From NCBI RefSeq assembly GCF_002860325.1, contig NZ_PKOJ01000002.1:310001-374000 (forward strand): DNA of 64,000 bases. Direction: 5' to 3'. Of the stretch, positions 1 through 64,000 are shown in pieces (position 1 is the first letter of the stretch; each line of letters opens with the position of its first letter). A program made the translations under genes and the position numbers. Under the pieces are notes generated by a model. That model made no database searches and had not been told where the DNA came from. It saw nothing but the letters and a program-made list of their open reading frames with translations. This DNA is from Neptunicoccus cionae (GTDB lineage: Bacteria > Pseudomonadota > Alphaproteobacteria > Rhodobacterales > Rhodobacteraceae).

Positions 1-1249
1 CCGGTGCCTTGGCCCGCTCTACCGTCACACGGTAGCGCATGATTTCAAAAAACCGTGGCAGGATACCAAGCACCCGACGGGCAAGGATTTCAAATGAGGC
101 TTGCGCACTGTCATAGGCATAGCCCTGATCCTCGCGGCGTTTGATCTCGTCAAGGATTTCCAGCATCTGCGCCCCTTCCGGCGCGGCAATCCCCGCATCC
201 TTCAGCCGTTTGCGCAGGTTGCTTTGGCCCGCTTGGTTGGACATGGGAATAATCCGCTGGTTGCCCACCAGCGCAGGATTCACATGCTCATAGGTTGTCG
301 GATCTTTCAGGATCGCACTGGCGTGAAGCCCCGCCTTGTGGGCAAAAGCACTCGCCCCCACATAAGCAGCCCATTTATGGGAGACACGGTTGAGAATATC
401 GTCCAGCATGCGGCTCAACTGGGTCAGAGTCTTCAACCCCGCAGCGGAAACGCCGGTTTCGAACCGGCTGGCGTAAGGCTCCTTCAACAGCAACGTCGGG
501 ATCAGGGCTGTCAGGTTGGCATTGCCGCAGCGTTCGCCCAACCCGTTCAGCGTGCCCTGAATCTGGCGCGCCCCCGCATCCACTGCCGCCAGCGTATTGG
601 CCACAGCCATTTCCGTGTCGTTATGGGTGTGAATTCCCAGATGATCCCCCGGAATACCGGCTGCGATCACAGCTTTGGTAGCGTTGCGCACTTCATCCGG
701 CAGGGCGCCACCATTGGTGTCACACAGAACAATCCAGCGCGCGCCTGCATCATAAGCCGCTTTCGCCGCCGCTATGGTATAGTCGGGGTTTGCCTTATAC
801 CCGTCAAAGAAATGCTCGCAGTCAAACAGCGCTTCCCGCCCCAGCGCCACAATATGGCTGATGCTTTCCCGAATATTGCCGAGGTTTTCGTCAAGCGAGA
901 TGCCCAAAGCCTTGGTCACATGGAAATCATGGGTCTTTCCCACCAGACACACCGCAGGCGTATTGGCGTTCATCACCGCTGCCAGAACCTCGTCATTCGC
1001 GGCAGAACGGCCGGAGCGTTTTGTCATCCCGAAAGCAGTAAACACCGAAGTGGAAAGCTTGGGGGCCGCATCAAAGAAATCGCTGTCCGTGGGATTGGCA
1101 CCGGGCCAGCCGCCTTCGACATAGTCAATCCCGAGCCTGTCGAGAGCCGTGGCAATGCGGGTTTTGTCTTCAGCCGTGAAATCCACCCCTTGCGTCTGTT
1201 GCCCGTCCCGCAAAGTCGTGTCGTAAAGGTAAAGGCGCTCTTTAGTCAT
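1..1249 (-). CDS. cimA: (R)-citramalate synthase, 3' part missing
   Basis: LeuA-like enzyme that condenses pyruvate with acetyl-CoA to citramalate, the first step of the threonine-independent route to 2-oxobutanoate and isoleucine. About 416 residues are visible; the C-terminus lies beyond the window edge. Seen: the N-terminal acyltransferase signature DTTLRDGQQ with the metal-binding Asp, and the second metal motif GIHTHND near residue 205. The full family is about 520-540 residues, with a C-terminal leucine-binding regulatory domain that is cut off here. The ATG is preceded by GAGGTGG at good spacing. It lies 118 bp downstream of cysS on the same strand. The CimA rather than LeuA reading rests on the DGQQTQGVDF variant and overall similarity; 2-isopropylmalate synthase is the alternative. 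Confidence 0.88.
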   Translation of the reverse strand, partial: MTKERLYLYDTTLRDGQQTQGVDFTAEDKTRIATALDRLGIDYVEGGWPGANPTDSDFFDAAPKLSTSVFTAFGMTKRSGRSAANDEVLAAVMNANTPAVCLVGKTHDFHVTKALGISLDENLGNIRESISHIVALGREALFDCEHFFDGYKANPDYTIAAAKAAYDAGARWIVLCDTNGGALPDEVRNATKAVIAAGIPGDHLGIHTHNDTEMAVANTLAAVDAGARQIQGTLNGLGERCGNANLTALIPTLLLKEPYASRFETGVSAAGLKTLTQLSRMLDDILNRVSHKWAAYVGASAFAHKAGLHASAILKDPTTYEHVNPALVGNQRIIPMSNQAGQSNLRKRLKDAGIAAPEGAQMLEILDEIKRREDQGYAYDSAQASFEILARRVLGILPRFFEIMRYRVTVERAKAP

Positions 1250-1288
1250 AGTGCCACCTCATACTTGAATCTTGGCCGTGCACCGCAC

Positions 1289-1348
1289 GGCCTGCGCCGA
1301 CCTCCCCCATGGGAGGCGCATTCGCGCCGCCCGAGGTCTGCGCTGGCC
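1289..1348. repeat. Long imperfect palindrome between cysS and cimA
   Basis: Two 16-nt arms (1289-1304 and 1333-1348) pair at 14 of 16 positions and enclose two smaller hairpins: CCTCCC/GGGAGG with a CCAT loop (1301-1316) and GGCGC/GCGCC with an ATTC loop (1315-1328). Just beside it GGCCGTGC/GCACGGCC forms another stem with a 3-nt loop (1274-1292). No U-tract follows on either strand, so it looks more like an extragenic palindromic element or RNA-processing structure than an intrinsic terminator. Confidence 0.6.
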
Positions 1349-1367
1349 TGTGTTGCAAAAACCTTCA

Positions 1368-2738
1368 TCACACCAGCCCTTCCAGTTTAGAGGCGTCAAA
1401 GCCCACAGCCGGTTCCAGTGAGACACCCTCTTTTGACATGCGCACGCTGACCCCTGCTTCGGTCAATGCGGATTTCAGGGCGTCCACCTCTGCAAAATCC
1501 TTGGTTTCCATCGCCTTCGACCGCAACACGGTCATTTTCGCCTCCAGCGTGCCAAGCAAAGGATCGCGGTCACTGGCCCAGTCCGGAATTTCGCCATTTA
1601 GAAGACCAAGCACCGACAGGCCCCACCTCAAAGAGGCTACATCATCCGCATGGGACAGCTGGTGCATCTCGGCTAACGCCCCCGCAGTGTTAAGATCATC
1701 CGCCAAAGCATCCAGAACCGTTTGGTTCGGCTTTGCATTGTCCACAGCTTGTGCTGCCTGCGCATACCACTTCCGCAAGGTCGCTTCAGCCTCTTTCGCC
1801 TTTTTATCCGTCCAGTCCATCGGCTTGCGGTAGTGCGTGCTCAGATAGACAAAGCGGATTACCTCGCCCGGATAGCCCTGATCAATCAGTTCCCGCACGC
1901 TAAAGAAATTGCCCAGGGATTTGGACATTTTCTTGCCCTCCACCTGCAACATTTCATTGTGCATCCAGACCTGCGCAAAATCATCCTCCGACCCGCAGGC
2001 ACAGCTTTGCGCCTTTTCGTTCTCGTGGTGAGGAAAGGCCAGATCCAGCCCGCCGCCGTGAATATCAAACCGCTTGCCAAACAGCGCGTCCGACATGGCC
2101 GAACATTCAATATGCCACCCCGGACGGCCATAGCCCCAAGGACTCTCCCATCCCGGCGTTGCCGCATCGGACGGTTTCCACAGCACAAAATCCATCGGAT
2201 TGCGCTTGTAAGGCGCAACTTCGACCCGCGCCCCTGCGATCATGTCATCCACCGAACGTCCCGACAAAGAGCCGTAATTCTTGTAAGACTCCACCGCGAA
2301 CAGCACATGGCCTTCTGCCGCATAGGCATGCCCCGCGTCGATCAGACCTTCGATCATCGTGATCATTTCAGGAATATATTCCGTCGCCCGTGGCGCGTGA
2401 TCCGGTTCCAGATTGCCAAGCGCCCCCATATCCTCCAGATACCAGCCGATGGTCTCATCCGTGATCTCGCGGATAGAGCGCCCTGTTTCGGCTGCACGGG
2501 CGTTGATCTTGTCATCCACATCCGTGAAGTTCCGCGCATAGGTCACATGATCCTTGCCATATACATGCTGCAGCAGGCGGTAGAGCACATCAAACGCAAT
2601 AACCGGCCGCGCATTGCCGATATGGGCGCGGTCATAGACCGTCGGTCCGCAGACATACATCCGCACGTCATCGGCTTTGAGAGGCGTGAACACCTCTTTT
2701 TTGCGGGTTTTAGTGTTATAGAGTTTGATCGTCGTCAT
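1368..2738 (-). CDS. cysS: Cysteinyl-tRNA synthetase
   Basis: Class I aminoacyl-tRNA synthetase charging tRNA-Cys in the cytoplasm; 456 residues, the normal length (E. coli enzyme 461). Seen: zinc ligand Cys30 in CGPTVYD, the HIGH-type motif AHIGNAR at about 38-44, the further zinc-site residues in WHIECSAM and FPHHENE, and the KMSKSLGN loop that binds ATP. The start ATG follows AAGGACG. The next gene on the same strand is cimA. The 260 bp upstream (2739-2998), shared with the divergent SnoaL-like gene, holds the promoters but shows no clear motif. Confidence 0.97.
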
Positions 2739-2998
2739 AGGTCGTCCTTGCGCGCGCAGAGCAGTCTTGCGGCGGACCTAGCATTTCAAATCACTTTTAG
2801 GAATAGAGAAGCCGCCCGCCTGACACTGTCAGCGGATAATACAAATGCAGCAGATAATGCTCTGGTCTCTCATAGGGCGACCATACTGCGCCCCGCGCGG
2901 AAGGCAAGAACAGATTCGATGCCCTATTACGCGCTGCCGCCGCATAGACGCTGCTCGTGCGGCCTGTTAGGTTGGGCCAGCTTCAAAAAGGAAAAAAA

Positions 2999-3412
2999 AT
3001 GCGGCCCCTGAATAAAGACAAAATCGTCGATCTCGCCAACAGCTATGCCAAGGCTTGGACCTCTCACGACGGCGCGGCTGTTGCCGGCCATTTCACACCC
3101 GAGGGCGGGATATCGATAAACGGCGGTGCAGTTGCAAAGGGGACAGAGGCAATCTCAGGAGCAACCCGCAAGCTGTTCGAAACCTTTGCGGACCTGCATA
3201 TGATGTGCGACGACATCCGTATTTCTGGGCATAATGCCGTGGTGACATGGACATTCTACGGCCATCACGCCGACAACGCGAAATTCGCCAAAATCAGCGG
3301 CTGGGAGGAATGGACACTGACAGAGGATTTGAAGATCGCGCAATCCCGACGCTGGTTCGATCCGGCAGATTACGCAGAACAATGCGGTGTTGATGCCGCG
3401 CAGATCCACTAA
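2999..3412 (+). CDS. SnoaL-like / NTF2-fold protein
   Basis: 137-residue protein with the pattern of the nuclear-transport-factor-2 superfamily: an N-terminal helix (YAKAWTSHDGAAVAGHFTPEGG) followed by beta-strands with conserved Trp and Tyr (TWTFYGHH, GWEEWTL, SRRWFDPADY). Family members are small-molecule isomerases, cyclases or ligand-binding proteins; no catalytic residues can be assigned, so function is open. The ATG at 2999 with AAGGAAAA upstream is preferred to an earlier in-frame start with no ribosome site. The next gene starts 20 bp after its stop and is probably cotranscribed, linking it to a C-C lyase of the PEP mutase family. Confidence 0.75.
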   Translation: MRPLNKDKIVDLANSYAKAWTSHDGAAVAGHFTPEGGISINGGAVAKGTEAISGATRKLFETFADLHMMCDDIRISGHNAVVTWTFYGHHADNAKFAKISGWEEWTLTEDLKIAQSRRWFDPADYAEQCGVDAAQIH

Positions 3413-3432
3413 AAAAACAGGGAGGGTTTCAC

Positions 3433-4251
3433 ATGACAAAGGACATCGGCGCCGCGTTCCGCGCACTCCACCAGCCGGGAAACCCTTTTATTCTGGCCAA
3501 TGCATGGGACGCGGGAAGCGCTAAAATGCTGGCAGCGCTCGGCGCGCAGGCGCTGGCAACCACCTCTGCCGGTCATGCCTTTACCCTCGGGCGGCCCGAT
3601 ATGGGGCGCGTTACGCGGGATGAGGCCCTGTCCCATGCACAGGATATTGTGGCCGCTACGAACCTGCCGGTTTCGGGTGATCTGGAGAACGGCTATGGCA
3701 GCGCGCCGGAAACAGTGGCCGAAACGGTACGCATGGCGGCTGAAGCCGGTCTGGCAGGCTGTTCGATCGAAGATACCGCCCTGCCCGATGCCACCCCGTA
3801 CGGTTTTGAACTGGCGGTTGAACGCATCAAGGCGGCTGCCGCCGCGGCCCGCGCTCTCCCCCATGATTTTGTTCTGGTAGCCCGCGCGGATGGCATCCTG
3901 AACAGGCAGTATGATATCGAAGAAGCCTTGCGCCGCCTGCACGCTTTTGTGGAAGCGGGAGCAGATTGTCTTTATGCACCGATCCCGCGGGAGACTGCCG
4001 ATCTTGCACGGATCTGCCGCGAAATCCCTGCCCCGATCAACGCATTGGCCTCAGGGCCGAAATATACCGCGCTGACCCGTGCGGATTATGCCAAGATGGG
4101 CGTCGCGCGGATTTCACTCGGCTCCGCACTGGCCCGTGTGACCCATCAGGCGATTCTGGATGCCGCAAAACCGTTCCTGCAGGACGGGGATTTCAGTGCA
4201 CTGTCCCATGCGGCAAACGGTTCCGAGATCGACGGGATGCTCGGTAGTTAG
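3433..4251 (+). CDS. Isocitrate lyase/PEP mutase family protein
   Basis: 272-residue alpha/beta-barrel enzyme of the PEP mutase / 2-methylisocitrate lyase superfamily, which makes or breaks C-C or P-C bonds next to an alpha-keto acid using Mg2+. Seen: the N-terminal LANAWDAGSA, the Mg-binding region GDLENGYG at about 78-85, EDT at about 112, and VARADG at about 150. The KKCGH loop of true isocitrate lyases is absent, so it is one of the many uncharacterised paralogues (oxaloacetate decarboxylase, dimethylmalate lyase or carboxyphosphonate mutase-like). GGGAGG precedes the ATG. It follows the SnoaL-like gene by 20 bp. The substrate cannot be named from sequence. Confidence 0.85.
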   Translation: MTKDIGAAFRALHQPGNPFILANAWDAGSAKMLAALGAQALATTSAGHAFTLGRPDMGRVTRDEALSHAQDIVAATNLPVSGDLENGYGSAPETVAETVRMAAEAGLAGCSIEDTALPDATPYGFELAVERIKAAAAAARALPHDFVLVARADGILNRQYDIEEALRRLHAFVEAGADCLYAPIPRETADLARICREIPAPINALASGPKYTALTRADYAKMGVARISLGSALARVTHQAILDAAKPFLQDGDFSALSHAANGSEIDGMLGS

Positions 4252-4257
4252 CGCATT

Positions 4258-4383
4258 TCAGGCCGCTGAACGTGTATAGGCCGAGCCGAAGTGGAACGGA
4301 TTGTTCCCGCGGCGAATCCGCACGTTGGCGCCGTTGCAGGCAGCGTAGGTTTTGGCGAACTTATCGCGCCGGTATTCGAGCAT
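4258..4383 (-). CDS. Possible small basic protein, 41 residues
   Basis: A short open frame starting MLEYRRDKFAKTY and ending AYTRSAA, convergent with the PEP-mutase-family gene (stops 6 bp apart). Support: AAGGAG lies 8 nt upstream of the ATG, and codon choice is the GC-rich choice of the neighbours (GCC, AAC, CGC, GGC). It is arginine/lysine-rich (8 basic, 2 acidic residues), has one Cys and no membrane segment. I do not recognise a family. About 110 bp upstream of its start lies one of the 14-bp palindrome arrays (4493-4550). Without a homologue search this stays a candidate. Confidence 0.5.
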   Translation of the reverse strand: MLEYRRDKFAKTYAACNGANVRIRRGNNPFHFGSAYTRSAA

Positions 4384-4492
4384 CTTCGAGGCTCCTTATC
4401 AGGAAAGGATCTTGCAGGTGCATATGCAGCGGGCATCCGAAAGTGCCTCCGGACGCCACAAGGGACAGAAAACCGCGATTTACCTAAAATCC

Positions 4493-4550
4493 GGTTAACG
4501 CTGAAGCTTCATTTAAGAAGCTTCATTTATGACGCTTCATATTTGCAGGG
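4493..4550 (-). repeat. 14-bp palindrome array, copy A (3 units)
   Basis: On the minus strand: leader CCCTGCAAATAT (4550-4539), then GAAGCGTC (4538-4531), GAAGCTTC (4524-4517) and GAAGCTTC (4510-4503) separated by 6-nt AT-rich spacers (ATAAAT, TTAAAT), then a border containing GTTAACC (4499-4493). Units start exactly 14 bp apart. It lies in a 421-bp gap, about 120 bp in front of the decarboxylase gene and about 110 bp in front of the small minus-strand frame. The same design recurs at 9973, 11648 and 56186. Confidence 0.85.
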
Positions 4551-4672
4551 TCTTAATCGGGATACACACCGCGTGCCCCCGCGTTCGTACATTCGCAGGC
4601 AGGACAATCACCCCCTTGCCAGCCTCCCTTCCAACCGCTAGCATGTACTTAACACGTTAGCGAGATGACACG

Positions 4673-6076
4673 ATGAAATATTCCGACTACGCCAAATGGA
4701 CCAACCGCGCGACCCGCTGGATCGAAGACCATTTCGCCACGCTGCGGGACAAACCCGTCCGCGCGCAAACCGCGCCGGGTGAAATCGCAGCACGCCTTCC
4801 CGCCACACCGCCCGAACAGGCGACAGATATGGAAGCCATTATCGCGGATTTTGAACGGATTGTGCCGGATGGAATTACCCATTGGCAACATCCGCGCTTT
4901 TTCGCGTATTTCCCGTCGAACGCCGCACCTGCCTCCATGATTGCAGAGCAATTGACCAATGCCATAGCCTCCCAATGCATGCTCTGGCAGACTTCTCCGG
5001 CGGCCACCGAAATCGAAGAAGTCATGATCGACTGGCTGCGTCAGGCCATGGGGCTGCCAGAGCCGTTCAAAGGCGTCATTCAGGACAGCGCCAGCAGCGC
5101 CACACTCTCTGCTGTTCTGACGATGCGGGAACGGGCCACCGGGTTCACCGGTAACGATCAGGGCCTGTCCGGTCAGGGCCGCCTTCGGATCTACTGCTCT
5201 GCACAGGTACACAGTTCTGTAGACAAAGCCTGCTGGGTCGCAGGTATCGGTCAGGAAAATCTGGTCAAGATCCCCACCAACGCGGACTATCAAATGGACC
5301 CGGAAGCGTTGCAAGCTGCAATCTCGGCCGACCGTGCAGCCGGCCATGTACCTGCTGGGCTGGTCCTGTGCACCGGCGGCACTTCCATCGGTGCCTGTGA
5401 TGACCTGCCTCCGCTGATCAAAATCGCTAAGGCCGAAGATCTTTATACCCATCTGGATGCTGCATGGGCCGGTTCTGCCATGATCTGTCCCGAATTCCGC
5501 CCGCTCTGGGCCGGCGCCGAAGACTGCGACAGCATCGTTTTCAATCCTCACAAATGGCTGGGCGCGAACTTCGACTGTTCCATCCAGTTCCTGCGGGACG
5601 CGGACATCCAGCGCCGCACTATGGGCCTGCGCCCCTCCTATCTGGAAACGCCCCAAGCGCAGGAGATCACGAATTTCAACGAATGGACTGTGCCGCTTGG
5701 CCGTCGCTTCCGTGCGTTAAAGCTCTGGTTCCTGATCCGCGCTTACGGGCTGGAAGGCTTGCGTAGCCGCATCCGCAACCATGTGGCCTGGACGAAAGAG
5801 CTGGAATCCAAACTGCGCGCGCATCCAGACTTCACAATCACCACAGACAGCAGACTCGCCCTCTTTACCTTCCAGTTCACGCCCGAGGGCAAGGACGCAG
5901 ACGCGGCTTCGGCAGATCTGTTGCAGCGGATCAATGATGACGGCCGCATCTATCTGACCCAAACCCTGCATGACGGGCGCTACGTCATCCGGTTCACCGC
6001 CGGGCAGTTCGATTGTACCCGCGACGACGTGATGACAGCCTACGACGTGATTACCGAACTGGCAGCTTCGACCTAA
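4673..6076 (+). CDS. PLP-dependent aromatic-L-amino-acid-type decarboxylase
   Basis: 467-residue group II decarboxylase of the DOPA/tryptophan/tyrosine decarboxylase family. It removes the carboxyl group of an amino acid to give an amine, using pyridoxal phosphate. Seen: PLP-stacking His180 in QVHSSVDKA, cofactor-binding Asp262 in HLDAAWAGSA, the Schiff-base Lys294 in NPHKWLGANFDCS, and ICPEFR typical of eukaryote-like AADCs. The ATG at 4673 has only a weak GAGATGA upstream. A palindrome array sits about 120 bp upstream, and a hairpin follows at 6087. The neighbours do not reveal the substrate; aromatic amino acids are the family default. Confidence 0.88.
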   Translation: MKYSDYAKWTNRATRWIEDHFATLRDKPVRAQTAPGEIAARLPATPPEQATDMEAIIADFERIVPDGITHWQHPRFFAYFPSNAAPASMIAEQLTNAIASQCMLWQTSPAATEIEEVMIDWLRQAMGLPEPFKGVIQDSASSATLSAVLTMRERATGFTGNDQGLSGQGRLRIYCSAQVHSSVDKACWVAGIGQENLVKIPTNADYQMDPEALQAAISADRAAGHVPAGLVLCTGGTSIGACDDLPPLIKIAKAEDLYTHLDAAWAGSAMICPEFRPLWAGAEDCDSIVFNPHKWLGANFDCSIQFLRDADIQRRTMGLRPSYLETPQAQEITNFNEWTVPLGRRFRALKLWFLIRAYGLEGLRSRIRNHVAWTKELESKLRAHPDFTITTDSRLALFTFQFTPEGKDADAASADLLQRINDDGRIYLTQTLHDGRYVIRFTAGQFDCTRDDVMTAYDVITELAAST

Positions 6077-6086
6077 AGGCACAAGG

Positions 6087-6105
6087 CGGGCTCTCCCCGA
6101 GCCCG
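6087..6105 (+). terminator. Hairpin after the decarboxylase gene
   Basis: CGGGCTC (6087-6093) and GAGCCCG (6099-6105) form a 7-bp GC stem with a TCCCC loop 11 bp after the stop codon. The U-tract is missing, so termination may be inefficient or the hairpin may protect the 3' end. Confidence 0.45.
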
Positions 6106-6142
6106 TCCAACTCCCGAAAACGACGTTTTTGACGCGAACAGA

Positions 6143-6174
6143 CAAGCCTGCCCGCTTTTTGCGGCGCAGGCTTG
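6143..6174. repeat. Strong hairpin upstream of the MttB-family gene
   Basis: CAAGCCTGC (6143-6151) pairs with GCAGGCTTG (6166-6174). The inner CCGC/GCGG around TTTTT extends the stem to 13 bp with one bulged C. It is nested inside a looser outer pairing of CAACTCCCGAA (6107-) with TTCGGGAGAGTTG (6181-). It could be a bidirectional terminator or a leader structure for the downstream gene. Confidence 0.5.
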
Positions 6175-6198
6175 AACCAGTTCGGGAGAGTTGCCGCC

Positions 6199-6297
6199 AT
6201 GATCGACCTTGATTGGATGACAGCATTGATTTCACGCACCATAGGTGCGGATCGCGGTCGCGCGGCGCGAGGATCGCCACGGGAATACAGCCGCTAG
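6199..6297 (+). CDS. Possible 32-residue leader ORF
   Basis: An ATG frame starting MIDLDWMTALISR and ending REYSR, preceded by GGGAGAG about 8 nt upstream and ending 33 bp before the methyltransferase start. The ribosome site is better than that of the methyltransferase itself, so it could be a leader peptide or small protein. No recognisable family; the evidence is only the ribosome site, the position and the open frame. Confidence 0.25.
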   Translation: MIDLDWMTALISRTIGADRGRAARGSPREYSR

Positions 6298-6330
6298 AAC
6301 CCGATCCGAAGCTTTCAAGGCAAATACCCT

Positions 6331-7869
6331 ATGTCAGATACACAATCCCGTCGTTCAGGAGGCCGCGCCGCACGTCAGGCCCTGCGCGCGGCCCCTCTTA
6401 CTGATGCCATCCGTCCGGTCCGCGCCGGTATGGAAGGTGGCAGATACAAACCCCTTTCCGAAGCCGCTGAAAAGCGCATTTATCAGGCCGCACTCGACGC
6501 GATGGAACAGATCGGCTTTGCCGACGCACCGCCTTCGGGCGTGGAAATCCTGACCAAAGCTGGCGCCATTTTGGGCGATGACGGGCGCATCCGCTTCCCC
6601 CCTGCGCTGGTGGAAGACATGCTCGCCAAAGCCAACCGCACTGTCACATTGCACGGGCGCGATCCGAAACACGATATGATCCTGTCGGGCAACCGCGTTC
6701 ATTACGGCACCGCAGGCGCTGCAGTGCATCTGGTGGATGTAGAAAACAACGACTACCGCGAATGCACCGTGCAGGATCTTTATGATGCGGCGCGGATTGT
6801 CGACCGGCTCGACAACGTCCACTTTCTGCAACGCCCGATGGTATGTCGCGACATTCCCGACAATTATGAAATGGACCTGAACACGATCTATGCCTGCTGT
6901 TCGGGCACGACGAAACACGTTGGCACCTCATTCACCGAGCCTTCCTTCATGAAGGGCGCCTTCGAGCTGATTTATGAAATAGCCGGAGGCGAGGACGCCT
7001 TTCGTGCCCGACCCTTCATCTCAAACTCCAACTGTTTCGTCGTTCCACCGATGAAATTCGCAACGGAATCCTGTGAGGTGATGGAACACTGTGTGCGCGG
7101 CGGAATGCCGGTGCTGTTGCTTTCAGCAGGTCAGGCAGGGGCCACCGCCCCCGCCCCGATCGCGGGCGCCATTGTGCAGGCGGTGGCGGAATGTCTGGCC
7201 GGTATGGTCTATGTCAACGCTATGGCACCGGGACATCCCACGGTCTTTGGCACATGGCCGTTCGTGTCAGACCTGCGCACCGGCGCCATGTCGGGCGGCT
7301 CCGGCGAGCAAGCCCTGCTGACCGCGGCCTGCGCGCAGATGCACCACTTCCTCGGCTTGCCCGGCGGTGCGGCGGCCGGGATAGCAGATGCAAAGATGCC
7401 CGATATGCAGGCCGGATACGAACAGGCCCATTCCAACGTCATGGCGGGGCTGGCCGGTCTGAATATGGTTTATGAATCCGTCGGGATGCACGCCTCCCTG
7501 CTTGGGTTCTGTCTTGAAAGCCTGATCATCGGGGACGATCTTCTGGGCCAGTCCCTGCGCTGCGTCCGCGGGATCGAGGTCAACGAAGATACCGTCTCTC
7601 TCGATGTCATCCGCTCGGTCTGTCTGGAAGGTCCGGGGCATTATCTGGGGTCGGCTCAGACCTTGTCGCTGATGCAGACGGAATACATCTACCCTGCACT
7701 CGGGGACCGCAGTTCTCCGAAGGAATGGGCGGAACTGGGCAAGCCTGACCTGATCCAGAAAGCCATCAAACGCAAGAATGAAATTCTGGCCGAGCCGTCC
7801 AAAGCGCGGTTTGATCCGAAAACCGATGCGGCGATCCGCGAGGCTTTCCGGATACATTTGCCCGCGTAA
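6331..7869 (+). CDS. MttB-family (trimethylamine methyltransferase-like) protein, non-pyrrolysine
   Basis: 512-residue TIM-barrel protein of the MttB superfamily, whose members pass a methyl group from a quaternary or tertiary amine to a corrinoid protein. The reading frame has no internal UAG, so it belongs to the non-pyrrolysine branch; characterised members demethylate glycine betaine (MtgB), proline betaine (MtpB) and L-carnitine (MtcB). Seen: an Arg-rich N-terminus (RRSGGRAARQALRA) typical of alphaproteobacterial members, IGFADAPPSGVEIL, GGSGEQALL and AKMPDMQAGYEQ. No corrinoid protein or reactivase is encoded nearby, so substrate and methyl acceptor are unknown. The ribosome site is weak. 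An inverted repeat and a MarR gene follow. Confidence 0.85.
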   Translation: MSDTQSRRSGGRAARQALRAAPLTDAIRPVRAGMEGGRYKPLSEAAEKRIYQAALDAMEQIGFADAPPSGVEILTKAGAILGDDGRIRFPPALVEDMLAKANRTVTLHGRDPKHDMILSGNRVHYGTAGAAVHLVDVENNDYRECTVQDLYDAARIVDRLDNVHFLQRPMVCRDIPDNYEMDLNTIYACCSGTTKHVGTSFTEPSFMKGAFELIYEIAGGEDAFRARPFISNSNCFVVPPMKFATESCEVMEHCVRGGMPVLLLSAGQAGATAPAPIAGAIVQAVAECLAGMVYVNAMAPGHPTVFGTWPFVSDLRTGAMSGGSGEQALLTAACAQMHHFLGLPGGAAAGIADAKMPDMQAGYEQAHSNVMAGLAGLNMVYESVGMHASLLGFCLESLIIGDDLLGQSLRCVRGIEVNEDTVSLDVIRSVCLEGPGHYLGSAQTLSLMQTEYIYPALGDRSSPKEWAELGKPDLIQKAIKRKNEILAEPSKARFDPKTDAAIREAFRIHLPA

Positions 7870-7877
7870 ACTTTTTA

Positions 7878-7921
7878 CCTGACCCCGTGTGAGAAACAAA
7901 TCTTTCCATTGCGGGGTCAGG
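7878..7921. promoter_or_regulatory. 10-bp perfect inverted repeat in front of the MarR gene
   Basis: CCTGACCCCG (7878-7887) and CGGGGTCAGG (7912-7921) are perfect complements separated by 24 nt. The right arm runs into the AGGAG ribosome site of the regulator's GTG start, so in RNA the hairpin would hide it; in DNA it could be an operator or serve as terminator of the upstream gene. No U-tract follows. Confidence 0.5.
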
Positions 7922-7928
7922 AGCTATA

Positions 7929-8396
7929 GTGAACCTGTTAGATAGTTTCAGACAGGCACATCTCTACATGAGCAAATTCTTCGTCAAGACAGATGAATCC
8001 CTCCCCATTATGCTGCTCCGCGCGCGAGAGGCCGTGATGTGCCGGATACGGCCCTTCCTGATAAAACACGACCTGTCAGAGCAACAATGGCGGGTCCTGC
8101 GCATCCTGGACGAAGTCGGCCCGTTAGAACCCACCGAACTCGGGGAACGCTGCATGGTGCTCACGCCGAGCCTGACCCGTATTCTCTCTCTTTTGGAAAA
8201 GCGCCAGATGATCCGCCGTGAACAGCACCCCACGGACCGGCGCAAACAGATCATTCATCTGGCCGGTCCGGGCCAGGATGTTATTGCCAAAATTGCGCCG
8301 GAAGCCCAGAAAATCTATGAAGATCTGGAAGAGCATTTCGGGAAACCGCAGATGATCAACCTGTTGAACAAGTTGAAAAAACTGTCAGAGTTTTAG
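7929..8396 (+). CDS. MarR-family regulator, HpaR type
   Basis: 155-residue winged-helix repressor. The segment LLRAREAVMCRIRPFLIKHDL followed by SEQQWRVLRILDEVG is the hallmark of the HpaR branch (homoprotocatechuate-operon repressors), with the recognition helix around LTPSLTRILSLLEKRQMI and wing DRRKQIIHL. GTG at 7929 with AGGAG 5 nt upstream is chosen; ATG at 7968 (MSKFFVK) is the alternative. It is convergent with the PcaB-like lyase, overlapping by 3 bp at the stops. HpaR proteins respond to aromatic acids, which fits an aromatic-degradation neighbour, but the other hpa or pca genes are not here, so its targets are unknown. Confidence 0.85.
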   Translation: MNLLDSFRQAHLYMSKFFVKTDESLPIMLLRAREAVMCRIRPFLIKHDLSEQQWRVLRILDEVGPLEPTELGERCMVLTPSLTRILSLLEKRQMIRREQHPTDRRKQIIHLAGPGQDVIAKIAPEAQKIYEDLEEHFGKPQMINLLNKLKKLSEF

Positions 8397-9736
8397 GCGT
8401 TTTCCGGTTTCTGCTTCGCCACCAAAGCACAAAACCGTCCCACAATCTCTGCGGATTCGCCAAGGGCGGTTTGCGCGTCAAACACACGGTCCCAGTCAAT
8501 CGGAAGAACTGTTTCGCGCGCCATGACAGCGCGGAGGGGCTCGCCGGTTTCAGCGGCTTTGGCACAGGCCGATTTGGTCAGCGCACGGGCATCCGCAAGG
8601 GGCATGTGTTCCGCCAGTGCAAAACTCGCCGCTTCGGCCATCATCAGACCGTTTGTCTCTTCAAATACACGTGCCAGCCTGTCCGGATCCACGCTTAGGG
8701 ATGCCGACAGCGCGATTCCGTGACGCAGGGCTGCCCCCGTGGCCACAATCAGGGACGGCAGGGACAGCCATTCCTGCGACCATGCGGCACCGTCCCGCTC
8801 CTGCGCGTGAAACGCCGCGCCTGCGACCTGCGCGGCAAGCCCCTGCCCCTGCCGGGCCAGTGCCAGCATCGCCTCTGCTCCGGTCGGATTGGCTTTGTGT
8901 GGCATCGTGCTGGATCCGCCACCGGCACCGGCTCGCAGGCCGTCCCCGATCTGTGCTGACAGCAAAAGGTCCTGCGCCATCTTGCCAAGCGATCCACAGA
9001 TCAATCCGCACAAGTTTGCCAGTTCGCAAATTCCGTCCCGCGCCGAATGCCACGGTAAGTCCGCACGACCAAGACCAAGCTCGTCCGCAAGCGCATCCGC
9101 CGTTTTCATCCCCCGCCCTTCAAATGCAGAGAGATTGCCCGATGCACCGGCGAGCGAGACCACCAGCACGCGAGGGCGCAGTTCCGCAAGCCGCTGGCGG
9201 TGGCGCAAAAACGGCGCCCCCCAGCCTGCAATTCGCGCTCCGAGTGCTGTCGGCGTGGCGATCTGATGGCGCGTCCGCGCGCCCATAGGGATGGATTTAA
9301 AGGCTTCGGCCTGCGCCGCCAGCGTATCCAGCAATGATACAAGCCGTGCGTCCAGAATATCGAGCACGCGACGCAGACGCAGGACCAGTGCTGTATCTAT
9401 AATATCTTGCGAGGTCGCCCCCTTGTGCAGATAGGCGCTGTGCTCGGGGGCTTGCATTTCCGTTGCAAAAGTCGAAACCAGCGCAGGCACTACCACTCCG
9501 TCCCGCGCAATACCGGCGGCCAGATGTCCGGGATCGATCAGCACTTCACGCGCCATGCGATTGATGATCTCTCCGCTTTCCTGCGGGATCGTGCCAAGCT
9601 TGCCCTGTGCCGAAGCGAGCGCCCCTTCAACCAGCAACATTGCGCGGACCTCGGCGCTGTCAGAAAACAACACCGAAAGTTCGCTATCCCCGAACAAACC
9701 TTTAAACATTTGCCCTTCGGCCAGAGAAATCGCCAT
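8393..9736 (-). CDS. pcaB: 3-carboxy-cis,cis-muconate cycloisomerase-like protein (PcaB)
   Basis: 447-residue member of the fumarase/aspartase superfamily. PcaB cycloisomerises carboxy-muconate to carboxymuconolactone in the protocatechuate branch of the beta-ketoadipate pathway. Seen: the superfamily signature SSTMPHKANPTGAE at about 275-288 with its flexible glycine loop, HKGATSQDIIDTA at about 104-116, and catalytic-region QIATPTALG. Length fits PcaB (about 440-450). The ATG has CAGGTG upstream. No other pca gene lies in the window, which is unusual because pcaB normally sits in pcaDCHGB-type operons; another lyase activity is possible. It shares the 342-bp divergent region 9737-10078 with the esterase gene. 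Confidence 0.78.
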   Translation of the reverse strand: MAISLAEGQMFKGLFGDSELSVLFSDSAEVRAMLLVEGALASAQGKLGTIPQESGEIINRMAREVLIDPGHLAAGIARDGVVVPALVSTFATEMQAPEHSAYLHKGATSQDIIDTALVLRLRRVLDILDARLVSLLDTLAAQAEAFKSIPMGARTRHQIATPTALGARIAGWGAPFLRHRQRLAELRPRVLVVSLAGASGNLSAFEGRGMKTADALADELGLGRADLPWHSARDGICELANLCGLICGSLGKMAQDLLLSAQIGDGLRAGAGGGSSTMPHKANPTGAEAMLALARQGQGLAAQVAGAAFHAQERDGAAWSQEWLSLPSLIVATGAALRHGIALSASLSVDPDRLARVFEETNGLMMAEAASFALAEHMPLADARALTKSACAKAAETGEPLRAVMARETVLPIDWDRVFDAQTALGESAEIVGRFCALVAKQKPENA

Positions 9737-10078
9737 ATTCGCACCTGTCTTTCATTTTGGCGCGACCATACATTTTGCAGTTCCGAAGGTCATCCCGAAT
9801 TTTAAGAAAGAATGCACAGGATCGTCCTAACGTCACCTTGGGGGTGTGCACAGCAGGCTGCCTTACCCGAGACCGGTGCGGGGGGCCTGTATTGGGACTT
9901 AAAATGTTCGGGAACGCCGGATTTTACCACACTCCAAGATACTGATATTAATACCTAAACACGGTTAACATACTGCACATATGAAGCTTCATATAAGAAG
10001 CTTCTTAAATGAAGCTTCAAGGTTAACCATTCATTAGGAAAGTCTTGCGGCGCTCTGCAACCGGTCCTAAGTTGAGGC
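9737..10078. other. Divergent intergenic region, 342 bp
   Basis: Lies between the pcaB-like gene (minus) and the esterase gene (plus). It must hold both promoters. Apart from the palindrome array at 9973-10028, only a small CACC/GGTG hairpin near 9836 was noticed. No tRNA and no convincing small gene were seen. Confidence 0.6.
9973..10028 (+). repeat. 14-bp palindrome array, copy B (3 units)
   Basis: Leader CTGCACATAT (9973-9982), then three perfect GAAGCTTC palindromes at 9983, 9997 and 10011 with spacers ATATAA and TTAAAT, then GGTTAACC (10021-10028). The block 9982-10019 is itself a near-perfect 38-bp palindrome centred on the middle unit (18 of 19 pairs match). It sits about 50 bp upstream of the esterase start. 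Confidence 0.85.
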
Positions 10079-10996
10079 ATGGATTATTCAAAGCACATCG
10101 ACGCCGAAACTTGGGATTTCATCAATAAAACAGCCGAGTATTATCCGCCGGATACGGTGGAAAGCTCCATCGAACAGCAACGTGAAATCTACGATACCAT
10201 GTGCCGTGCCTTCTTCACCGGCTATCCGGATGGCGTCAGTGCAACGGACGAGAAGATCGGCCATATACCAACGCGCCAGTACACTTGCGGCGGTTCTGAA
10301 ACGACCGTGATGTATTTCCACGGCGGCGGTTTTGTGGTCGGGGGGCTCGACTCTCATGACGATGTCTGCGCCGAAATTTGTGAGCGCACCGGAATGGATG
10401 TGGTTTCGGTGGATTACAGGATGGCGCCGGAGCATAAACACCCTGCCATGTTTGACGACTGTCTTGCAGCGACAAAACACATTCTGGCGACCCGCGAAGG
10501 AACGGTCATCCTTGCTGGTGACAGTGCCGGTGGCAATCTCGGTGCGACGGTCAGCCACCGGCTGCGCAACGAACCGCGTTTGATTGGTCAGGTTCTGATC
10601 TATCCGGGTCTTGGCGGGGACATTGATGCCGGGTCCTTTCTGACCCACGCCAATGCGCCCATGCTGACACGGGATGAAATCCTGTTCTATGAAGGTGTGC
10701 GCTATGACGGGCCAAAACCCACAAATGATCCTACAGCCGTGCCGCTTCAGGACACCGATTTCTCGAATCTGCCCCCTACAGTTCTGATATCTGCGGAATG
10801 CGACCCGATCACAGACGGTTGTCGTGACTACCGCGATGCTCTGACAGCCGCCGGTTGCAAGGTGGTCTGGTTCAATGAAACAGGTCTGATTCACGGCTAC
10901 CTGCGCGGGCGTCATACCGTCAAACGGGCACGGGACAGCTTTGACAGGGTCATCGCCGCTCTGAACGCGCTACGGCAGCGGGACTGGCCATATTGA
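10079..10996 (+). CDS. Alpha/beta hydrolase, HSL-type esterase/lipase
   Basis: 305-residue serine esterase of the hormone-sensitive-lipase family. It likely hydrolyses short-chain carboxylic esters in the cytoplasm; no signal peptide. Seen: oxyanion motif HGGGF at 81-85, nucleophile Ser149 in GDSAGG, Asp in SAECDPITD, and His in LIHGYLRG. The GAGG next to the ATG is very close, so initiation may rely on the leader. The sulfotransferase gene begins 24 bp downstream, so the two are probably cotranscribed. Substrate unknown. Confidence 0.88.
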   Translation: MDYSKHIDAETWDFINKTAEYYPPDTVESSIEQQREIYDTMCRAFFTGYPDGVSATDEKIGHIPTRQYTCGGSETTVMYFHGGGFVVGGLDSHDDVCAEICERTGMDVVSVDYRMAPEHKHPAMFDDCLAATKHILATREGTVILAGDSAGGNLGATVSHRLRNEPRLIGQVLIYPGLGGDIDAGSFLTHANAPMLTRDEILFYEGVRYDGPKPTNDPTAVPLQDTDFSNLPPTVLISAECDPITDGCRDYRDALTAAGCKVVWFNETGLIHGYLRGRHTVKRARDSFDRVIAALNALRQRDWPY

Positions 10997-11020
10997 TCAG
11001 TCAGTAACAGGCCCCCGACC

Positions 11021-11626
11021 ATGATGATCGACTACGAACGCAAACTGGTGTTTCTTTCCAATCGCAAGGTTGCGTCTACCTCCATGGAACGCGCTCTTGG
11101 TCAGATCAAAGGCATGGCGCGGATGAATGGCAATCCGGTACTTAAACATGTGGATTTTACCCGTTACAAGCGGATGGAGCAGCCCTTACGCACCAAAGGG
11201 TTTACCACAATCACCGTGGTACGAGAGCCGTTCAACAAGGCCGTCAGCTGGTATAAATTCCGCGCCCGACCGGAGTTGAAAGGTGATCCCCGCTACGTCG
11301 GGCATCTGGATTTCGAAACATTTCTGAACAACTTCATTTCCGGCAAAAGCGGCTGGGCGATGGAATTTCTGGACAACCTGTTCTGCATCGACAACCGCAG
11401 CGGAGAGTCCGTCGACATCATTCACAAATACGAAAACCTCGGCGCGTTTGAAACCCTGCTGCGCAACATCTACGGCGAAGACTTCGCCCTGCCGCATCTG
11501 AATGTATCCGCTGCCGTTGCTGAAACCGATTATTCCGTTCATCGTGCAGGCTACGAAGCCGCCTTTCCGGAGGCTTTTGACTGGTATCGCGCCCTGCCCG
11601 AAGCTGCTGTAAAAATCAATATATAG
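11021..11626 (+). CDS. Sulfotransferase-family protein
   Basis: 201-residue protein with the two cofactor motifs of PAPS-dependent sulfotransferases: the 5'-phosphosulfate loop SNRKVASTSME at about 13-23 and the 3'-phosphate motif VVREPFNKAVSWYKF at about 66-80. The arrangement is that of the carbohydrate-type family 2, usually membrane-linked in animals; this one has no signal peptide or membrane segment. Likely role is transfer of sulfate to a glycan or small hydroxylated acceptor. It follows the esterase gene by 24 bp. The acceptor is unknown. Confidence 0.8.
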   Translation: MMIDYERKLVFLSNRKVASTSMERALGQIKGMARMNGNPVLKHVDFTRYKRMEQPLRTKGFTTITVVREPFNKAVSWYKFRARPELKGDPRYVGHLDFETFLNNFISGKSGWAMEFLDNLFCIDNRSGESVDIIHKYENLGAFETLLRNIYGEDFALPHLNVSAAVAETDYSVHRAGYEAAFPEAFDWYRALPEAAVKINI

Positions 11627-11647
11627 GGGTGCCGCGCCGCCCGATCA

Positions 11648-11723
11648 CCCTGCAAATATGAAGCTTCATTCAAGACGCGTCATATATGAAGCTTCATGTA
11701 TGAAGCGTCTTAAATGAAGTTTC
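11648..11723 (+). repeat. 14-bp palindrome array, copy C (5 units)
   Basis: Leader CCCTGCAAATAT (11648-11659), then units at 11660 GAAGCTTC, 11674 GACGCGTC, 11688 GAAGCTTC, 11702 GAAGCGTC and 11716 GAAGTTTC, exactly 14 bp apart, with spacers ATTCAA, ATATAT, ATGTAT and TTAAAT. Unit 2 differs from unit 1 at two symmetric positions and is still a perfect palindrome. It lies between two convergent genes, where no promoter is expected. Confidence 0.87.
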
Positions 11724-11817
11724 ACAATTATTGTGCCATAAATTTTCCCCATTAAAAACAGCCCCTACCCTTTCAAGGCGGCCGTCACAGTCACCAGCGA
11801 TTTACGCTACCTATCCG

Positions 11818-12654
11818 TCAGGTCAGAAACGGCTTCGCTTTCATGGTTTCAGGCACTTCTGCCCCTAACCGCGTCAGGATCGTAGGCGCGAGTTGAACCT
11901 GCTCCAGTACTGTATCTGCAGACGGCCCCTGCCCCTGCCCGAAGTAATACAGCGCAAATTCCTGTTGCAGCGCGGATCGGCCCCCGTGATGGCCCCTTTC
12001 GTCCTGCCCGTGATCTGCCGTCACAATGATCTCATAACCCGCCGCCCGCCATCTTGGCAGGAAGGGCGCAAGCATCTCGTCCATTATGAAACAAGCACCG
12101 TCCATTTCTTCACTTTCGTGAAAGTAGCGATGCCCCATACTGTCCAGCGTACAGGTGTGCAGCATTCCATAGTCCAGCCCGAACCGCATACACAGATTGG
12201 TCAGCGTGCCAAACAGGTCCAGATCACAGGGCGTCATCTGGTTGGCACGACCATAGCCTGTCATTGTGTGAAAGCGCCCGTGGTTGATCGTTTCGCTTTC
12301 CGGCTCGTCGTATTCCACGTCCCGAACATTATCAAAAGGCGAACGGTTGAAGAATTCGGACCAGAAGGAATGGGCAACGGCCCCCGTTACCCCGCCAGCC
12401 TGACGCACCTGCGAAAACACGTCAGGATGTTTCAGGCGGAAAACATTCCCGTTTCCGGTACAGCCATGCTCGGCGGGCACAACGCCAGTATGGATCGAGG
12501 CATAACAACTTGCTGAAATCGAAGGCAGAACAGAGCGCATCTTCCATTTTTGCGCATTGCCCGCGTCAACATGGCCTTCCAGATTGCCAAACAACCGGCC
12601 CCAGTTGCGCCAAGGAACGCCGTCCAGAATAATCAGTAGCAGTTTGTTGTTCAT
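11818..12654 (-). CDS. Alkaline-phosphatase-family phosphodiesterase / nucleotide pyrophosphatase-like protein
   Basis: 278-residue metal-dependent hydrolase of the alkaline phosphatase superfamily. Seen: metal-binding Asp in LLLIILDGVPW near the N-terminus, the nucleophile region LPSISASCYASIHTG (Ser or Thr), and metal ligands in TLDSMGHRYFH and TADHGQDERGHHGG. The closest type is the type I phosphodiesterase/nucleotide pyrophosphatase branch. ATG at 12654 with GGGGAGA upstream is chosen over an in-frame extension of 56 codons, because the extension overlaps the regulator gene and the core fold begins at MNNKLL. No signal peptide, so probably cytoplasmic. Substrate unknown. Confidence 0.82.
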   Translation of the reverse strand: MNNKLLLIILDGVPWRNWGRLFGNLEGHVDAGNAQKWKMRSVLPSISASCYASIHTGVVPAEHGCTGNGNVFRLKHPDVFSQVRQAGGVTGAVAHSFWSEFFNRSPFDNVRDVEYDEPESETINHGRFHTMTGYGRANQMTPCDLDLFGTLTNLCMRFGLDYGMLHTCTLDSMGHRYFHESEEMDGACFIMDEMLAPFLPRWRAAGYEIIVTADHGQDERGHHGGRSALQQEFALYYFGQGQGPSADTVLEQVQLAPTILTRLGAEVPETMKAKPFLT

Positions 12655-12724
12655 CGCTGTCTCCCCGCATTGTTCGTCCGTTACACCAACGCAGATCAGG
12701 GCGGGAAAGCAAGCCTGTTTTCCG

Positions 12725-13096
12725 TCAAGCCGCGGCGGTTTCGCGCTCGTCAAAGGCGCTACGGCTGTCTCGAATGGAAGGTTGGTTTTCCTCTGCCCAG
12801 CGGGACAGCGCAGAAATTGCACCGTGCAACGAATGGCCCAAATCTGTCAGCCCGTAATCTACTTGCGGAGGCTTGACGTCCATTACGCGGCGTACCACCA
12901 GCCCGTCCCGCTCCAGATGGCGCAACGTAACCGAAAGCATACGGGGTGAAATTCCTCCGATTACACGGCAGAGCGCATTAAATCGCGCATTTCCCTTCGA
13001 CAGTTCCAGAATGACCAGAACCGACCAGGCATCACCGACGCGGTCCAGCACATCCCGTACCGGACAATCATAGTTCTGTGCCCGCTTCGCACACAT
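12725..13096 (-). CDS. HxlR-family transcriptional regulator
   Basis: 123-residue winged-helix protein. Seen: the family N-terminus with conserved Cys11 (YDCPVRDVLDRVGDAWSVLV), helix-turn-helix ISPRMLSVTLRHLERDGLVVR, and wing VDYGLTDLGHSL. The conserved Cys is the redox or electrophile sensor in several family members (YodB, HypR). It is divergent from the NAD(P)-binding gene, and two palindromes that fit HxlR operators lie between them (13149-13180). The layout resembles E. coli ytfH/ytfG. GGAGGGAAG precedes the ATG. Confidence 0.92.
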   Translation of the reverse strand: MCAKRAQNYDCPVRDVLDRVGDAWSVLVILELSKGNARFNALCRVIGGISPRMLSVTLRHLERDGLVVRRVMDVKPPQVDYGLTDLGHSLHGAISALSRWAEENQPSIRDSRSAFDERETAAA

Positions 13097-13148
13097 ACGC
13101 TTCCCTCCAGATAACTATAAGACGCAAGAGTGCGTATTCCACCCGGCG

Positions 13149-13180
13149 CTTACCAAAAGTAAGTAGTTACCAACAGTAAC
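13149..13180. promoter_or_regulatory. Twin palindromic operator, probably for HxlR regulator
   Basis: CTTAC-CAAAA-GTAAG (13149-13163) and GTTAC-CAACA-GTAAC (13166-13180): two perfect 5-bp-arm palindromes with 5-nt spacers, centres 17 bp apart. They end 21 bp before the start of the oxidoreductase gene, where they would block its promoter. HxlR proteins bind dyads of this size, so autoregulation and repression of the divergent gene are inferred. Confidence 0.75.
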
Positions 13181-13201
13181 CTAGCTTGTGAAGGAAATAA
13201 A

Positions 13202-13822
13202 ATGAAAATACTGCTACTGGGTGCAACCGGCATGATCGGTACACGCATTAAAGTTGAAGCCAGCTCTCGTAACCATGAAATACTGGCCGCCTCCCGTTCG
13301 GCGCCGGCAGATGACGACCCGCGGGTTACGCCACTATCTCTTGATCTGGCCAACAGCGAAGCACTGCGTGATGCAGTGGCGAAAACCGATGTGGTCGTGA
13401 GCGCCGTCAGCCCCCGATCCAGCGATGACACGATGGTTGAAGCGCTCGCCTATATCGACGCCCTGATAGGCGCTGTCGGAACCAAACGTCTGGTGCTTGT
13501 CGGCGGGGCCGGCTCCCTTGACCTGCCAGACGGAAACCCCGTCGCAGATGTTGTGCCAGAACCTTACACCCAAGAGGCCAAAGCCATGCGCGCTGCGACT
13601 GAAAAACTGGCGGCTTCGGCGCTGGATTTTACAGTCATAGCCCCACCATCGCTGATTGCGCCCGGGGAGCGTACCGGCGCATACCGAAGTGGTGGGCGTG
13701 TCCTGCTGACAGACAGCCAAGGCAACAGCGCAATCTCGGCAGAAGACTACGCAGTTGCCCTTATGGATGAAGTGGAAACACCAAAGCACAAAGGCCAGCT
13801 TTTCACTGTGATTTCTGCATAA
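13202..13822 (+). CDS. NAD(P)-binding oxidoreductase, NmrA/SDR-like
   Basis: 206-residue Rossmann-fold protein with the dinucleotide motif GATGMIGTRI at 8-17, ASRSA as the likely NADP-selecting loop, and VSAVSPRSSD and LVGGAGSLDLPDG further on. It resembles the YtfG/QorB and NmrA-like groups that reduce quinones or sense redox state; the active-site residue cannot be named. AAGGA precedes the ATG. The twin operator upstream and the divergent HxlR regulator suggest induction by electrophiles or oxidants. Confidence 0.85.
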   Translation: MKILLLGATGMIGTRIKVEASSRNHEILAASRSAPADDDPRVTPLSLDLANSEALRDAVAKTDVVVSAVSPRSSDDTMVEALAYIDALIGAVGTKRLVLVGGAGSLDLPDGNPVADVVPEPYTQEAKAMRAATEKLAASALDFTVIAPPSLIAPGERTGAYRSGGRVLLTDSQGNSAISAEDYAVALMDEVETPKHKGQLFTVISA

Positions 13823-13824
13823 TT

Positions 13825-13865
13825 AAAAAAAACCGGCCTGCGTCCGCTTTATGCAGACGCAGGCC
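13825..13865 (-). terminator. Rho-independent terminator of the ABC transporter operon
   Basis: On the minus strand GGCCTGCGTC/GACGCAGGCC (13865-13856 and 13844-13835) form a perfect 10-bp stem with an 11-nt loop, followed two bases later by eight T (13832-13825). It lies 33 bp beyond the last gene of the minus-strand operon. The same stem also follows the plus-strand oxidoreductase gene but without a U-tract. Confidence 0.9.
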
Positions 13866-13897
13866 GTTATCGAACGGGAAATCGCAGCCGACAAGGC

Positions 13898-15535
13898 CTA
13901 GTTGCCCGCACTTTCCATCTTGCGATGGGCAATGACTTCTTCCAACCAGCCAAGCTTCATCTCTGGTACGGAAGACAGTAACAGATCAGTGTAATCGTCA
14001 AACGGCGGCGAAAGCACTTCGGATTTTGTCCCGTAGCGCACCACCTTCCCCTGATACATCACCGCAATACTGTCCGCGATGGCCCGCACTGTGGCCAGAT
14101 CGTGGGTGATGAACAGATAAGCCACGTTCTCAATCTTTTGCAGGTTCAAGAGCAGCTTCAGGATGCCGTCCGCCACCAGCGGGTCGAGAGCGGAAGTCAC
14201 TTCGTCACAAATGATCAGCTTGGGCTTGGCCGCCAATGCGCGCGCAATACAGACACGTTGTTTTTGACCGCCGGAAAGCTCTGCCGGATAACGGTCGATA
14301 AAGCCGTCGCCCATCTCGATCTCTTCCAGCAACTCCTTGATGCGCTTGCGCTTCTCGGCACCTCGCATTCCGAAGTAAAACTCCAGCGGACGTCCGATGA
14401 TCGTTCCTACCGTCTGGCGCGGATTCATCGCTGTATCGGCCATCTGGTAGATCATCTGCAATTCTCGCAGATCTTCCTTGCTGCGCTGTTCCAGTGCCGG
14501 GCTGAGTGCGCGACCTGCGAAGTTGATCTCGCCCTCTGCAGGCGGCAGAAGGCCGGTAATCACCCGCGCAAGCGTGGACTTGCCAGAGCCACTTTCCCCG
14601 ACAACAGCCAGCGTCTGACCTTCGTGCAAATCTACGCTGATATTACGCAGCACATCGAAATTCGTGCCCCTGTACCGGGCAGTCACGTGGTTCACCGTCA
14701 GCACCGGATCGGGTGTCGGCAGCTTTTCCTCGTGATCAATGGAACGCACAGAGACGAGTGCCTGCGTATATTCTTCCTGCGGGTTGTTGATGATCTGGTC
14801 CACAGGACCGTATTCCACGGTTTCCCCCATGCGCAGCACCATGATGTCGTCAGACACCTGCGCAACCACCGCCAGATCATGGGTGATATACAGCGCCGCA
14901 ACGCCGGTATCTCGGATCGCCGCCTTGATCGCCATCAAAACGTCAATCTGGGTGGTCACATCAAGCGCAGTTGTCGGTTCGTCAAACACCACCAGATCCG
15001 GCTCGGGGCACAGGGCCAGAGCAGTCATACAGCGTTGCAGCTGCCCGCCCGAAACCTGATGGGGATACCGGTTGCCGATCTTTTCAGGATTGGGCAGGCC
15101 CAGTTTGTCAAACAGATGTACAGCGCGTTCTTCGGCTTCCTTTCGGGAAAACTTGCCCTGAAGGATTGCCGCTTCTGTTACCTGCTCCATGATCTTCTTG
15201 GCAGGGTTGAAAGAGGCTGCCGCGGATTGGCTGACATAGGTTACATTCGCGCCGCGCAAACGGCGCAGGTCGCGGATACCCTGCTTCAGAATATCCTGCC
15301 CGTTCACCCAGACCTCACCGCCGGTGATCTTCACCCCCCCGCGGCCATAGGCCATGGCCGACAGGCCGATGGTTGACTTACCCGCACCGGATTCCCCGAT
15401 CAGGCCAAGGACTTTGCCCTTCTCCAGCTCGAAAGAGACCCCATGCACGATTTCGATATCATGGGGTTTCCCGCTTGGCGGATAAACCGTCGCACCAATT
15501 TTCAGGTCACGTACCTTTAGCAAAGCATCGCTCAT
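13898..15535 (-). CDS. ABC transporter ATP-binding protein, fused DppD-DppF type
   Basis: 545-residue protein with two complete nucleotide-binding domains, as in fused oligopeptide/dipeptide importers. Seen: Walker A motifs GESGAGKST and GESGSGKST, signature motifs VSGGQLQR and LSGGQKQR, Walker B VFDEPTTALD and ICDEVTSALD. ATG at 15535 is chosen because it overlaps the permease stop by 4 bp (ATGA) and begins the conserved MSDALLKVRDL. Last gene of the carnitine-linked operon, followed by a strong terminator. It powers import through the two permeases just upstream. Confidence 0.93.
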   Translation of the reverse strand: MSDALLKVRDLKIGATVYPPSGKPHDIEIVHGVSFELEKGKVLGLIGESGAGKSTIGLSAMAYGRGGVKITGGEVWVNGQDILKQGIRDLRRLRGANVTYVSQSAAASFNPAKKIMEQVTEAAILQGKFSRKEAEERAVHLFDKLGLPNPEKIGNRYPHQVSGGQLQRCMTALALCPEPDLVVFDEPTTALDVTTQIDVLMAIKAAIRDTGVAALYITHDLAVVAQVSDDIMVLRMGETVEYGPVDQIINNPQEEYTQALVSVRSIDHEEKLPTPDPVLTVNHVTARYRGTNFDVLRNISVDLHEGQTLAVVGESGSGKSTLARVITGLLPPAEGEINFAGRALSPALEQRSKEDLRELQMIYQMADTAMNPRQTVGTIIGRPLEFYFGMRGAEKRKRIKELLEEIEMGDGFIDRYPAELSGGQKQRVCIARALAAKPKLIICDEVTSALDPLVADGILKLLLNLQKIENVAYLFITHDLATVRAIADSIAVMYQGKVVRYGTKSEVLSPPFDDYTDLLLSSVPEMKLGWLEEVIAHRKMESAGN

Positions 15536-16344
15536 CCGCGACCTCCTTTCAGGCTGGTGGTTCGGTTTAGAATCCAGTCCGCCACAAGGTTCACGGAAAT
15601 AGCCAGTGTCGCAATTGCCACCGCAGGTACCAGTGCCGCAGGGATACCGTAGACGATACCCTCCTTGTTTTCTTTCACGATCCCGCCCCAATCAGCCGCC
15701 GGAGGTTGCACCCCGAGCCCGAGGAACGACAGCGTCGAAACAAACAGCACCATAAAGATAAACCGCAGCCCCATTTCCGCCACCAGTGGCGACAGGGCGT
15801 TGGGCAGGATTTCACGGAAGATGATCCACGAACGTCCTTCACCACGCAGCTTTGCAGCCTCTACATAGTCCATCACATTGATATCCACAGCGACTGCACG
15901 GGCCAGACGATAGACCCGTGTGCTGTCCAGAAGCCCCATCACAAGGATCAGAACGGTAATCGTGACCGGCATCACCGAAAGAACAACCAGCGCGAAAATC
16001 AGGGATGGGATTGACATCAGCAGGTCCACCAGACGGGACAGAAGCTGATCCACCCATCCCCCGATCGTTGCGGCCAACAGGCCAAGAACGGAACCGGTCG
16101 TAAACGACAGGATCGTCGCCGCAGTTGCGATCCAGATCGTGGTCCGCCCGCCGTAGATCATGCGTGTCAGCAGATCACGGCCAATACTATCCGTCCCGAG
16201 CCAGTGGGTCGAACTTGCAGGTTCCCACACATCGCCAACAGCCTCGGTCATGCCATAGGGCGCAAGCCAAGGGGCAAAAATAGCGATGAAGAAATAGAGA
16301 CCGGTGAAAAACAGACCGATCATAGCACTGATAGGAATTCTCAT
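15532..16344 (-). CDS. ABC transporter permease, DppC type
   Basis: 270-residue inner-membrane protein with about six membrane segments and the inner-membrane ABC signature region EAAKLRGEGRSWIIFREILPNAL, which docks on the ATPase. The N-terminal WLGTDSIGRDLLTRMIYGGR is typical of DppC/OppC subunits. It overlaps both neighbours by 4 bp (ATGA), showing tight translational coupling. The second permease of the importer. Confidence 0.93.
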   Translation of the reverse strand: MRIPISAMIGLFFTGLYFFIAIFAPWLAPYGMTEAVGDVWEPASSTHWLGTDSIGRDLLTRMIYGGRTTIWIATAATILSFTTGSVLGLLAATIGGWVDQLLSRLVDLLMSIPSLIFALVVLSVMPVTITVLILVMGLLDSTRVYRLARAVAVDINVMDYVEAAKLRGEGRSWIIFREILPNALSPLVAEMGLRFIFMVLFVSTLSFLGLGVQPPAADWGGIVKENKEGIVYGIPAALVPAVAIATLAISVNLVADWILNRTTSLKGGRG

Positions 16345-17297
16345 TTCGGATGCCTCAGTCTTGGGTTAGCCAAAATGGACACGATATCAGCGACCATGTT
16401 CAGGCCGATGTAAACCGCAGCAAAGATCAGACCGCAGGCCTGCACCACTGGCACGTCCCGCTTGGACACGTGATCCACCAGATATTGCCCCATGCCCGGA
16501 TAGACAAAGACCACTTCTACAACCACAACCCCTACAACGAGGTAGGCAAGGTTCAGCATGACGACGTTCACAATCGGCGCAATAGCGTTCGGGAACGCGT
16601 GTTTGCGAATGATATTGAACATCGACAGACCTTTCAGTTCGGCTGTTTCGATGTACGCGGATTGCATCACGTTCAGGATGGCTGCCCGTGTCATCCGCAT
16701 CATATGGGCCAGTACCACAAGGGTCAGAACTGTCACCGGCAAAGCAATCGCGCTCAGTTTCTCACCAAGGGACATACTATCATAAATGGTGGACACAGAG
16801 GTAAACCAGCCGAGTTTGACCGAGATGAAATACATCAACACGTAACCGATCAGAAATTCCGGTATGGAAATAGACGTCAGCGTTACCGCTGAAATCAACT
16901 TGTCGGGCCAGCGGTTCTGATACCGCACGGCCAGCAGCCCCAAAAAGATCGCCAGAGGCACAGAAATCACAGCCGCCCAAAACGCCAGAAACATGGTGTT
17001 CTTCAGACGCGTCCCAAGACTTTCGGCAATATCCCTGCCATTGGTCAAAGCCGTCCCAAGATCCCCCTGAAGCGCTCCGAACAACCAGTCGAAATAACGG
17101 GTCAGAGCCGGTTCGTTCAAACCCAGCTCGGCGCGCAGGTTTGCAAGGGATTCCGGTGTTGCGGATTGTCCCAGAATGGATTGCGCCACGTCGCCGGGCA
17201 ATATCTGGGTACCGATGAAGATCATTGCCGAAGCAGCGAGCAGCAAAAGAAGGCTCAGCGCGATGCGCTGAACCAGAAGTTTCAAAATGGGGTGCAT
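16341..17297 (-). CDS. ABC transporter permease, DppB type
   Basis: 318-residue inner-membrane protein of the peptide-permease B family: N-terminal ILKLLVQRIALSLLLLLAAS, GDVAQSILGQSATPESLANLR (periplasmic region), and the ATPase-docking loop ETAELKGLSMFNIIRKHAFPNA. Six membrane segments. Its start lies 17 bp after the stop of the binding-protein gene and its stop overlaps the DppC-type gene by 4 bp. Confidence 0.93.
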   Translation of the reverse strand: MHPILKLLVQRIALSLLLLLAASAMIFIGTQILPGDVAQSILGQSATPESLANLRAELGLNEPALTRYFDWLFGALQGDLGTALTNGRDIAESLGTRLKNTMFLAFWAAVISVPLAIFLGLLAVRYQNRWPDKLISAVTLTSISIPEFLIGYVLMYFISVKLGWFTSVSTIYDSMSLGEKLSAIALPVTVLTLVVLAHMMRMTRAAILNVMQSAYIETAELKGLSMFNIIRKHAFPNAIAPIVNVVMLNLAYLVVGVVVVEVVFVYPGMGQYLVDHVSKRDVPVVQACGLIFAAVYIGLNMVADIVSILANPRLRHPK

Positions 17298-17314
17298 GAG
17301 CTGTTCAAACCTGC

Positions 17315-18904
17315 TTATGCAAACCAGGTACGAACAGGTGCGAAGCCGTTGGACAGCTCTGCGTTCGGATCAAGCACGTAGCCTGCAACCTTATCGCTGA
17401 CCGCATCAACAAAATCGTTGAACATCGGACAGATCAAACCGCCATTGTCGCGCAGGATATGGGCCATTTCGCTGTAGATCGCCTTGCGCTTGCCTTCGTC
17501 CAGCTCTGCTTTGGCTTTATTCAGCAGGGCATCAAACTCGGGGTTCTTGAAGCGCGTGTCGTTCCAGTCAGCAGTCGACAGATAGGCTGTGGAATACATC
17601 TGGTCCTGTACAGGGCGTCCACCCCAGTAGGACGCACAGAACGGCTGCTTGTTCCAGACTTCGGACCAGTAACCGTCGTTCGGCTCGCGCTTGATTTCCA
17701 GCGGGATACCGGCAGCACGTGCACTTTCCTGAAACAATGCACCCGCGTCGACCGCACCCGGGAAGGCACCATCGGCAACACGCAGGATGATCGGCGATCC
17801 GTCATGGCCGGATTTCGCGTAATGCTCCTTGGCCTTTTCAATGTCGTGCTTGCGCTGCGGGATCGTATCGTCGAACAGCGGATAGGCTGCATTGATCGGC
17901 AGATCGTTCCCGATTGTGCCATAGCCGCGCAGGATCTTATCCACCATTTCCTCGCGGTTGATCGCGTATTTCAGCGCCATGCGCAGTTCGTTGTTGTCAA
18001 ACGGCGCTGTGTCACAATGCATGATGAACACATAGTGGCCACGGCCCGCAACGTTCTTGATAGAAACACCAGGCGCACGGTCGATCAGCTTGGCAACCTT
18101 GGGTTCTACACGGTTGATCATATGGACCTGACCGGATTGCAACGCGGCTGTCCGTGCAGTTGCATCGTTGATCACAAGAACTTCGGCGCTGTCGTAATTC
18201 ACGACATCCCCACCCCAGTAGTTCGGGTTCTTTTTGAATACGTGACGCACACCCGGCTCGTCCACGTCCACAGTGTAAGGGCCGGTCCCGATGCCAGCCC
18301 CCGGATTGTCAAAGCCGCCATCAGGCTGGATCACAAGGTGATAGTCCGCCAGCAGGTAGGGCAGATCCGCGTTCGGGCTTTTCAGTGTCACAGCAAAAGT
18401 ATCACCATCCACACTCATGGATTCGATGCCCTGCATAATGCCAAGCGCGCCGGATTTTGAATCCTCGTTGGAGTGACGCTCCATAGTCCGCATCACGTCG
18501 TTGGCATCCATTGTCTTGCCGTTGTGGAATTCAACATCCTTGCGGATCTTGAAGTTCCAGACCTTGGCGTCGTCGCTGGCTTCAATGTTTTCGGCCAGTC
18601 GCGGTGTCAGTTCACCGGTTTCGGAAACACCGACCAGTGTTTCGCCAAAGTGACGCAAATTTGCGAAAGGCACCTGGGACGCTGTCAGCGCGGGATCAAG
18701 CGTGTTGGTGCTTTCACCACCGCCAAGCCCCTGCACCAGATGGCCGCCCTTGTTCGGACCCGCCGCCCTGACCGCATCAGCCAGCAAAGAGTTCGCAGCA
18801 ACCGCGGAAACACCAAGGGCGCCCGCGCGTCCCAGGAAATCCCGGCGGGACACTGTTTTGCGCGCAACCCGTGCTGCCAGATGCTTAAGTTCGTTGTTCA
18901 TCAT
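17315..18904 (-). CDS. ABC transporter substrate-binding protein, Tat-exported
   Basis: 529-residue periplasmic solute-binding protein of family 5 (DppA/OppA-like). N-terminal twin-arginine signal with SRRDFLG at about 20-26 and a hydrophobic stretch ending near AVRAAG, so it is exported folded. The mature part has the family pattern VWNFKIRKDVEFHNGKTMDANDV. GGGAGAAG precedes the double ATG. Family 5 proteins bind peptides but also nickel, opines and quaternary-amine compounds; its place behind carnitine genes suggests carnitine or an acyl/peptidyl derivative, which is inference. A 268-bp gap separates it from the hydrolase gene upstream, so it may also have its own promoter. Confidence 0.92.
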   Translation of the reverse strand: MMNNELKHLAARVARKTVSRRDFLGRAGALGVSAVAANSLLADAVRAAGPNKGGHLVQGLGGGESTNTLDPALTASQVPFANLRHFGETLVGVSETGELTPRLAENIEASDDAKVWNFKIRKDVEFHNGKTMDANDVMRTMERHSNEDSKSGALGIMQGIESMSVDGDTFAVTLKSPNADLPYLLADYHLVIQPDGGFDNPGAGIGTGPYTVDVDEPGVRHVFKKNPNYWGGDVVNYDSAEVLVINDATARTAALQSGQVHMINRVEPKVAKLIDRAPGVSIKNVAGRGHYVFIMHCDTAPFDNNELRMALKYAINREEMVDKILRGYGTIGNDLPINAAYPLFDDTIPQRKHDIEKAKEHYAKSGHDGSPIILRVADGAFPGAVDAGALFQESARAAGIPLEIKREPNDGYWSEVWNKQPFCASYWGGRPVQDQMYSTAYLSTADWNDTRFKNPEFDALLNKAKAELDEGKRKAIYSEMAHILRDNGGLICPMFNDFVDAVSDKVAGYVLDPNAELSNGFAPVRTWFA

Positions 18905-19172
18905 GTCTTCTCCCTAGATTAGCAGATTCTTCTTTTTATAACTTATGACACAGAGCGTGCGGTGGTTCACCCCCCGAACGCAAGCTTTTCTTTACTTTAA
19001 CCCCTTGTCTCCGTTCACTTTTGCACCATTGGCGCTGCATCGCACACCGCACCCGACCATTTGGGTGCGTTTCGCGACAATTTCGTCTTTCACGCGGGTA
19101 GACAGAATGCCCAGTGATAAAGGAGGAGATTACCTTCCCCGAAAACACCCGCATCAGTCCAGTCAATTTTCT

Positions 19173-21173
19173 TTACAAACGCGGCACCGAAACGCGCCAG
19201 TCCCGCTGAAACACCTCCACCTCACCATCCCGCAAAACCTCCGAAGCGCGCAGATCCGCCGTTAGAACAAGGTCCTCGCCGGTGCTTTCCATCCGTAAGA
19301 ACGAATTGATCAAAACACGCCAGTCACCGCGCCCGTAACTGCGTTCCCACGTAAAGCAGGCAGAGGCCGTGGCAGGATCAAACCGTTCGGCGGAGAAAAC
19401 TTCATGGACTTTCTCGCGGGTCTCCAGACCCGTTTCCGGATTGCGGACGACCCCGTCTTCCCCGATAATTTCATGGACGATCCGCGTGCCTTCGAGCCGG
19501 ATATCCTTGCTTTCATTGCGCGGCGTCAGTTGCTCCAACTCCAACGGTGCAGCAGTCTTTGGTCCTTTGAAGGCAACCGGAGCCCCCTCCCCCTCCAGAT
19601 GCGGCAGTTCAATACAGCCGCCGGAGACAGAAAACGTCACCGGCTCGGCTTCGGGCCATATGAACGGGAAATAGGACGGCGAGAGCGCAATCCGCAGGCG
19701 GTGCCCTTCAGGCAGGTGATAGGCGATCTGATCCAGCAGAACCTCAACCTCAACCGTTTCGCCCACAGGCATATCGACCATCCTGTCAGCACCCTGCCGC
19801 TGCCGCAAGTTCAGAAATCCGTGGGCAATCAGTGCAGAGCTGCCGTCGGGGCGCAAATCGTTCAACCGCACCGCAATCTGCGCACGGGGACCGTCACTTG
19901 ACAGCGCCAGTTTGACCCTCGCACGTCCGACAATATCCATTCCACGATCCAGCGGATCACTGTCAAAGCACATGGAAAGCGCATCATCTGCACTCTGGTC
20001 GTCGGGCAATTCACCCGGGCCGAACCCGAAGGGAAAATACTCTCCCGTGCCGCGCCCGCAGGCCAGATCGGTACCCACCTCACGGGACACCGACCCTGCT
20101 TCATCGGCGAGCCCCGCTCCGTTCAAGTAAAACCGTCGCAGCCCCGCGCCGCGCGGCTGTTCCAGCCCGACCCAACGGCCTGCCCGATGGGTAAACGACG
20201 TTTCCGGCGCAACACTGTCCATCACGTAACAACGATACGCCGGATCAGCTTCAACGCCGCAGTCTATCCCCTTCAGCCAGTGATCCCACCACCGCAGCAT
20301 CTCTCCAAGAAAATCAATCTGCGGACCGGGCACGGCGAAATGGGGGTATTTATGAATCCATGGCCCCGCGATCCCCTTCACCGGCGCAGAGAGGTTATCC
20401 ACAAGATGCCCCATCGTGTTGCGATACCCGTCATGCCAGCCGCCTACAGTCAGGACCGCAGCCTTGATCGCACTGTAATCTTCGCAAACCGAACCATGCG
20501 CCCAATAGGCCGAGCGAACCTGTTCGGCCACCCACCGCTCTGCCAGAAATGGCGTGTTCTCCAGCCGGTCCAACCAGATATCCCGCCAGTTCTGTCCTAC
20601 CAGCGCCGGATCAGGCGGTGTGGAAAACCACGACAGCACCGTCGAGGCCCACCCCGGATTTTCGCCCAACATGACACCGCCCTTATAGTGGATGTCATCA
20701 GCAAAACGGTCCGTAGTCGAACAGATCGTTACCACAGCCTTCAAAGGCTCGGGCGCCAGCGCTGCGATCTGCAACCCGTTGAAACCACCCCAGGAAATGC
20801 CCATCATTCCGACCGCACCGGAACACCAGTCCTGCGCCGCCAGCCAGTTCACAACCTCCACACCGTCAGACAATTCCTGCTCGGAATATTCGTCGTCAAA
20901 CAATCCGTCACTTTCGCCGCAGCCCCGCATGTCTACCCGCACACAGATATAGCCCCGCGCCGCCATATAAGGGTGCGTCAGCGCATCCCGCGCCGCGGTG
21001 CCGTCCCGTTTGCGATAGGGCAGATACTCCAGAATGGCCGGAACCGGCCCGCAGCCCACTGGCCGCCACACGCGTGCAGACAGGGTAATTCCATCCGAAA
21101 GCGGAATACGCACATCCGCTTCTTCCTCAACTCTGTAGATCGTCTCGCTAGACACAAACGCTCCTGCTTCCAT
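19173..21173 (-). CDS. CocE/NonD-family serine hydrolase (X-Pro dipeptidyl-peptidase-like)
   Basis: 666-residue hydrolase with the peptidase S15/CocE layout: an alpha/beta-hydrolase domain first, then a C-terminal jelly-roll domain (XPDPP C-terminal type, from about residue 335). Seen: nucleophile Ser127 in MMGISWGG, oxyanion-region EYLPYRKRD with Tyr, and GPWIHKYPH for the His. The family cleaves acyl esters, amides or X-Pro peptides. No signal peptide, so cytoplasmic. ATG at 21173 is chosen; upstream GTG and TTG are alternatives. It lies between the carnitine dehydrogenase fusion and the ABC importer, so release of carnitine or a related amine from an imported conjugate is plausible but unproven. 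Confidence 0.87.
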   Translation of the reverse strand: MEAGAFVSSETIYRVEEEADVRIPLSDGITLSARVWRPVGCGPVPAILEYLPYRKRDGTAARDALTHPYMAARGYICVRVDMRGCGESDGLFDDEYSEQELSDGVEVVNWLAAQDWCSGAVGMMGISWGGFNGLQIAALAPEPLKAVVTICSTTDRFADDIHYKGGVMLGENPGWASTVLSWFSTPPDPALVGQNWRDIWLDRLENTPFLAERWVAEQVRSAYWAHGSVCEDYSAIKAAVLTVGGWHDGYRNTMGHLVDNLSAPVKGIAGPWIHKYPHFAVPGPQIDFLGEMLRWWDHWLKGIDCGVEADPAYRCYVMDSVAPETSFTHRAGRWVGLEQPRGAGLRRFYLNGAGLADEAGSVSREVGTDLACGRGTGEYFPFGFGPGELPDDQSADDALSMCFDSDPLDRGMDIVGRARVKLALSSDGPRAQIAVRLNDLRPDGSSALIAHGFLNLRQRQGADRMVDMPVGETVEVEVLLDQIAYHLPEGHRLRIALSPSYFPFIWPEAEPVTFSVSGGCIELPHLEGEGAPVAFKGPKTAAPLELEQLTPRNESKDIRLEGTRIVHEIIGEDGVVRNPETGLETREKVHEVFSAERFDPATASACFTWERSYGRGDWRVLINSFLRMESTGEDLVLTADLRASEVLRDGEVEVFQRDWRVSVPRL

Positions 21174-21180
21174 TTTCACC

Positions 21181-21221
21181 AAATATCCCGCCGGGGGTCA
21201 GGGGGATGCGAAATCCCCCTG
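21181..21221. repeat. Extragenic palindrome with AAATATCCCG head, copy 1
   Basis: AAATATCCCG is followed after a G-rich stretch by CAGGGGGAT/ATCCCCCTG (21199-21207 and 21213-21221), a perfect 9-bp stem with a GCGAA loop. The head and stem resemble the element at 63722-63754. It lies between two genes of the carnitine operon and would fold in their mRNA, possibly lowering expression of the downstream part. Confidence 0.65.
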
Positions 21222-21251
21222 TTTCGTCCTTACAAACGGGCTACAACGCCT

Positions 21252-22709
21252 TTAGCGGCCCTGCCCGACAAACCGTCCCAAGCCTTCAGGAACCGGCAGG
21301 GCTTCATGCGCTTTGGCAATCGCTACCAGCTTTTCCTCGATATGAGGCGCGGGCGGTGCGGCCTTGCGCGTCTCTAAGGACACATGGATCAGCATATGCT
21401 CCCCAGTTGCCAGCAAACGCCCGTCGCTGGCCCGCATGAAGTGGAACAGGTGCATTTTTTTGCCCGCACCCAACACCACTTGCGTATCCACGGTGATCTC
21501 TGCCCCCGCGCTCACCTCGTCTATGTGGCGGATGTGGGTTTCAGCGGTGAAATAACTCCCACCCGAGGCGATATATTCCGCGTCACAACCGACAATTTCC
21601 ATCATCCGGTCGGTGGCATCCCCGAACGCCTGCAAATACCGCGCTTCGTTCATGTGGCCGTTGTAATCCAGCCAGTCTAACGGCACCGTCCGCGATACGG
21701 TCCGCACCAGCCCCGACAGGTCCGGCTCGCCCAGCGCGGCTTTCTTTTCTGCATCGTAATTCGCCAGCACAGCGCCCGCGCCCCAGTTCTGCGCCTTAAG
21801 CGCCCGCATCATCGACACAAGGTTGGTGTCGCGGATACGTTCCAATTCGCGGATGGAGTACATCCCCGATTGCGCATCTGACTGATCCGCAATCTTTTTC
21901 ACCAGCGCATCGTCCAGATCGGGTACATCCATCAAATGGGACAGAGGCCATTCCATCGTCGGTCCAAACTGGCTGATGAAATGCAGCATTCCTGCTTCAC
22001 CACCGGCAATGCGGTAGGTTTCGAACAACCCCATCTGCGCCCAGCGCAGGCCAAAACCGTAACGGATCGCATCATCCAGCACTTCGGTGGTGCACACCCC
22101 GTCATTGACCAGCCAGAGCCCTTCGCGCCAGACAGATTCCAGCAGGCGGTCCGCAATATGGCCAAGGATTTCCTTTTCAATCTTCAGCGGCTTCATCCCG
22201 ATTGACGTCAGGATTTCCATACAGGTTTCAACCGCTTCCGGTGCAGCCGTAGTGCCGCCAACCACTTCGACCAATGGCAGCAGATAAACAGGATTGAACG
22301 GATGGCAGACCATGATCCGGCTTTTGTCCTGCTGCTCGCCCGAAAGTTCTGTCGGCGTAAAACTCGACGTGGAAGACCCGATAACGGCCTCCTTATCACA
22401 GGCCGCAGTGATTGCAGTGAACGTCTGATGCTTGATGTCCATCCGCTCCGGCACGCTTTCCTGAATATAGCACGCCCCTGCAACCGCTTCCGCGATTGTG
22501 TCGTGAAAGCTGATCGCACCCTCAGGTGGCATCGTGTGATCCGACAGGCTCGGCAAGGCGCGGCGGGCATTGTTCAACACCTCGCCAATCTTGCGTTCGG
22601 CTTCGGGATCGGGGTCAAACACCCGCACATCCCAACCGTTCAGCAGAAACCGCGCAGCCCAGGCCCCGCCAATCACACCACCACCGATAATCGCCGCTAC
22701 TTTTGTCAT
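21252..22709 (-). CDS. L-carnitine dehydrogenase fused to betainyl-CoA thioesterase
   Basis: 485-residue fusion. N-terminal part (about 1-320) is an NAD-dependent 3-hydroxyacyl-CoA-dehydrogenase-type enzyme with GGGVIGGAWAARF at 9-21, SSTSSFTPTEL and HPFNPVYLLPLVEVV; it oxidises L-carnitine to 3-dehydrocarnitine. C-terminal part (about 340-470) is a hot-dog thioesterase (LDYNGHMNEARYLQAFGDAT) that would split betainyl-CoA into glycine betaine and CoA. This fusion is known from carnitine catabolism in rhizobia and pseudomonads. The BKACE enzyme encoded upstream in the same operon supplies the step between the two activities, which makes the assignment firm. Confidence 0.92.
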   Translation of the reverse strand: MTKVAAIIGGGVIGGAWAARFLLNGWDVRVFDPDPEAERKIGEVLNNARRALPSLSDHTMPPEGAISFHDTIAEAVAGACYIQESVPERMDIKHQTFTAITAACDKEAVIGSSTSSFTPTELSGEQQDKSRIMVCHPFNPVYLLPLVEVVGGTTAAPEAVETCMEILTSIGMKPLKIEKEILGHIADRLLESVWREGLWLVNDGVCTTEVLDDAIRYGFGLRWAQMGLFETYRIAGGEAGMLHFISQFGPTMEWPLSHLMDVPDLDDALVKKIADQSDAQSGMYSIRELERIRDTNLVSMMRALKAQNWGAGAVLANYDAEKKAALGEPDLSGLVRTVSRTVPLDWLDYNGHMNEARYLQAFGDATDRMMEIVGCDAEYIASGGSYFTAETHIRHIDEVSAGAEITVDTQVVLGAGKKMHLFHFMRASDGRLLATGEHMLIHVSLETRKAAPPAPHIEEKLVAIAKAHEALPVPEGLGRFVGQGR

Positions 22710-22800
22710 GTTTTACCTACATCGTTACTTTTTTCTGGGTCACGCGCCTTACAGGTTGGTCCCGCAAGACGGTGTTTTTTATGGCAAACTTCCAGCAGCG

Positions 22801-22820
22801 GCGCGTTTAGCTAAATGCGC
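22801..22820. promoter_or_regulatory. 20-bp near-perfect palindrome
   Basis: Perfect 10-bp core TTTAGCTAAA flanked by one mismatched pair and then GCGC on both sides; 9 of 10 pairs match with no loop, which favours a DNA-binding site over an RNA hairpin. It lies 3 bp beyond the stop of the small lipoprotein gene and about 90 bp upstream of the carnitine dehydrogenase fusion, so it could be an internal operator. Confidence 0.5.
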
Positions 22821-22822
22821 AC

Positions 22823-23020
22823 CTACGGAAGCTCGATCGTTTCGCCGTTTGGCATATAGCCCGGGCAAAGATTATAATTCAGATTGCCAGCCCGCATGGT
22901 TTCCTGTGCGATCTCGCGGCAATATTCAAAGTCGAGCGACTGATGGTTGCTCTGGTCCGACACGGGACCGTTACAGGCAGCGGTCAATCCCGCCAGGGCG
23001 ATAAGAAGCGGCGTTTTCAT
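22823..23020 (-). CDS. Small lipoprotein, 65 residues
   Basis: Begins MKTPLLIALAGLTAACNG, a signal peptide with a lipobox-like end (LTAAC), so it is probably an acylated envelope lipoprotein. The mature part (about 48 residues) has two more Cys (YCREIAQ and NLCPGYM) that could form a disulfide. ATG at 23020 with GAGGATT upstream is preferred to a longer in-frame start that lacks the signal sequence at its N-terminus. It lies inside the carnitine operon, 59 bp after the lipocalin-like lipoprotein gene. No family recognised. Confidence 0.72.
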   Translation of the reverse strand: MKTPLLIALAGLTAACNGPVSDQSNHQSLDFEYCREIAQETMRAGNLNYNLCPGYMPNGETIELP

Positions 23021-23079
23021 GGGTAATCCTCGGATTTTGAAAGGTTTCTCTTTCCCCGCATTATACGCCGATCCATAGG

Positions 23080-23583
23080 TCATTCCACCCGCAACCGCGC
23101 CACGTCAAAGCCGTTATGCTCCAGAGCGGACACAGCCGCCGCGATCCGGTCGGCACCACCTGTAGCCTTTCGATCCACGATGAACGCTGCACTCCCGTCC
23201 CGCGTGGACAGCGCAGCCGTGCGGAACCCTTCGTCCACCCAAAGCACCACCATCTGACGCTCTGCCCCGTTCAGGCCACCATACGCCAGCGTGAATACAG
23301 CAGGTTGATCGGGTGTCACCCGCGCCGCGCGGCGAGAACTGTCAATGGCCCCCACCTCTACCCAGCGGCCTGCATCAAACGAGAAACCGGATATGCGCCA
23401 GTCCCCGCCGAAATCGGCCCGCGTAACCCAGTCCCCTGCAAACCGCCCCGCGTCATAGCGGGAGGTCGCGGACATCATCACACGATCGTCACGGATCGCC
23501 CCGCCCTCTGGTGCGGTCCCCCGATCACAGGAGGCCAGCACCCCGAGCAGTGCCCCACAAAGCGCAAGCTGCCGCACCCGCAA
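23080..23583 (-). CDS. Lipoprotein, possibly lipocalin-like
   Basis: 167 residues; N-terminal LALCGALLGVLASC is a clear lipoprotein signal with the lipid-bearing Cys near 19. The segment SRYDAGRFAGDWVT resembles the first strand and Gly-x-Trp of lipocalins, and the rest alternates in a way that fits a beta-barrel, but the match is weak. The frame starts at TTG two bases after the BKACE stop; GTG six bases further on is an alternative, so translation is probably coupled. Its position suggests an envelope role in handling the operon's substrate; this is inference. Confidence 0.7.
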   Translation of the reverse strand: MRVRQLALCGALLGVLASCDRGTAPEGGAIRDDRVMMSATSRYDAGRFAGDWVTRADFGGDWRISGFSFDAGRWVEVGAIDSSRRAARVTPDQPAVFTLAYGGLNGAERQMVVLWVDEGFRTAALSTRDGSAAFIVDRKATGGADRIAAAVSALEHNGFDVARLRVE

Positions 23584-23585
23584 GA

Positions 23586-24497
23586 TTACGCCGGATCCCG
23601 TTTGGTCAGGCCGAGCTTCTCGCGCACGGCCTCCGTCCCCATGACTTTGGCGCCCATACGCTCGATTATGCCAACGGCGTTTTCCACCAACATTTCATTG
23701 GTAGCAAGATTGCCGCGGCCCAGCATCAGGTTGTCTTCCAGTCCAACCCGCACATTACCGCCAGCCAGAACTGCGGCGGCGACAAAAGGCTGCTGGTGAC
23801 GGCCCAGCGCAAAAGCCGACCAGTTCCAGTCATCCGGCACGTTATTCACCATCGCCATGAAGGTGTTCAGATCGTCCGGCGCGCCCCAAGGCACCCCCAT
23901 ACACAGTTGCACAAGGGCCGGGCTGTCCAACACACCCTCTTTCACCAGTTGCTTGGCAAACCACAGATGGCCGGTATCAAAAGCCTCGATTTCCGGCTTC
24001 ACGCCGCAATCCGTCATCATCTGGCCCATGGCCCGCAACATGCCCGGCGTGTTGGTCATCACGTAATCGGCTTCGGCAAAGTTCATCGTACCGCAATCCA
24101 GCGTGCAGATTTCGGGGCGGCAGTCCAGAATATGGGCCATACGCTCTGTCGCGCCGACCATATCCGTCCCCGCTTCCTTGATCTGCATCGGGTTTTCCAC
24201 ATCGCCAAAGACGATATCCCCGCCCATGCCTGCGGTCAGGTTCAGCACCACATCCACATCCGCAGCGCGGATGCGCTCTGTCACCTCGCGGTAGAGATGC
24301 CCGTCACGGCGCGGCGCACCGGTTTCGGGATCACGGACATGGCAGTGCACCACTGCCGCACCGGCTCTGGCTGCGGCGATCGCGCTGTCGGCGATCTGCT
24401 CGGGGGAACGGGGCACATGGGGGCTGCGGTCCTGTGTGCCGCCACCGCCTGTAACAGCACAGGTGATAAAGACATCGGTGTTCATTTCCAAAGGCAT
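23586..24497 (-). CDS. BKACE-family dehydrocarnitine cleavage enzyme
   Basis: 303-residue beta-keto acid cleavage enzyme (formerly DUF849). It joins 3-dehydrocarnitine with acetyl-CoA to give acetoacetate and betainyl-CoA. Seen: zinc-ligand HCHVRDPETGAPRRD, the N-terminal FITCAVTGGGG, TLDCGTMNFAE, and VRVGLEDNLML near the C-terminus. The family covers many substrates; carnitine is assigned from the fusion gene downstream and the GlxA/AraC-type regulator upstream, the standard carnitine gene set. ATG at 24497 with GGAGAG upstream is chosen; MNTDV at 24485 is possible. First gene of the operon, divergent from the regulator with 79 bp between them. Confidence 0.92.
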   Translation of the reverse strand: MPLEMNTDVFITCAVTGGGGTQDRSPHVPRSPEQIADSAIAAARAGAAVVHCHVRDPETGAPRRDGHLYREVTERIRAADVDVVLNLTAGMGGDIVFGDVENPMQIKEAGTDMVGATERMAHILDCRPEICTLDCGTMNFAEADYVMTNTPGMLRAMGQMMTDCGVKPEIEAFDTGHLWFAKQLVKEGVLDSPALVQLCMGVPWGAPDDLNTFMAMVNNVPDDWNWSAFALGRHQQPFVAAAVLAGGNVRVGLEDNLMLGRGNLATNEMLVENAVGIIERMGAKVMGTEAVREKLGLTKRDPA

Positions 24498-24576
24498 GGC
24501 GCTCTCCAATTCCGGTATTTTGTGCAGTCTCCCACCCCTTGCGTTGCTGCGCTTTACAATTTACGAAACAAACTTA

Positions 24577-25545
24577 ATGAAAACCGCAAAAATTCCGAAG
24601 CCCACGCCGCGCAGTTTCCATTGCCGCGCATTGGTGATGCCCCAGAGCAATATGCTCTGCCTTGCCGCAGTTCTGGATCCGCTGCGCGCTGCCAACCGCG
24701 CGGCAGGGCGGCAGGTTTACACATGGGACATTGCCACTGTCACTGATGCGCCGGTAGAGCTGACCACGGGGTTGACTGTTCCCGCCAATCCCGCAGACCG
24801 CCTGCCCCCGCCGGACATGCTGGCTCTTATTGCGGGATTTGACATCAAGGCTCAAAGCACGCCGGATGTTTTACGCCGCATTTTGCCTGCAATCCATAAC
24901 GCCCCGCTGACCTGCGGCATTGACGGGGGCGGCGAAATACTTGCCCGCTGTGGCGTTTTACGTGGGCACCGCGCCACAACCCATTGGGAAGATTTGGAAA
25001 AGCTAGAACTCGCCTTTCCCGAAATTACTGTGGTGCGCGACCGGTTCGTCCAGTCCGGAAAGTTCATCACCACTGGCGGGGCCAGCCCCTGCATCGACAT
25101 GATGCTGCATCTGATCCAGAGCCACCATGGCAGAAGTCTTGCCGAAAGCGTGATGCGCACCTTTCTTTATGATCCCGTCCACGCCGGCTCCGACCCGCAG
25201 TCTCTGGTCTCTGTTTCGCGGCTGCAACGCCGCTCTCCTCCGGTAGCCCGCGCCTTGCAACTCATGGAAGAACATCTCGAAGACCCGATCCCCGTCAGCC
25301 AGATTGCGCGGCGTTGCGGACTTTCGGTGCGTCGGCTGGAAATGCTGTTTCGCGCCGAAACCGGCAGTGGACCGGGGCAGACCTTTCGCGCGCTCCGGCT
25401 GGCCGAAGCCCGCCGTCTGGTCGTCGATACACCCGACCCTTTGCAACAAATCGCCGTGCGCTGCGGGTTTAACTCTCTCCCCGCTTTCTCTCGCGCTTTT
25501 AAAGAGTCCTTTGGCACCGCGCCAAGCCGTTTGCGCAGACGATAG
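24577..25545 (+). CDS. GlxA-family AraC-type regulator, probable carnitine regulator (CdhR-like)
   Basis: 322-residue regulator with an N-terminal DJ-1/PfpI-like ligand domain (LVMPQSNMLCLAAVLDPLRAAN, about 20-185) and a C-terminal AraC DNA-binding domain (two helix-turn-helix units: VSQIARRCGLSVRRLEMLF and IAVRCGFNSLPAFSRAFKESFG). This layout is shared by GbdR and CdhR, which activate betaine and carnitine catabolism. It is divergent from the carnitine operon. ATG at 24577 begins the conserved domain; the longer in-frame start runs back over the BKACE gene. Short ribosome-site support only. Confidence 0.88.
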   Translation: MKTAKIPKPTPRSFHCRALVMPQSNMLCLAAVLDPLRAANRAAGRQVYTWDIATVTDAPVELTTGLTVPANPADRLPPPDMLALIAGFDIKAQSTPDVLRRILPAIHNAPLTCGIDGGGEILARCGVLRGHRATTHWEDLEKLELAFPEITVVRDRFVQSGKFITTGGASPCIDMMLHLIQSHHGRSLAESVMRTFLYDPVHAGSDPQSLVSVSRLQRRSPPVARALQLMEEHLEDPIPVSQIARRCGLSVRRLEMLFRAETGSGPGQTFRALRLAEARRLVVDTPDPLQQIAVRCGFNSLPAFSRAFKESFGTAPSRLRRR

Positions 25546-25643
25546 CCTCCGTAACGCCCGATTGACAAGATCGCCCCGACACGACACCACTGTCGCCAGC
25601 GCAGGGGCATGTTGCGGTTCTGCCGGTTCGTTCAGGAAATCCA

Positions 25644-26528
25644 ATGACTTCACGCCCCGTTTCAATGTCCGCCAATCTGATCGGGACGCTGTTCATGATC
25701 GCAGCGATGGGCGTGTTTGCGATAGAAGACGCCCTGATAAAGGCCGCCGGAGCGATCATGCCGCTCGGACAGGTGATGATTTTCTTCGGACTGGGCGGCG
25801 CACTGGTGTTCGCCAGCCTCACTCTGCTGCGAGGCGCGCCGCTGTTTACCCCTGACGTGGTCTCCCGTCCCATGCGCATCCGCGTCGGATTTGAGATCAC
25901 CGGTCGGCTGTTCTATTTCCTTGCGATTACCCTCACCCCTTTGTCTGCGGCGACCGTGATCCTGCAAGCCACGCCGCTGGTGGTTGTAGCCTGCGCCGCG
26001 CTGGTGTTCGGGGAAACCGTCGGATGGAAGCGCTGGGCGGCCATTGTGATCGGGCTGATCGGCGTTATCGTCATCATCCGGCCCGGCAGTGACAGCTTTT
26101 CGGCTCTCTCTCTGCTGGCGGTGATCGGAATGCTGGGATTTGCGGGCCGCGATCTGGCCAGCCGCGCGGCACCTGCCAGCATCAGCACCGCCCTGCTTGG
26201 CCTCTACGGGTTCCTGTCAGTTGTGGTCGCCGGGAGCCTGTTCGCCCTCTGGAGCGGGGAGCCCTTCGTGTGGCTCGACCGCTCCGGCTGGCTGGTGCTG
26301 GGCGCTGCCGTATTTTCCGGCGTCTTTGCCTACAGCTTCCTGATGAAAGCCATGCGCACCGGAGAGATTTCCGCCGTGACCCCGTTCCGCTATACCCGCC
26401 TTCTGTTCGGCGTGGCCCTTGGCGTAATCCTGTTCGGGGAAAGCCTCAGCCCGACAATCCTGCTCGGCTCCGGCCTGATCGTCTGTTCCGGCCTGTTCAT
26501 CGTCTGGCGGGCGCGGCAGGCGGGTTGA
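25644..26528 (+). CDS. DMT-superfamily transporter (EamA)
   Basis: 294-residue inner-membrane protein with ten predicted membrane segments in two EamA repeats (for example FALLG- and LGVILFGESLSPTILLGSGLIV near the end of repeat 2). The family exports or imports amino acids, nucleobases or other metabolites; the substrate is not readable. The conserved Pro-Glu-type loop GETVGWKRWAAIVIGLIGV ends repeat 1. CAGGAAAT precedes the ATG. It stands 98 bp after the carnitine regulator and may be cotranscribed with it. Confidence 0.88.
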   Translation: MTSRPVSMSANLIGTLFMIAAMGVFAIEDALIKAAGAIMPLGQVMIFFGLGGALVFASLTLLRGAPLFTPDVVSRPMRIRVGFEITGRLFYFLAITLTPLSAATVILQATPLVVVACAALVFGETVGWKRWAAIVIGLIGVIVIIRPGSDSFSALSLLAVIGMLGFAGRDLASRAAPASISTALLGLYGFLSVVVAGSLFALWSGEPFVWLDRSGWLVLGAAVFSGVFAYSFLMKAMRTGEISAVTPFRYTRLLFGVALGVILFGESLSPTILLGSGLIVCSGLFIVWRARQAG

Positions 26529-26554
26529 AGCACCAGCCGCTGCCACGCGTTATA

Positions 26555-27601
26555 TCAGTAAGGCATCGGATGGGCCTTATGCACCGCATCAAGGTCTTGC
26601 AGAACCTCGTCCGACAATTCCACGTCAGCAGATCCAAGGGCAATATCAAGCTGCTCCATGCTGGTCGCCCCGAAAATGGCCGATCCCATAAAGGGCCGCG
26701 TGCGGCACCATGCCAGCGCCATTTGCACGGGGTTCAACCCGTGTTTCTGCGCCACTGCCAGATATTCTGCCACCGTGGGCAATGTGCGCGGCGTGATCCG
26801 CCCGCCCAGATCGTTTACGTAACTGCGGCGGGATTTTTCCGGCACAACATCGCCCTGATATTTCCCTGTCAGCAGTCCGGCGGCCAGCGGCGAGAAGGAC
26901 AGCAGGTCTACCTGTTCCTGATGGGCCATTTCGGCCATATCCGTATCAAACAGACGGCACATCAGGGAATACTCGTTCTGCACAGACACCACCCGCGGCA
27001 GGCCCATATCCTCGGCCATGCGCACCCAACGCGCACAGCCCCATGCACTTTCGTTGGACAGGCCGAAATGCCGGATTTTGCCTTGCTCTACCAGCTCTCC
27101 GATGGTCTCCAATACCTCCTGCATGTGGCGCAGGGTTTCAGCGCGGTCCTGCCCGGTCGGGTCATAGTTCCAGTTCTGGCGGAACATGTACGACCCGCGA
27201 TTGGGCCAGTGCAACTGGTAGATGTCCACATAATCCGTTTGCAGGCTGCGCAGCGAGTTTTCCAGCGCGGTGTGGATCGTCTCGCGGCTGATCGGCGCCC
27301 CGTCCCGCACGTTTTTATAGCCGCTTCCCGATACTTTGGTCGCTAGCACAAAATCCCCGCGCCGCGCCTTGTTCGCGGCAATCCAGCTTCCGATAACGCG
27401 CTCTGTGTCGCCTTGGGTCTCTTTTGACAGCGGGTTGGTGGGATACATTTCAGCGGTGTCGATGATGTTCACCCCCCGCTCCAGCGCACGTTCAATCTGG
27501 GCGTGGCCTTCTGCTTCGGTGTTCTGGGTGCCCCATGTCATTGACCCGAGAGCCAGTTCGCTGAGTTTCAGGTCGGTCGTGCTAAGTTGGCGGTAACGCA
27601 T
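26555..27601 (-). CDS. NADP-dependent aldo/keto reductase, Tas-like
   Basis: 348-residue TIM-barrel oxidoreductase reducing aldehydes or ketones. Catalytic tetrad visible: Asp and Tyr in IIDTAEMYP, Lys in LATKVSG, and His in YQLHWPNRGS. The long form with TQNTEAEGHAQI and the insert after TKVSGSGYKN matches the Tas/YdbC-like subgroup. Start MRYRQLSTTDLKLSELALG is standard. It is divergent from the imuA-like gene across 106 bp that include an SOS box. Confidence 0.92.
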   Translation of the reverse strand: MRYRQLSTTDLKLSELALGSMTWGTQNTEAEGHAQIERALERGVNIIDTAEMYPTNPLSKETQGDTERVIGSWIAANKARRGDFVLATKVSGSGYKNVRDGAPISRETIHTALENSLRSLQTDYVDIYQLHWPNRGSYMFRQNWNYDPTGQDRAETLRHMQEVLETIGELVEQGKIRHFGLSNESAWGCARWVRMAEDMGLPRVVSVQNEYSLMCRLFDTDMAEMAHQEQVDLLSFSPLAAGLLTGKYQGDVVPEKSRRSYVNDLGGRITPRTLPTVAEYLAVAQKHGLNPVQMALAWCRTRPFMGSAIFGATSMEQLDIALGSADVELSDEVLQDLDAVHKAHPMPY

Positions 27602-27675
27602 TTCGGGCTGTCCTTTAATCAGTTGCGCAGAAACATGGAGGGATTTCCCGACTTGTCAACGCGGAAAAGGATTGA

Positions 27676-27690
27676 GAACAAATCAGGAAC
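27676..27690 (-). promoter_or_regulatory. LexA (SOS) box
   Basis: GAAC at 27676-27679 and GAAC at 27687-27690 with exactly 7 nt between, which read on the minus strand is GTTC-N7-GTTC, the LexA operator of alphaproteobacteria. It ends 17 bp before the ATG of the imuA-like gene, where it would cover the core promoter. Confidence 0.85.
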
Positions 27691-27707
27691 ACGTTAATCT
27701 GCACTCT

Positions 27708-28334
27708 ATGAACACTCTGACTCGCAAACCTTTGAAACCCGCCAGCGCCCTCCAGATCGCACAGGGTATTAGCCTGCCTTACGACCGCGCCCACGAACTC
27801 TGCGGGCCGTCACGGCGCAGCCTTGCCTTGATGATCGCCAGCCGCAGTGATGCCCCTATTCTGTGGATCAAACCCGACTGGCATCCCGATGATCTGAACC
27901 CCCAAGGGGTCGTGCGGTTTCTCGATCCCGGACGCATTACCTTTGTGCGCCCCAAGCGGGCCGAAGACATCCTGTGGTGCATGGAAGAAACCCTGCGGGC
28001 AGGTTGCGTCCCGCTGGTGGTCGCGGAATGTGATAAACCCCCTGCCCTGACCCCGATCCGCCGTCTGCATCTTGCCACCCAAAGCGGGGCGGAACTGGGC
28101 AAGATCAAAATCCTGCCGCTATTGCTGACACCCGGCGACGGCGGCGCGCAAGGTATTGAAACCCGCTGGCATATGGCCCCCCGTCACACCAAGGGCCAAA
28201 GCCGCTGGCTGCTGCAACGCCGCCGCGCCCGCATGGCGCCCCCTGCGGCATGGACGCTTGGCTGGGAAAGGAAACAGGCGAAGATCTATTCCGAAACCGC
28301 ACCGGATATTGCGCCCGATATTGCCGCTGAATGA
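27708..28334 (+). CDS. imuA: ImuA-like SOS mutagenesis protein, orphan
   Basis: 208-residue RecA/SulA-like protein with the ImuA pattern: PAPILWIKPDWHPDDLNP-type strand, FLDPGRITFVRPKRAEDILWCMEE (about 65-88), RRLHLATQSGAELG and RWHMAP. ImuA works with ImuB and DnaE2 in error-prone repair of damaged DNA. Usually imuA-imuB-dnaE2 form one operon; here the next gene is a GNAT acetyltransferase, so imuA stands alone. ATG at 27708 is chosen because the LexA box lies just upstream; no clear ribosome site. Induction by DNA damage is inferred from the box. Confidence 0.8.
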   Translation: MNTLTRKPLKPASALQIAQGISLPYDRAHELCGPSRRSLALMIASRSDAPILWIKPDWHPDDLNPQGVVRFLDPGRITFVRPKRAEDILWCMEETLRAGCVPLVVAECDKPPALTPIRRLHLATQSGAELGKIKILPLLLTPGDGGAQGIETRWHMAPRHTKGQSRWLLQRRRARMAPPAAWTLGWERKQAKIYSETAPDIAPDIAAE

Positions 28335-28390
28335 CCCGCCTTTTGCGACATCCCGCTTGACAGACCCTGACAGGCGCGCAACGTCGTTGT

Positions 28391-28879
28391 ATGAATATTC
28401 GCCCCGCCACCCCGACCGACGCCGACGCCATTTGCGCCATCTGGAACCCGATCATCCGCGACACGCTGATCACCTTTACCACGCAGGAAAAGACGCCAGA
28501 GGGTATCGCCGAACTGCTGGAAACATCTGCCAGTAACAACTGGCCGTTTCTGGTGGCAGTAGACGGGGCAGAACTGCTTGGCTTTGCCAGTTACGGCCCG
28601 TTTCGAAGCGGGCCGGGATATGCCTATACCATGGAACATTCCATCAACCTTGCCCCTGCCGCCCGTGGTAAAGGTACAGGACGCAAGCTGATGACAGCGC
28701 TTGAGGATCACGCCCGCGCGGCGCAAATCCACTCGCTCTTTGCCGGTGTCAGTGCTGCCAACCCTGCTGCAATCCGCTTTCACAGCGCCTGCGGCTTTGT
28801 AGCGGTCGCAACCCTGCCCGAGGCAGGGTATAAGTTCGGCAAATGGCTTGATCTGGTCCTGCTGCAAAAGCTGCTGTGA
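28391..28879 (+). CDS. GNAT N-acetyltransferase, phosphinothricin/methionine sulfoximine type
   Basis: 162-residue acetyltransferase. N-terminal IRPATPTDADAICAIWN, the EHSINLAPAARGKGTGRKLM acetyl-CoA loop at about 82-101, and VSAANPAAIRFHSACGF match the Pat/MddA/YncA subgroup that acetylates amino groups of glutamine analogues. A TTGACA -35-like hexamer lies about 30 bp upstream of the ATG, which suggests its own promoter with a very short leader. Starts 56 bp after the imuA-like gene. The physiological substrate is uncertain. Confidence 0.88.
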   Translation: MNIRPATPTDADAICAIWNPIIRDTLITFTTQEKTPEGIAELLETSASNNWPFLVAVDGAELLGFASYGPFRSGPGYAYTMEHSINLAPAARGKGTGRKLMTALEDHARAAQIHSLFAGVSAANPAAIRFHSACGFVAVATLPEAGYKFGKWLDLVLLQKLL

Positions 28880-28913
28880 CCAACACAGGCACACGCTGGA
28901 ATAAGGACGGCCC

Positions 28914-29597
28914 ATGTCAATCTGGACCCGCATCGCAGAGGCCCTTTCCGCGCTCGCCAACGGCGAAAGCCTTACACAGGTGCTGGAAAAGCTGCGCACG
29001 CCCCCCGAACGCTCTGTCGCATTTACCATTGCGGTAATCGCGCTCGGGGCGAAGATGGCCAAGGCTGACGGGCTGGTTACACGGGACGAGGTCGCGGCCT
29101 TCCGGCAGGTATTTCAAATCTCCAAAGAGGACGAACCCCAAGCCGCCCGCGTGTTCAATCTCGCCCGTCAGGATGTGGCCGGATACGAATCCTATGCCCG
29201 TACCATCGCGAACATGTTCCGCGATGAAAAAGACGTGCTGGAAAACCTTGTGGAAGGCCTGTTTTACATCGCAATGGCGGACGGTCAGTACCACCCCGCC
29301 GAAAGCGAATTCATCCGCGAGGTCGCCCGTATCTTCGGGCTGAGCGACCGTTGCTTTGACAGCCTGCACAAACGCTTTGTCCCCGATGCCGCCCCTGACG
29401 CCTATGATGTACTCGGTGTGACACCGGACACACCCCTGGCGGATATCCGCAAGGCATGGCGTGCAAAAATACGCGATACCCATCCGGACCGCCTGATGGC
29501 CCGTGGCTTGCCCGAAGAGGCCATCACCCTTGCCACCAAACACATGATTGCGGTGAATGAAGCTTGGGAAACCCTGTCAGAACGGCACGCCCCATGA
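28914..29597 (+). CDS. TerB-DnaJ protein (DjlA-like co-chaperone)
   Basis: 227 residues in two domains: an N-terminal tellurite-resistance TerB-type helical domain (about 30-145, with AKADGLVTRDEVAAFRQVF and AMADGQYHPAESEFIREVA, each with an acidic metal-binding loop) and a C-terminal J domain (about 162-225) with the HPD motif in DTHPDRLM. J domains stimulate DnaK ATPase. Unlike E. coli DjlA there is no N-terminal membrane anchor, so it is probably cytoplasmic. It follows the GNAT gene by 34 bp and is likely cotranscribed. Confidence 0.9.
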   Translation: MSIWTRIAEALSALANGESLTQVLEKLRTPPERSVAFTIAVIALGAKMAKADGLVTRDEVAAFRQVFQISKEDEPQAARVFNLARQDVAGYESYARTIANMFRDEKDVLENLVEGLFYIAMADGQYHPAESEFIREVARIFGLSDRCFDSLHKRFVPDAAPDAYDVLGVTPDTPLADIRKAWRAKIRDTHPDRLMARGLPEEAITLATKHMIAVNEAWETLSERHAP

Positions 29598-29613
29598 AAC
29601 AGCGGATCCACTG

Positions 29614-30657
29614 ATGCGCATCGCCACCTATAACGTCGAATGGTTCGCCAGCCTGTTCGACCAGCAAAACAACCTGATACAGGATGACAGCTGGTCAGGC
29701 CGCTATGACGTGACCAAGAACCAGCAGATCACGGCCCTTGGCACAGTTTTCAAAAGGCTCGACGCAGACGGCATTATGGTGATCGAAGCGCCCAATTCCG
29801 GTAACACCCAATCCGCCAAAACCGCGCTGGAAAATTTTGCAAAGCATTTCGGATTGCGCCAAAACGCAGCGATCGTCGGCTTTGAGAACGACACCCAGCA
29901 GGAAATTGCCTTTCTGTACGACCCTACGAAAATGCAGGTGATCCACGATCCCCAAGGGGCCGAAAGCAGCCCCGACGGATCGCGCACAGCCCCCCGCTTT
30001 GACGGCGTGTTCAAGATTGATCTTGATGTGGACAACCAGCCCGACACGGTGACGTTCTCCAAACCACCCTTGGAGCTGCTGGTCTCTCCGGAAGGGGCGC
30101 CGCCGCTGCGGTTTATCGGGGTCCACGCCAAATCCAAAGCCCCTCACGGCGCGCGCAATCGTCAACAGGAGGTGCGGATTTCCATTGCCAACAGGCGCAA
30201 GCAACTGGCCCAGTGCATCTGGTTGCGCCAACGGGTTGAGGACCACCTCTCAGCCGGAGAAGACCTTTTGGTGATGGGAGATTTCAACGACGGTCCGGGA
30301 CTGGACGAATACGAACGCCTGTTTGGCCAATCCGGCGTAGAGGTCGTTCTTGGCGCAAATAACTCCGATGACCGGATGCTTTACGATCCCCATGCGCTGG
30401 CCAAACTGTCACCGCGCAGCCCTGCCCCGACCACGGCTCGATTTTTCAACCACACCACCAAAACCTATCTGAATGCCCTGCTCGATTACATTATGATCTC
30501 TCCCGATCTGCGCCGCAGGGCAGCCCCCCGCTGGAAAATCTGGCACCCGTTCGACACGCCCGAATGTTTCCGCGACAGCGACTTTTGCGCTGGCCTTTTG
30601 ACAGCCTCGGACCATTTCCCGGTAACGATTGATCTGGATTTAACCGCAAAGGGATGA
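29614..30657 (+). CDS. Endonuclease/exonuclease/phosphatase-family protein
   Basis: 347-residue protein of the EEP fold. Seen: MRIATYNVEWF (metal-site Asn) at the N-terminus, the metal-binding Glu in VIEAPNSG, GDFNDGPG, and the C-terminal SDHFPVTIDL His pair. Substrates in the family include nucleic acids, sphingomyelin and inositol phosphates. ATG at 29614 is chosen, since this places the conserved motif at the terminus; the longer in-frame start overlaps the DnaJ gene. No signal peptide, so likely intracellular. Confidence 0.85.
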   Translation: MRIATYNVEWFASLFDQQNNLIQDDSWSGRYDVTKNQQITALGTVFKRLDADGIMVIEAPNSGNTQSAKTALENFAKHFGLRQNAAIVGFENDTQQEIAFLYDPTKMQVIHDPQGAESSPDGSRTAPRFDGVFKIDLDVDNQPDTVTFSKPPLELLVSPEGAPPLRFIGVHAKSKAPHGARNRQQEVRISIANRRKQLAQCIWLRQRVEDHLSAGEDLLVMGDFNDGPGLDEYERLFGQSGVEVVLGANNSDDRMLYDPHALAKLSPRSPAPTTARFFNHTTKTYLNALLDYIMISPDLRRRAAPRWKIWHPFDTPECFRDSDFCAGLLTASDHFPVTIDLDLTAKG

Positions 30658-30688
30658 ACTTTTTGCAAAAAGATCCTATATTAGGTCC

Positions 30689-31039
30689 ATGAAACACTTT
30701 GCCCCTTTGATACTCGTTCTCGCTTTGGCCACCCCTGTTGCCGCGCAGGAAGAGCAGGACTCCTCTGAACTGTTCAAACGGTTCGAGCAGCTTTCCGATG
30801 ATGCGCAATCCATGCTTAAGGGCTGGGTGGACGAGCTTGGGCCCAAACTGGACGAACTCGGCCCTGCAATGGAAGACCTTGCAGAGCGCTTGGGCGAGAT
30901 GAGCACCTATCACGCCCCCGAGGTGCTGGAAAACGGCGATATTCTGATCCGTCGCAAAACCCCGCTTCCCCCGAAGGAAGAGCCGGAAGAACCCCGCGAA
31001 ACGCCTTTGACCAACCCGCAAAACACCATAGAACTGTAA
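30689..31039 (+). CDS. Small secreted protein of unknown function
   Basis: 116 residues: a cleavable signal peptide (MKHFAPLILVLALATPVAAQ), then an acidic helical region with leucine/Asp-Glu periodicity (ELFKRFEQLSDDAQSML, ELGPKLDELGPAMEDL) that could form a coiled coil, and a proline/glutamate-rich tail. Similar small proteins occur widely in Rhodobacterales, often mislabelled as AAA+ ATPases, though no ATPase motif is present. It lies 31 bp after the EEP-fold gene and 25 bp before the cysteine-cluster gene. Confidence 0.75.
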   Translation: MKHFAPLILVLALATPVAAQEEQDSSELFKRFEQLSDDAQSMLKGWVDELGPKLDELGPAMEDLAERLGEMSTYHAPEVLENGDILIRRKTPLPPKEEPEEPRETPLTNPQNTIEL

Positions 31040-31064
31040 GCGCGGTTCAATTAGGAGGGGTGGC

Positions 31065-31571
31065 ATGGCCGAGGCGGAAATCTGGGACGAAGACCTCTGC
31101 AAAGCTTGCGGCGCCTGTTGTGACGGCAGCCTTTTTGTTCAGGCGCGACTGGCCGAAGGGGAAGAAATCCTGCCAGACATGGAAGAAGGCTTTGCCCGAA
31201 ACGAACGGGGGTTCAGCCTGCCCTGCCCCTATTTTTGCGACACCTGCACAGTCTATGACATCCGCCCGAAAATCTGCCGGACCTACGGCTGTGACCTGCT
31301 GGCAGCGGTAAAGGACGGCGCGACCCCTTACGCAGACGCCCTGCAAGCCGTGGCACGTTTGCGCAAAGCCCGCGCCGCCCTTGCCGTTCATCTGCCATTG
31401 GCCGCCAACAGTGTACCGCAGGCAGAACAGCAGTTTGCTGCAGGGTATCGCACCTATCCCGATCTGGCAGCGTTTCAGGCGGATAACGCGCAAACCATCG
31501 CCGCAATCAAGGAAATGCAGGACGCCACACGTCCCTTCACACACGGCAAAGACACCGCAATTTCCATGTAG
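31065..31571 (+). CDS. YkgJ-family cysteine-cluster protein
   Basis: 168 residues with the zinc or iron-sulfur cysteine pattern CKACGACCDG at 13-22 and CPYFCDTCTVYDIRPKICRTYGC at about 54-76. The family (UPF0153/YkgJ) is proposed to bind a metal cofactor; its reaction is unknown. A strong TTAGGAGGGG precedes the ATG. Likely cotranscribed with the small secreted protein. Confidence 0.85.
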   Translation: MAEAEIWDEDLCKACGACCDGSLFVQARLAEGEEILPDMEEGFARNERGFSLPCPYFCDTCTVYDIRPKICRTYGCDLLAAVKDGATPYADALQAVARLRKARAALAVHLPLAANSVPQAEQQFAAGYRTYPDLAAFQADNAQTIAAIKEMQDATRPFTHGKDTAISM

Positions 31572-31658
31572 GCGGTCACGGCTTTATCATCGCCCCTTTC
31601 ACTTCTCTGCCCGACACCCTAAGTCTTTTGCAACGAAATCTTTATCGGAGCCTCTTAT

Positions 31659-33488
31659 ATGTTCAGACCCACTGCCCCCGACCTGCCCAAAGACCACCGC
31701 GACGCGACCGGCGGCGCAACGCTGGGGGATTTGCCGGAATGGGATCTGACCCATCTTTACCCCGGCGAGGACAGCCCCGAGCTGGCCAAAGATCTGGACT
31801 TTCTGACCAAGGAATGTACCGCCTTTGCAGCAGATTACGAAGGCAAACTCGCTGGTTTGACTGCGGCTGAAATGCTGGAGTGCATCCAGCGATACGAAAA
31901 AATCCAGTCCGTTTCAGGCCGGATCATGTCCTTTGCAGGTCTGCGTTATTATCAGGTCACAACCGATCCGGACCGCGCCAAGTTTATTTCGGACATGCAG
32001 GGCAAGATCACCGATCTGTCCACACCGCTGGTGTTCTTCTCGCTGGAAATGAACCGCATCCCCGATGATTTTTTAAACGGTCTACTGGCTGAAAACGCCG
32101 ATCTGGCCCGTTACAAACCGGTTCTGGACCGGATGCGGGCGATGAAACCCTATCAGCTGTCCGACGAGCTTGAAAAATTCCTCCACGACCAGTCTGTTGT
32201 TGGCGCGACGGCTTGGAACCGCCTGTTTGACGAGACCTGCGCCGCGCTGGAATTTGATGTAGACGGTGAGAAGCTGAACCTTGAAGCCACCGCAAATCTG
32301 CTGTCGGACAATGACCGCGCCACCCGTCAAAAAGCGGCAGAGGCTTTTGCAAAAACGCTGGGCGAGAATATCACCCTGTTTGCGCGGATCACCAACACGC
32401 TCGCCAAGGAAAAAGAGGTAGAGGACCGCTGGCGCAAGCTGCCAACCCCGCAAGCCTCGCGCCATCTGGCCAATGATGTGGAACCCGAAGTGGTTCAGGC
32501 CCTGCGCGATGCGGTCGTAGCCGCCTATCCGAAACTCTCGCACCGTTACTATGCGCTCAAGGCGAAATGGATGGGGCTGGAAAAGCTGGAAATGTGGGAC
32601 CGCAACGCCCCCCTGCCCGGCTCGGATGAGGCCACGATCCACTGGGACGAAGCGCGCAAAACCGTTACCGAAGCCTACAGCGCCTTTTCCCCGAAAATGG
32701 CGGAACTGGCCGAACCGTTCTTTACACAGGGCTGGATCGACGCCGCTGTGAAACCCGGCAAGGCACCGGGCGCCTTTGCCCACCCCACAGTGACCGATGC
32801 CCATCCCTATGTGATGCTGAACTACCTTGGCAAACAGCGCGATGTGATGACGCTGGCCCATGAGCTCGGCCACGGGGTGCATCAGGTTCTCGCAGCGGAA
32901 CAAGGAGAGATGCTGTCCTCTACCCCGCTGACCCTGGCCGAAACCGCTTCTGTTTTCGGCGAAATGCTCACCTTCCGCAAACTGCTGGACGCCGCACCGG
33001 ATCAGGCCGCACGCAAACGTCTGCTTGCAGGCAAGGTGGAAGACATGATCAACACCGTGGTGCGCCAGATCGCGTTCTACGATTTTGAATGTAAGCTACA
33101 CGCCGCCCGCGCAGAAGGCGAACTGACGCCGGACCAGATCAACGATATCTGGATGTCTGTTCAGGGCGAAAGCCTCGGCCCTGTGTTCAACTTCATGGAG
33201 GGTTATGAGACCTTCTGGTCCTATATCCCCCATTTCATCCACTCGCCTTTCTACGTCTATGCCTATGCTTTTGGCGACGGTCTGGTGAACGCACTTTATG
33301 CGGTTTACGAGGAAGGAGAGCCCGGCTTTCAGGAGAAGTACTTCGAAATGCTGCGGGCCGGCGGATCGAAGCATCACAAAGAGCTTCTGGCCCCCTTCGG
33401 ACTGGATGCCAGCGACCCGAAATTCTGGGACAAAGGCCTTTCACTGATCAGTTCGATGATCGACGAACTGGAAGCGATGGAAGACTGA
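31659..33488 (+). CDS. pepF: Oligoendopeptidase F family (M3) peptidase
   Basis: 609-residue zinc metallopeptidase that degrades oligopeptides in the cytoplasm. Seen: the HExxH motif in TLAHELGHGVHQV at about 400-412 and the third ligand in TLAETASVFGEM at about 425-436, the standard M3 arrangement; C-terminal helices with YIPHFIHSPFYVYAYAFG. Length matches the M3 clade 3/PepF group. CGGAGC precedes the ATG. Followed by a good terminator at 33509. Confidence 0.93.
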   Translation: MFRPTAPDLPKDHRDATGGATLGDLPEWDLTHLYPGEDSPELAKDLDFLTKECTAFAADYEGKLAGLTAAEMLECIQRYEKIQSVSGRIMSFAGLRYYQVTTDPDRAKFISDMQGKITDLSTPLVFFSLEMNRIPDDFLNGLLAENADLARYKPVLDRMRAMKPYQLSDELEKFLHDQSVVGATAWNRLFDETCAALEFDVDGEKLNLEATANLLSDNDRATRQKAAEAFAKTLGENITLFARITNTLAKEKEVEDRWRKLPTPQASRHLANDVEPEVVQALRDAVVAAYPKLSHRYYALKAKWMGLEKLEMWDRNAPLPGSDEATIHWDEARKTVTEAYSAFSPKMAELAEPFFTQGWIDAAVKPGKAPGAFAHPTVTDAHPYVMLNYLGKQRDVMTLAHELGHGVHQVLAAEQGEMLSSTPLTLAETASVFGEMLTFRKLLDAAPDQAARKRLLAGKVEDMINTVVRQIAFYDFECKLHAARAEGELTPDQINDIWMSVQGESLGPVFNFMEGYETFWSYIPHFIHSPFYVYAYAFGDGLVNALYAVYEEGEPGFQEKYFEMLRAGGSKHHKELLAPFGLDASDPKFWDKGLSLISSMIDELEAMED

Positions 33489-33508
33489 TAATCCGTTACC
33501 ATTACACA

Positions 33509-33538
33509 ACCGGCGCCCTTGCAAAGTGGCGCCGGTTT
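33509..33538 (+). terminator. Terminator of pepF
   Basis: AACCGGCGCC (33509-33518) and GGCGCCGGTT (33529-33538) form a perfect 10-bp stem with a 10-nt loop, followed by TGTCGTTT, starting about 20 bp after the stop codon. Confidence 0.8.
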
Positions 33539-33540
33539 GT

Positions 33541-33930
33541 CGTTTAAGCCTCTGGCCCCTCTCCGTATGGCCACCGCCCAACGCCAAGTGGCGCAAATCT
33601 ACTCGAAAGATTCGGAGGATCTACTCGCAATAGTATCCACATATACTTAAGCGCACTTGCAAAGCGGAAAAACCGCGCCATATTCCCGCCAGATTTGCCT
33701 CAAACGGACCGAAATTCCGTTGCATCATTGCCAAAATCTCTGTTTTTTGACGCGTCAAACGCTGAAATGAGCCTCAAATGCCGCGCCTCTCGCGTCAAAT
33801 AAGGTGATTTCGGGGCATCTCATTTTCACCACAAATACTTTGTTAATCTCGTCGCAATTCGGTCGATGTGAGTCAGTGATCAGGGCCGAAGCAAACACTT
33901 TTTGTGGAAACTAGGACGAGGAACACACAA
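33541..33930. other. AT-richer leader region of the RTX gene, 390 bp
   Basis: Non-coding stretch that is AT-richer than the genes. It holds the 14-bp palindrome at 33746-33759 and several CAAAT/GCGTCAAA words (a second GCGTCAAA near 33793). The ATG of the RTX gene has GAGGAA at good spacing. No small gene or RNA gene was seen. The length suggests an extended regulatory region. Confidence 0.5.
33746..33759. promoter_or_regulatory. 14-bp perfect palindrome upstream of the RTX gene
   Basis: TTTGACGCGTCAAA is a perfect dyad about 170 bp in front of the RTX start, a typical size for a dimeric regulator. Its core GACGCGTC equals unit 2 of the palindrome array at 11674-11681, though the 14-bp periodic array is not present here. 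Confidence 0.45.
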
Positions 33931-35100
33931 ATGACTATTGCAGGAACAAGCGGCGCGGATACCCTTGTAGGTACAAACGGCGACGACATTATTGAAGGTC
34001 TGGGCGGTGCTGACAATCTTGATGGTGGTGACGGAAACGATTCCATCTACGGCGGTGACGGCGAAGACATCATCGAAGGCGGCATTGGCGCCGATTACAT
34101 CGAAGGCGGTGCGAAGGCTGACGAGATTTCCGGCGGCAACGCTGCGGACGTAATTCTCGGCGATGGCGGGGACGACTTCATCGAAGGTGGTCTCGGCAAT
34201 GACGAGATCTACGGTGGCGCCAACATCGACATCATCTACGGCGACGACGGAAACGATCTGCTTGACGGTGGCGGAGGGGACGACAGCCTCTATGGCGGTC
34301 TGGACGACGATACATTCCTCGGCAGCGCCGGTGATGACTACTACGAAGGCGGCGATGGCAACGATCTCTTCATCTTTGGTTCTGGCGCTGATACCTACAT
34401 CGGCGGCGAAGGCTACGATACTGTAAGCTATCAAAGCGCCGAAGCCCGCGTTGTGCTCAGCATGTTCACATCGTCCGGTTCTGCCTCCGGCGTTGGCGCA
34501 GGTGACACGTTTAACGGTATTGAAGCGGTTCACCTCACAACCTTTAACGACGATGTTGTCGGCTCCAGAGGCAATGACACCATCTACGGCGACGAAGGCC
34601 GCGACCGGATTGCAGGAATCGACGGCGACGACGAAATCTACGGCGGCGACGGAAATGACAACCTGTCCGGCAACCAGGGCAATGACGTGGTTTACGGCGG
34701 TAGCGGAAACGACAATATCCAGGACGACTGGGGTGACGATTTCTACTACGGCGGCACAGGTCGCGACACGATCCAGCTCTATCGCGGTTCCAACGTAGCA
34801 GACGGTGGTGGCGCCAAGGATAAATTCGACATCCTCGCTGGTACGCACTCTGTTACAGGTGGTAACGGTAAGGATAAGTTCAATTTCCACACCGATACGT
34901 TTGATATCACCATCACCGATTTCGAGCACCGCACCGACAAGCTGAAGTTCTACAAGATGTTTGATGACTTCTCAGCCGCTCAGGATGCGATGACGCAAAT
35001 CGGCGACGATGTTCAGATCGAACTGGACGCTGCTCTGGTGTTGATCGAGAACACGACAATCGACGATTTCGGCGCAAAAGACTTCAAATTCTTCGGCTAA
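33931..35100 (+). CDS. RTX (haemolysin-type Ca-binding repeat) secreted protein
   Basis: 389 residues, made almost entirely of glycine/aspartate nonapeptides of the GGxGxDxux type from residue 5 to about 300 (for example GGDGNDSIYGGDGEDIIEGG). A C-terminal non-repeat region ends in FGAKDFKFFG, a typical signal for type I secretion. Calcium folds the repeats outside the cell. There is no catalytic domain, so it may be a surface-layer, adhesion or calcium-buffering protein. No type I exporter (ABC or membrane-fusion protein) is encoded in the window. Very acidic. ATG at 33931 with GAGGAA upstream is preferred to the in-frame start 27 bp earlier. Confidence 0.92.
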   Translation: MTIAGTSGADTLVGTNGDDIIEGLGGADNLDGGDGNDSIYGGDGEDIIEGGIGADYIEGGAKADEISGGNAADVILGDGGDDFIEGGLGNDEIYGGANIDIIYGDDGNDLLDGGGGDDSLYGGLDDDTFLGSAGDDYYEGGDGNDLFIFGSGADTYIGGEGYDTVSYQSAEARVVLSMFTSSGSASGVGAGDTFNGIEAVHLTTFNDDVVGSRGNDTIYGDEGRDRIAGIDGDDEIYGGDGNDNLSGNQGNDVVYGGSGNDNIQDDWGDDFYYGGTGRDTIQLYRGSNVADGGGAKDKFDILAGTHSVTGGNGKDKFNFHTDTFDITITDFEHRTDKLKFYKMFDDFSAAQDAMTQIGDDVQIELDAALVLIENTTIDDFGAKDFKFFG

Positions 35101-35110
35101 GGCCGAATCT

Positions 35111-35138
35111 CTGTCGGGCGGTGCAAACTGCCCGACAG
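35111..35138 (+). terminator. Terminator 1 of the RTX gene
   Basis: CTGTCGGGC (35111-35119) and GCCCGACAG (35130-35138), a perfect 9-bp stem with a 10-nt loop, followed by GCTTTCC, 10 bp after the stop codon. Confidence 0.7.
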
Positions 35139-35176
35139 GCTTTCCCGAACCGTTGCCAGAGAACCGAACAAGCCGC

Positions 35177-35198
35177 CCTGCCCTGTGCAGGTTTTTTT
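35177..35198 (+). terminator. Terminator 2 of the RTX gene
   Basis: CCTGC/GCAGG stem (35177-35181, 35187-35191) with a 5-nt loop, followed at once by seven T. Short stem but a strong U-tract; it lies just before the convergent rpoH stop. Confidence 0.65.
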
Positions 35199-35219
35199 AT
35201 GCCAGCACGGCAGAACGGT

Positions 35220-36119
35220 TTAATCCGCTTCGACCATCATGCCCTTTTCCACGGCAAGGTCGCGCATCTTTTCCTGAAGCTTTTCAAAAGCACGGACCTC
35301 GATCTGCCGGATACGCTCGCGGCTGACCCCGTACTCCACACTCAGATCTTCCAGCGTGGTCGGATTGTCCTGCAACTTGCGTTGCATCAGGATATCTTTC
35401 TCGCGGTCGTTCAGCACATCCATCGCTTCAACCATCAACGCCCGTCGCGCCTTCAGTTCGTCGCTTTCGGCATACCGGTCTGCCTGATCCGCAGTTTCGT
35501 CTTCCAGCCAGTCCTGCCATTCCGCAGCACTGTCGCCTTCTTCCCCGCCGACCCGCGCATTAAGAGAGGCATCCCCCCCCGACATGCGCCGGTTCATAGA
35601 GATCACTTCGTCCTCGGTCACGTTCAGGTCGTTCGCGATCCGTTTGACGTTCTCGGGCCGCAAATCGCCCTCTTCCAAGGCACCGATCCGGTTCTTTGCC
35701 TTACGCAGATTGAAGAACAACTTCTTTTGCGCACTTGTTGTGCCCATTTTCACCAGAGACCAGCTGCGCAGGATGTATTCCTGAATGCTGGCACGGATCC
35801 ACCACATGGCGTAGGTCGCCAAGCGAAAACCCTTGTCCGGCTCAAACCGTTTCACAGCTTGCATCAAACCCACGTTTGCCTCGGAAATCACCTCGGCCGT
35901 AGGCAACCCGTAACCGCGGTAGCCCATCGCGATCTTCGCGGCGAGCCGTAAGTGACTGGTGACAAGCTTGTGGGCCGCCTCGGTATCTTCATGATCGATC
36001 CAGGCTTTGCCCAGCATGTATTCCTCATCCGGCTCCAGCATCGGAAACTTACGGATTTCCTGCATATAACGGCTCAATCCCTGTTCAGGGCTTGGCGCTG
36101 GAAGATTGGAATAGCTCAT
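35220..36119 (-). CDS. rpoH: RNA polymerase sigma-32 factor (heat shock)
   Basis: 299-residue alternative sigma factor directing heat-shock promoters. Seen: region 1.2/2.1 SRYMQEIRKFPMLEPDEEYML, region 2 with YGLPTAEVISEANVGLMQAVKRFEPDKGFRLATYAMWWIRASIQEYIL, the RpoH box QKKLFFNLRKAK at about 133-144 that distinguishes it from RpoD, and region 4 ending [21 protein letters not shown] at 36119 with AAAGGAG upstream. Many Rhodobacterales carry two rpoH genes; which one this is cannot be told. No clear heat-shock promoter was seen upstream. Confidence 0.95.
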   Translation of the reverse strand: MSYSNLPAPSPEQGLSRYMQEIRKFPMLEPDEEYMLGKAWIDHEDTEAAHKLVTSHLRLAAKIAMGYRGYGLPTAEVISEANVGLMQAVKRFEPDKGFRLATYAMWWIRASIQEYILRSWSLVKMGTTSAQKKLFFNLRKAKNRIGALEEGDLRPENVKRIANDLNVTEDEVISMNRRMSGGDASLNARVGGEEGDSAAEWQDWLEDETADQADRYAESDELKARRALMVEAMDVLNDREKDILMQRKLQDNPTTLEDLSVEYGVSRERIRQIEVRAFEKLQEKMRDLAVEKGMMVEAD

Positions 36120-36263
36120 GAATTCGGCTCCTTTGACAGCCCGCAACAGGCGGGACCACAGGACAGTTAGGCACCCGCAAGGCAGTTTTCAAGACAGAGC
36201 GCCGTCAAACCCGACCACATTCGTTGGATATAGAATATTCCTCAAGTAAATGTGAAGAATACG

Positions 36264-37316
36264 TTACCCGGATGTCGTCTCGTCCAATGCCCGCAATGCG
36301 CGATCAAGGGCTTGAAGGTCCGCAGGCAGCTCTGCTTCAAATTCAACGTAGCTCTCTGTTACCGGATGAACAAACCCCAGTTTCGCCGCATGGAGCGCCT
36401 GTCGCGGAAACCCGCTGATCAAAGCAACATCCTCCGCCCCGAGCCCGGCCGTTTTGACTTTGCGGCGGGTGCCATAAACCGGATCACCGATCAGCCCGTG
36501 ACCGATGTGGGACAGATGCACGCGGATCTGGTGAGTCCGGCCGGTTTCCAGCCAGCACTCCACCCGCGCCGCACGATCCGCAAAACTCTCGATCACGGAG
36601 GCACGGGTAATTGCATGGCGCCCCGAATTGGCGGCAACCGCCATTCGTTTTCTGTCAGTCTTGTGCCGCTCAATATTTGTTGCCACACGCAAGACGCCAC
36701 CTTGTTCAAAGGCAACACCCGGCAACCCCCGCAAACGCGGGTCTGCCGCCGATGGCACCCCGATGCAAAACGCCGTGTAGCGCCGGTTGATGGAGTGATC
36801 GGCAAATTGCGCTGCCAACCCCTGATGCGCCACGTCGCTTTTCGCGACAACCAGAATGCCGCTGGTATCCTTGTCGATCCGGTGCACGATTCCGGGCCGT
36901 TTGGCCCCGCCGATCCCTGACAGGCTCTCCGCACAATGGTGCAACAGCGCATTTACCAGCGTTCCGTCTTCGGACCCCGGCGCCGGATGCACCACCATAC
37001 CCGCAGGTTTGTTCACAACGATCAGATGGTCATCCTCATAAACCACATCAATCGGTATATCCTGCGCCACGGTTTCCAGCGTTTCCGCTGCCGGCACCAC
37101 GACTTGCCATTCTTCGCCGGGCAAACCCTGCGTCTTGAGCACCGTCACCGGCACACCGTCCGCCACGCGGGACACTGCCCCCGCTTCAATCAATTTACCG
37201 ATCCTCGACCGGCTGAGGCTCTCTTCCTCTGGAACAACCGCAGCCAGTGCCTTATCAAGGCGGGCAGGCGGCGTGTCGCCAAGGATCAGAACAAGGGTTT
37301 GCAACGTGTCAGACAT
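36264..37316 (-). CDS. rluD: Ribosomal large-subunit pseudouridine synthase, RluD type
   Basis: 350-residue RluA-family enzyme that isomerises uridine in 23S rRNA (helix 69 for RluD). N-terminal S4-like domain (ARLDKALAAVV and SRSRIGKLIEAG), then the catalytic domain with the nucleophile Asp in VHRIDKDTSGILVVAKSD, and GRTHQIRVHLSHIGHGLIGD. The start codon overlaps the start of the divergent gene by 2 bp, and no Shine-Dalgarno sequence is seen, so it may be leaderless. Confidence 0.93.
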   Translation of the reverse strand: MSDTLQTLVLILGDTPPARLDKALAAVVPEEESLSRSRIGKLIEAGAVSRVADGVPVTVLKTQGLPGEEWQVVVPAAETLETVAQDIPIDVVYEDDHLIVVNKPAGMVVHPAPGSEDGTLVNALLHHCAESLSGIGGAKRPGIVHRIDKDTSGILVVAKSDVAHQGLAAQFADHSINRRYTAFCIGVPSAADPRLRGLPGVAFEQGGVLRVATNIERHKTDRKRMAVAANSGRHAITRASVIESFADRAARVECWLETGRTHQIRVHLSHIGHGLIGDPVYGTRRKVKTAGLGAEDVALISGFPRQALHAAKLGFVHPVTESYVEFEAELPADLQALDRALRALDETTSG

Positions 37317-37623
37317 GGATCAAAACGATTTCCAAATAGAGGAACCCGCGAATTTGCGGTTCCTGAGAAGGCTGGTTACGATCCTGACCGCAACCATGAT
37401 CCTCGGGCTTCTAGCCATCTTCGCCGTGCTTGTCATGCGTTTCTCGACAAACAGCGGCCCTGCCCTGCCAGACAGCATCACCCTGCCCGACGGCAGCGAG
37501 GCAACCGCCTTCACTCAAGGCGGTGACTGGTATGCGATTGTTACAGCGGAGGACACAATTCTGATCTATGATCGCACAACCGGAGAATTGCGCCAGACCG
37601 TTCAGATCGATTCCCGGCCATGA
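37315..37623 (+). CDS. Small single-pass membrane protein (DUF6476-like)
   Basis: 102 residues: a short N-terminal cytoplasmic part, one membrane segment (LVTILTATMILGLLAIFAVLV at about 21-41), and a periplasmic C-terminal region with ITLPDGSEATAFTQGGDWYAIVT. This type of protein is conserved next to rluD in Rhodobacterales, hence the family name; function unknown. The ATG shares bases with the divergent rluD start (CATG). The longer in-frame start runs back into rluD and is rejected. Confidence 0.78.
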   Translation: MDQNDFQIEEPANLRFLRRLVTILTATMILGLLAIFAVLVMRFSTNSGPALPDSITLPDGSEATAFTQGGDWYAIVTAEDTILIYDRTTGELRQTVQIDSRP

Positions 37624-37693
37624 ACCTCTTTTTGGTGCAAATATCCAAATCCCGCGTCTTGCCGCGCCCTCTTAACGACAGCATATTAACTCC

Positions 37694-39673
37694 ATGAGCC
37701 TGCCCGACGGTTTTCTCGACGAATTGCGCACCCGACTGTCCATCGCACAAGTGGTGGGCCGCAAAGTTACATGGGACACTCGGAAATCCAATATCGGCAA
37801 AGGGGATTACTGGTCCCCCTGCCCGTTCCATCAGGAAAAAACCGCATCCTTTCATGTGGATGACCGGAAGGGCTTTTACTATTGCTTTGGCTGTCACGCC
37901 AAGGGGGATGCACTGACTTTTGTGCGCGAAACCGAAAACGTCGGCTTTATGGAGGCGGTCGAAATCCTTGCCCGCGAAGCCGGTATGCCGGTGCCAAAGC
38001 GCGATCCGGTGGCCCAGAAAAAGGCGGACCGCCGCACGGTTCTGGCCGATATCATGGAACAGGCGCTGCAATTCTACCGGATGCAGCTTAACACCGGACA
38101 GGCCACCGCCGCGCGGGAGTATCTGGAGAATCGCGGCATGCCACTGGCGATTCAGGAACGGTTCGAGATCGGCTTTGCCAGCGATACCCGCGCTTCCCTG
38201 TTCCAGCATCTGACCGGCAAGGGAATAAGCCCCGCTGATCTGGATGAGGCCGGGCTCTGCGTCAAACCGGATGACGGCGGCACCCCTTTTGATCGCTTTC
38301 GCGGCCGCATCATCTTCCCGATCCGTGATGCACGGGGCCGCTGCATCGCCTTTGGTGGCCGTGCGATGGACCCAAACGCGCGGGCGAAATACCTTAACAG
38401 CCCTGAAACCCCGCTGTTTGACAAGGGACGCAGCCTCTACAACCACGGTCCCGCCCGCGAAGCCGCAGGCAAAACCCAAAGCCTGATCGTGGCCGAAGGC
38501 TATATGGACGTGATCGCGCTGGCACAGGCAGGGTTCGACCACGCCGTGGCCCCCCTTGGCACTGCCATTACCGAACCACAGTTGCAACTGATGTGGCGCA
38601 TGTGCCCCGAGCCTGTCATCGCGCTCGACGGGGATACGGCAGGCATTCGCGCTGCCCGCCGCCTGATTGATCTGGCCCTGCCGCTTCTGGAGGCAGGCAA
38701 GTCCCTGCGCTTTGTGGTGCTGCCCGAAGGACAGGATCCCGACGATCTGCTCAAATCCTCCGGCCCCGGGGCCATGCAGGCCCTTCTCGACAAGGCGCAA
38801 CCGATGGTCACGCTTCTGTGGGAACGGGAAATCGAGGGCAAGGTCTTTGACAGCCCCGAACGCCGCGCAGCACTTGACGCGAGCCTTCGCGCGGCCCTCT
38901 CTACCATTAAAGACCAGTCCTTACGTAGCCATTACACAGCCGCCATAAAAGAATTGCGGGCTGATCTCTTCGCTCCGAAAAACCGCCCCGATACGCCATG
39001 GCAGCCAGCCTTCGGTAAAGGTGGTAAAGGCAAAGGGAAATTCGGTTACCGCCCGCCCCAAGCAGCCACTGCCGGCACCAAAACATCGTTACTGGCGCAA
39101 CAGGACTCACCGTTCGAGCCATCCCGCCTGCGCGAGTCCATGATACTCGCTGCGGCCATCCGCAATCCGGATGCTGCCCTTGAACGGGAAACTGCATTGG
39201 AAAAATGCCCGATCACCACCCCCGATCTGATTAAAATTCAATCGGCCCTCTTGGCATCCCTGCATTTGGACCTATCTGGGGAGGATGCGTCGGGGAATCT
39301 GATTTCGGCGATGACAGAGCGGCTCGGTTTTGATCCGATGACCCATCTGCTCGCCCTGCCCCCCGTGCGCATACATCCGCACCTGAAACCTGACACGGAC
39401 CCCGAATTGATTGCTTTGACCCTGAGCGAAGAGCTCGCCAAACATGCTGCCAACAAAGGCGCAGAAGCCGAGCTTCTGGAAGCCGAACGAGATCTCGAAG
39501 GATTGGCCGATGAAGGACTGACCTGGCGCATCCAGCAAGCCTCCAAAGCCCGAGCCGAGGCAATCAAGGCCAGCATAAATCCGGGTGCAGGACAGTCCGA
39601 AGACCGGGAAAATTTGTCACAACAGTTACAAAAACTAATCGATGATCAGGTTTGGGTAAAGAAAAAGCAGTAG
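37694..39673 (+). CDS. dnaG: DNA primase
   Basis: 659-residue primase that makes RNA primers at the replication fork. Seen: the N-terminal zinc ribbon (CPFHQEKTASFHVDDRKGFYYCFGCHAKGD, about 39-68), the catalytic TOPRIM domain with VAEGYMDVIAL and the Asp pair in VIALDGDTAGIRAA, and a C-terminal DnaB-interaction domain with low conservation. Linked to rpoD just downstream (124 bp), the classic arrangement, without rpsU as usual in alphaproteobacteria. Length fits. Confidence 0.95.
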   Translation: MSLPDGFLDELRTRLSIAQVVGRKVTWDTRKSNIGKGDYWSPCPFHQEKTASFHVDDRKGFYYCFGCHAKGDALTFVRETENVGFMEAVEILAREAGMPVPKRDPVAQKKADRRTVLADIMEQALQFYRMQLNTGQATAAREYLENRGMPLAIQERFEIGFASDTRASLFQHLTGKGISPADLDEAGLCVKPDDGGTPFDRFRGRIIFPIRDARGRCIAFGGRAMDPNARAKYLNSPETPLFDKGRSLYNHGPAREAAGKTQSLIVAEGYMDVIALAQAGFDHAVAPLGTAITEPQLQLMWRMCPEPVIALDGDTAGIRAARRLIDLALPLLEAGKSLRFVVLPEGQDPDDLLKSSGPGAMQALLDKAQPMVTLLWEREIEGKVFDSPERRAALDASLRAALSTIKDQSLRSHYTAAIKELRADLFAPKNRPDTPWQPAFGKGGKGKGKFGYRPPQAATAGTKTSLLAQQDSPFEPSRLRESMILAAAIRNPDAALERETALEKCPITTPDLIKIQSALLASLHLDLSGEDASGNLISAMTERLGFDPMTHLLALPPVRIHPHLKPDTDPELIALTLSEELAKHAANKGAEAELLEAERDLEGLADEGLTWRIQQASKARAEAIKASINPGAGQSEDRENLSQQLQKLIDDQVWVKKKQ

Positions 39674-39682
39674 AACCATTGC

Positions 39683-39727
39683 GAATCATTGATTCGTTCT
39701 ATTGATTCGAAACCAGCATAGTGATTC
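39683..39727. promoter_or_regulatory. Cluster of four GANTC sites upstream of rpoD
   Basis: GAATC at 39683 and GATTC at 39691, 39704 and 39723: four GANTC words in 45 bp, two inside a 9-bp direct repeat ATTGATTCG (39688 and 39701, 13 bp apart). GANTC is the CcrM methylation site of alphaproteobacteria, and GcrA activates promoters carrying it. Lies about 70-115 bp before the rpoD start, where its promoter is expected. Confidence 0.55.
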
Positions 39728-39797
39728 GCCGTATTCGGTTGAACACCCAGCCGAAATAGGCCAAAGGCCAACGGCACATGATATTTTGGAGGCTAAC

Positions 39798-41792
39798 ATG
39801 GCAGCGAAAGACAACGACGCGGCAAAGACCGACGATCCTGAAAACGCAGGCCCGATGAATGACATGAGCCAAGCCGCGGTCAAAAAGATGATCTCGGGTG
39901 CCCGTGCACGCGGCTACATCACCTATGACGAGTTGAACCAGGTGCTGCCGCCGGATCAGGTCTCCTCCGAACAGATCGAAGACGTGATGTCCATGCTGTC
40001 CGAAATGGGCATCAACATCATCGAAGAGGAAGAACTCGAAGACGACAGCTCCAAGGAAGTCGCCGTCGTTGACACCTCTGCCAAAGAAGTCGCGCTGGCG
40101 GAAACCGGCAAGGAAACTCTGGATCGCACCGACGACCCTGTCCGCATGTATCTGCGGGAAATGGGATCTGTCGAACTGCTGAGCCGCGAAGGCGAGATCG
40201 CTATCGCCAAACGGATCGAAGCCGGTCGCAACACCATGATTGCCGGTCTGTGCGAAAGCCCTCTGACGTTTCAGGCGATCACCATCTGGCGCGAGGAACT
40301 TCTTGAAGAAGACATTCTGCTGCGCGACGTGATCGATCTTGAGACGACCTTCGGAAACACGATGGAAGAAGACGGAGAGGAAAGCGTTGTTGCCGGCCTC
40401 AAACCGGCTGCTCCGGGTGCCCCGACCTCCCCTTCCGCTTCGGAAAAGGCTCAGGAAGTGGATGCTGACGGCAACCCGATCCAGTCCGATGACGAAGACG
40501 ACGATGAAGACGAAGCCGCAAACATGTCTCTGGCTGCGATGGAAGCCGCACTGAAACCGCAGGTTCTGGAAACGCTGGAAAAGATCGCCCACGATTACGA
40601 AGCCCTGGCAGCGATGCAGGACGTGCGTATTTCGGCTACGCTCAACGAAGACGAAAACTATTCCGCGACCGAAGAAAATGCGTATCAAAAATTGCGCGCG
40701 TCTCTGGTGGAACAAGTTAACGCGATGCACCTGCATAACAACCGTATCGAAGCCCTGATTGACCAGCTTTACGGCATCAACCGTAAGATTATGTCGCTGG
40801 ACTCCGGTATGGTGAAACTGGCCGACCAATCCCGCATCAACCGTCGTGAATTCATCGATGCCTATCGCGGTCAGGAACTGGACCCGATGTGGCTCGACAA
40901 TATCGCGGAACGGGACGGACGCGGCTGGAGCCAGTTCATCGAACGCTTCCGCGACAAGGCCGAAGACATCCGCAACGAAATGGCACAAGTGGGCCAATAT
41001 GTGGGTGTGGACATCACCGAATTCCGCCGGATCGTGAATCAGGTGCAAAAGGGTGAAAAAGAAGCCCGTCTCGCCAAGAAAGAAATGGTCGAGGCAAACC
41101 TGCGTCTGGTGATTTCCATCGCCAAGAAATATACCAACCGTGGCTTGCAATTCCTTGATCTTATTCAGGAAGGTAACATCGGCCTGATGAAGGCGGTGGA
41201 CAAATTCGAATACCGTCGCGGCTATAAATTCTCCACCTATGCAACTTGGTGGATCCGTCAGGCCATCACCCGTTCCATCGCGGATCAGGCCCGCACCATC
41301 CGTATTCCGGTTCATATGATCGAAACGATCAACAAACTGGTTCGGACCGGACGTCAGATGCTGCACGAGATCGGGCGCGAACCGACACCGGAAGAACTGG
41401 CAGAAAAGCTGCAAATGCCGCTTGAGAAAGTGCGCAAGGTGATGAAAATCGCCAAAGAGCCAATCTCTCTGGAAACCCCGATCGGGGATGAGGAAGACAG
41501 CCAGCTTGGTGATTTCATTGAGGATAAGAACGCGATCCTGCCACTGGATTCTGCTATTCAGGGCAACCTGAAGGAAACCACGACACGGGTTCTCGCCTCT
41601 CTCACCCCGCGTGAGGAAAGGGTCCTGCGTATGCGGTTTGGTATCGGGATGAACACCGACCATACACTCGAAGAAGTGGGCCAGCAGTTCAGCGTAACAC
41701 GGGAACGGATTCGCCAGATCGAAGCCAAAGCCCTGCGCAAACTGAAGCACCCAAGCCGCAGCCGCAAATTGCGGAGTTTCCTGGATCAGTAA
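39798..41792 (+). CDS. rpoD: RNA polymerase primary sigma factor (sigma-70)
   Basis: 664 residues, the housekeeping sigma factor. Seen: region 1.1 ([23 protein letters not shown]), an acidic insert around 205-240 ([10 protein letters not shown]), region 1.2 [30 protein letters not shown], region 2 ([41 protein letters not shown]), region 4 with [26 protein letters not shown] at 39798 with TTTGGAGG upstream is chosen. The 32-codon in-frame extension is part of the promoter region. Two terminators follow. Confidence 0.97.
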
Positions 41793-41802
41793 TCAGTTAT
41801 TT

Positions 41803-41827
41803 GGGGTGGTCGGAAAACGGCCACCCC
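41803..41827 (+). terminator. Terminator 1 of rpoD
   Basis: GGGGTGG/CCACCCC (41803-41809, 41821-41827) forms a stem extended by a T-G and a C-G pair, loop GGAAAAC; followed by TAATCT. It lies 10 bp after the stop. Confidence 0.7.
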
Positions 41828-41838
41828 TAATCTGATAC

Positions 41839-41859
41839 AGTCTGAAAAAGAGACTTTTT
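41839..41859 (+). terminator. Terminator 2 of rpoD
   Basis: AGTCT/AGACT (41839-41843, 41851-41855) with loop GAAAAAG, followed by TTTT: a small hairpin with U-tract immediately after terminator 1. Confidence 0.55.
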
Positions 41860-41930
41860 ATGTTCCTGTTTTGAAGTCCTATTTATCTTCGCGCGAATGT
41901 GTCTTCGGCATTAGATGTTGTAAACGCTAC

Positions 41931-42596
41931 CTACCGGCAAATCCCCTCCACCTGCACATCTTTCCATCCCACGATGATTTCTCTGACAGGCAGCTTTTGC
42001 AGCGGGAAATGCGGGGCTAGCATTTTGCGCAAGCGGCTCGTGCGCGGCGCCGTAGGGTCCAGCACCGAGCAGCAAAGATACTCCTCTACAATACGCCCTT
42101 GCTGTTCATAGCCGTAAGACAGGAAATCCCCGCCGCTGTCCGGATCAATCAGATACGGGTCCGCTTTTGTCTGATGCTCTTGTGCCGCCTTGAGCGGGTG
42201 ATAGCCTGTCTTCCTTCTGTTTTGCCACTGCCAGACATGGGTCAGTTCGTGCGCTAGAAACATCGCCTGATACAGGTGGAGCCGGTCCGGATAATCCGGC
42301 GTGTAGCTTTCCAGATAATAATCCGGGTTCACAAATATCCGGTTAAAGAGGGTCACCGCCGATGGCGCGCCGGTCACAATCTCGGTTTTTGGCGGCGGAT
42401 AGACCCGCTCTGTGCAGGTCAGTCGCGGTCGCTTGGGCGCGCGCAGCGTGTAGGACCGCACCGGCGCGTTATCAACCAGACGCACTCTGGACACATTCAG
42501 ATCGGGCCCGTGAAACTGCGCTGCAAACGCCTTTTCACTGTCCGTCATCGGGCGGCCGCAAGCGGCCAGAAACAAAAGGATCAGAAGAGTGCGCAT
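41931..42596 (-). CDS. Lipoprotein with HExxH zincin-like motif
   Basis: 221 residues; N-terminal MRTLLILLFLAACGRP is a short lipoprotein signal (lipobox LAAC). The middle carries FLAHELTHVWQWQ at about 115-127, an HExxH zinc motif in a helix, followed later by SYGYEQQGRIVEEYL that could give a third ligand. Predicted envelope metallopeptidase-like protein; proteolytic activity is inferred only from the motif. Cysteines at CTERVYP and EYLCCS. Convergent with rpoD. Confidence 0.72.
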   Translation of the reverse strand: MRTLLILLFLAACGRPMTDSEKAFAAQFHGPDLNVSRVRLVDNAPVRSYTLRAPKRPRLTCTERVYPPPKTEIVTGAPSAVTLFNRIFVNPDYYLESYTPDYPDRLHLYQAMFLAHELTHVWQWQNRRKTGYHPLKAAQEHQTKADPYLIDPDSGGDFLSYGYEQQGRIVEEYLCCSVLDPTAPRTSRLRKMLAPHFPLQKLPVREIIVGWKDVQVEGICR

Positions 42597-42642
42597 GGGG
42601 CAAGCATGGGGAATTTATCCTGCTAAAGCAACGGCTTTTCAG

Positions 42643-43539
42643 CTATCCGAAGATACCAGGGCGTAACCCCATCATTTCCATTACTAACAAATAGGCAATT
42701 CCCATCACGTACCACAAACGCGCCTTCTTGGTATGCTCATCCGTCATCGCATAGCCCAAGATCAGGTTCATCGACAGAAACACATTTTCGTTGCGTGTCG
42801 AATAGATAATCAACACGAAAAGCATCACCGCGTAATGGGTCCACATACCCAGCCGCGCCCGCAACAGCACGCAGGCCTCGATCGCTATTTGAGAAAACAG
42901 AGCCGCATAGGTGAGTATAATCGCCAGAAGTTGCAGATACGGCGGCACGGTTAGCGGCACCGAATTCCCCTGCCCCGGCGGCATCGACAACAGGGCTTTC
43001 TGGGCCAGCAGGTTTTGCTGAACCACTTCCGGCCAGTTGGAATAGAACAGGGAAATCAGGGTTTTGAACATATATCCGTTTGCCAGATAGCCACCAACCA
43101 GCGCCCCGCTCATATAATGGGGTGAGACAAGTTTCTGGATCAGCGCCAATCCCATCAGGATGCTGATCAACAGGACAGCTGCCCGCGCAATCACTGCAGA
43201 AGCCTGCGCTCCGGACGCACAGGCAATCATCAACGCAATGCCGATGTAGGTAATCATGAAGCCGTGATTGGCAATCACGTAGTAGTTGGCCCAAACATTA
43301 AGCCCCAGACCGAGCACAACGCAAAACAAAAGGACCACGCGCTGCTTCACCTCTCCGGCTGTCATCAACAGGATCAGCAAGAAGGGCACCACCAGCCGCG
43401 CCGCAAAAGGAATGTATTCCTTGGTGGTAAAGAAAACGAAAACGATAGCAGAGAACAGGATCAGCAGTGTGCGGATGTGTTCTTCACTCACAAATCTGGA
43501 CAAAGGCTGCAGGATCGGGCGCTCGCGGAACGGGGTCAT
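42643..43539 (-). CDS. Polytopic membrane protein of unknown function
   Basis: 298 residues with about eight membrane helices (for example LLILFSAIVFVFFTTKEYIPF near 24-44 and LLAIILTYAALFSQIAIEACVLL at about 206-228). The spread of Arg/Glu residues in helix ends recalls the HTTM/MauE-like integral membrane proteins, but no diagnostic motif is certain. It is the second gene of a two-gene operon, overlapping its partner by 4 bp (ATGA). Confidence 0.7.
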   Translation of the reverse strand: MTPFRERPILQPLSRFVSEEHIRTLLILFSAIVFVFFTTKEYIPFAARLVVPFLLILLMTAGEVKQRVVLLFCVVLGLGLNVWANYYVIANHGFMITYIGIALMIACASGAQASAVIARAAVLLISILMGLALIQKLVSPHYMSGALVGGYLANGYMFKTLISLFYSNWPEVVQQNLLAQKALLSMPPGQGNSVPLTVPPYLQLLAIILTYAALFSQIAIEACVLLRARLGMWTHYAVMLFVLIIYSTRNENVFLSMNLILGYAMTDEHTKKARLWYVMGIAYLLVMEMMGLRPGIFG

Positions 43540-44084
43540 TGGCCTGCCTCCACACCAGTACGGCGATAGACAAGACTGCGCGTCACCATTGTTTCTGCTT
43601 GGTTGTAGCGGTTTTCGTAAACTTCCACAGAAATTGTGGAAGGCGCAAAAACGTTTCCGTCACTCGGCGTAACGCCGTCAATTAGGGTGTCTGGCCAGCG
43701 TACACGGGCAAGGCGTGTGATGAATGGATCGCTCACACTGTCGCGGGGATAAAACAGCAACCGTTCGGCGCTCCGGGTCAAGCCGTCGAGATAGGCCCCA
43801 CCGCGCACACCGGCCATGTCACGCCAGCTTGCGTATTCGGCTGTCTCCGGCCAGAGCTGGACCAGCGCTTCACCATCATCGGCCCCTTTCAGACGCAACC
43901 AGACGCCCCGATCTTCGGCATGGGGTTCCGTATACATGCCAAAACCGCCCCCTTTCCACGCCAGCAGCGGGGTCGTTTTATGGAGGTATATCTGCCACAG
44001 CACATTTCCGGCGACCACAAGCGCCAGTATCAGGACCAGCCCGAAAGACCGTCTTCCAATCCACTCAATCGATTTGTCCAGCAT
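43536..44084 (-). CDS. Membrane-anchored protein, partner of the polytopic protein
   Basis: 182 residues: one N-terminal membrane segment (SFGLVLILALVVAGNVLWQIYL, about 14-35) followed by a soluble domain starting TTPLLAWKGGGFGMYTEPHAEDRG, probably periplasmic. Not recognised as a named family. ATG at 44084 (MLDKSIEW) is preferred over an upstream TTG. The 4-bp overlap with the polytopic gene suggests a two-subunit complex. Confidence 0.65.
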   Translation of the reverse strand: MLDKSIEWIGRRSFGLVLILALVVAGNVLWQIYLHKTTPLLAWKGGGFGMYTEPHAEDRGVWLRLKGADDGEALVQLWPETAEYASWRDMAGVRGGAYLDGLTRSAERLLFYPRDSVSDPFITRLARVRWPDTLIDGVTPSDGNVFAPSTISVEVYENRYNQAETMVTRSLVYRRTGVEAGQ

Positions 44085-44255
44085 ATCAGGCCCCAAACGT
44101 TCATTCGCGCGAAATTAGCCCCATTCGATCAGCACGGTCAACCAAGCCTACACAAGATAACGAATGTGGCACTGTATCTTGGGGGTGCGGATTTTTTCTA
44201 CCCAAACGGTTGAAGATTGGTATAGTCAGAGAAAACAAGATTGAGGTACAGGTTT

Positions 44256-44729
44256 ATGAGATGTCCCTTTTGCGGGAATACCGACACCCAGGTAAAGGAC
44301 AGCCGTCCTGCCGAAGACCATGTCGCTATCCGCCGCCGCCGGTTTTGCCCTTCTTGCGGGGGCCGGTTCACCACCTACGAACGGGTGCAGCTGCGCGATC
44401 TCGTCGTCGTAAAGAAAAACGGCAAGCGTGAGGATTTTGATCGGGACAAGCTGGAACGTTCGATCCGCATGGCAATGCAAAAACGCCCGGTCGATCCGGA
44501 AAGGGTCGACCAAATGATTTCCGGCATTGTGCGCCGCCTTGAGAGCATGGGCGAAAGCGATGTTGCTTCGGACCGGATTGGCGAGATTGTAATGGACACG
44601 CTTGCGCGGATCGACACCGTGGCATATGTCCGTTTCGCAAGTGTTTACAAGAACTTCCAAGCCGCCGACGACTTTGAAGATTTTGTCCAGCAGTTACGTC
44701 CTCCCACCGCGCCGGACGAGGTAAAGTGA
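44256..44729 (+). CDS. nrdR: Transcriptional repressor NrdR
   Basis: 157 residues. Zinc ribbon at the N-terminus (MRCPFCGN ... [15 protein letters not shown]) binds NrdR boxes in promoters of ribonucleotide reductase genes. The ATP-cone domain ([30 protein letters not shown]) senses dATP/ATP. It is usually found beside ribD in alphaproteobacteria, as here: the stop overlaps the ribD GTG start by 4 bp. ATG at 44256 is chosen over a TTG five codons earlier. Confidence 0.96.
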
Positions 44730-45832
44730 CAGCAGACCACATGGACGAACGGTTTATGCAGATGGCCCTTACATTGGGCCAGCGGGGGTTGGGTAATGTC
44801 TGGCCGAACCCCGCTGTCGGCTGCGTGCTGGTCAAGGACAACCGCGTCATTGCGCGGGGTTGGACCCAACCCGGAGGCCGCCCTCATGCAGAGGTCCACG
44901 CCCTCATGCAGGCGGGCGAGCAGGCACGGAATGCAACAGCCTATGTCACGCTCGAACCTTGTGCCCATCACGGTAAAACCGGCCCTTGTTCGGACGCGCT
45001 GGTAAAGGCTGGAATACGCCGCGTGGTTTGCGCGACGCAGGATCCTGATGCCCGTGTATGCGGGAAAGGTTTCGAAATCCTTGAAAAGGCCGGTATCGAA
45101 GTAACGCGTAATGTGCTCAAGGCACAGGCTGATGCGGACCATATCGGCTTTTTCAGCCGGATCACAAAGAGCCGCCCAAGTGTGACATTGAAACTCGCCA
45201 GCAGTCTGGACGGGCGGATCGCGACGCGAACAGGTGACAGCCGCTGGATCACAGGTCCGATGGCGCGACGGGCCGTGCATCTGATGCGGGCGCGCCATGA
45301 TGCCATTCTCGTCGGGCGGAACACGGTGGCACAAGACGATCCGGATCTTTCCGTGCGCGATCTCGGGTTGGCCCATCGCTCTCCGGTTCGGGTGGTGCTT
45401 GACAGTAGGCTCTCTTTGCCGGCAACCGGCCGCCTTGCCCGTACAGCGCGGGATATACCGCTCTGGATTTGCCACACAAACGCCGCTGATTCCGCCCAAA
45501 AATGGAGCGACATCGGGGCGTTCCCGCTGACGTGCGCCGCAACGGCCGGTGGCCAATTGGACATTTCCGGCGTTTTGGAAGCTCTTGCCAATCAGGGTAT
45601 CACCCGCCTTTTCGTCGAGGGCGGCGGTCAGGTTGCGGCGTCGTTTCTACAAGCCGGTGTCGTTGATGAACTGGCCTTGTTTTCCGCAGGGGTAGCGATT
45701 GGTGCAGACGGGCGCCCCAATCTTGGCGCATTCGGAGTGGATGCGTTGAAGGATGCACCACGGTTCACCCGCAAATCCGTCACCACGCTCGGGCCGGATA
45801 TTCTGTCGATCTGGTCACCGGAAAAGACCTGA
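44726..45832 (+). CDS. ribD: Bifunctional riboflavin deaminase/reductase RibD
   Basis: 368 residues. N-terminal deaminase with zinc motifs PHAEVHAL (about 53-60) and [11 protein letters not shown] (about 78-88) removes the amino group of the pyrimidine intermediate. C-terminal reductase (from about 150, [38 protein letters not shown]) reduces the ribosyl side chain with NADPH. GTG start at 44726 overlaps the nrdR stop by 4 bp with GAGG upstream; ATG at 44741 is an alternative. The riboflavin series resumes with ribE at 50.7 kb, after a block of opposite-strand capsule genes. Confidence 0.95.
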
Positions 45833-45846
45833 TCGCTGCGAACCGG

Positions 45847-47928
45847 CTATCGCCACAGATAAGCATAGCTTGCAAACAGCCCCTGAAGCTTTGCCAGCAG
45901 CCTGATTCCGCCCGCACCCCGCGTATTGGCCTCACCCTCCGCAAAACGGGTCAGGATGGTTTCCACGGCGCAGACATGCCTGCCCCGCGCCCCCCTGCCG
46001 GCCGGATCCCAGTAGGTCGGGTAATCAATCAGGGCCGCATGAACCAGCCCTTCAAGCGAAACCGAAGCCTTGCGGCGCGCCGGAACCTGCCCGAGATCTT
46101 CCGTCAACCCCCAGCCAGCATAGAACGGCGCGCCGAAACACACGACATCCTTCCCCCGCAACAGCGCCTCAAACCCCGTGAGAGAGGTCATGGTCGCCAC
46201 ACTGTCCACCTGCCCCAACAAAGCGGCGATATCAGCCCTTTCTACCAACAGGTCAGCCAAATCGGTAAAGCGGTTAAGCGCGGCGCCCCCGTCACGAAGC
46301 CCCGCCATTACATCAGGATGGGGTTTATAAATGATAAAGCTGTCGGGAAACCTTTTGCGTGCCGCTGTTAAAAGGCCAAGATTGGTTTTAATCCCCGTGC
46401 ACCCCTTCAGGATCGATTGGTCGTCCTCTACCTGACCGGGCACCAGAACCAAATGGCGCCCTTTGGGCAGCTGCGGCACGGAATCCCCCGAAAGGTTGTA
46501 TTTGGACAAGCCAAGCGCGTTAACACGATCCATCAGCTGTCGCGCCCGACCTGAATTTTCCGCAGATATATCAGCATTTTGCGCGATCAGTTTTTCAAGG
46601 CGGCTTTCTCGGGTCGGATCGTAGTAAATGCCAAGATCGTCCAAGGCCAGCGATACCGGTTCAACCAATGCCGCGCCAAGCCCGCTGGATCGCAGGAAGC
46701 CGTCTTCCACTCTGACAAGCGGCACACCGGCCGCTTTGCAGGCCTTGGCAAGCACAGCAGCTTCCTTGCCCGACCAGACATAAACTGCGCCCGATTTATC
46801 CCCTGCCAGTCGGGCCGCCTTGACCGGATCCTCTTCGAATACCGGTGCCGGACCGTCCTGTTGGAAATAGCGCCGCAAGAAACTCCGTTTCCACAAACGC
46901 ATTCCCACGAACACTTTAAACCCGCTGTTTTTACGCCGGAAATCCGCCGCTGCGGATAGATGGCGGGCAGTTGTAGCAAAATCGGTGGGCTTGCCCGAGA
47001 CCGGATCAACCCAACGGCAATAGAGTTGATAAACGCCGTGAAACAACTGCGCTGCGCTGCGATGTCCCAGAGATTTGACTTGCGGATGCCGATCCTCGGT
47101 CAGGTCCATCCCGCAGTAAAAGGCATTCCCGAACACGACGGGGCGATGGCCTGCGAAAATCGCCTCCATCCCAAGTTGGGATGACACGCAATAGACCGCC
47201 CGCGCCTGCTCCATCAGGTGCCATGGCGAAACAGGCGCATCCATCAGAACAACCCTGTCAGACTGGTCTTTTGTTCCAAAATACCCGCCACGTTGGCCGG
47301 CACGGGTCTCAGGGTGGGTCTTAATTACAATTGTAGCATCAGGATGTTCATCAAGTGCAGCTTGCAACATGTGCGCAAACGTGTCCCGATCCGCCCCTGC
47401 CCCCGCGATGGACGCATCCCCAAAGGTCTGATCCACGACCAGCACAAAAGGATCAGGCAATTCGGGCGGGTCCAAGGGAAAGTCGTTGTATTTGGACAGG
47501 TGATTGTCCCGCAGACAGGCAATCCCCGCCAGCGCCGCCCGCCTCTGTTCATCTGACAATACAGGGCCGGCACGAAAAATATCCCGCAGATCATTCTGGG
47601 CCGCGGTTTCAAAATAAATTCCCTTGTGGTCCACAACCAGTGAACGGGGTGGCTCCCCCTGTCGCCCCGTGCGCAGGGACCGCAGAAAGCCGTCTTCGAC
47701 TGTGACCACCTGCGCGCCGCTGGACTGTGCTATCCCCAGCCCGCGGCGGGACACGGGTTTACGCCCCCAGACGAGCACCGCATCCGTTTTGCGTGGAAAG
47801 CCAAGCCGCGGCGTAATACCCGCTGCCAATAGCGCCCGTCGCAGAGGTCGGTTCAGGAAAAAGCTTGTAGAATAGCCAAAGGCCCGCGTGCTCTTTTCAG
47901 GCATAATCGCGGGCCTTTTCTGTTTCAT
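45847..47928 (-). CDS. kpsC: Capsule polysaccharide Kdo transferase, KpsC-like
   Basis: 693 residues with two tandem homologous halves, each with VEDGFLRS (about 76-83 and 400-407), SKYN, and the KTHPE/KPHPD nucleotide-sugar motif. This matches KpsC, the dual beta-Kdo transferase that lengthens the poly-Kdo linker on phosphatidylglycerol for ABC-exported capsules. Ends 15 bp from the convergent ribD stop. Starts 18 bp after the export-lipoprotein stop, so the three capsule genes form one minus-strand series. Confidence 0.9.
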   Translation of the reverse strand: MKQKRPAIMPEKSTRAFGYSTSFFLNRPLRRALLAAGITPRLGFPRKTDAVLVWGRKPVSRRGLGIAQSSGAQVVTVEDGFLRSLRTGRQGEPPRSLVVDHKGIYFETAAQNDLRDIFRAGPVLSDEQRRAALAGIACLRDNHLSKYNDFPLDPPELPDPFVLVVDQTFGDASIAGAGADRDTFAHMLQAALDEHPDATIVIKTHPETRAGQRGGYFGTKDQSDRVVLMDAPVSPWHLMEQARAVYCVSSQLGMEAIFAGHRPVVFGNAFYCGMDLTEDRHPQVKSLGHRSAAQLFHGVYQLYCRWVDPVSGKPTDFATTARHLSAAADFRRKNSGFKVFVGMRLWKRSFLRRYFQQDGPAPVFEEDPVKAARLAGDKSGAVYVWSGKEAAVLAKACKAAGVPLVRVEDGFLRSSGLGAALVEPVSLALDDLGIYYDPTRESRLEKLIAQNADISAENSGRARQLMDRVNALGLSKYNLSGDSVPQLPKGRHLVLVPGQVEDDQSILKGCTGIKTNLGLLTAARKRFPDSFIIYKPHPDVMAGLRDGGAALNRFTDLADLLVERADIAALLGQVDSVATMTSLTGFEALLRGKDVVCFGAPFYAGWGLTEDLGQVPARRKASVSLEGLVHAALIDYPTYWDPAGRGARGRHVCAVETILTRFAEGEANTRGAGGIRLLAKLQGLFASYAYLWR

Positions 47929-47946
47929 ACCGGTGTCGGCGTGGCG

Positions 47947-49095
47947 TTAGCCACCAGCCGCCGCAGTCAGCGAGTTTGCCGCACCTGCGCTGGATGTCAG
48001 GACAGACAGGGTTTTGGTCCACTGCACGTAGGGTGCCTCGGTGACGTAGATCGTATCTCCGTCGCGAATTTCAAAGTCCCGTCCCAGAAACACACCTGTC
48101 GGTTCCGTCAGGTCCAGAACATAGGCAAAGCGTTTCGGCGTTGTGAAATCGTCCCGACCCAGCACACGGTTTGCATATTCCGGTGTCTCGTCGCGGAAGA
48201 TGAAGATACCAGTCGGGTCAGCGAGATTGCTGTTCAGTCCGCCCATATAGGCAATGGCTTCAATCGCGTTCATCGTCGGCTGCGGGAATTCCACCAGCGA
48301 CTGTGAACCGGTAGCGCCAAGCGCGGTAAAGCGGCGGGTGTCTTCCTGAATGAGAATTCGATCGCCGGGACGCAGGGCAATGTCCTGCTTGTTGCTGGCG
48401 AACAGGTCTTCCAGCCAGACTGTACCCTTGTGCTCTCCGCGGATCACCGTAACGCGGGTATTCTCCGGATCGGTCGTAACACCGCCGGCGGCGGCAATCA
48501 TCGTAGAAAGCGTGCTGGTCGAGGCTTCAATCGGGTAAACCCCCTGCCCGCCAGCGCCTACAATGGAAACAGTCGAGCCATCACCGGCAGCGCGGGTCAC
48601 GATGAACTGCGGATCCGGTGTCTGCGCGTCAAGCTTGCGTGTGATGATCTGGCGCAGCGCTTCGGGCGTGTTGCCAGCTGCACGAATACGGCCCGCATAT
48701 GGGATAAAGATGTGGCCGGTTTGGTCCACTTGCAGTTCTGTCAGTGTAGAAGGCGCGCCAGCAGTGCCAAACAGCCCTTCTTCCACATTTTCATAAACCG
48801 TCAGCAAAAGCTTGTCACCGCGCCGGATTGTATCCGCGCCGATCCGGCCTGCGTTCAGGAAAGCGGCATCAAATCCCGCGTTCGGCGCATCTGCAGTGGC
48901 CTGCACCACGCGGTCATTTACGGAAACGATATAGGCGTTGCCTTTTTGCTGGACGCTGCCTGCAAAAATTTCACGTTTGTTCGGTCCGGGACGCGGCAAA
49001 CCGCATGCGGACACGGCAAACGCCACAACGAAGAGAGCCATTAACCCGGCTTTAGGTTTGTTAACTTTTGACAAAGTTTCTGCCCCTTTTGTCAA
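47947..49095 (-). CDS. Outer-membrane polysaccharide export lipoprotein (Wza/KpsD family)
   Basis: 382 residues; lipoprotein signal ending VVAFAVSACG, then a Poly_export domain (ADTIRRGDKLLLTVYENVEEG, LQVDQTGHIFIPYAGRIRAAGNTPEALRQII) and SLBB-type repeats (VSIVGAGGQGVYPI, IEAIAYMGGLN, REIRDGDTIYV-like end). Forms the outer-membrane channel for capsule. Frame starts at TTG with GAGG five bases upstream; a TTG at 49074 and ATG at 49041 are alternatives. Lies between the KpsS-like and KpsC-like genes. Confidence 0.9.
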   Translation of the reverse strand: MTKGAETLSKVNKPKAGLMALFVVAFAVSACGLPRPGPNKREIFAGSVQQKGNAYIVSVNDRVVQATADAPNAGFDAAFLNAGRIGADTIRRGDKLLLTVYENVEEGLFGTAGAPSTLTELQVDQTGHIFIPYAGRIRAAGNTPEALRQIITRKLDAQTPDPQFIVTRAAGDGSTVSIVGAGGQGVYPIEASTSTLSTMIAAAGGVTTDPENTRVTVIRGEHKGTVWLEDLFASNKQDIALRPGDRILIQEDTRRFTALGATGSQSLVEFPQPTMNAIEAIAYMGGLNSNLADPTGIFIFRDETPEYANRVLGRDDFTTPKRFAYVLDLTEPTGVFLGRDFEIRDGDTIYVTEAPYVQWTKTLSVLTSSAGAANSLTAAAGG

Positions 49096-49164
49096 AACTG
49101 CCTCATTTTTTTCTTTTAGCGTGGCACAAATACCAAGGAAATCAAAGCCCTTTCCGGATGTGCC

Positions 49165-50445
49165 TTATTTGACAACCTGAAACTGTTGCACAGGGGACGC
49201 GCTGTCAGTTTCAAGCGCATCGTACGGGTCCTGTTCTGACAGCACCATGTCAACCACCTGCCGCACCAGCCGGACACGTCCGCGACGGGAATAATACCCC
49301 CCTGTAATCTGCGAAGTCATTAGCAAAAACTGTCTGTAATCTCGGTATGCGGTCAGGTCCGGTTTCTTCGGCGCTGCAAAAAAATCTTCCAGCGACTGAT
49401 CGGAAGTGAACTCGGGCTTGCAGAAAACCCCTGCTCCGAGCGCCTTTACCGGCAATCCGCGCCAGAGCGCCTGTTGCGCGGCGGTTGAATTGATCGTCAC
49501 CACAGAACGGGCATAATCCAGCAGCTCTGCCAGTTTGCCGCCGCGCACAAAATGAATGCGCCCCGTCAGACCGAATTCCGTCGCAAGTTGGTCCGCCACT
49601 TTGGACAGCGGCTGCCTGTCATCTTCAAGCGGGTGGGACTTGAACACCAGATGGTGGTGCTTTGGTGCCTTTTTGGCAAAAGCTTCAACGCAGATGCGCA
49701 TAAATTCAGCCATTCCGGTGAATTCCGAGTGACTGCGGATAGAAGAGTCATGGCTCAGTTGTAGCAGGCTCAGATGGTAGACAAACCCGTTGCGCTTGAT
49801 CGCCTGTGTTGCACGCCAGCGCCGGAAAGCATGGGCTGGTCGGGTGACAAGGCGCTTGAAGTGCAACCAGAACTCGTGGCTCACCGGACTGTCCCGATGG
49901 GTTTTATAGTTCCGGAAGCGGCGGTTCCGGAACAGGATGTGCCAATGATACACTGCTCCTAGAAGGATATGCTGGCGCATGTCGCCCCAGCGTGCAGGCG
50001 CTTCAGGCTGGTCATTATCCACATGGCTGAGCGCTTCGCGCATGGTGTCCACGCTCATATCCATCAAACGGGAAAACCCGTTCACGCCGCCCCTTTCATA
50101 GGTGACCCAATAGGGGCGCAGATAACCTTCCTCAAAACAGTGGACCTGTATGCCGAGCTTCTTGGCCGCTTCCACTGCGGCTTTGTGCAAGGGTCGTGTG
50201 TCCCCGTAGATCACCAGATCGGTGATCCCCTGCTTCAGAAAATTTTCGACAAATTGGGGCCATTGTTCGTAGGGCTTGGTAAACGCCACAAATGTCTTGC
50301 GGTTGCGCCAGAAGAAACGATCACCTTCATTAAAGCCGATCTTGGTCACATCTGCGCCGGATTGGGAAATTGCCTTGCTCAGGTCATAGAAAAACGGGCC
50401 GTGCGGACCCTGTAAAAACAAAAAGGATTTCTTCTTTTCCTGCAA
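49165..50445 (-). CDS. kpsS: Capsule Kdo transferase, KpsS-like
   Basis: 426 residues. N-terminal SFLFLQGPHGPFFYDLSKAI is the KpsS signature; HLVFKSHPLEDDRQ and VRGGKLAELLDYARSVVTINSTAAQQAL form the sugar-nucleotide and acceptor region. KpsS adds the first Kdo to the phosphatidylglycerol anchor of the capsule. The frame begins at TTG, with no ATG before the upstream stop, so initiation is unusual. First gene of the capsule series; the 243-bp gap upstream, shared with ribE, has a palindrome at 50539. Confidence 0.88.
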   Translation of the reverse strand: MQEKKKSFLFLQGPHGPFFYDLSKAISQSGADVTKIGFNEGDRFFWRNRKTFVAFTKPYEQWPQFVENFLKQGITDLVIYGDTRPLHKAAVEAAKKLGIQVHCFEEGYLRPYWVTYERGGVNGFSRLMDMSVDTMREALSHVDNDQPEAPARWGDMRQHILLGAVYHWHILFRNRRFRNYKTHRDSPVSHEFWLHFKRLVTRPAHAFRRWRATQAIKRNGFVYHLSLLQLSHDSSIRSHSEFTGMAEFMRICVEAFAKKAPKHHHLVFKSHPLEDDRQPLSKVADQLATEFGLTGRIHFVRGGKLAELLDYARSVVTINSTAAQQALWRGLPVKALGAGVFCKPEFTSDQSLEDFFAAPKKPDLTAYRDYRQFLLMTSQITGGYYSRRGRVRLVRQVVDMVLSEQDPYDALETDSASPVQQFQVVK

Positions 50446-50538
50446 CGTTATCTTACCGCAGACACTAGGTCTGATGCCCCTTGGTCAGCTTAATATTGTG
50501 CATTTTCCCTAAATGTCACGAAGAAAAATACGGACAAT

Positions 50539-50554
50539 CCGGACATGTGTCCGG
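50539..50554. promoter_or_regulatory. 16-bp palindrome in the kpsS-ribE divergent region
   Basis: CCGGACA-TG-TGTCCGG: two 7-bp arms with a 2-bp centre, between the divergent capsule and riboflavin genes. A nearby half copy GGACAATCC precedes it. It may be a regulator site for either gene set. No FMN riboswitch pattern was found in this gap. Confidence 0.5.
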
Positions 50555-50688
50555 CACAGCACGTTAGGAAAAAGCCCCATTTTCCATTTGTTGCGGGCCT
50601 CCCGTTCGACCCTGCTAAAATCATACTTGGACTTGCTCAATTTGTACACAAGAGCTAGGTGCAAAGGAGCATAAAACAGGTGAAAAAC

Positions 50689-51294
50689 ATGTTCACAGGT
50701 ATCATCACGGATATCGGCACGGTTGCCGAACTCGAACAGCGGGGCGATCTGCGCGCCCGCATCACAACAAATTACGATCCTGCCACGATTGATCTGGGGG
50801 CCTCCATCGCCTGTGAAGGCGTCTGCCTGACCGTGATCGAGATGGGAAAATCCGCACAAGGCAACTGGTTTGACGTAGAGATCTCCGCCGAAACCGTCTC
50901 CAAGACAAACCTTGGTGGCTGGGCCGAAGGACGTCGGATCAATCTGGAGCGCGCGCTAAAAGTGGGTGACGAACTGGGCGGACACATCGTATCGGGCCAT
51001 GTGGACGGTCTGGCCGAGGTGATCGAGATCCACGACGAAGGCGACAGCACACGTGTTACCCTGCGCGCGCCCCGTGATCTTGCACGCTTTATTGCCCCCA
51101 AAGGCTCCGTCGCTCTGAACGGAACCTCTCTGACAGTGAACGGCGTGAACAATACGGATTTCGACATCAACTTTATCCCCCACACCAAGCAACACACCAC
51201 TTGGGGGGATGTTGCGCTCGGGGCCCGGATCAATCTGGAAATCGACACACTGGCCCGCTATGTGGCGCGGCTGGCTGAAATGACACAGACCTGA
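50689..51294 (+). CDS. ribE: Riboflavin synthase, alpha chain
   Basis: 201 residues with two lumazine-binding repeats: MFTGIITDIG and GGHIVSGHVDG begin the two halves. Converts two 6,7-dimethyl-8-ribityllumazine into riboflavin and a pyrimidine recycled by RibH. ATG at 50689 begins the conserved terminus; a GTG nine bases earlier with AAAGGAG farther upstream is possible. First of four tightly spaced genes ribE-ribB-ribH-nusB. Confidence 0.95.
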   Translation: MFTGIITDIGTVAELEQRGDLRARITTNYDPATIDLGASIACEGVCLTVIEMGKSAQGNWFDVEISAETVSKTNLGGWAEGRRINLERALKVGDELGGHIVSGHVDGLAEVIEIHDEGDSTRVTLRAPRDLARFIAPKGSVALNGTSLTVNGVNNTDFDINFIPHTKQHTTWGDVALGARINLEIDTLARYVARLAEMTQT

Positions 51295-51303
51295 GGTGAC
51301 AGA

Positions 51304-52401
51304 ATGACCGAAGAGTCCTACAGCGACATGATTTCCCCGATCGAGGACATCATTGCCGATGCCAAGGCGGGCAAGATGTTTATCCTCGTAGACCACGAGG
51401 ACCGCGAGAACGAAGGCGATCTGGTAATCCCTGCGCAAATGGCCACGCCCGAAGCGGTGAACTTCATGGCGACCCACGGGCGCGGGCTGATCTGCCTGTC
51501 CCTTGAATCCAAGCGGCTGAACGCCTTGGGCCTGCCGATGATGGCGACGGCCAATTCATCCCGTCATGAAACCGCTTTTACTGTGTCTATCGAAGCGCGC
51601 GAAGGCGTTACGACCGGAATCTCGGCCCATGACCGCGCCAGGACTATTGCTGTGGCAATAGACGAAAACAGCGGCCCGCAGGACATCGCCACCCCCGGCC
51701 ATGTGTTCCCGTTGCGCGCCCGAGAAGGCGGCGTTCTGGTTCGCGCCGGTCACACCGAAGCGGCCGTGGATGTCTCCCGTCTGGCAGGATTGAACCCGTC
51801 GGGCGTGATCTGCGAGATTATGAATGACGACGGCACCATGGCCCGCCTGCCCGATCTGGTGGCCTATGCGCAGTTGCACGGGCTTAAGATCGGTACGATT
51901 TCCGACCTGATCGCCTATCGCCTGCGCTATGACAATCTGGTCAGCGAAACCGCCAACCGGAACGTCACCTCCAGCTACGGTGGCGACTGGAACCTGCGGA
52001 TTTTCACAGACAAGACCAATGACACGGAACATGTTGTCCTTGTGAAAGGCGACATCACCACCCCCGAACCGGTGTTGGTGCGCACCCACGCGATGAACCC
52101 GCTAGAGGACCTTCTGGGCCTTGGCCCCGCCCCTGCCGGTGAACTGGCCCGCGCGATGGAAACCATTGCAGAGGAAGGGCGCGGCGTTGTCATGCTGTTC
52201 CGCGACCTTGAGGCCAAATTGCAACTGGACGAGGACTCGACACCGCGCCAATTGCGCTATACTGGGCTTGGCTCGCAGATCCTCTCCTCTCTGGGATTGC
52301 GGGATTTCATCCTGCTGACCAATTCTCCCATGCCCAAAGTGATAGGTCTGGAAGCCTATGACCTGAACATTGTGGGCACACGCCCCATTAAGAAAGCTTG
52401 A
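51304..52401 (+). CDS. ribB: 3,4-dihydroxy-2-butanone-4-phosphate synthase with decayed GTP cyclohydrolase domain (RibBX)
   Basis: 365 residues. The N-terminal domain (about 1-215) is a complete RibB: DHEDRENEGDL, RHETAFTVSIEAREGVTTGISAHDR and GVLVRAGHTEAAVDVSRLAG hold its metal and substrate residues. The C-terminal domain resembles GTP cyclohydrolase II but lacks the zinc cysteines (the expected SECLTGD...RCDCG region reads VRTHAMNPLEDLLGLGP). This hybrid is known as RibBX in proteobacteria; only the RibB activity is expected. Ribulose-5-phosphate goes to the four-carbon unit for lumazine. Start MTEESYSDM; M at 51328 is also possible. Confidence 0.93.
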   Translation: MTEESYSDMISPIEDIIADAKAGKMFILVDHEDRENEGDLVIPAQMATPEAVNFMATHGRGLICLSLESKRLNALGLPMMATANSSRHETAFTVSIEAREGVTTGISAHDRARTIAVAIDENSGPQDIATPGHVFPLRAREGGVLVRAGHTEAAVDVSRLAGLNPSGVICEIMNDDGTMARLPDLVAYAQLHGLKIGTISDLIAYRLRYDNLVSETANRNVTSSYGGDWNLRIFTDKTNDTEHVVLVKGDITTPEPVLVRTHAMNPLEDLLGLGPAPAGELARAMETIAEEGRGVVMLFRDLEAKLQLDEDSTPRQLRYTGLGSQILSSLGLRDFILLTNSPMPKVIGLEAYDLNIVGTRPIKKA

Positions 52402-52404
52402 TCC

Positions 52405-52959
52405 ATGGCCGGTTCCGAAACCCATTACGTCCTGCCCAGCCCGAAATTCGACGGGGACGCGCCTCATCTGCTGATCGTGGTGTCGCCTTACTATAAGGAC
52501 ATCGCCGACAATCTGGTGGACGGCGCCAAGGCCGCGATAAGTGCAGCAGGGGCAACATATGAACTGGCCGAAGTTCCGGGCGCACTGGAAATTCCGACGG
52601 CCATCCGGCTTGCTGGCCGGTCCAACGAATTCGACGGCTTTGTGGCGCTTGGCTGCGTCATCCGCGGTGAAACCACCCATTATGACACAGTTTGCAACGA
52701 TTCCAGCCGTGCAATCAGCCTGCTGGGACTGGACGGCTATTGCATCGGCAACGGCATCCTGACAGTTGAGAACCGCACACAAGCAGAAGTCCGCGCCGAC
52801 AGCACAGGCCAGAACAAGGGCGGCGGCGCAGCCGAGGCCGCGCTTCATCTGATTGCCCTGTCACAGCGCTTTTTGAAAAAAACCAAAGGTATCGGGTTCA
52901 AACCCGCGTCCGAGAACATCTTGATGGCGGGCGAAAACAAGGACACAAAAACAGCATGA
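52405..52959 (+). CDS. ribH: 6,7-dimethyl-8-ribityllumazine synthase
   Basis: 184 residues. Joins the four-carbon unit from RibB with the pyrimidine from RibD. Seen: VVSPYYKDIADNLVDGA, EVPGALEIPTAIRLA, GCVIRGETTHYD with the catalytic His, and GNGILTVENRTQA. The C-terminus is slightly longer than in the E. coli protein (156). Starts 3 bp after the RibBX stop and overlaps nusB by 4 bp (ATGA), showing coupling. Confidence 0.95.
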   Translation: MAGSETHYVLPSPKFDGDAPHLLIVVSPYYKDIADNLVDGAKAAISAAGATYELAEVPGALEIPTAIRLAGRSNEFDGFVALGCVIRGETTHYDTVCNDSSRAISLLGLDGYCIGNGILTVENRTQAEVRADSTGQNKGGGAAEAALHLIALSQRFLKKTKGIGFKPASENILMAGENKDTKTA

Positions 52960-53417
52960 AACCCGCTGACAAACGACAAATAAAATCCGCCACTCGGATG
53001 TATCTGGTGCAGGCCCTGTTCCAGATGGAAGCTTCTGATACGGACGCGGAAACCGTACGTGAAGAATTTCTGAACCATCGCTTTGGTGCGCAAGAAGAAG
53101 AACACGAATGGTTGGAGGGCAACGCCAGCTTTTTTGAACGGCTGTTGCTGGCTGCTGTCAGCAATCAGGCCAAGATCGATCAGCACACCGATCAGGCTCT
53201 GGTAGAGAAATGGCCACTGAAACGGATTGACCCGACCTTACGGGCGCTGTTCCGCGCTGCGGGTGCCGAACTCGTCAGCGAAGCGACCCCTCCTAAAGTG
53301 GTGATTTCGGAATATGTAGACGTGACCAAAGCCTTCTTCCCAGAGGGACGCGAATCCAAATTCGTGAATGCGGTGCTGGACCACATGGCCCGCGCCTTTC
53401 AGCCCGACAAATTCTGA
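52956..53417 (+). CDS. nusB: Transcription antitermination factor NusB
   Basis: 153-residue all-helical RNA-binding protein of the rRNA antitermination complex. Seen: TRMYLVQALFQME near the N-terminus, and the C-terminal half KWPLKRIDPTLRALFRAAGAEL followed by KVVISEYVDVTKAFFPEGRESKFVNAVLD, which is diagnostic. ATGA overlap with ribH. The ribH-nusB link is standard across bacteria. Confidence 0.95.
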   Translation: MKPADKRQIKSATRMYLVQALFQMEASDTDAETVREEFLNHRFGAQEEEHEWLEGNASFFERLLLAAVSNQAKIDQHTDQALVEKWPLKRIDPTLRALFRAAGAELVSEATPPKVVISEYVDVTKAFFPEGRESKFVNAVLDHMARAFQPDKF

Positions 53418-53445
53418 CGCGGGTCCAAATCCGGCAAAAACGGCA

Positions 53446-53482
53446 GTTCCCTGTCGGGAACACAACAGGTTTTGCGACAGGG
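53446..53482 (+). promoter_or_regulatory. Two mutually exclusive hairpins between nusB and the MFS gene
   Basis: GTTCCC/GGGAAC (53446-53451, 53456-53461) and CCCTGTCG/CGACAGGG (53449-53456, 53475-53482) share bases and cannot form together. The second lacks a U-tract. The alternation resembles a small attenuator, but could simply be a nusB 3'-end structure. Confidence 0.35.
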
Positions 53483-53521
53483 ACGGGCCAAGCTGCAGGG
53501 AAACGAGGTTAAAAACTTCTT

Positions 53522-54736
53522 ATGCGTTTGCTGATTTCCTTTGCGGCCCTGTTCCTGTCGATTACCTTCCTCCAGTTATCCTCCGGCGCGATTGGCCCGC
53601 TTGATGCCCTGTCAGGACACAAGCTCGGGTTTTCCAACAACGAAATCGGTATACTGGGCTCGGCGCATTTTCTGGGATTCTTCGTCGGTTGCTGGTGGTC
53701 TCCCCGTTTGATGGGATCGGTTGGCCATACCCGCGCCTTTGCAGCTTTCGCCGCCTTCGGAGCCATTGGTGCCATCGCCCATCCCCTGATGCCGGATCCT
53801 ACGGCCTGGGCCATCATGCGGATCATGACCGGACTGTGTGTTGCAGGCTGCTACACCGTGATCGAGGCCTGGATGCAGGCCAAGCTGACCAACCAGACGC
53901 GGGGCCGTGTTATGGCGACCTACCGCGTGGTGGACATCGGCGCGTCTTCGCTGGCGCAATTGATGATCGGGGTTCTGGAACCGGGCTCCTATGTATCCTA
54001 CAATCTGCTGGCGATCCTGTGCTGCGCCTGTTTGTTCCCGTTGACGCTGTCCCGTATCGAACAGCCCAAAGTTCCTGTCGCCCCCAGATTGCACCCAATC
54101 CGCACCGCGATTCTCTCCCCGCTTGGCGCGGCAGGCGTCATGGTAGCGGGCACCACATCCGCCGCATTCCGGATGGTATCCCCGATTTACGGGCAGGAAA
54201 TTGGCCTGACCGCCCAGCAGATCGGTTCGTTTCTGGCTACAGTTCTGATCGGCGGTGCGGTGGCACAGTTTCCGGCGGGCTATCTGGCGGACAAGTTTGA
54301 CCGGCGACATGTTCTGATCGGCCTTTCGGTGGCCTCTGTCGTAGTCTGCGTGGGCTTCTCTTTCGTTAGGCCCGAAACCATCGGCTCTGTCTATGTTATG
54401 GCCGCCCTGTTCGGTATCATGACCTTTCCGATCTTTTCCGTGTCTGCCGCCCACGCAAATGACTTTGCCAAGCCCGAGAACATCGTAGAGGTGAACGCCT
54501 CCCTGATGTTCATCTATGCCGTCGGCGCCATCCTCAGCCCTGTGGTCGCAACCGCGCTGATTACAGGATTCGGCCCGTCGGCCCTGTTCCTGTTCATTTC
54601 CGGTGCCCATGTCTTTCTGGTCGTCTTCGGTCTGGCGCGGATGTACGCCCGCCCAACCAGCGACACCAGAACACGTTACAAATATGTGCCGCGCACATCC
54701 TATATCGTCGGGCGTCTGTTACGCAGGAAACGATAA
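53522..54736 (+). CDS. MFS transporter
   Basis: 404-residue inner-membrane protein with about 12 membrane helices. Signature-like loop WWSPRLMGSVGHTRAF between helices 2 and 3, YLADKFDRRHVLIG between helices 8 and 9 (the second-half equivalent). Closest to the YcaD/sugar-phosphate-antiporter-like small MFS group; substrate not readable. Positive C-terminal tail (VGRLLRRKR). It lies about 100 bp after nusB and may have its own promoter. Confidence 0.88.
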   Translation: MRLLISFAALFLSITFLQLSSGAIGPLDALSGHKLGFSNNEIGILGSAHFLGFFVGCWWSPRLMGSVGHTRAFAAFAAFGAIGAIAHPLMPDPTAWAIMRIMTGLCVAGCYTVIEAWMQAKLTNQTRGRVMATYRVVDIGASSLAQLMIGVLEPGSYVSYNLLAILCCACLFPLTLSRIEQPKVPVAPRLHPIRTAILSPLGAAGVMVAGTTSAAFRMVSPIYGQEIGLTAQQIGSFLATVLIGGAVAQFPAGYLADKFDRRHVLIGLSVASVVVCVGFSFVRPETIGSVYVMAALFGIMTFPIFSVSAAHANDFAKPENIVEVNASLMFIYAVGAILSPVVATALITGFGPSALFLFISGAHVFLVVFGLARMYARPTSDTRTRYKYVPRTSYIVGRLLRRKR

Positions 54737-54778
54737 TCCGCACCTACCGACGTAACGTAGGGCAGGATTCGCACATTC

Positions 54779-54797
54779 TGGTCAATCCGTTTGACCA
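54779..54797. promoter_or_regulatory. Palindromic operator-like site before the FMN dehydrogenase
   Basis: TGGTCAA-TCCGT-TTGACCA: perfect 7-bp arms with a 5-nt spacer, about 77 bp upstream of the dehydrogenase ATG. The TGGT...ACCA pattern resembles sites of the FadR/LldR branch of GntR regulators, which control lactate dehydrogenase genes. No such regulator is encoded nearby. Confidence 0.55.
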
Positions 54798-54873
54798 ATC
54801 CGGCCACATCCCCACTTGAGCCTTTCGTCGCCTTGATCCTATTCTACCGGAAATTCCCGAAGAGAGGTCAGCC

Positions 54874-56037
54874 ATGGCACCCATTACCAACATTTACGAT
54901 TTGAAAGCCCTGCACAAGCAACGCACACCGCGCATGTTCTATGACTATGCGGAAAGCGGCAGTTGGAGCGAGCAGACCTTTCGGGACAATGTTGACGACT
55001 TCTCGCGCCTGCGCCTGCGTCAGAAAGTGGCCGTGGACATGACAAACCGCAACACGCGGATGTCCATGCTCGGGCAGGAATATGCCATGCCGGTCGCACT
55101 GGCCCCGATTGGAATGCTTGGCATGCAACACCCTGACGGGGAAATCCATGCCGCGCAGGCAGCAGAAGAGTTCGGCGTTCCCTTTACCCTGTCCACCATG
55201 TCGATCTGTTCCATCGAAGATGTGGCCGAGAAAACAACAAAACCTTTCTGGTTCCAGCTTTACGTGATGCGGGACCGTGATTTCATCAACCGCCTGATCG
55301 ACCGCGCCAAGGCGGCAAACTGCTCGGCGCTGGTCCTGACCTATGATCTGCAAATTCTCGGGCAGCGCCACAAGGACATCAAGAACGGCCTCTCCGCCCC
55401 GCCCCGTCTGACACTGCCCAACATCCTGAACATCGCGACCAAACCGCGTTGGGCTTATAACATGCTCAACACCAAGCGGCGCAGCTTCCGCAATATCATC
55501 GGCCATGTGCAAGGCGTGGACGACATGTCAAACCTGTCGGCATGGACAGCAGAACAGTTTGACCCGACGCTGGACTGGAACGATGTGGCATGGATCAAGG
55601 AACGCTGGGGCGGACCCCTGATCCTGAAGGGTATCCTTGACGTGGAAGACGCCAAAAAAGCGGTCGAAGTCGGTGCCGACGCGTTAATCGTGTCAAACCA
55701 CGGCGGGCGACAGCTTGACGGGGCGATGTCCTCTATACGGATGTTGCCGGATATTGTTGACGCTGTAGGAGATCAGATCGAGGTGCATATGGACGGGGGC
55801 ATCCGCTCCGGTCAGGACGTACTGAAGGCAATTTCGCTGGGGGCCAAGGGTACGATGATCGGCCGGTCCTTCGTGCACGGACTTGGCGCGATGGGGCGCG
55901 AAGGTGTGAAAACCGCGCTGGAGGTGATCCACAAAGAGCTCGACACGACAATGGCGCTCTGCGGGGAACGGGACCTGAACAATATGGGGCGGGACAACCT
56001 TCTGATTCCAAAAGATTTCCGCGGCGAGTGGGAATAG
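54874..56037 (+). CDS. lldD: FMN-dependent alpha-hydroxy-acid dehydrogenase, L-lactate dehydrogenase (LldD)-like
   Basis: 387 residues, TIM-barrel flavoprotein. Seen: the FMN and active-site motif SNHGGRQLDG at about 271-280 with the catalytic His, APIGMLGMQHPDGE, LVLTYDLQILGQRHKD (where family members have TVD or TYD), and HMDGGIRSGQDVLKA. It oxidises L-lactate or a related 2-hydroxy acid and passes electrons to the quinone pool at the membrane. AGAGAGG precedes the ATG. The palindrome upstream supports regulation by a GntR protein. Glycolate or mandelate-type substrates cannot be excluded. Confidence 0.9.
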   Translation: MAPITNIYDLKALHKQRTPRMFYDYAESGSWSEQTFRDNVDDFSRLRLRQKVAVDMTNRNTRMSMLGQEYAMPVALAPIGMLGMQHPDGEIHAAQAAEEFGVPFTLSTMSICSIEDVAEKTTKPFWFQLYVMRDRDFINRLIDRAKAANCSALVLTYDLQILGQRHKDIKNGLSAPPRLTLPNILNIATKPRWAYNMLNTKRRSFRNIIGHVQGVDDMSNLSAWTAEQFDPTLDWNDVAWIKERWGGPLILKGILDVEDAKKAVEVGADALIVSNHGGRQLDGAMSSIRMLPDIVDAVGDQIEVHMDGGIRSGQDVLKAISLGAKGTMIGRSFVHGLGAMGREGVKTALEVIHKELDTTMALCGERDLNNMGRDNLLIPKDFRGEWE

Positions 56038-56063
56038 GCAAAGACCAACCGGCAACCCGCTGA

Positions 56064-56095
56064 ACCACCCGCTTGCACAGCAGCGGGTGGTTTTT
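56064..56095 (+). terminator. Rho-independent terminator of lldD
   Basis: ACCACCCGC (56064-56072) and GCGGGTGGT (56083-56091), a perfect 9-bp stem with a 10-nt loop, followed by TTTT, 26 bp after the stop. Confidence 0.9.
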
Positions 56096-56185
56096 CTGTC
56101 TGTGATGAAAGAAGTAGCCGGACACAAAAGTAAACGGGTGGTTTTCAATCCGCTGCCCTGCATGACTGCGCCTTTTTCCTTATGA

Positions 56186-56233
56186 CCCTGCAAATATGAA
56201 GCGTCATGTATGAAGCTTCATTTAAGAAGCTTC
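56186..56233 (+). repeat. 14-bp palindrome array, copy D (3 units)
   Basis: Leader CCCTGCAAATAT (56186-56197), then units GAAGCGTC (56198), GAAGCTTC (56212) and GAAGCTTC (56226), spacers ATGTAT and ATTTAA, exact 14-bp period. It lies between lldD and rplY, both on the plus strand, about 290 bp in front of rplY, within a 482-bp gap. Confidence 0.86.
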
Positions 56234-56397
56234 ATATAGGCAGTATGTTGATCCAAATCGCCCCAATGTTTCAGCAAGTTAAATAACGCAAACCCACAGG
56301 CAAACGCCAAGCCCACCGCTGCCTTTATGTTGCACGTCCCTTGAGACCCATACATAAACCACCCCGCAGGGCCACAGTTGCAAACACCATGCGGCAT
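56218..56397 (-). CDS. Possible small membrane protein ending inside array D
   Basis: A 59-residue frame (MPHGVCNCGPAGWFMY... to ...TAYMKLLK) with a hydrophobic stretch (AAVGLAFACGFALFNLL) and three Cys near the N-terminus. Its last codons come from the palindrome array. GGAGG touches the ATG, too close to serve it; an internal ATG at 56355 (MYGSQGT) has GGGGTGG upstream and would give 45 residues. No recognised family; may be chance. Confidence 0.25.
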   Translation of the reverse strand: MPHGVCNCGPAGWFMYGSQGTCNIKAAVGLAFACGFALFNLLKHWGDLDQHTAYMKLLK

Positions 56398-56519
56398 CCT
56401 CCTCCGCACCAGGTTCCAGATTCAGTCTTGCCTTTTTGCCATTTCCCCCCTAATGGAGCGGCTTCACGCGGCACTTACACCCTTGGAGGATTGCCGCCTT
56501 TACATATTGGAGAATTATC

Positions 56520-57161
56520 ATGGCCGAGATGCCAAACATCATCGCCACACCACGTACGGGGACCGGCAAGGGGGCCGCCCGTCAAGCCCGTCGCGACGGA
56601 CTTGTCCCAGGTGTTGTCTACGGCGGCGGCGAAGAGCCGATCGCAATCAACGTAAAATTCAACGAGCTTCTGAAGCAGCTGAAAGCCGGCCGTTTCCTTT
56701 CCACACTTTTCAACCTCAAGGTTGAAGGTCAGGAAGACGTTCGTGTGATCTGCCGTAACGTACAGCGCGATGTTGTAAAAGACCTGCCTGTTCACCTCGA
56801 CCTGATGCGCCTGCGTCGCACATCCCGTGTGAACCTGTTCGTACCTGTAACCTTCATCAACGAAGAAACTTCTGTTGGCCTGAAGCGTGGCGGCGTTCTG
56901 ACCGTTGTACGTAACGAGATCGAACTGAAAGTGACAGCGGGCAACATCCCTGACGCGATCGAAATCGATCTGGCGGATCTGGACGTTGGCGACATCGTTC
57001 ACATTTCCGACGTCACACTGCCAGAAGGCTCGCGCCCGATGATCACAGACCGTGACTTCGTGATCGCGAACATCTCTGCACCTTCCAGCCTGAAAGCTTC
57101 CGATGAAGATTCCGGCGACGACGCAGAAGACGCACCAGCAGAAGACGCCGCAGAAGAATAA
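56520..57161 (+). CDS. rplY: 50S ribosomal protein L25, CTC form
   Basis: 213 residues: the N-terminal 5S-rRNA-binding L25 domain ([24 protein letters not shown]) plus the C-terminal TL5/CTC domain (from about 95, [33 protein letters not shown]), and an acidic tail ([15 protein letters not shown]). GGAG precedes the ATG. The pairing with pth downstream is standard. A strong terminator separates the two genes, so pth may use read-through or its own promoter. Confidence 0.96.
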
Positions 57162-57185
57162 GCCCTTCCGGCAATTTTTCTTAAA

Positions 57186-57218
57186 CCCCGCGTGTTCAGA
57201 CGAACGCGCGGGGTTTTT
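57186..57218 (+). terminator. Rho-independent terminator of rplY
   Basis: 12-nt arms (57186-57197 and 57202-57213) pair with a single T-G wobble around an AGAC tetraloop, followed by TTTTT. A textbook terminator 24 bp after the stop. Confidence 0.92.
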
Positions 57219-57294
57219 CTTTGCGCTTTTGGCATCTGGGAAGGATAGCCGCTATAAAGCCTGCGAATCGACGCAGTGCCAAAGGACACCCCAC

Positions 57295-57984
57295 ATGCAA
57301 ATCTTTGTCGGCCTTGGAAATCCCGGATCGAAATACGCGAACAACCGGCACAACATCGGTTTCATGGCGCTGGACCGTATTGCTTCGGATCACGGTTTCG
57401 CCCCGTGGCGCAGCAAGTTTCAGGGCAAAGTGTCCGAAGGGCGTTTGGGCAGCGAAAAGGTGATCCTGTTAAAGCCCGAAACCTTCATGAACCTGTCGGG
57501 CCAATCCGTGGGCGAGGCGTTGCGCTTTTACAAAGCCACCGTTGAAGACCTGACCGTTTTTCACGATGAACTGGACCTTGCACCCGGCAAATGCCGTGTG
57601 AAACAGGGTGGCGGTCATGCGGGCCACAACGGGTTGCGCTCAATCCATCAACACGTCGGCGAAGCTTATGCGCGGGTGCGCATCGGCATCGGCCATCCGG
57701 GCCGAAAGGAAGCAGTGGCAGGGTATGTTCTGCACGACTTTCCCAAATCCGACGAAAACTGGATCGACGATCTGCTGCGCGGAATGTCTGACGGCGCGCC
57801 AGATCTTGCGACCGGAGACTCTGGCCGGTTCATGAACGCTGTAGCCCTGCGCGTGGCCCCGCCGCGATCATCAACCACAGCCCCGAAGCCTGACAAAGCC
57901 ACAGCCAAACCAAAAGAACCGGAAGTAGCACCGGCCGAGGACACCCGCAGCCCGTTGCAAAAGCTGAAAGACAAATTTTCCTGA
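57295..57984 (+). CDS. pth: Peptidyl-tRNA hydrolase
   Basis: 229 residues. Releases tRNA from stalled peptidyl-tRNA. Seen: [19 protein letters not shown] (catalytic His, Asn), [10 protein letters not shown], and [29 protein letters not shown] with the catalytic Asp. The core ends near residue 185; the remaining 40 residues form a charged Pro/Ala/Lys-rich tail ([19 protein letters not shown]) longer than the E. coli enzyme (194). ATG at 57295 with AAAGGA upstream starts the conserved terminus; the longer in-frame extension crosses the terminator and is rejected. Confidence 0.95.
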
Positions 57985-57993
57985 AAGCATCCC

Positions 57994-59202
57994 ATGCCAG
58001 ATTACGCCCGTTATGCCGATACCGCCAGAATCCTTGGCCGCCTGCTGCTTAGGGGCGATGTTCACGGTATCCGGCGTGTGGCCCGCACCGGCAGTCTGTT
58101 CGCCCCTCAGAACATTGTTGCAAACTTTGGCAACATGCAGGCGCTATTCTTCCATCAGGACGCAAAAGTCACACCGCAAGCGCCAAGCCCCCTGCCCGAA
58201 GCCCCGCGCCCGATTGCACAAAGCTTCACCCACAAAGGGCGCCGTATCGATCTGAACACATGGCATCAGGAACGGAACATCACGGCGATGGTTGTCCTGA
58301 AAAACGGAGCTGTTGTTCATGAGGAATATTTAAACGGCACCACCGCGCAGGACCGGCGGATTTCATGGTCCATGTGCAAAAGCATACTCTCCGCAACCTT
58401 CGGTGTGATGGTTGATCGCGGCATGATGCCGGATCTCGACACTAAAATCGGATCGCTGGTCCCGGACCTTCAAAACTCCGCCTATGCGCAGGCCAGCATT
58501 CGCAACGTGTTGAACATGGCCAGCGGTGTCGCCTTTAACGAGGATTACCTCGACTATCATTCGGACATTAACCGCATGGGGCGTCTGTTGGCAGTCGGCG
58601 GGTCTATGGACGCTTTTGCCGCCGGTCTGACACAACAGCAATATGCGCCCGGCACCTACAACAATTACGTGTCCATCGACACCCATGTGATCGGAATGGT
58701 GATGCGGGCCGTATCCGGCAAAGGCACAAACGCGCTAGTGTCCGAACTGCTGTTCCAACCGATGGGTCTGGAACAAACGCCGTACTTTCTGACGGACAGT
58801 CTGGGAGAGCCCTTCGTGCTCGGCGGACTGAATATGACAACACGGGATTACGCGCGGTTCGGCCAGATGTTCGCACAAGCCGGCCAGCTCAACGGCAAAC
58901 AAATCGTGTCCCCCGAATGGGTTAAAGCCTCCACCGCACAATCCGCCCCGCCCCCAACGCCCGAAACCGCCATCACCCCCCAAGGTGCGCAAGGTTACGG
59001 CTATCAGTGGTGGCGCCCCGCGCAGGCAGCAGACGGGGAATTTTATGCCATCGGCATCTATGGCCAGTATATCTTTGTCGATACGGCGCGTCAGGTGGTG
59101 ATCGCCGTAAATGCCGGAGACACCAATTTCCGTGACGGCGACGGCGCTGTCACACAAAGCAATTTAGCGGTTTTTCGCCAGATCGCTGCCTCTTTAGAAT
59201 AA
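57994..59202 (+). CDS. Serine hydrolase, class C beta-lactamase family
   Basis: 402 residues with the penicillin-binding-protein/beta-lactamase fold. Seen: the SxxK motif in SWSMCKSILSA at about 125-135 (Ser and Lys), the second motif YNNYVSIDTH at about 222 (Tyr-x-Asn), and a Trp-rich GYQWWRP near the C-terminus. The family covers esterases, D-amino-acid amidases and peptidases; antibiotic resistance is not implied. No signal peptide is obvious, so location is unclear. It follows pth by 9 bp. Confidence 0.87.
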   Translation: MPDYARYADTARILGRLLLRGDVHGIRRVARTGSLFAPQNIVANFGNMQALFFHQDAKVTPQAPSPLPEAPRPIAQSFTHKGRRIDLNTWHQERNITAMVVLKNGAVVHEEYLNGTTAQDRRISWSMCKSILSATFGVMVDRGMMPDLDTKIGSLVPDLQNSAYAQASIRNVLNMASGVAFNEDYLDYHSDINRMGRLLAVGGSMDAFAAGLTQQQYAPGTYNNYVSIDTHVIGMVMRAVSGKGTNALVSELLFQPMGLEQTPYFLTDSLGEPFVLGGLNMTTRDYARFGQMFAQAGQLNGKQIVSPEWVKASTAQSAPPPTPETAITPQGAQGYGYQWWRPAQAADGEFYAIGIYGQYIFVDTARQVVIAVNAGDTNFRDGDGAVTQSNLAVFRQIAASLE

Positions 59203-59211
59203 TTCTAAATC

Positions 59212-59240
59212 TTGACAGTGCGCCGATGGAAGCGCATATC
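59212..59240 (+). promoter_or_regulatory. Sigma-70 promoter for the nfuA-tsaB-rimI series
   Basis: Consensus -35 TTGACA (59212-59217) and a -10-like CATATC (59235-59240) 17 bp apart, about 30 bp upstream of the ATG. The -10 is weak but the -35 is perfect, and the site follows the stop of the hydrolase gene directly. Confidence 0.6.
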
Positions 59241-59271
59241 TAGGGCAACCTTCCAAAAGGATGTAAAAGAC

Positions 59272-59832
59272 ATGTTTATCCAGACCGAAAGCACCCCGAA
59301 TCCGGCCACGTTGAAATTCCTGCCGGGTCAGGCGGTACTCTCCACCGGCACAGCCGATTTCCCGACAGAAGACGCGGCACAGGCCTCGCCTCTGGCGCAG
59401 CGCATTTTTGGTGTGCAGGGCGTCACCGGGGTTTTCTTCGGCCCTGATTTTGTCACTGTAACCAAAGACGATAAAACCGAGTGGAACCATGTAAAGCCCG
59501 CCATTCTTGGCGTTATTATGGAACACTATCAATCCGGCCAGCCTGTCATGGGCGCGGATGCGGAAAACACTGGCCACAAGGAACACACCGGCGAAGACGG
59601 TGAGATCGTGCAACAGATCAAGGATCTGCTGGACACACGTGTACGTCCTGCTGTGGCACAGGATGGTGGCGACATTACGTTCCACGGTTTTGACCGCGGT
59701 ATCGTCTACCTGCATATGCAAGGCGCCTGCGCAGGCTGCCCGTCTTCGACCATCACCCTGAAAATGGGCATCGAAAACCTGCTGCGCCACTATATCCCCG
59801 AAGTGACCGAGGTACGCCCCGTTGCCGCCTGA
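59272..59832 (+). CDS. NifU-family iron-sulfur scaffold (NfuA-like)
   Basis: 186 residues: an N-terminal Nfu-N domain (FIQTESTPNPATLKFLPGQ) and a C-terminal NifU domain with the CxxC motif in GACAGCPSSTITLKMGIE, which holds a [4Fe-4S] cluster for delivery to client proteins. ATG at 59272 begins the conserved MFIQTESTPNP; AAAAGGATG lies upstream. It overlaps the tsaB frame start by about 11 bp. Confidence 0.93.
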   Translation: MFIQTESTPNPATLKFLPGQAVLSTGTADFPTEDAAQASPLAQRIFGVQGVTGVFFGPDFVTVTKDDKTEWNHVKPAILGVIMEHYQSGQPVMGADAENTGHKEHTGEDGEIVQQIKDLLDTRVRPAVAQDGGDITFHGFDRGIVYLHMQGACAGCPSSTITLKMGIENLLRHYIPEVTEVRPVAA

Positions 59833-60454
59833 ACCGCTCACTCTGGCCTTTGATACAGCAGCCGCGCATTGCGCGGCTGTCCTGTTTCAAGGGCCGAACA
59901 TGCTTTGCAGCCGCGTCGATCCGATGTCCAAAGGACAGGCAGAGCACTTACTGCCCATGCTTGAGGATCTGCTGAAATCTGCGGGCTACAACTGGCCGGA
60001 TATTCACACGATTGGCGTTGGCGTGGGACCGGGCAATTTTACCGGAATCCGTATCTCCGTTGCAGCAGCCCGCGGGTTGTCACTGTCCCTGCAAGTGCCC
60101 GCCATTGGAATTCCGCGCCTAGACGCAATCGCCTATGGGAGCGCAGGGCCAACTACGGCTGTTGTCGATGCCCGCCAGAACCGTGTGTATCGCCAGCATT
60201 TTGACAACGGCGTCGCCCTTTCGGATGTGGAACTTGTCGAAATGACGGGTTTGTCGCGTGAAAAGCCTTTTCTATCTGACAGCCCGCTGGACCTTGAACA
60301 CCTCACACAGATCAGTGCCGAAGATATGATCCGCAATACAGGCGCGCTCGTGCAGTTACGCCGCACCACAGAGCAGCCCCGCCCTGCGCCGCTCTATGTG
60401 CGTGCACCGGATGCGGCGCTGCCCTCTGAACAGCCGCCGCGCATTCTGCCGTGA
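59822..60454 (+). CDS. tsaB: tRNA threonylcarbamoyladenosine biosynthesis protein TsaB
   Basis: 210 residues of the ASKHA/Gcp-like fold. Seen: LTLAFDTAAAHCAAVLF at the N-terminus, VGVGPGNFTGIRISVAAARGLSLSLQVPAIGI at about 62-93, and VVDARQNRVYRQHF. Forms the TsaBDE complex for t6A37 in tRNA reading ANN codons. TTG start at 59822 overlaps the upstream stop; no better start is in frame. It is followed by rimI (GTGA overlap), a classical pair. Confidence 0.93.
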   Translation: MPPEPLTLAFDTAAAHCAAVLFQGPNMLCSRVDPMSKGQAEHLLPMLEDLLKSAGYNWPDIHTIGVGVGPGNFTGIRISVAAARGLSLSLQVPAIGIPRLDAIAYGSAGPTTAVVDARQNRVYRQHFDNGVALSDVELVEMTGLSREKPFLSDSPLDLEHLTQISAEDMIRNTGALVQLRRTTEQPRPAPLYVRAPDAALPSEQPPRILP

Positions 60455-60861
60455 CGCCAGAGCAAATGGCAGAAATCCATGCGGCCTGCTTCACGCAGCC
60501 CCGCCCGTGGTCCGCGACAGAGTTCAGAGAACTCTGCGCTTCTCCTCTTTGTCTTGTGAAGACTCTCGATCTCGGATTTGCGATCACCCGCCGCGCCGGA
60601 CCCGAGGCCGAATTGCTGACCATTGCTGTCCATCCCGACGCCCGTCGTCAGGGCAAGGCCCGCGCTCTCCTCTCAGAGCTTCTAGCCACGTTGCAATCTG
60701 ACGGATGCGAGGAAGTTTTCCTGGAGGTCGTCGCAGACAACCATCCCGCAATTGTCCTCTACAAAGCCGCAGGCTTTACCGAACTGTCCTACCGGAAAGA
60801 TTACTACAACGGTGTGAACGGTAGCAAATCCGCCGCTCTGGTTATGCGCAAAATCCTTTAG
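60451..60861 (+). CDS. rimI: RimI-type ribosomal protein alanine acetyltransferase
   Basis: 136-residue GNAT enzyme. The acetyl-CoA loop is VHPDARRQGKARALLSELL at about 57-75, and the C-terminal VADNHPAIVLYKAAGFTELSYRKDYY matches RimI, which acetylates the N-terminus of S18. GTG start overlaps the tsaB stop by 4 bp. Its stop overlaps the convergent SDR gene by 4 bp. Confidence 0.88.
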   Translation: MTPEQMAEIHAACFTQPRPWSATEFRELCASPLCLVKTLDLGFAITRRAGPEAELLTIAVHPDARRQGKARALLSELLATLQSDGCEEVFLEVVADNHPAIVLYKAAGFTELSYRKDYYNGVNGSKSAALVMRKIL

Positions 60862-61595
60862 CCACGTCCGACAAAGGGCATATTGCTTGCCATGACGGTC
60901 ATCGACAGGACGTTGGCTTCCGGCGGCAGTCCGGCCATGTGCAACACGGCGTCCGCCACATGTTGCACATCCATTGTGGGTTCGGGGCGCATCGAACCGT
61001 CCGCCTGTACCGTCCCGTCAATCATTCGCGTCACCAGTTCGGTGAAGGCATTGCCAATGTCGATCTGCCCGCAGGTGATATTTACCGAGCGCCCGTCCAG
61101 CGCCAGCGTTTTCGTCAATCCGCTGATGGCATGTTTTGTCGCCGTGTAGGCCGCCGATCCCGGACGGGGCGTGGTTGCGGAAATAGAGCCGTTGTTGATG
61201 ATCCGCCCGCCTTGCGGGGATTGTGCCCGCATGATCCGCCAGGCCGCGCGGGCGCACAGGAAGCTGCCTGTCAGGTTGATATCGACACAATTGCGCCATG
61301 CAGAAACGTCCATCTCGTCAATATGCGCAGCCGGAACACCGGTTCCCGCGTTGTTGAACAACGTATCTATCCGGCCGAACCGTTCCGCAATCCGGTCAAA
61401 CGCCGCTTCCACCTGAGATTCATCCGTTACATCACATGGAACCGCGAGCGCTGCATCCTGCCCCTCTGCCACTTGTTTCAGCGGCTCCACCCGCCTGCCG
61501 ATCAAACCGACGTTCCAACCGGCCGCCAGAAACGTCTGCGCAGTCGCTTTGCCAATACCGCTACCTGCACCTGTTATTACAATCGTCTTGGTCAT
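60858..61595 (-). CDS. Short-chain dehydrogenase/reductase
   Basis: 245 residues with the classical SDR pattern: TGAGSGIGKAT at about 8-18, NNAGTG at about 84-89, catalytic Ser in NNGSIS, YxxxK in YTATKHAISG at about 150-159. Substrate unknown. Convergent with rimI (4-bp overlap). Its promoter must lie in the 216-bp gap before the SLC13 gene, which is divergent. Confidence 0.9.
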   Translation of the reverse strand: MTKTIVITGAGSGIGKATAQTFLAAGWNVGLIGRRVEPLKQVAEGQDAALAVPCDVTDESQVEAAFDRIAERFGRIDTLFNNAGTGVPAAHIDEMDVSAWRNCVDINLTGSFLCARAAWRIMRAQSPQGGRIINNGSISATTPRPGSAAYTATKHAISGLTKTLALDGRSVNITCGQIDIGNAFTELVTRMIDGTVQADGSMRPEPTMDVQHVADAVLHMAGLPPEANVLSMTVMASNMPFVGRG

Positions 61596-61811
61596 ATGAA
61601 ATTTGCCCTATGTCTGTCTGAAGTGCCTCAGTTCTGGCGCAGGCCGGCGATTTTGTCTAGGCGATCCAGGGGCCGCGCACTTCCGCTACACGGATGAATA
61701 ACTCCGCATAAGTCCAATAAAAGCCTTAGAAACCTGCCAACTGGCCGGTTGCCCGAAGCGCTCTGCGCGCGTATACCGTTAAGGACCTGAACGATAAAAG
61801 GTTACACGCCC

Positions 61812-63695
61812 GTGGACGCGATCACCCTGACCTCCGAGATTATAGTTGTGCTGGCCCTGCTCGGCTTTACTGTCATGCTGTTTGTAACCGAAATTGTTCG
61901 GGTGGACGTGGCGGCGGTCATCGTGATGGTGTTGCTCGGTGCGCTCAGCTACCTCCCCGGACTGGGCGGTCTGATAGAAATAAACCACCTGTTCGACGGC
62001 TTTGCCTCCAATGCGGTTATTTCGATTATTGCCGTGATGATCCTTGGCGCAGGGCTGGACAAAACCGGACTGATGTCCACGGTCGCCTCTACCATTCTGA
62101 AGTATGGCGGCACCAGCGAACGCCGCATCATTCCGATTGTGTCAGCCACTGTCGGCTTTATTTCCAGTTTCATGCAGAACGTTGGCGCCGCTGCGCTTTT
62201 CCTGCCAGTGGTTTCGCGGATTTCCTCGCGCACGAATATTTCAATGTCCCGCCTGCTGATGCCCATGGGATTTTGCGCAATTCTGGGCGGCACAATGACT
62301 TTGGTCGGCTCCTCGCCGCTGATCCTGTTGAACGATCTGATTGACACAGCAAACCTCGATCTGCCCGCGGATGCCCGCATGGAGCACTTCACATTATTTT
62401 CCGTCACACCGATTGGTCTGGCGCTGGTCCTGACGGGGATTTTCTATTTCGTGTTGTTTGGCCGCTGGGTCCTGCCGGGCACCACATCAAAAGGGGATGG
62501 TACCTCCGGCCAGACAATGAATGCCTATCTGAAACGGCTTTACGGTCTGAAGGCAGATATTGTCGAAGTCGAAGTTCCCGAAGGTAACATTCTGCTTGGG
62601 GAAACCTTTGCCGATCTGATGGAAGTCCACCACTGTTACATCATCGGAAGCTATTTTCAGGGCCACCGCTGGGTCGCGCCACTCGTCACTACCGAAATTA
62701 CAACACCCTGTCGTCTGGCCATCCTTGGCCGCCGCAAGGTGATAGAGGAAATGGCCGATATCTACGGGCTGGAAATCAAGCCCAACCTCGATATTTTCGC
62801 CGAAGAATTTGCCCCGACGAAAAGCGGTGTCGCCGAAATCGTTGTGCCGCCGGACAGTCAGGTAATCGGAAAAACCGCACAGGAACTGGCGCTGCGCAAG
62901 ACTTATGGCATGTCCATGCTGGCGATTCACCGCGGTGGCGACACCATGAGCCATGTGGAACATGAAGACCACGAAGCCACCCGTATCGGCATGGTCCCGC
63001 TGCGCGCCGGAGACACGCTGGTGGTACACGTACTCTGGGAAAATCTGGTGCGGATCAAGAAAGGGCGGGACTTTGTTGTTGTTACAACCGACTTCCCGCA
63101 AGAAGAACTGCGCCCGCAAAAGGTTGGCTGGGCGATCCTCTTCTTTATTATATCGCTCAGTCTGATCCTGTTTACCGATATGCGCCTGTCCCTCTGCCTT
63201 CTGACAGGTGCCGTGGGTATGATTGTCACCCGCGTGATCAACATGGACGAGGCGTATAACGCGGTCGGCTGGAACACCGTCTTTCTGCTCGCCTCCCTGA
63301 TACCGCTCGGGCAGGCCGTGCAAATGACAGGAACAGCGGAATGGATCGCGCAAGGCGTGCTCTCGGTGCTGGACGGCTGGCCGGTCTGGTCGTTGCAGGC
63401 CGGCGTTGCCATTCTCGCGACCATCTTCACGCTGATCATGTCCAACGTCGGCGCAACGGTCCTACTGGTGCCTCTTGCAGTTTCAATTGCGATGGCTTCG
63501 GGCGGCGATCCCGCCATATTTGCCATGACCGTTGCAATTTCCACTTCGAACTCTTTCCTGATCCCGACCCATCAGGTCAACGCCCTGATTATGGGTCCGG
63601 CAGGCTATCGCGTGGTGGATTTCATGCGCACGGGCGGGATCATGACCGTACTGTTCCTGATCGTATCGCTCGTGATGATGAACATCGTCTTTTAA
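61812..63695 (+). CDS. SLC13/DASS-family permease with TrkA-C domains
   Basis: 627 residues. Two membrane halves (about 1-220 and 440-627), each with a re-entrant motif (SSFMQNVGAAALFLPV with the SNT-like sequence; NVGATVLLVPLAVSIAM), separated by a soluble region with two TrkA-C (RCK_C) domains (about 225-400; KADIVEVEVPEGNILLGETF, VAEIVVPPDSQVIGKTAQEL). The layout fits sulfate or dicarboxylate Na+-linked uptake proteins with regulatory RCK domains. GTG at 61812 is the apparent start. Confidence 0.9.
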   Translation: MDAITLTSEIIVVLALLGFTVMLFVTEIVRVDVAAVIVMVLLGALSYLPGLGGLIEINHLFDGFASNAVISIIAVMILGAGLDKTGLMSTVASTILKYGGTSERRIIPIVSATVGFISSFMQNVGAAALFLPVVSRISSRTNISMSRLLMPMGFCAILGGTMTLVGSSPLILLNDLIDTANLDLPADARMEHFTLFSVTPIGLALVLTGIFYFVLFGRWVLPGTTSKGDGTSGQTMNAYLKRLYGLKADIVEVEVPEGNILLGETFADLMEVHHCYIIGSYFQGHRWVAPLVTTEITTPCRLAILGRRKVIEEMADIYGLEIKPNLDIFAEEFAPTKSGVAEIVVPPDSQVIGKTAQELALRKTYGMSMLAIHRGGDTMSHVEHEDHEATRIGMVPLRAGDTLVVHVLWENLVRIKKGRDFVVVTTDFPQEELRPQKVGWAILFFIISLSLILFTDMRLSLCLLTGAVGMIVTRVINMDEAYNAVGWNTVFLLASLIPLGQAVQMTGTAEWIAQGVLSVLDGWPVWSLQAGVAILATIFTLIMSNVGATVLLVPLAVSIAMASGGDPAIFAMTVAISTSNSFLIPTHQVNALIMGPAGYRVVDFMRTGGIMTVLFLIVSLVMMNIVF

Positions 63696-63721
63696 ACGGC
63701 TATCCGGCTTCTTCTGGCTGT

Positions 63722-63754
63722 AAATATCCCGGGGTCTCAGGGGCAGCGCCCCTG
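63722..63754. repeat. Extragenic palindrome with AAATATCCCG head, copy 2
   Basis: AAATATCCCGGGG followed by CAGGGGC-AGC-GCCCCTG (63738-63744, 63748-63754), a 7-bp GC stem. The head and stem match the design of the element at 21181-21221. Between two convergent genes it probably acts as a bidirectional terminator; similar ATATCCCGG-headed palindromes are familiar in Rhodobacterales genomes. Confidence 0.65.
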
Positions 63755-63762
63755 AAGCGTCT

Positions 63763-64000
63763 CTATTCTGGCGCAGCGGGCTGTTCTTCCAGTTCCAGAA
63801 CAGGGGCCGCGATGCGACGCAGATCGTCAACGCCCAAAGGCGCGGTCGGCTTGGCCAGCATATACCGTGTCACCCAGTGCAACCGGTGCTCCGCCCGCGT
63901 GATCGCCACATAGGCCAGTCGTTTCCACAAGGCGATCCCTGCCTCTGTGCGCCCTGCACGGCTTGCAGCGTAAATGTCCGGCGCAAACACCTGCACATCT
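63763..64000 (-). CDS. UvrD/PcrA-type helicase, C-terminal fragment
   Basis: Only the last 79 codons are inside the window; the 5' part is cut off by the window edge. Seen: KRLAYVAITRAEHRLHWVTRY, helicase motif VI of superfamily 1 (UvrD-like) enzymes with the arginine finger. The tail after motif VI is short, which argues against AddA/RecB-type enzymes with a nuclease domain. Likely UvrD/PcrA or a paralogue in DNA repair. Confidence 0.72.
   Translation of the reverse strand, partial: DVQVFAPDIYAASRAGRTEAGIALWKRLAYVAITRAEHRLHWVTRYMLAKPTAPLGVDDLRRIAAPVLELEEQPAAPE

Follow-up and report, generated by a model that had tools for sequence, protein, structure and literature searches.

The genome of Neptunicoccus cionae (G000) carries a dispersed family of short palindromic arrays that share one symmetric motif, lie mostly between convergent genes, and keep their positions in close relatives while their unit number turns over; two of the sites are empty in more distant relatives. 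Each element consists of one to seven copies of the palindromic 8-mer GAMGCKTC, repeated exactly every 14 bp with 6-bp AT spacers. We tentatively read the elements as cooperative arrays for a putative sequence-specific dimeric DNA-binding protein whose role lies at the level of the chromosome, not of the promoter, a reading towards which we lean but which we would stop just short of calling probable. Protein binding, the dimeric state and the architectural role are what we infer from the arrays.

Array design and the copies in the window

Four copies, A to D, lie in the window (the whole 64-kb stretch of DNA that was analysed). The places, unit numbers (3, 3, 5 and 3) and exact 14-bp step given for them in the original prediction were all reproduced in the sequence.

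4484..4556, minus strand: copy A; conserved end ATATTTGCAGGGTCTTAA at 4539-4556, three units at 4503-4538, and on the other side a TTAA-N7-TTAA-like box at 4484-4498, 4 bp off the array
9965..10037, plus strand: copy B; end TTAACATACTGCACATAT at 9965-9982, three units at 9983-10018, TTAA-N7-TTAG box at 10023-10037
11642..11742, plus strand: copy C; end CGATCACCCTGCAAATAT at 11642-11659, five units at 11660-11723, the last being GAAGTTTC, degenerate box at 11728-11742
56180..56251, plus strand: copy D; end TTATGACCCTGCAAATAT at 56180-56197, three units at 56198-56233, second, variant end ATATAGGCAGTATGTTGA at 56234-56251

The last spacer in copies A, B and C is TTAAAT, just as had been described. 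The border thought to be common to A and B proved shorter: both contain GTTAACC but not the full GGTTAACC, copy A reading GCGTTAACCGG on its minus strand. The leader is likewise present but is not confined to one end, and the second, variant leader of copy D holds GGCAGTATG. With up to two mismatches allowed, the two-unit pattern occurs 12 times in the window against 0.34 expected (100 shuffles, largest count 2).

Across the 84 elements examined, 264 of 301 units fit GAMGCKTC exactly. The single form GAAGCTTC, which lacks CGTC, accounts for 144 of the 301, and some other variants contain CGTC-N6-GACG. A conserved outer end, TTATSACMCTGCANATAT, bounds at least one side of 22 of the 23 multi-unit elements and can stand at both sides of one element. 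Many remaining ends carry a box of the pattern TTAA-N7-TTAA, a putative CtrA box, at a distance of 4 bp from the array; among the 16 ends in G000 that lack CTGC, a mean of 5.06 of its 8 letters are matched at this spacing, compared with 1.3-3.4 at other offsets. The half-site TAWGAMG shows near-equal base counts on both strands (149/35/32/1 and 140/43/32/2 at the first position) and near-invariant A and G positions, and its degenerate positions are identical and two-fold symmetric over all sites, as looked for in operators of a dimeric DNA-binding protein. Each half-site would face a partner both over the 8-mer and over the spacer, which would leave room for one dimer per 14 bp; CCCTGCAAATAT, the outer end, may then serve as a conserved array boundary, with the TTAA-N7-TTAA box placed 4 bp past the opposite end in many elements.

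The genes on either side of the four copies are as follows.

3433..4251, plus strand: PEP-mutase/isocitrate-lyase family protein, left of A (PF13714)
4673..6076, plus strand: PLP-dependent decarboxylase, right of A (PF00282)
8393..9736, minus strand: lyase nearest to 3-carboxy-cis,cis-muconate cycloisomerase, left of B (PF00206; NCBIfam match below cut-off)
10079..10996, plus strand: alpha/beta hydrolase, right of B (PF07859)
11021..11626, plus strand: sulfotransferase-family protein, left of C (PF03567, E 2e-5, a weak match just over cut-off)
11818..12822 (open reading frame), minus strand: type I phosphodiesterase family protein, right of C (PF01663; gene-caller start 12654)
54874..56037, plus strand: L-lactate dehydrogenase (FMN) family protein, left of D (NF008398 over cut-off)
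56520..57161, plus strand: ribosomal protein bL25, right of D (NF004128 over cut-off)

Number and placement across the genome

The original prediction had asked for a genome search and had named as unfavourable an outcome with four copies only and relatives without conservation; this outcome did not occur, and the family is far larger than four, with 24 elements found among the listed matches, to which weaker elements may add. The exact two-unit pattern gave 38 forward matches in the whole genome and none in the reversed control, and 83 against 18 with up to two mismatches.

No element lies inside a called gene, and one overlaps a gene end by 2 bases. Fifteen occupy convergent gaps, eight tandem gaps and one a divergent gap, a convergent share (15/24) well above that of the other gaps of at least 50 bp (7/101; Fisher p 1.4e-8). 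The settings described for the window (tandem for A and D, divergent for B, convergent for C) are correct but atypical of the genome, where convergent gaps dominate. The earlier suspicion that a simple promoter operator would not suffice is borne out by this distribution, by neighbours without evident common function (the 24 sites have 48 immediate neighbours, among which no common pathway was found) and by the solitary sites. Sought with at most one mismatch in seven genomes, solitary dimer sites numbered 52 forward and 41 in the control, no clear excess (12 against 5 in G003; 10 against 8 in G000, one of the ten inside an array), and exact ones were two, in G042 and G005, with none in G000, G004 or G016; they therefore give no lead to a self-regulating binding protein. 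Among the immediate neighbours, GapR, a LacI-family regulator and other candidates for the binding protein occur once each, without special link.

The elements occupy 6 of 17 contigs (2.76 of 4.29 Mb), a restriction with a probability of about 2.5e-5 for 24 elements that is indicative only, the contigs having been picked after the matches were seen. On the largest contig there is about one element per 100 kb. Spacing on contig C1 is more regular than random (CV 0.49 vs 0.93, p 0.016), a post hoc result for C1 alone, and on C10 the elements are clustered, with A, B and C within 7.2 kb. Both replichores carry elements, which are not gathered at parS/ori (parS lies at 222.6-224.9 kb of C1, the nearest elements at 106 and 349 kb), and a partition centromere is thus unlikely. 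On C15, where the sign of the skew changes between two 8-kb loci, this change has one element on either side. Neither exclusion from the terminus nor concentration there was seen across the unordered contigs, and the exact outer end shows no bias with respect to replication strand (10/17).

Conservation, gain and loss among relatives

Five of the 33 genus genomes examined bear elements (G000, G003, G004, G005 and G016). For the 24 G000 sites, an element stands at the orthologous place 24 times in G004 (N. sediminis; 23 by the finder and one of a single unit) and 20 times in G016, the other four places not being scored as empty. Unit number varies at 14 of the 20 sites present in all three genomes. 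Orthologues of copy A have five units in G004, five in G016 and two in G003, and the corresponding gap in G042 is empty (~49 bp); copy B has three units in both G004 and G016, copy C five and two, respectively, and copy D four in both. The same places in close relatives, together with changing unit numbers, suggest that the elements are landing sites for a putative DNA-binding protein and did not arise as a chance repeat. Of the orthologous ends, 31 of 32 in G004 and 28 of 28 in G016 retain CTGC, with sequence agreement of 0.89 and 0.94 against 0.74 for non-orthologous ends. By a gapped measure, the gap flanks agree at 0.65 (G004) and 0.78 (G016), compared with 0.56 and 0.57 for random pairs. 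Saturation has not been reached in these flanks, least of all in the comparison with G016 (0.78), and positional conservation and motif identity could also arise from slow decay with array homogenisation.

Gain and loss are visible at individual loci. The recN-ptsP gap spans 241-286 bp and holds an element in G000, G016 and G004, whereas in G003, G005, G042 and G008 it is empty, at 3-42 bp; the ccrM gap measures 264-265 bp with the element versus 91-116 bp, empty, in G042 and G003. When eight G003 loci were compared, the copy A site alone was common to G000. Seven G004 sites have no match among the G000 loci, and three of these have a counterpart in G016, in one case on a single side. Two genomes nested in the clade on the tree lack the elements: G042 has no leader match, and G008 has no two-unit match and two non-consensus leader matches. 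If a system acts through the arrays, these congeners indicate that it is dispensable.

Competing explanations and relation to known systems

The elements could instead be a REP/MITE-like extragenic family without host function, which spread in the ancestor of the clade, has been immobile since, and descends vertically while slippage alters the 14-bp units; we regard this as possible, though on balance doubtful. Dispersed intergenic copies with inverted ends, gaps enlarged beyond the array's own length, and sites that vary by lineage (recN-ptsP and ccrM filled or empty, a single G003 locus in common, seven unmatched G004 sites) all fit such a history. The convergent bias also resembles that reported for REPs (PMC3733652), from which we likewise took the criteria of the superfamily. 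By these criteria, the intergenic position with convergent or unidirectional bias agrees with REPs, but the stem-loop of 20-40 bp with an unpaired GTAG/CGTC tag and short loop is replaced here by 8-bp palindromes and 6-bp AT spacers, and the RAYT/Y1 transposase of the GTAG type is missing. None of the five element genomes (G005 being 72% complete) yielded a Y1_Tnp (RAYT) gene, PF01797 being found, among the 14 genomes searched, in G008 and as short matches in G015. Two exact patterns had no match in IMG/VR, and copy C had none in plasmid or phage collections. The absence of elements from gene interiors also speaks against this history, as does the pattern of degenerate positions, which every site has in common and which is two-fold symmetric. 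Moreover, at the 24 sites the units have remained close to consensus in three species, with the CTGC ends retained as the flanks drift, which goes beyond what local slippage is expected to produce.

An RNA-level element, namely a bidirectional terminator or a hairpin stabilising the 3' ends of mRNAs from convergent genes, would suit the convergent setting, and in 33 of the 38 3' flanks that face an element, no intrinsic-terminator-like site comes before it. As single strands, five elements give better folds than their shuffles do (z -2.6 to -10.2), but good folding is expected of palindromic arrays whatever their role. Variable letters show a weak association that favours pairing, both across spacers (odds ratio 2.1, p 0.011) and inside units (1.8, p 0.030; both uncorrected for related elements), an exception to the general lack of compensatory pairing: at the outer spacer positions the association runs counter to pairing (odds ratio 0.33, p 0.001), and whole-element pairing of variable positions is at shuffle level (177/298; shuffles 182 ± 6 and 170 ± 7). 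The outer arms are less alike than shuffled ones (in G000, G004 and G016, respectively, 985, 996 and 979 of 1000 shuffles equalled or exceeded their likeness), no T-run follows the element, terminator-like sites are equally frequent in element and other convergent gaps (7/30 and 3/12), and the terminator of ccrM itself precedes the element. On the shuffle-level pairing and dissimilar arms we reject an RNA hairpin as the main explanation and consider an RNA-level role improbable. More improbable still, it seems, are operators of a regulon dispersed over the genome, with a possible link to CtrA through the TTAA-N7-TTAA boxes: the fixed 4-bp placement of that box at the 16 ends and the nine of 24 sites in tandem or divergent gaps would accord with them, but neither flanking gene starts at the gap in 15 of 24 sites, solitary operators are not clearly more numerous than in the control, the neighbouring genes are diverse, and the boxes are putative CtrA sites. 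CRISPR arrays were set aside, the spacers here being 6 bp long and recurring between elements.

Of the three options first put forward (a binding array for a dimeric protein, a nucleoid or partition site, and a non-autonomous extragenic repeat), the dimeric-protein array is thus favoured by the symmetric half-site, the positions common to three species and the lack of cross-element pairing, and the partition centromere has lost ground. With some two dozen elements, mostly in convergent gaps and at the same positions in three species, a chromosome-level role is likely for such arrays. The arrays grow and shrink while their positions are shared by the three species, and they may act as architectural, insulating or roadblock sites for a putative nucleoid-associated protein rather than in the control of single promoters. 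A more specific version, in which a predicted cooperative protein polymerises on the convergent-gap arrays as a topological insulator or transcription roadblock, and this lineage-specific chromosome-organising system arose in one clade and was lost twice (in G042 and G008), we consider unlikely.

Several known systems bear a partial likeness to these arrays. REP/BIME elements, including alphaproteobacterial CGTC-REPs, are dispersed intergenic palindromes with convergent and unidirectional bias, and CGTC-REPs are described as having no dedicated transposase, as is the case here (PMC3733652). Unlike them, the 24 elements found here are 14-bp tandem arrays of a symmetric 8-mer without RAYT, show on reading no 8-9-bp stem with a 4-5-bp loop and CCA tail, and occupy matching positions in three species while their units turn over. 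The sites of Noc (NBS), SlmA (SBS) and RacA, and matS, are single palindromes that similarly number in the tens over one chromosome and are not tied to promoters, whereas the present elements are tandem arrays with conserved ends and no terminus or origin bias was seen. Met boxes offer an analogy only: two to five tandem palindromic 8-mers are bound cooperatively by MetJ, a dimeric ribbon-helix-helix protein, but they abut at 8 bp and control promoters, in contrast to the 14-bp period and mostly convergent gaps here. Iterons and plasmid centromeres are also short tandem repeats that serve as protein-binding arrays; here, in contrast, there are 24 dispersed copies, and no replication-initiation or partition family was matched among the 48 immediate neighbours scanned. 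Literature searches with the array sequence strings gave no match, and the papers retrieved for Neptunicoccus and repeats were unrelated by title.

If the arrays bind a dedicated protein, they would be dispersed chromosomal binding sites of a new class, one in which repeat number varies, and their natural gain and loss in close relatives, including Neptunicoccus sediminis CY02, would make their role testable. If they are a relic, they would still clearly illustrate how a repeat family can have its positions in common between species while its arrays turn over.

The element family and its anatomy

The four intergenic arrays of palindromic 8-mers (units) in the window belong to a real, genome-wide family that is conserved among close relatives. 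All four copies are present as the original prediction described them, with a 14-bp period at each place (Tandem Repeats Finder), and the two-unit pattern GAMGCKTC-N6-GAMGCKTC, at up to two mismatches, matched 12 times in the window versus 0.34 expected. Across the 4.29-Mb host genome (G000, in which the window is C10:310001-374000), the exact two-unit pattern gave 38 forward matches and none for the reversed control. The 24 elements found there comprise 23 with two or more units and one single-unit element (locus L090); further, weaker elements may exist, as the two-mismatch matches (83 forward versus 18 control) were inspected in part. Searches of the open-access literature returned no published description of the element.

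Units follow the consensus GAMGCKTC and spacers WTNNAW. Exact units make up 264 of 301 from 84 elements: 30 in Neptunicoccus sediminis CY02 (G004), 23 each in G000 and MAG P03SST1bin.12 (G016), five in a further congener (G003), and three in an Amylibacter MAG (G005). Base counts of left and right half-sites are almost equal, so the code is two-fold symmetric at both 8-mer and spacer. CTGC occupies a fixed position at 118 of 168 element ends, the consensus of which is TTATSACCCTGCAAATAT (A at -13 in 118 and at -16 in 113). At least one such end is found in 22 of the 23 multi-unit G000 elements, with two in eight and none in L101. The remaining 16 G000 ends show a match to TTAA-N7-TTAA at a constant spacing of 4 bp (on average 5.06 of 8 letters; only 1.3-3.4 at other offsets), a putative CtrA box by sequence likeness. 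Minimal elements (L090 and L136, the latter in G004) consist of one GAAGCTTC flanked by two ends. The exact end CCCTGCAAATAT stands on both sides of 0/23 G000, 0/30 G004, and 1/23 G016 elements (2.7, 3.2, and 3.8 expected); thus, the elements either have an asymmetric build or avoid perfect palindromes.

Elsewhere in the window, Rfam PYLIS_3 (pyrrolysine insertion sequence mttB) matched above its gathering score at 7382-7480 (+). The match falls within an uninterrupted 512-aa MttB-family ORF (6331-7869), so the model fits a stop-free frame there.

Distribution and turnover among relatives

The exact two-unit pattern is present in 5 of 25 same-genus genomes (G000 itself, G003, G004, G005, and G016) and in 1 of 16 more distant genomes, as a single match with a GC-rich spacer. 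A DNA query with copies B and C (window 9965-10037 and 11642-11742, both +) recovered element-type matches in the same five of 33 genus genomes; it scores few candidates per genome first and is the weaker test where no pattern search was run. Among 84,980 species, the three-unit pattern matched 54 stretches, 27 from the three named relatives (G004, G005, and G016) and 27 from other taxa, and the strict AT spacer was found in all 27 of the former versus none of the latter. On a midpoint-rooted RecN and CcrM tree of 23 genomes, the five element genomes fall inside a seven-genome clade (SH-aLRT 98). Element presence requires three changes, which may represent one gain and two losses; 23 of 500 shuffles were as low, and this clustering is not a strong test. 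The other two members, G042 and G008, branch within this clade but showed no arrays: the leader (conserved outer end) pattern had no match in G042, and G008 had no two-unit match and two leader matches, both non-consensus.

Positions are shared. An element lies between the same genes at all 24 G000 sites in G004 (23 by the finder; the counterpart of L083 is the one-unit L136) and at 20 of 24 in G016, the other four being without a fetched G016 locus. Of the 20 sites with an element in all three genomes, 14 vary in unit number, with L090 and L136 counted as one unit. Of seven extra G004 loci, three have a G016 counterpart, one of which matches on a single side, and four are unmatched among fetched loci. 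Only copy A (window 4484-4556, minus strand) is common to G003 and G000, among eight fetched G003 loci; the orthologous G042 gap is about 49 bp and empty. The recN-ptsP gap is 241-286 bp with an element versus 3-42 bp, empty, in G003, G005, G042, and G008. Where the second gene was found adjacent, the ccrM gap is 264-265 bp with an element versus 91-116 bp, empty, in G042 and G003.

Flank agreement with G000 (39 pieces in G004 and 32 in G016, each 30-300 bp) was 0.65 and 0.78 over the longer length (random pairs 0.56 and 0.57) and 0.76 and 0.83 over aligned columns (random 0.70 and 0.71). The 18-bp ends agreed with their orthologues at means of 0.84 (G004) and 0.90 (G016), CTGC ends at 0.89 and 0.94 versus 0.74 with non-orthologous ends, and CTGC was retained at 31/32 and 28/28 orthologous ends. 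The ends therefore retain a shared consensus plus site-specific letters, which is evidence against wholesale site-to-site copying.

Placement on the chromosome

Judged by gene calls from our codon model, convergent gaps contain 15 of 24 G000 sites, tandem gaps eight, and a divergent gap one; only 7 of 101 control gaps (at least 50 bp, same loci) are convergent (p = 1.4e-8). Convergent sites number 17/30 in G004 and 13/23 in G016, counts that are not independent. Elements occupy both replichores of G000. The origin is marked by three exact parS sites (C1:222.6-224.9 kb), where GC skew switches sign; it switches again between two 8-kb loci of contig C15, which we take as the terminus side. On C1, the parS cluster (223 kb) sits almost at the center of the longest stretch between two elements, 106-349 kb. 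Of the 17 contigs, 11 (about 1.53 Mb in total) have none of the 24 elements found and may be other replicons.

The 48 immediate neighbours are chiefly metabolic and transport proteins with no evident common pathway; 4 of 40 in one scan set lacked a family match at 1e-8. Six of the 48 are DNA-metabolism or chromosome proteins, a post hoc observation for which no significance is claimed:

Element neighbours in DNA metabolism or chromosome biology (locus coordinates)
L098 4142-4435, GapR
L085 4171-5277, CcrM (named from Pfam domains)
L097 4134-5786, RecN (named from Pfam domains)
L099 4170-6833, PolA
L093 4165-4617, MmcB
L095 3431-3886, Ogt (named from Pfam domains)

Candidate roles

An RNA stem is probably not the main role: whole-element pairing and arm identity are no higher than in shuffles, although single strands fold well and a weak pairing-sense association exists across spacers and within units. 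The elements are also unlikely to be intrinsic terminators, since the T-run is absent and the terminator-like rate is equal with and without an element; ccrM has its own terminator. A RAYT-driven REP is improbable given a negative search of the element genomes for RAYT transposases, and elements were not seen in the phage and plasmid collections searched. Solitary dimer sites show no clear excess (52 versus 41 control over seven genomes), which argues against an ordinary regulon.

The strongest rival explanation is a retired, REP-like family of extragenic repeats. Restriction to one clade, dispensability of the system, and the enlarged gaps that accompany elements all favor it, but the unit motif and ends drift less than the flanks. 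The symmetric code, identically degenerate across many sites and several species, points to a putative dimer that recognizes it in trans, and the 14-bp spacing suggests that the predicted protein would load cooperatively along the arrays. We infer all three: the putative binding protein, its binding, and its role. Convergent placement, the absence of common neighbours, and shared positions together suggest that the elements have a chromosome-level role, which may be insulation, topology, or a roadblock where transcription units collide.
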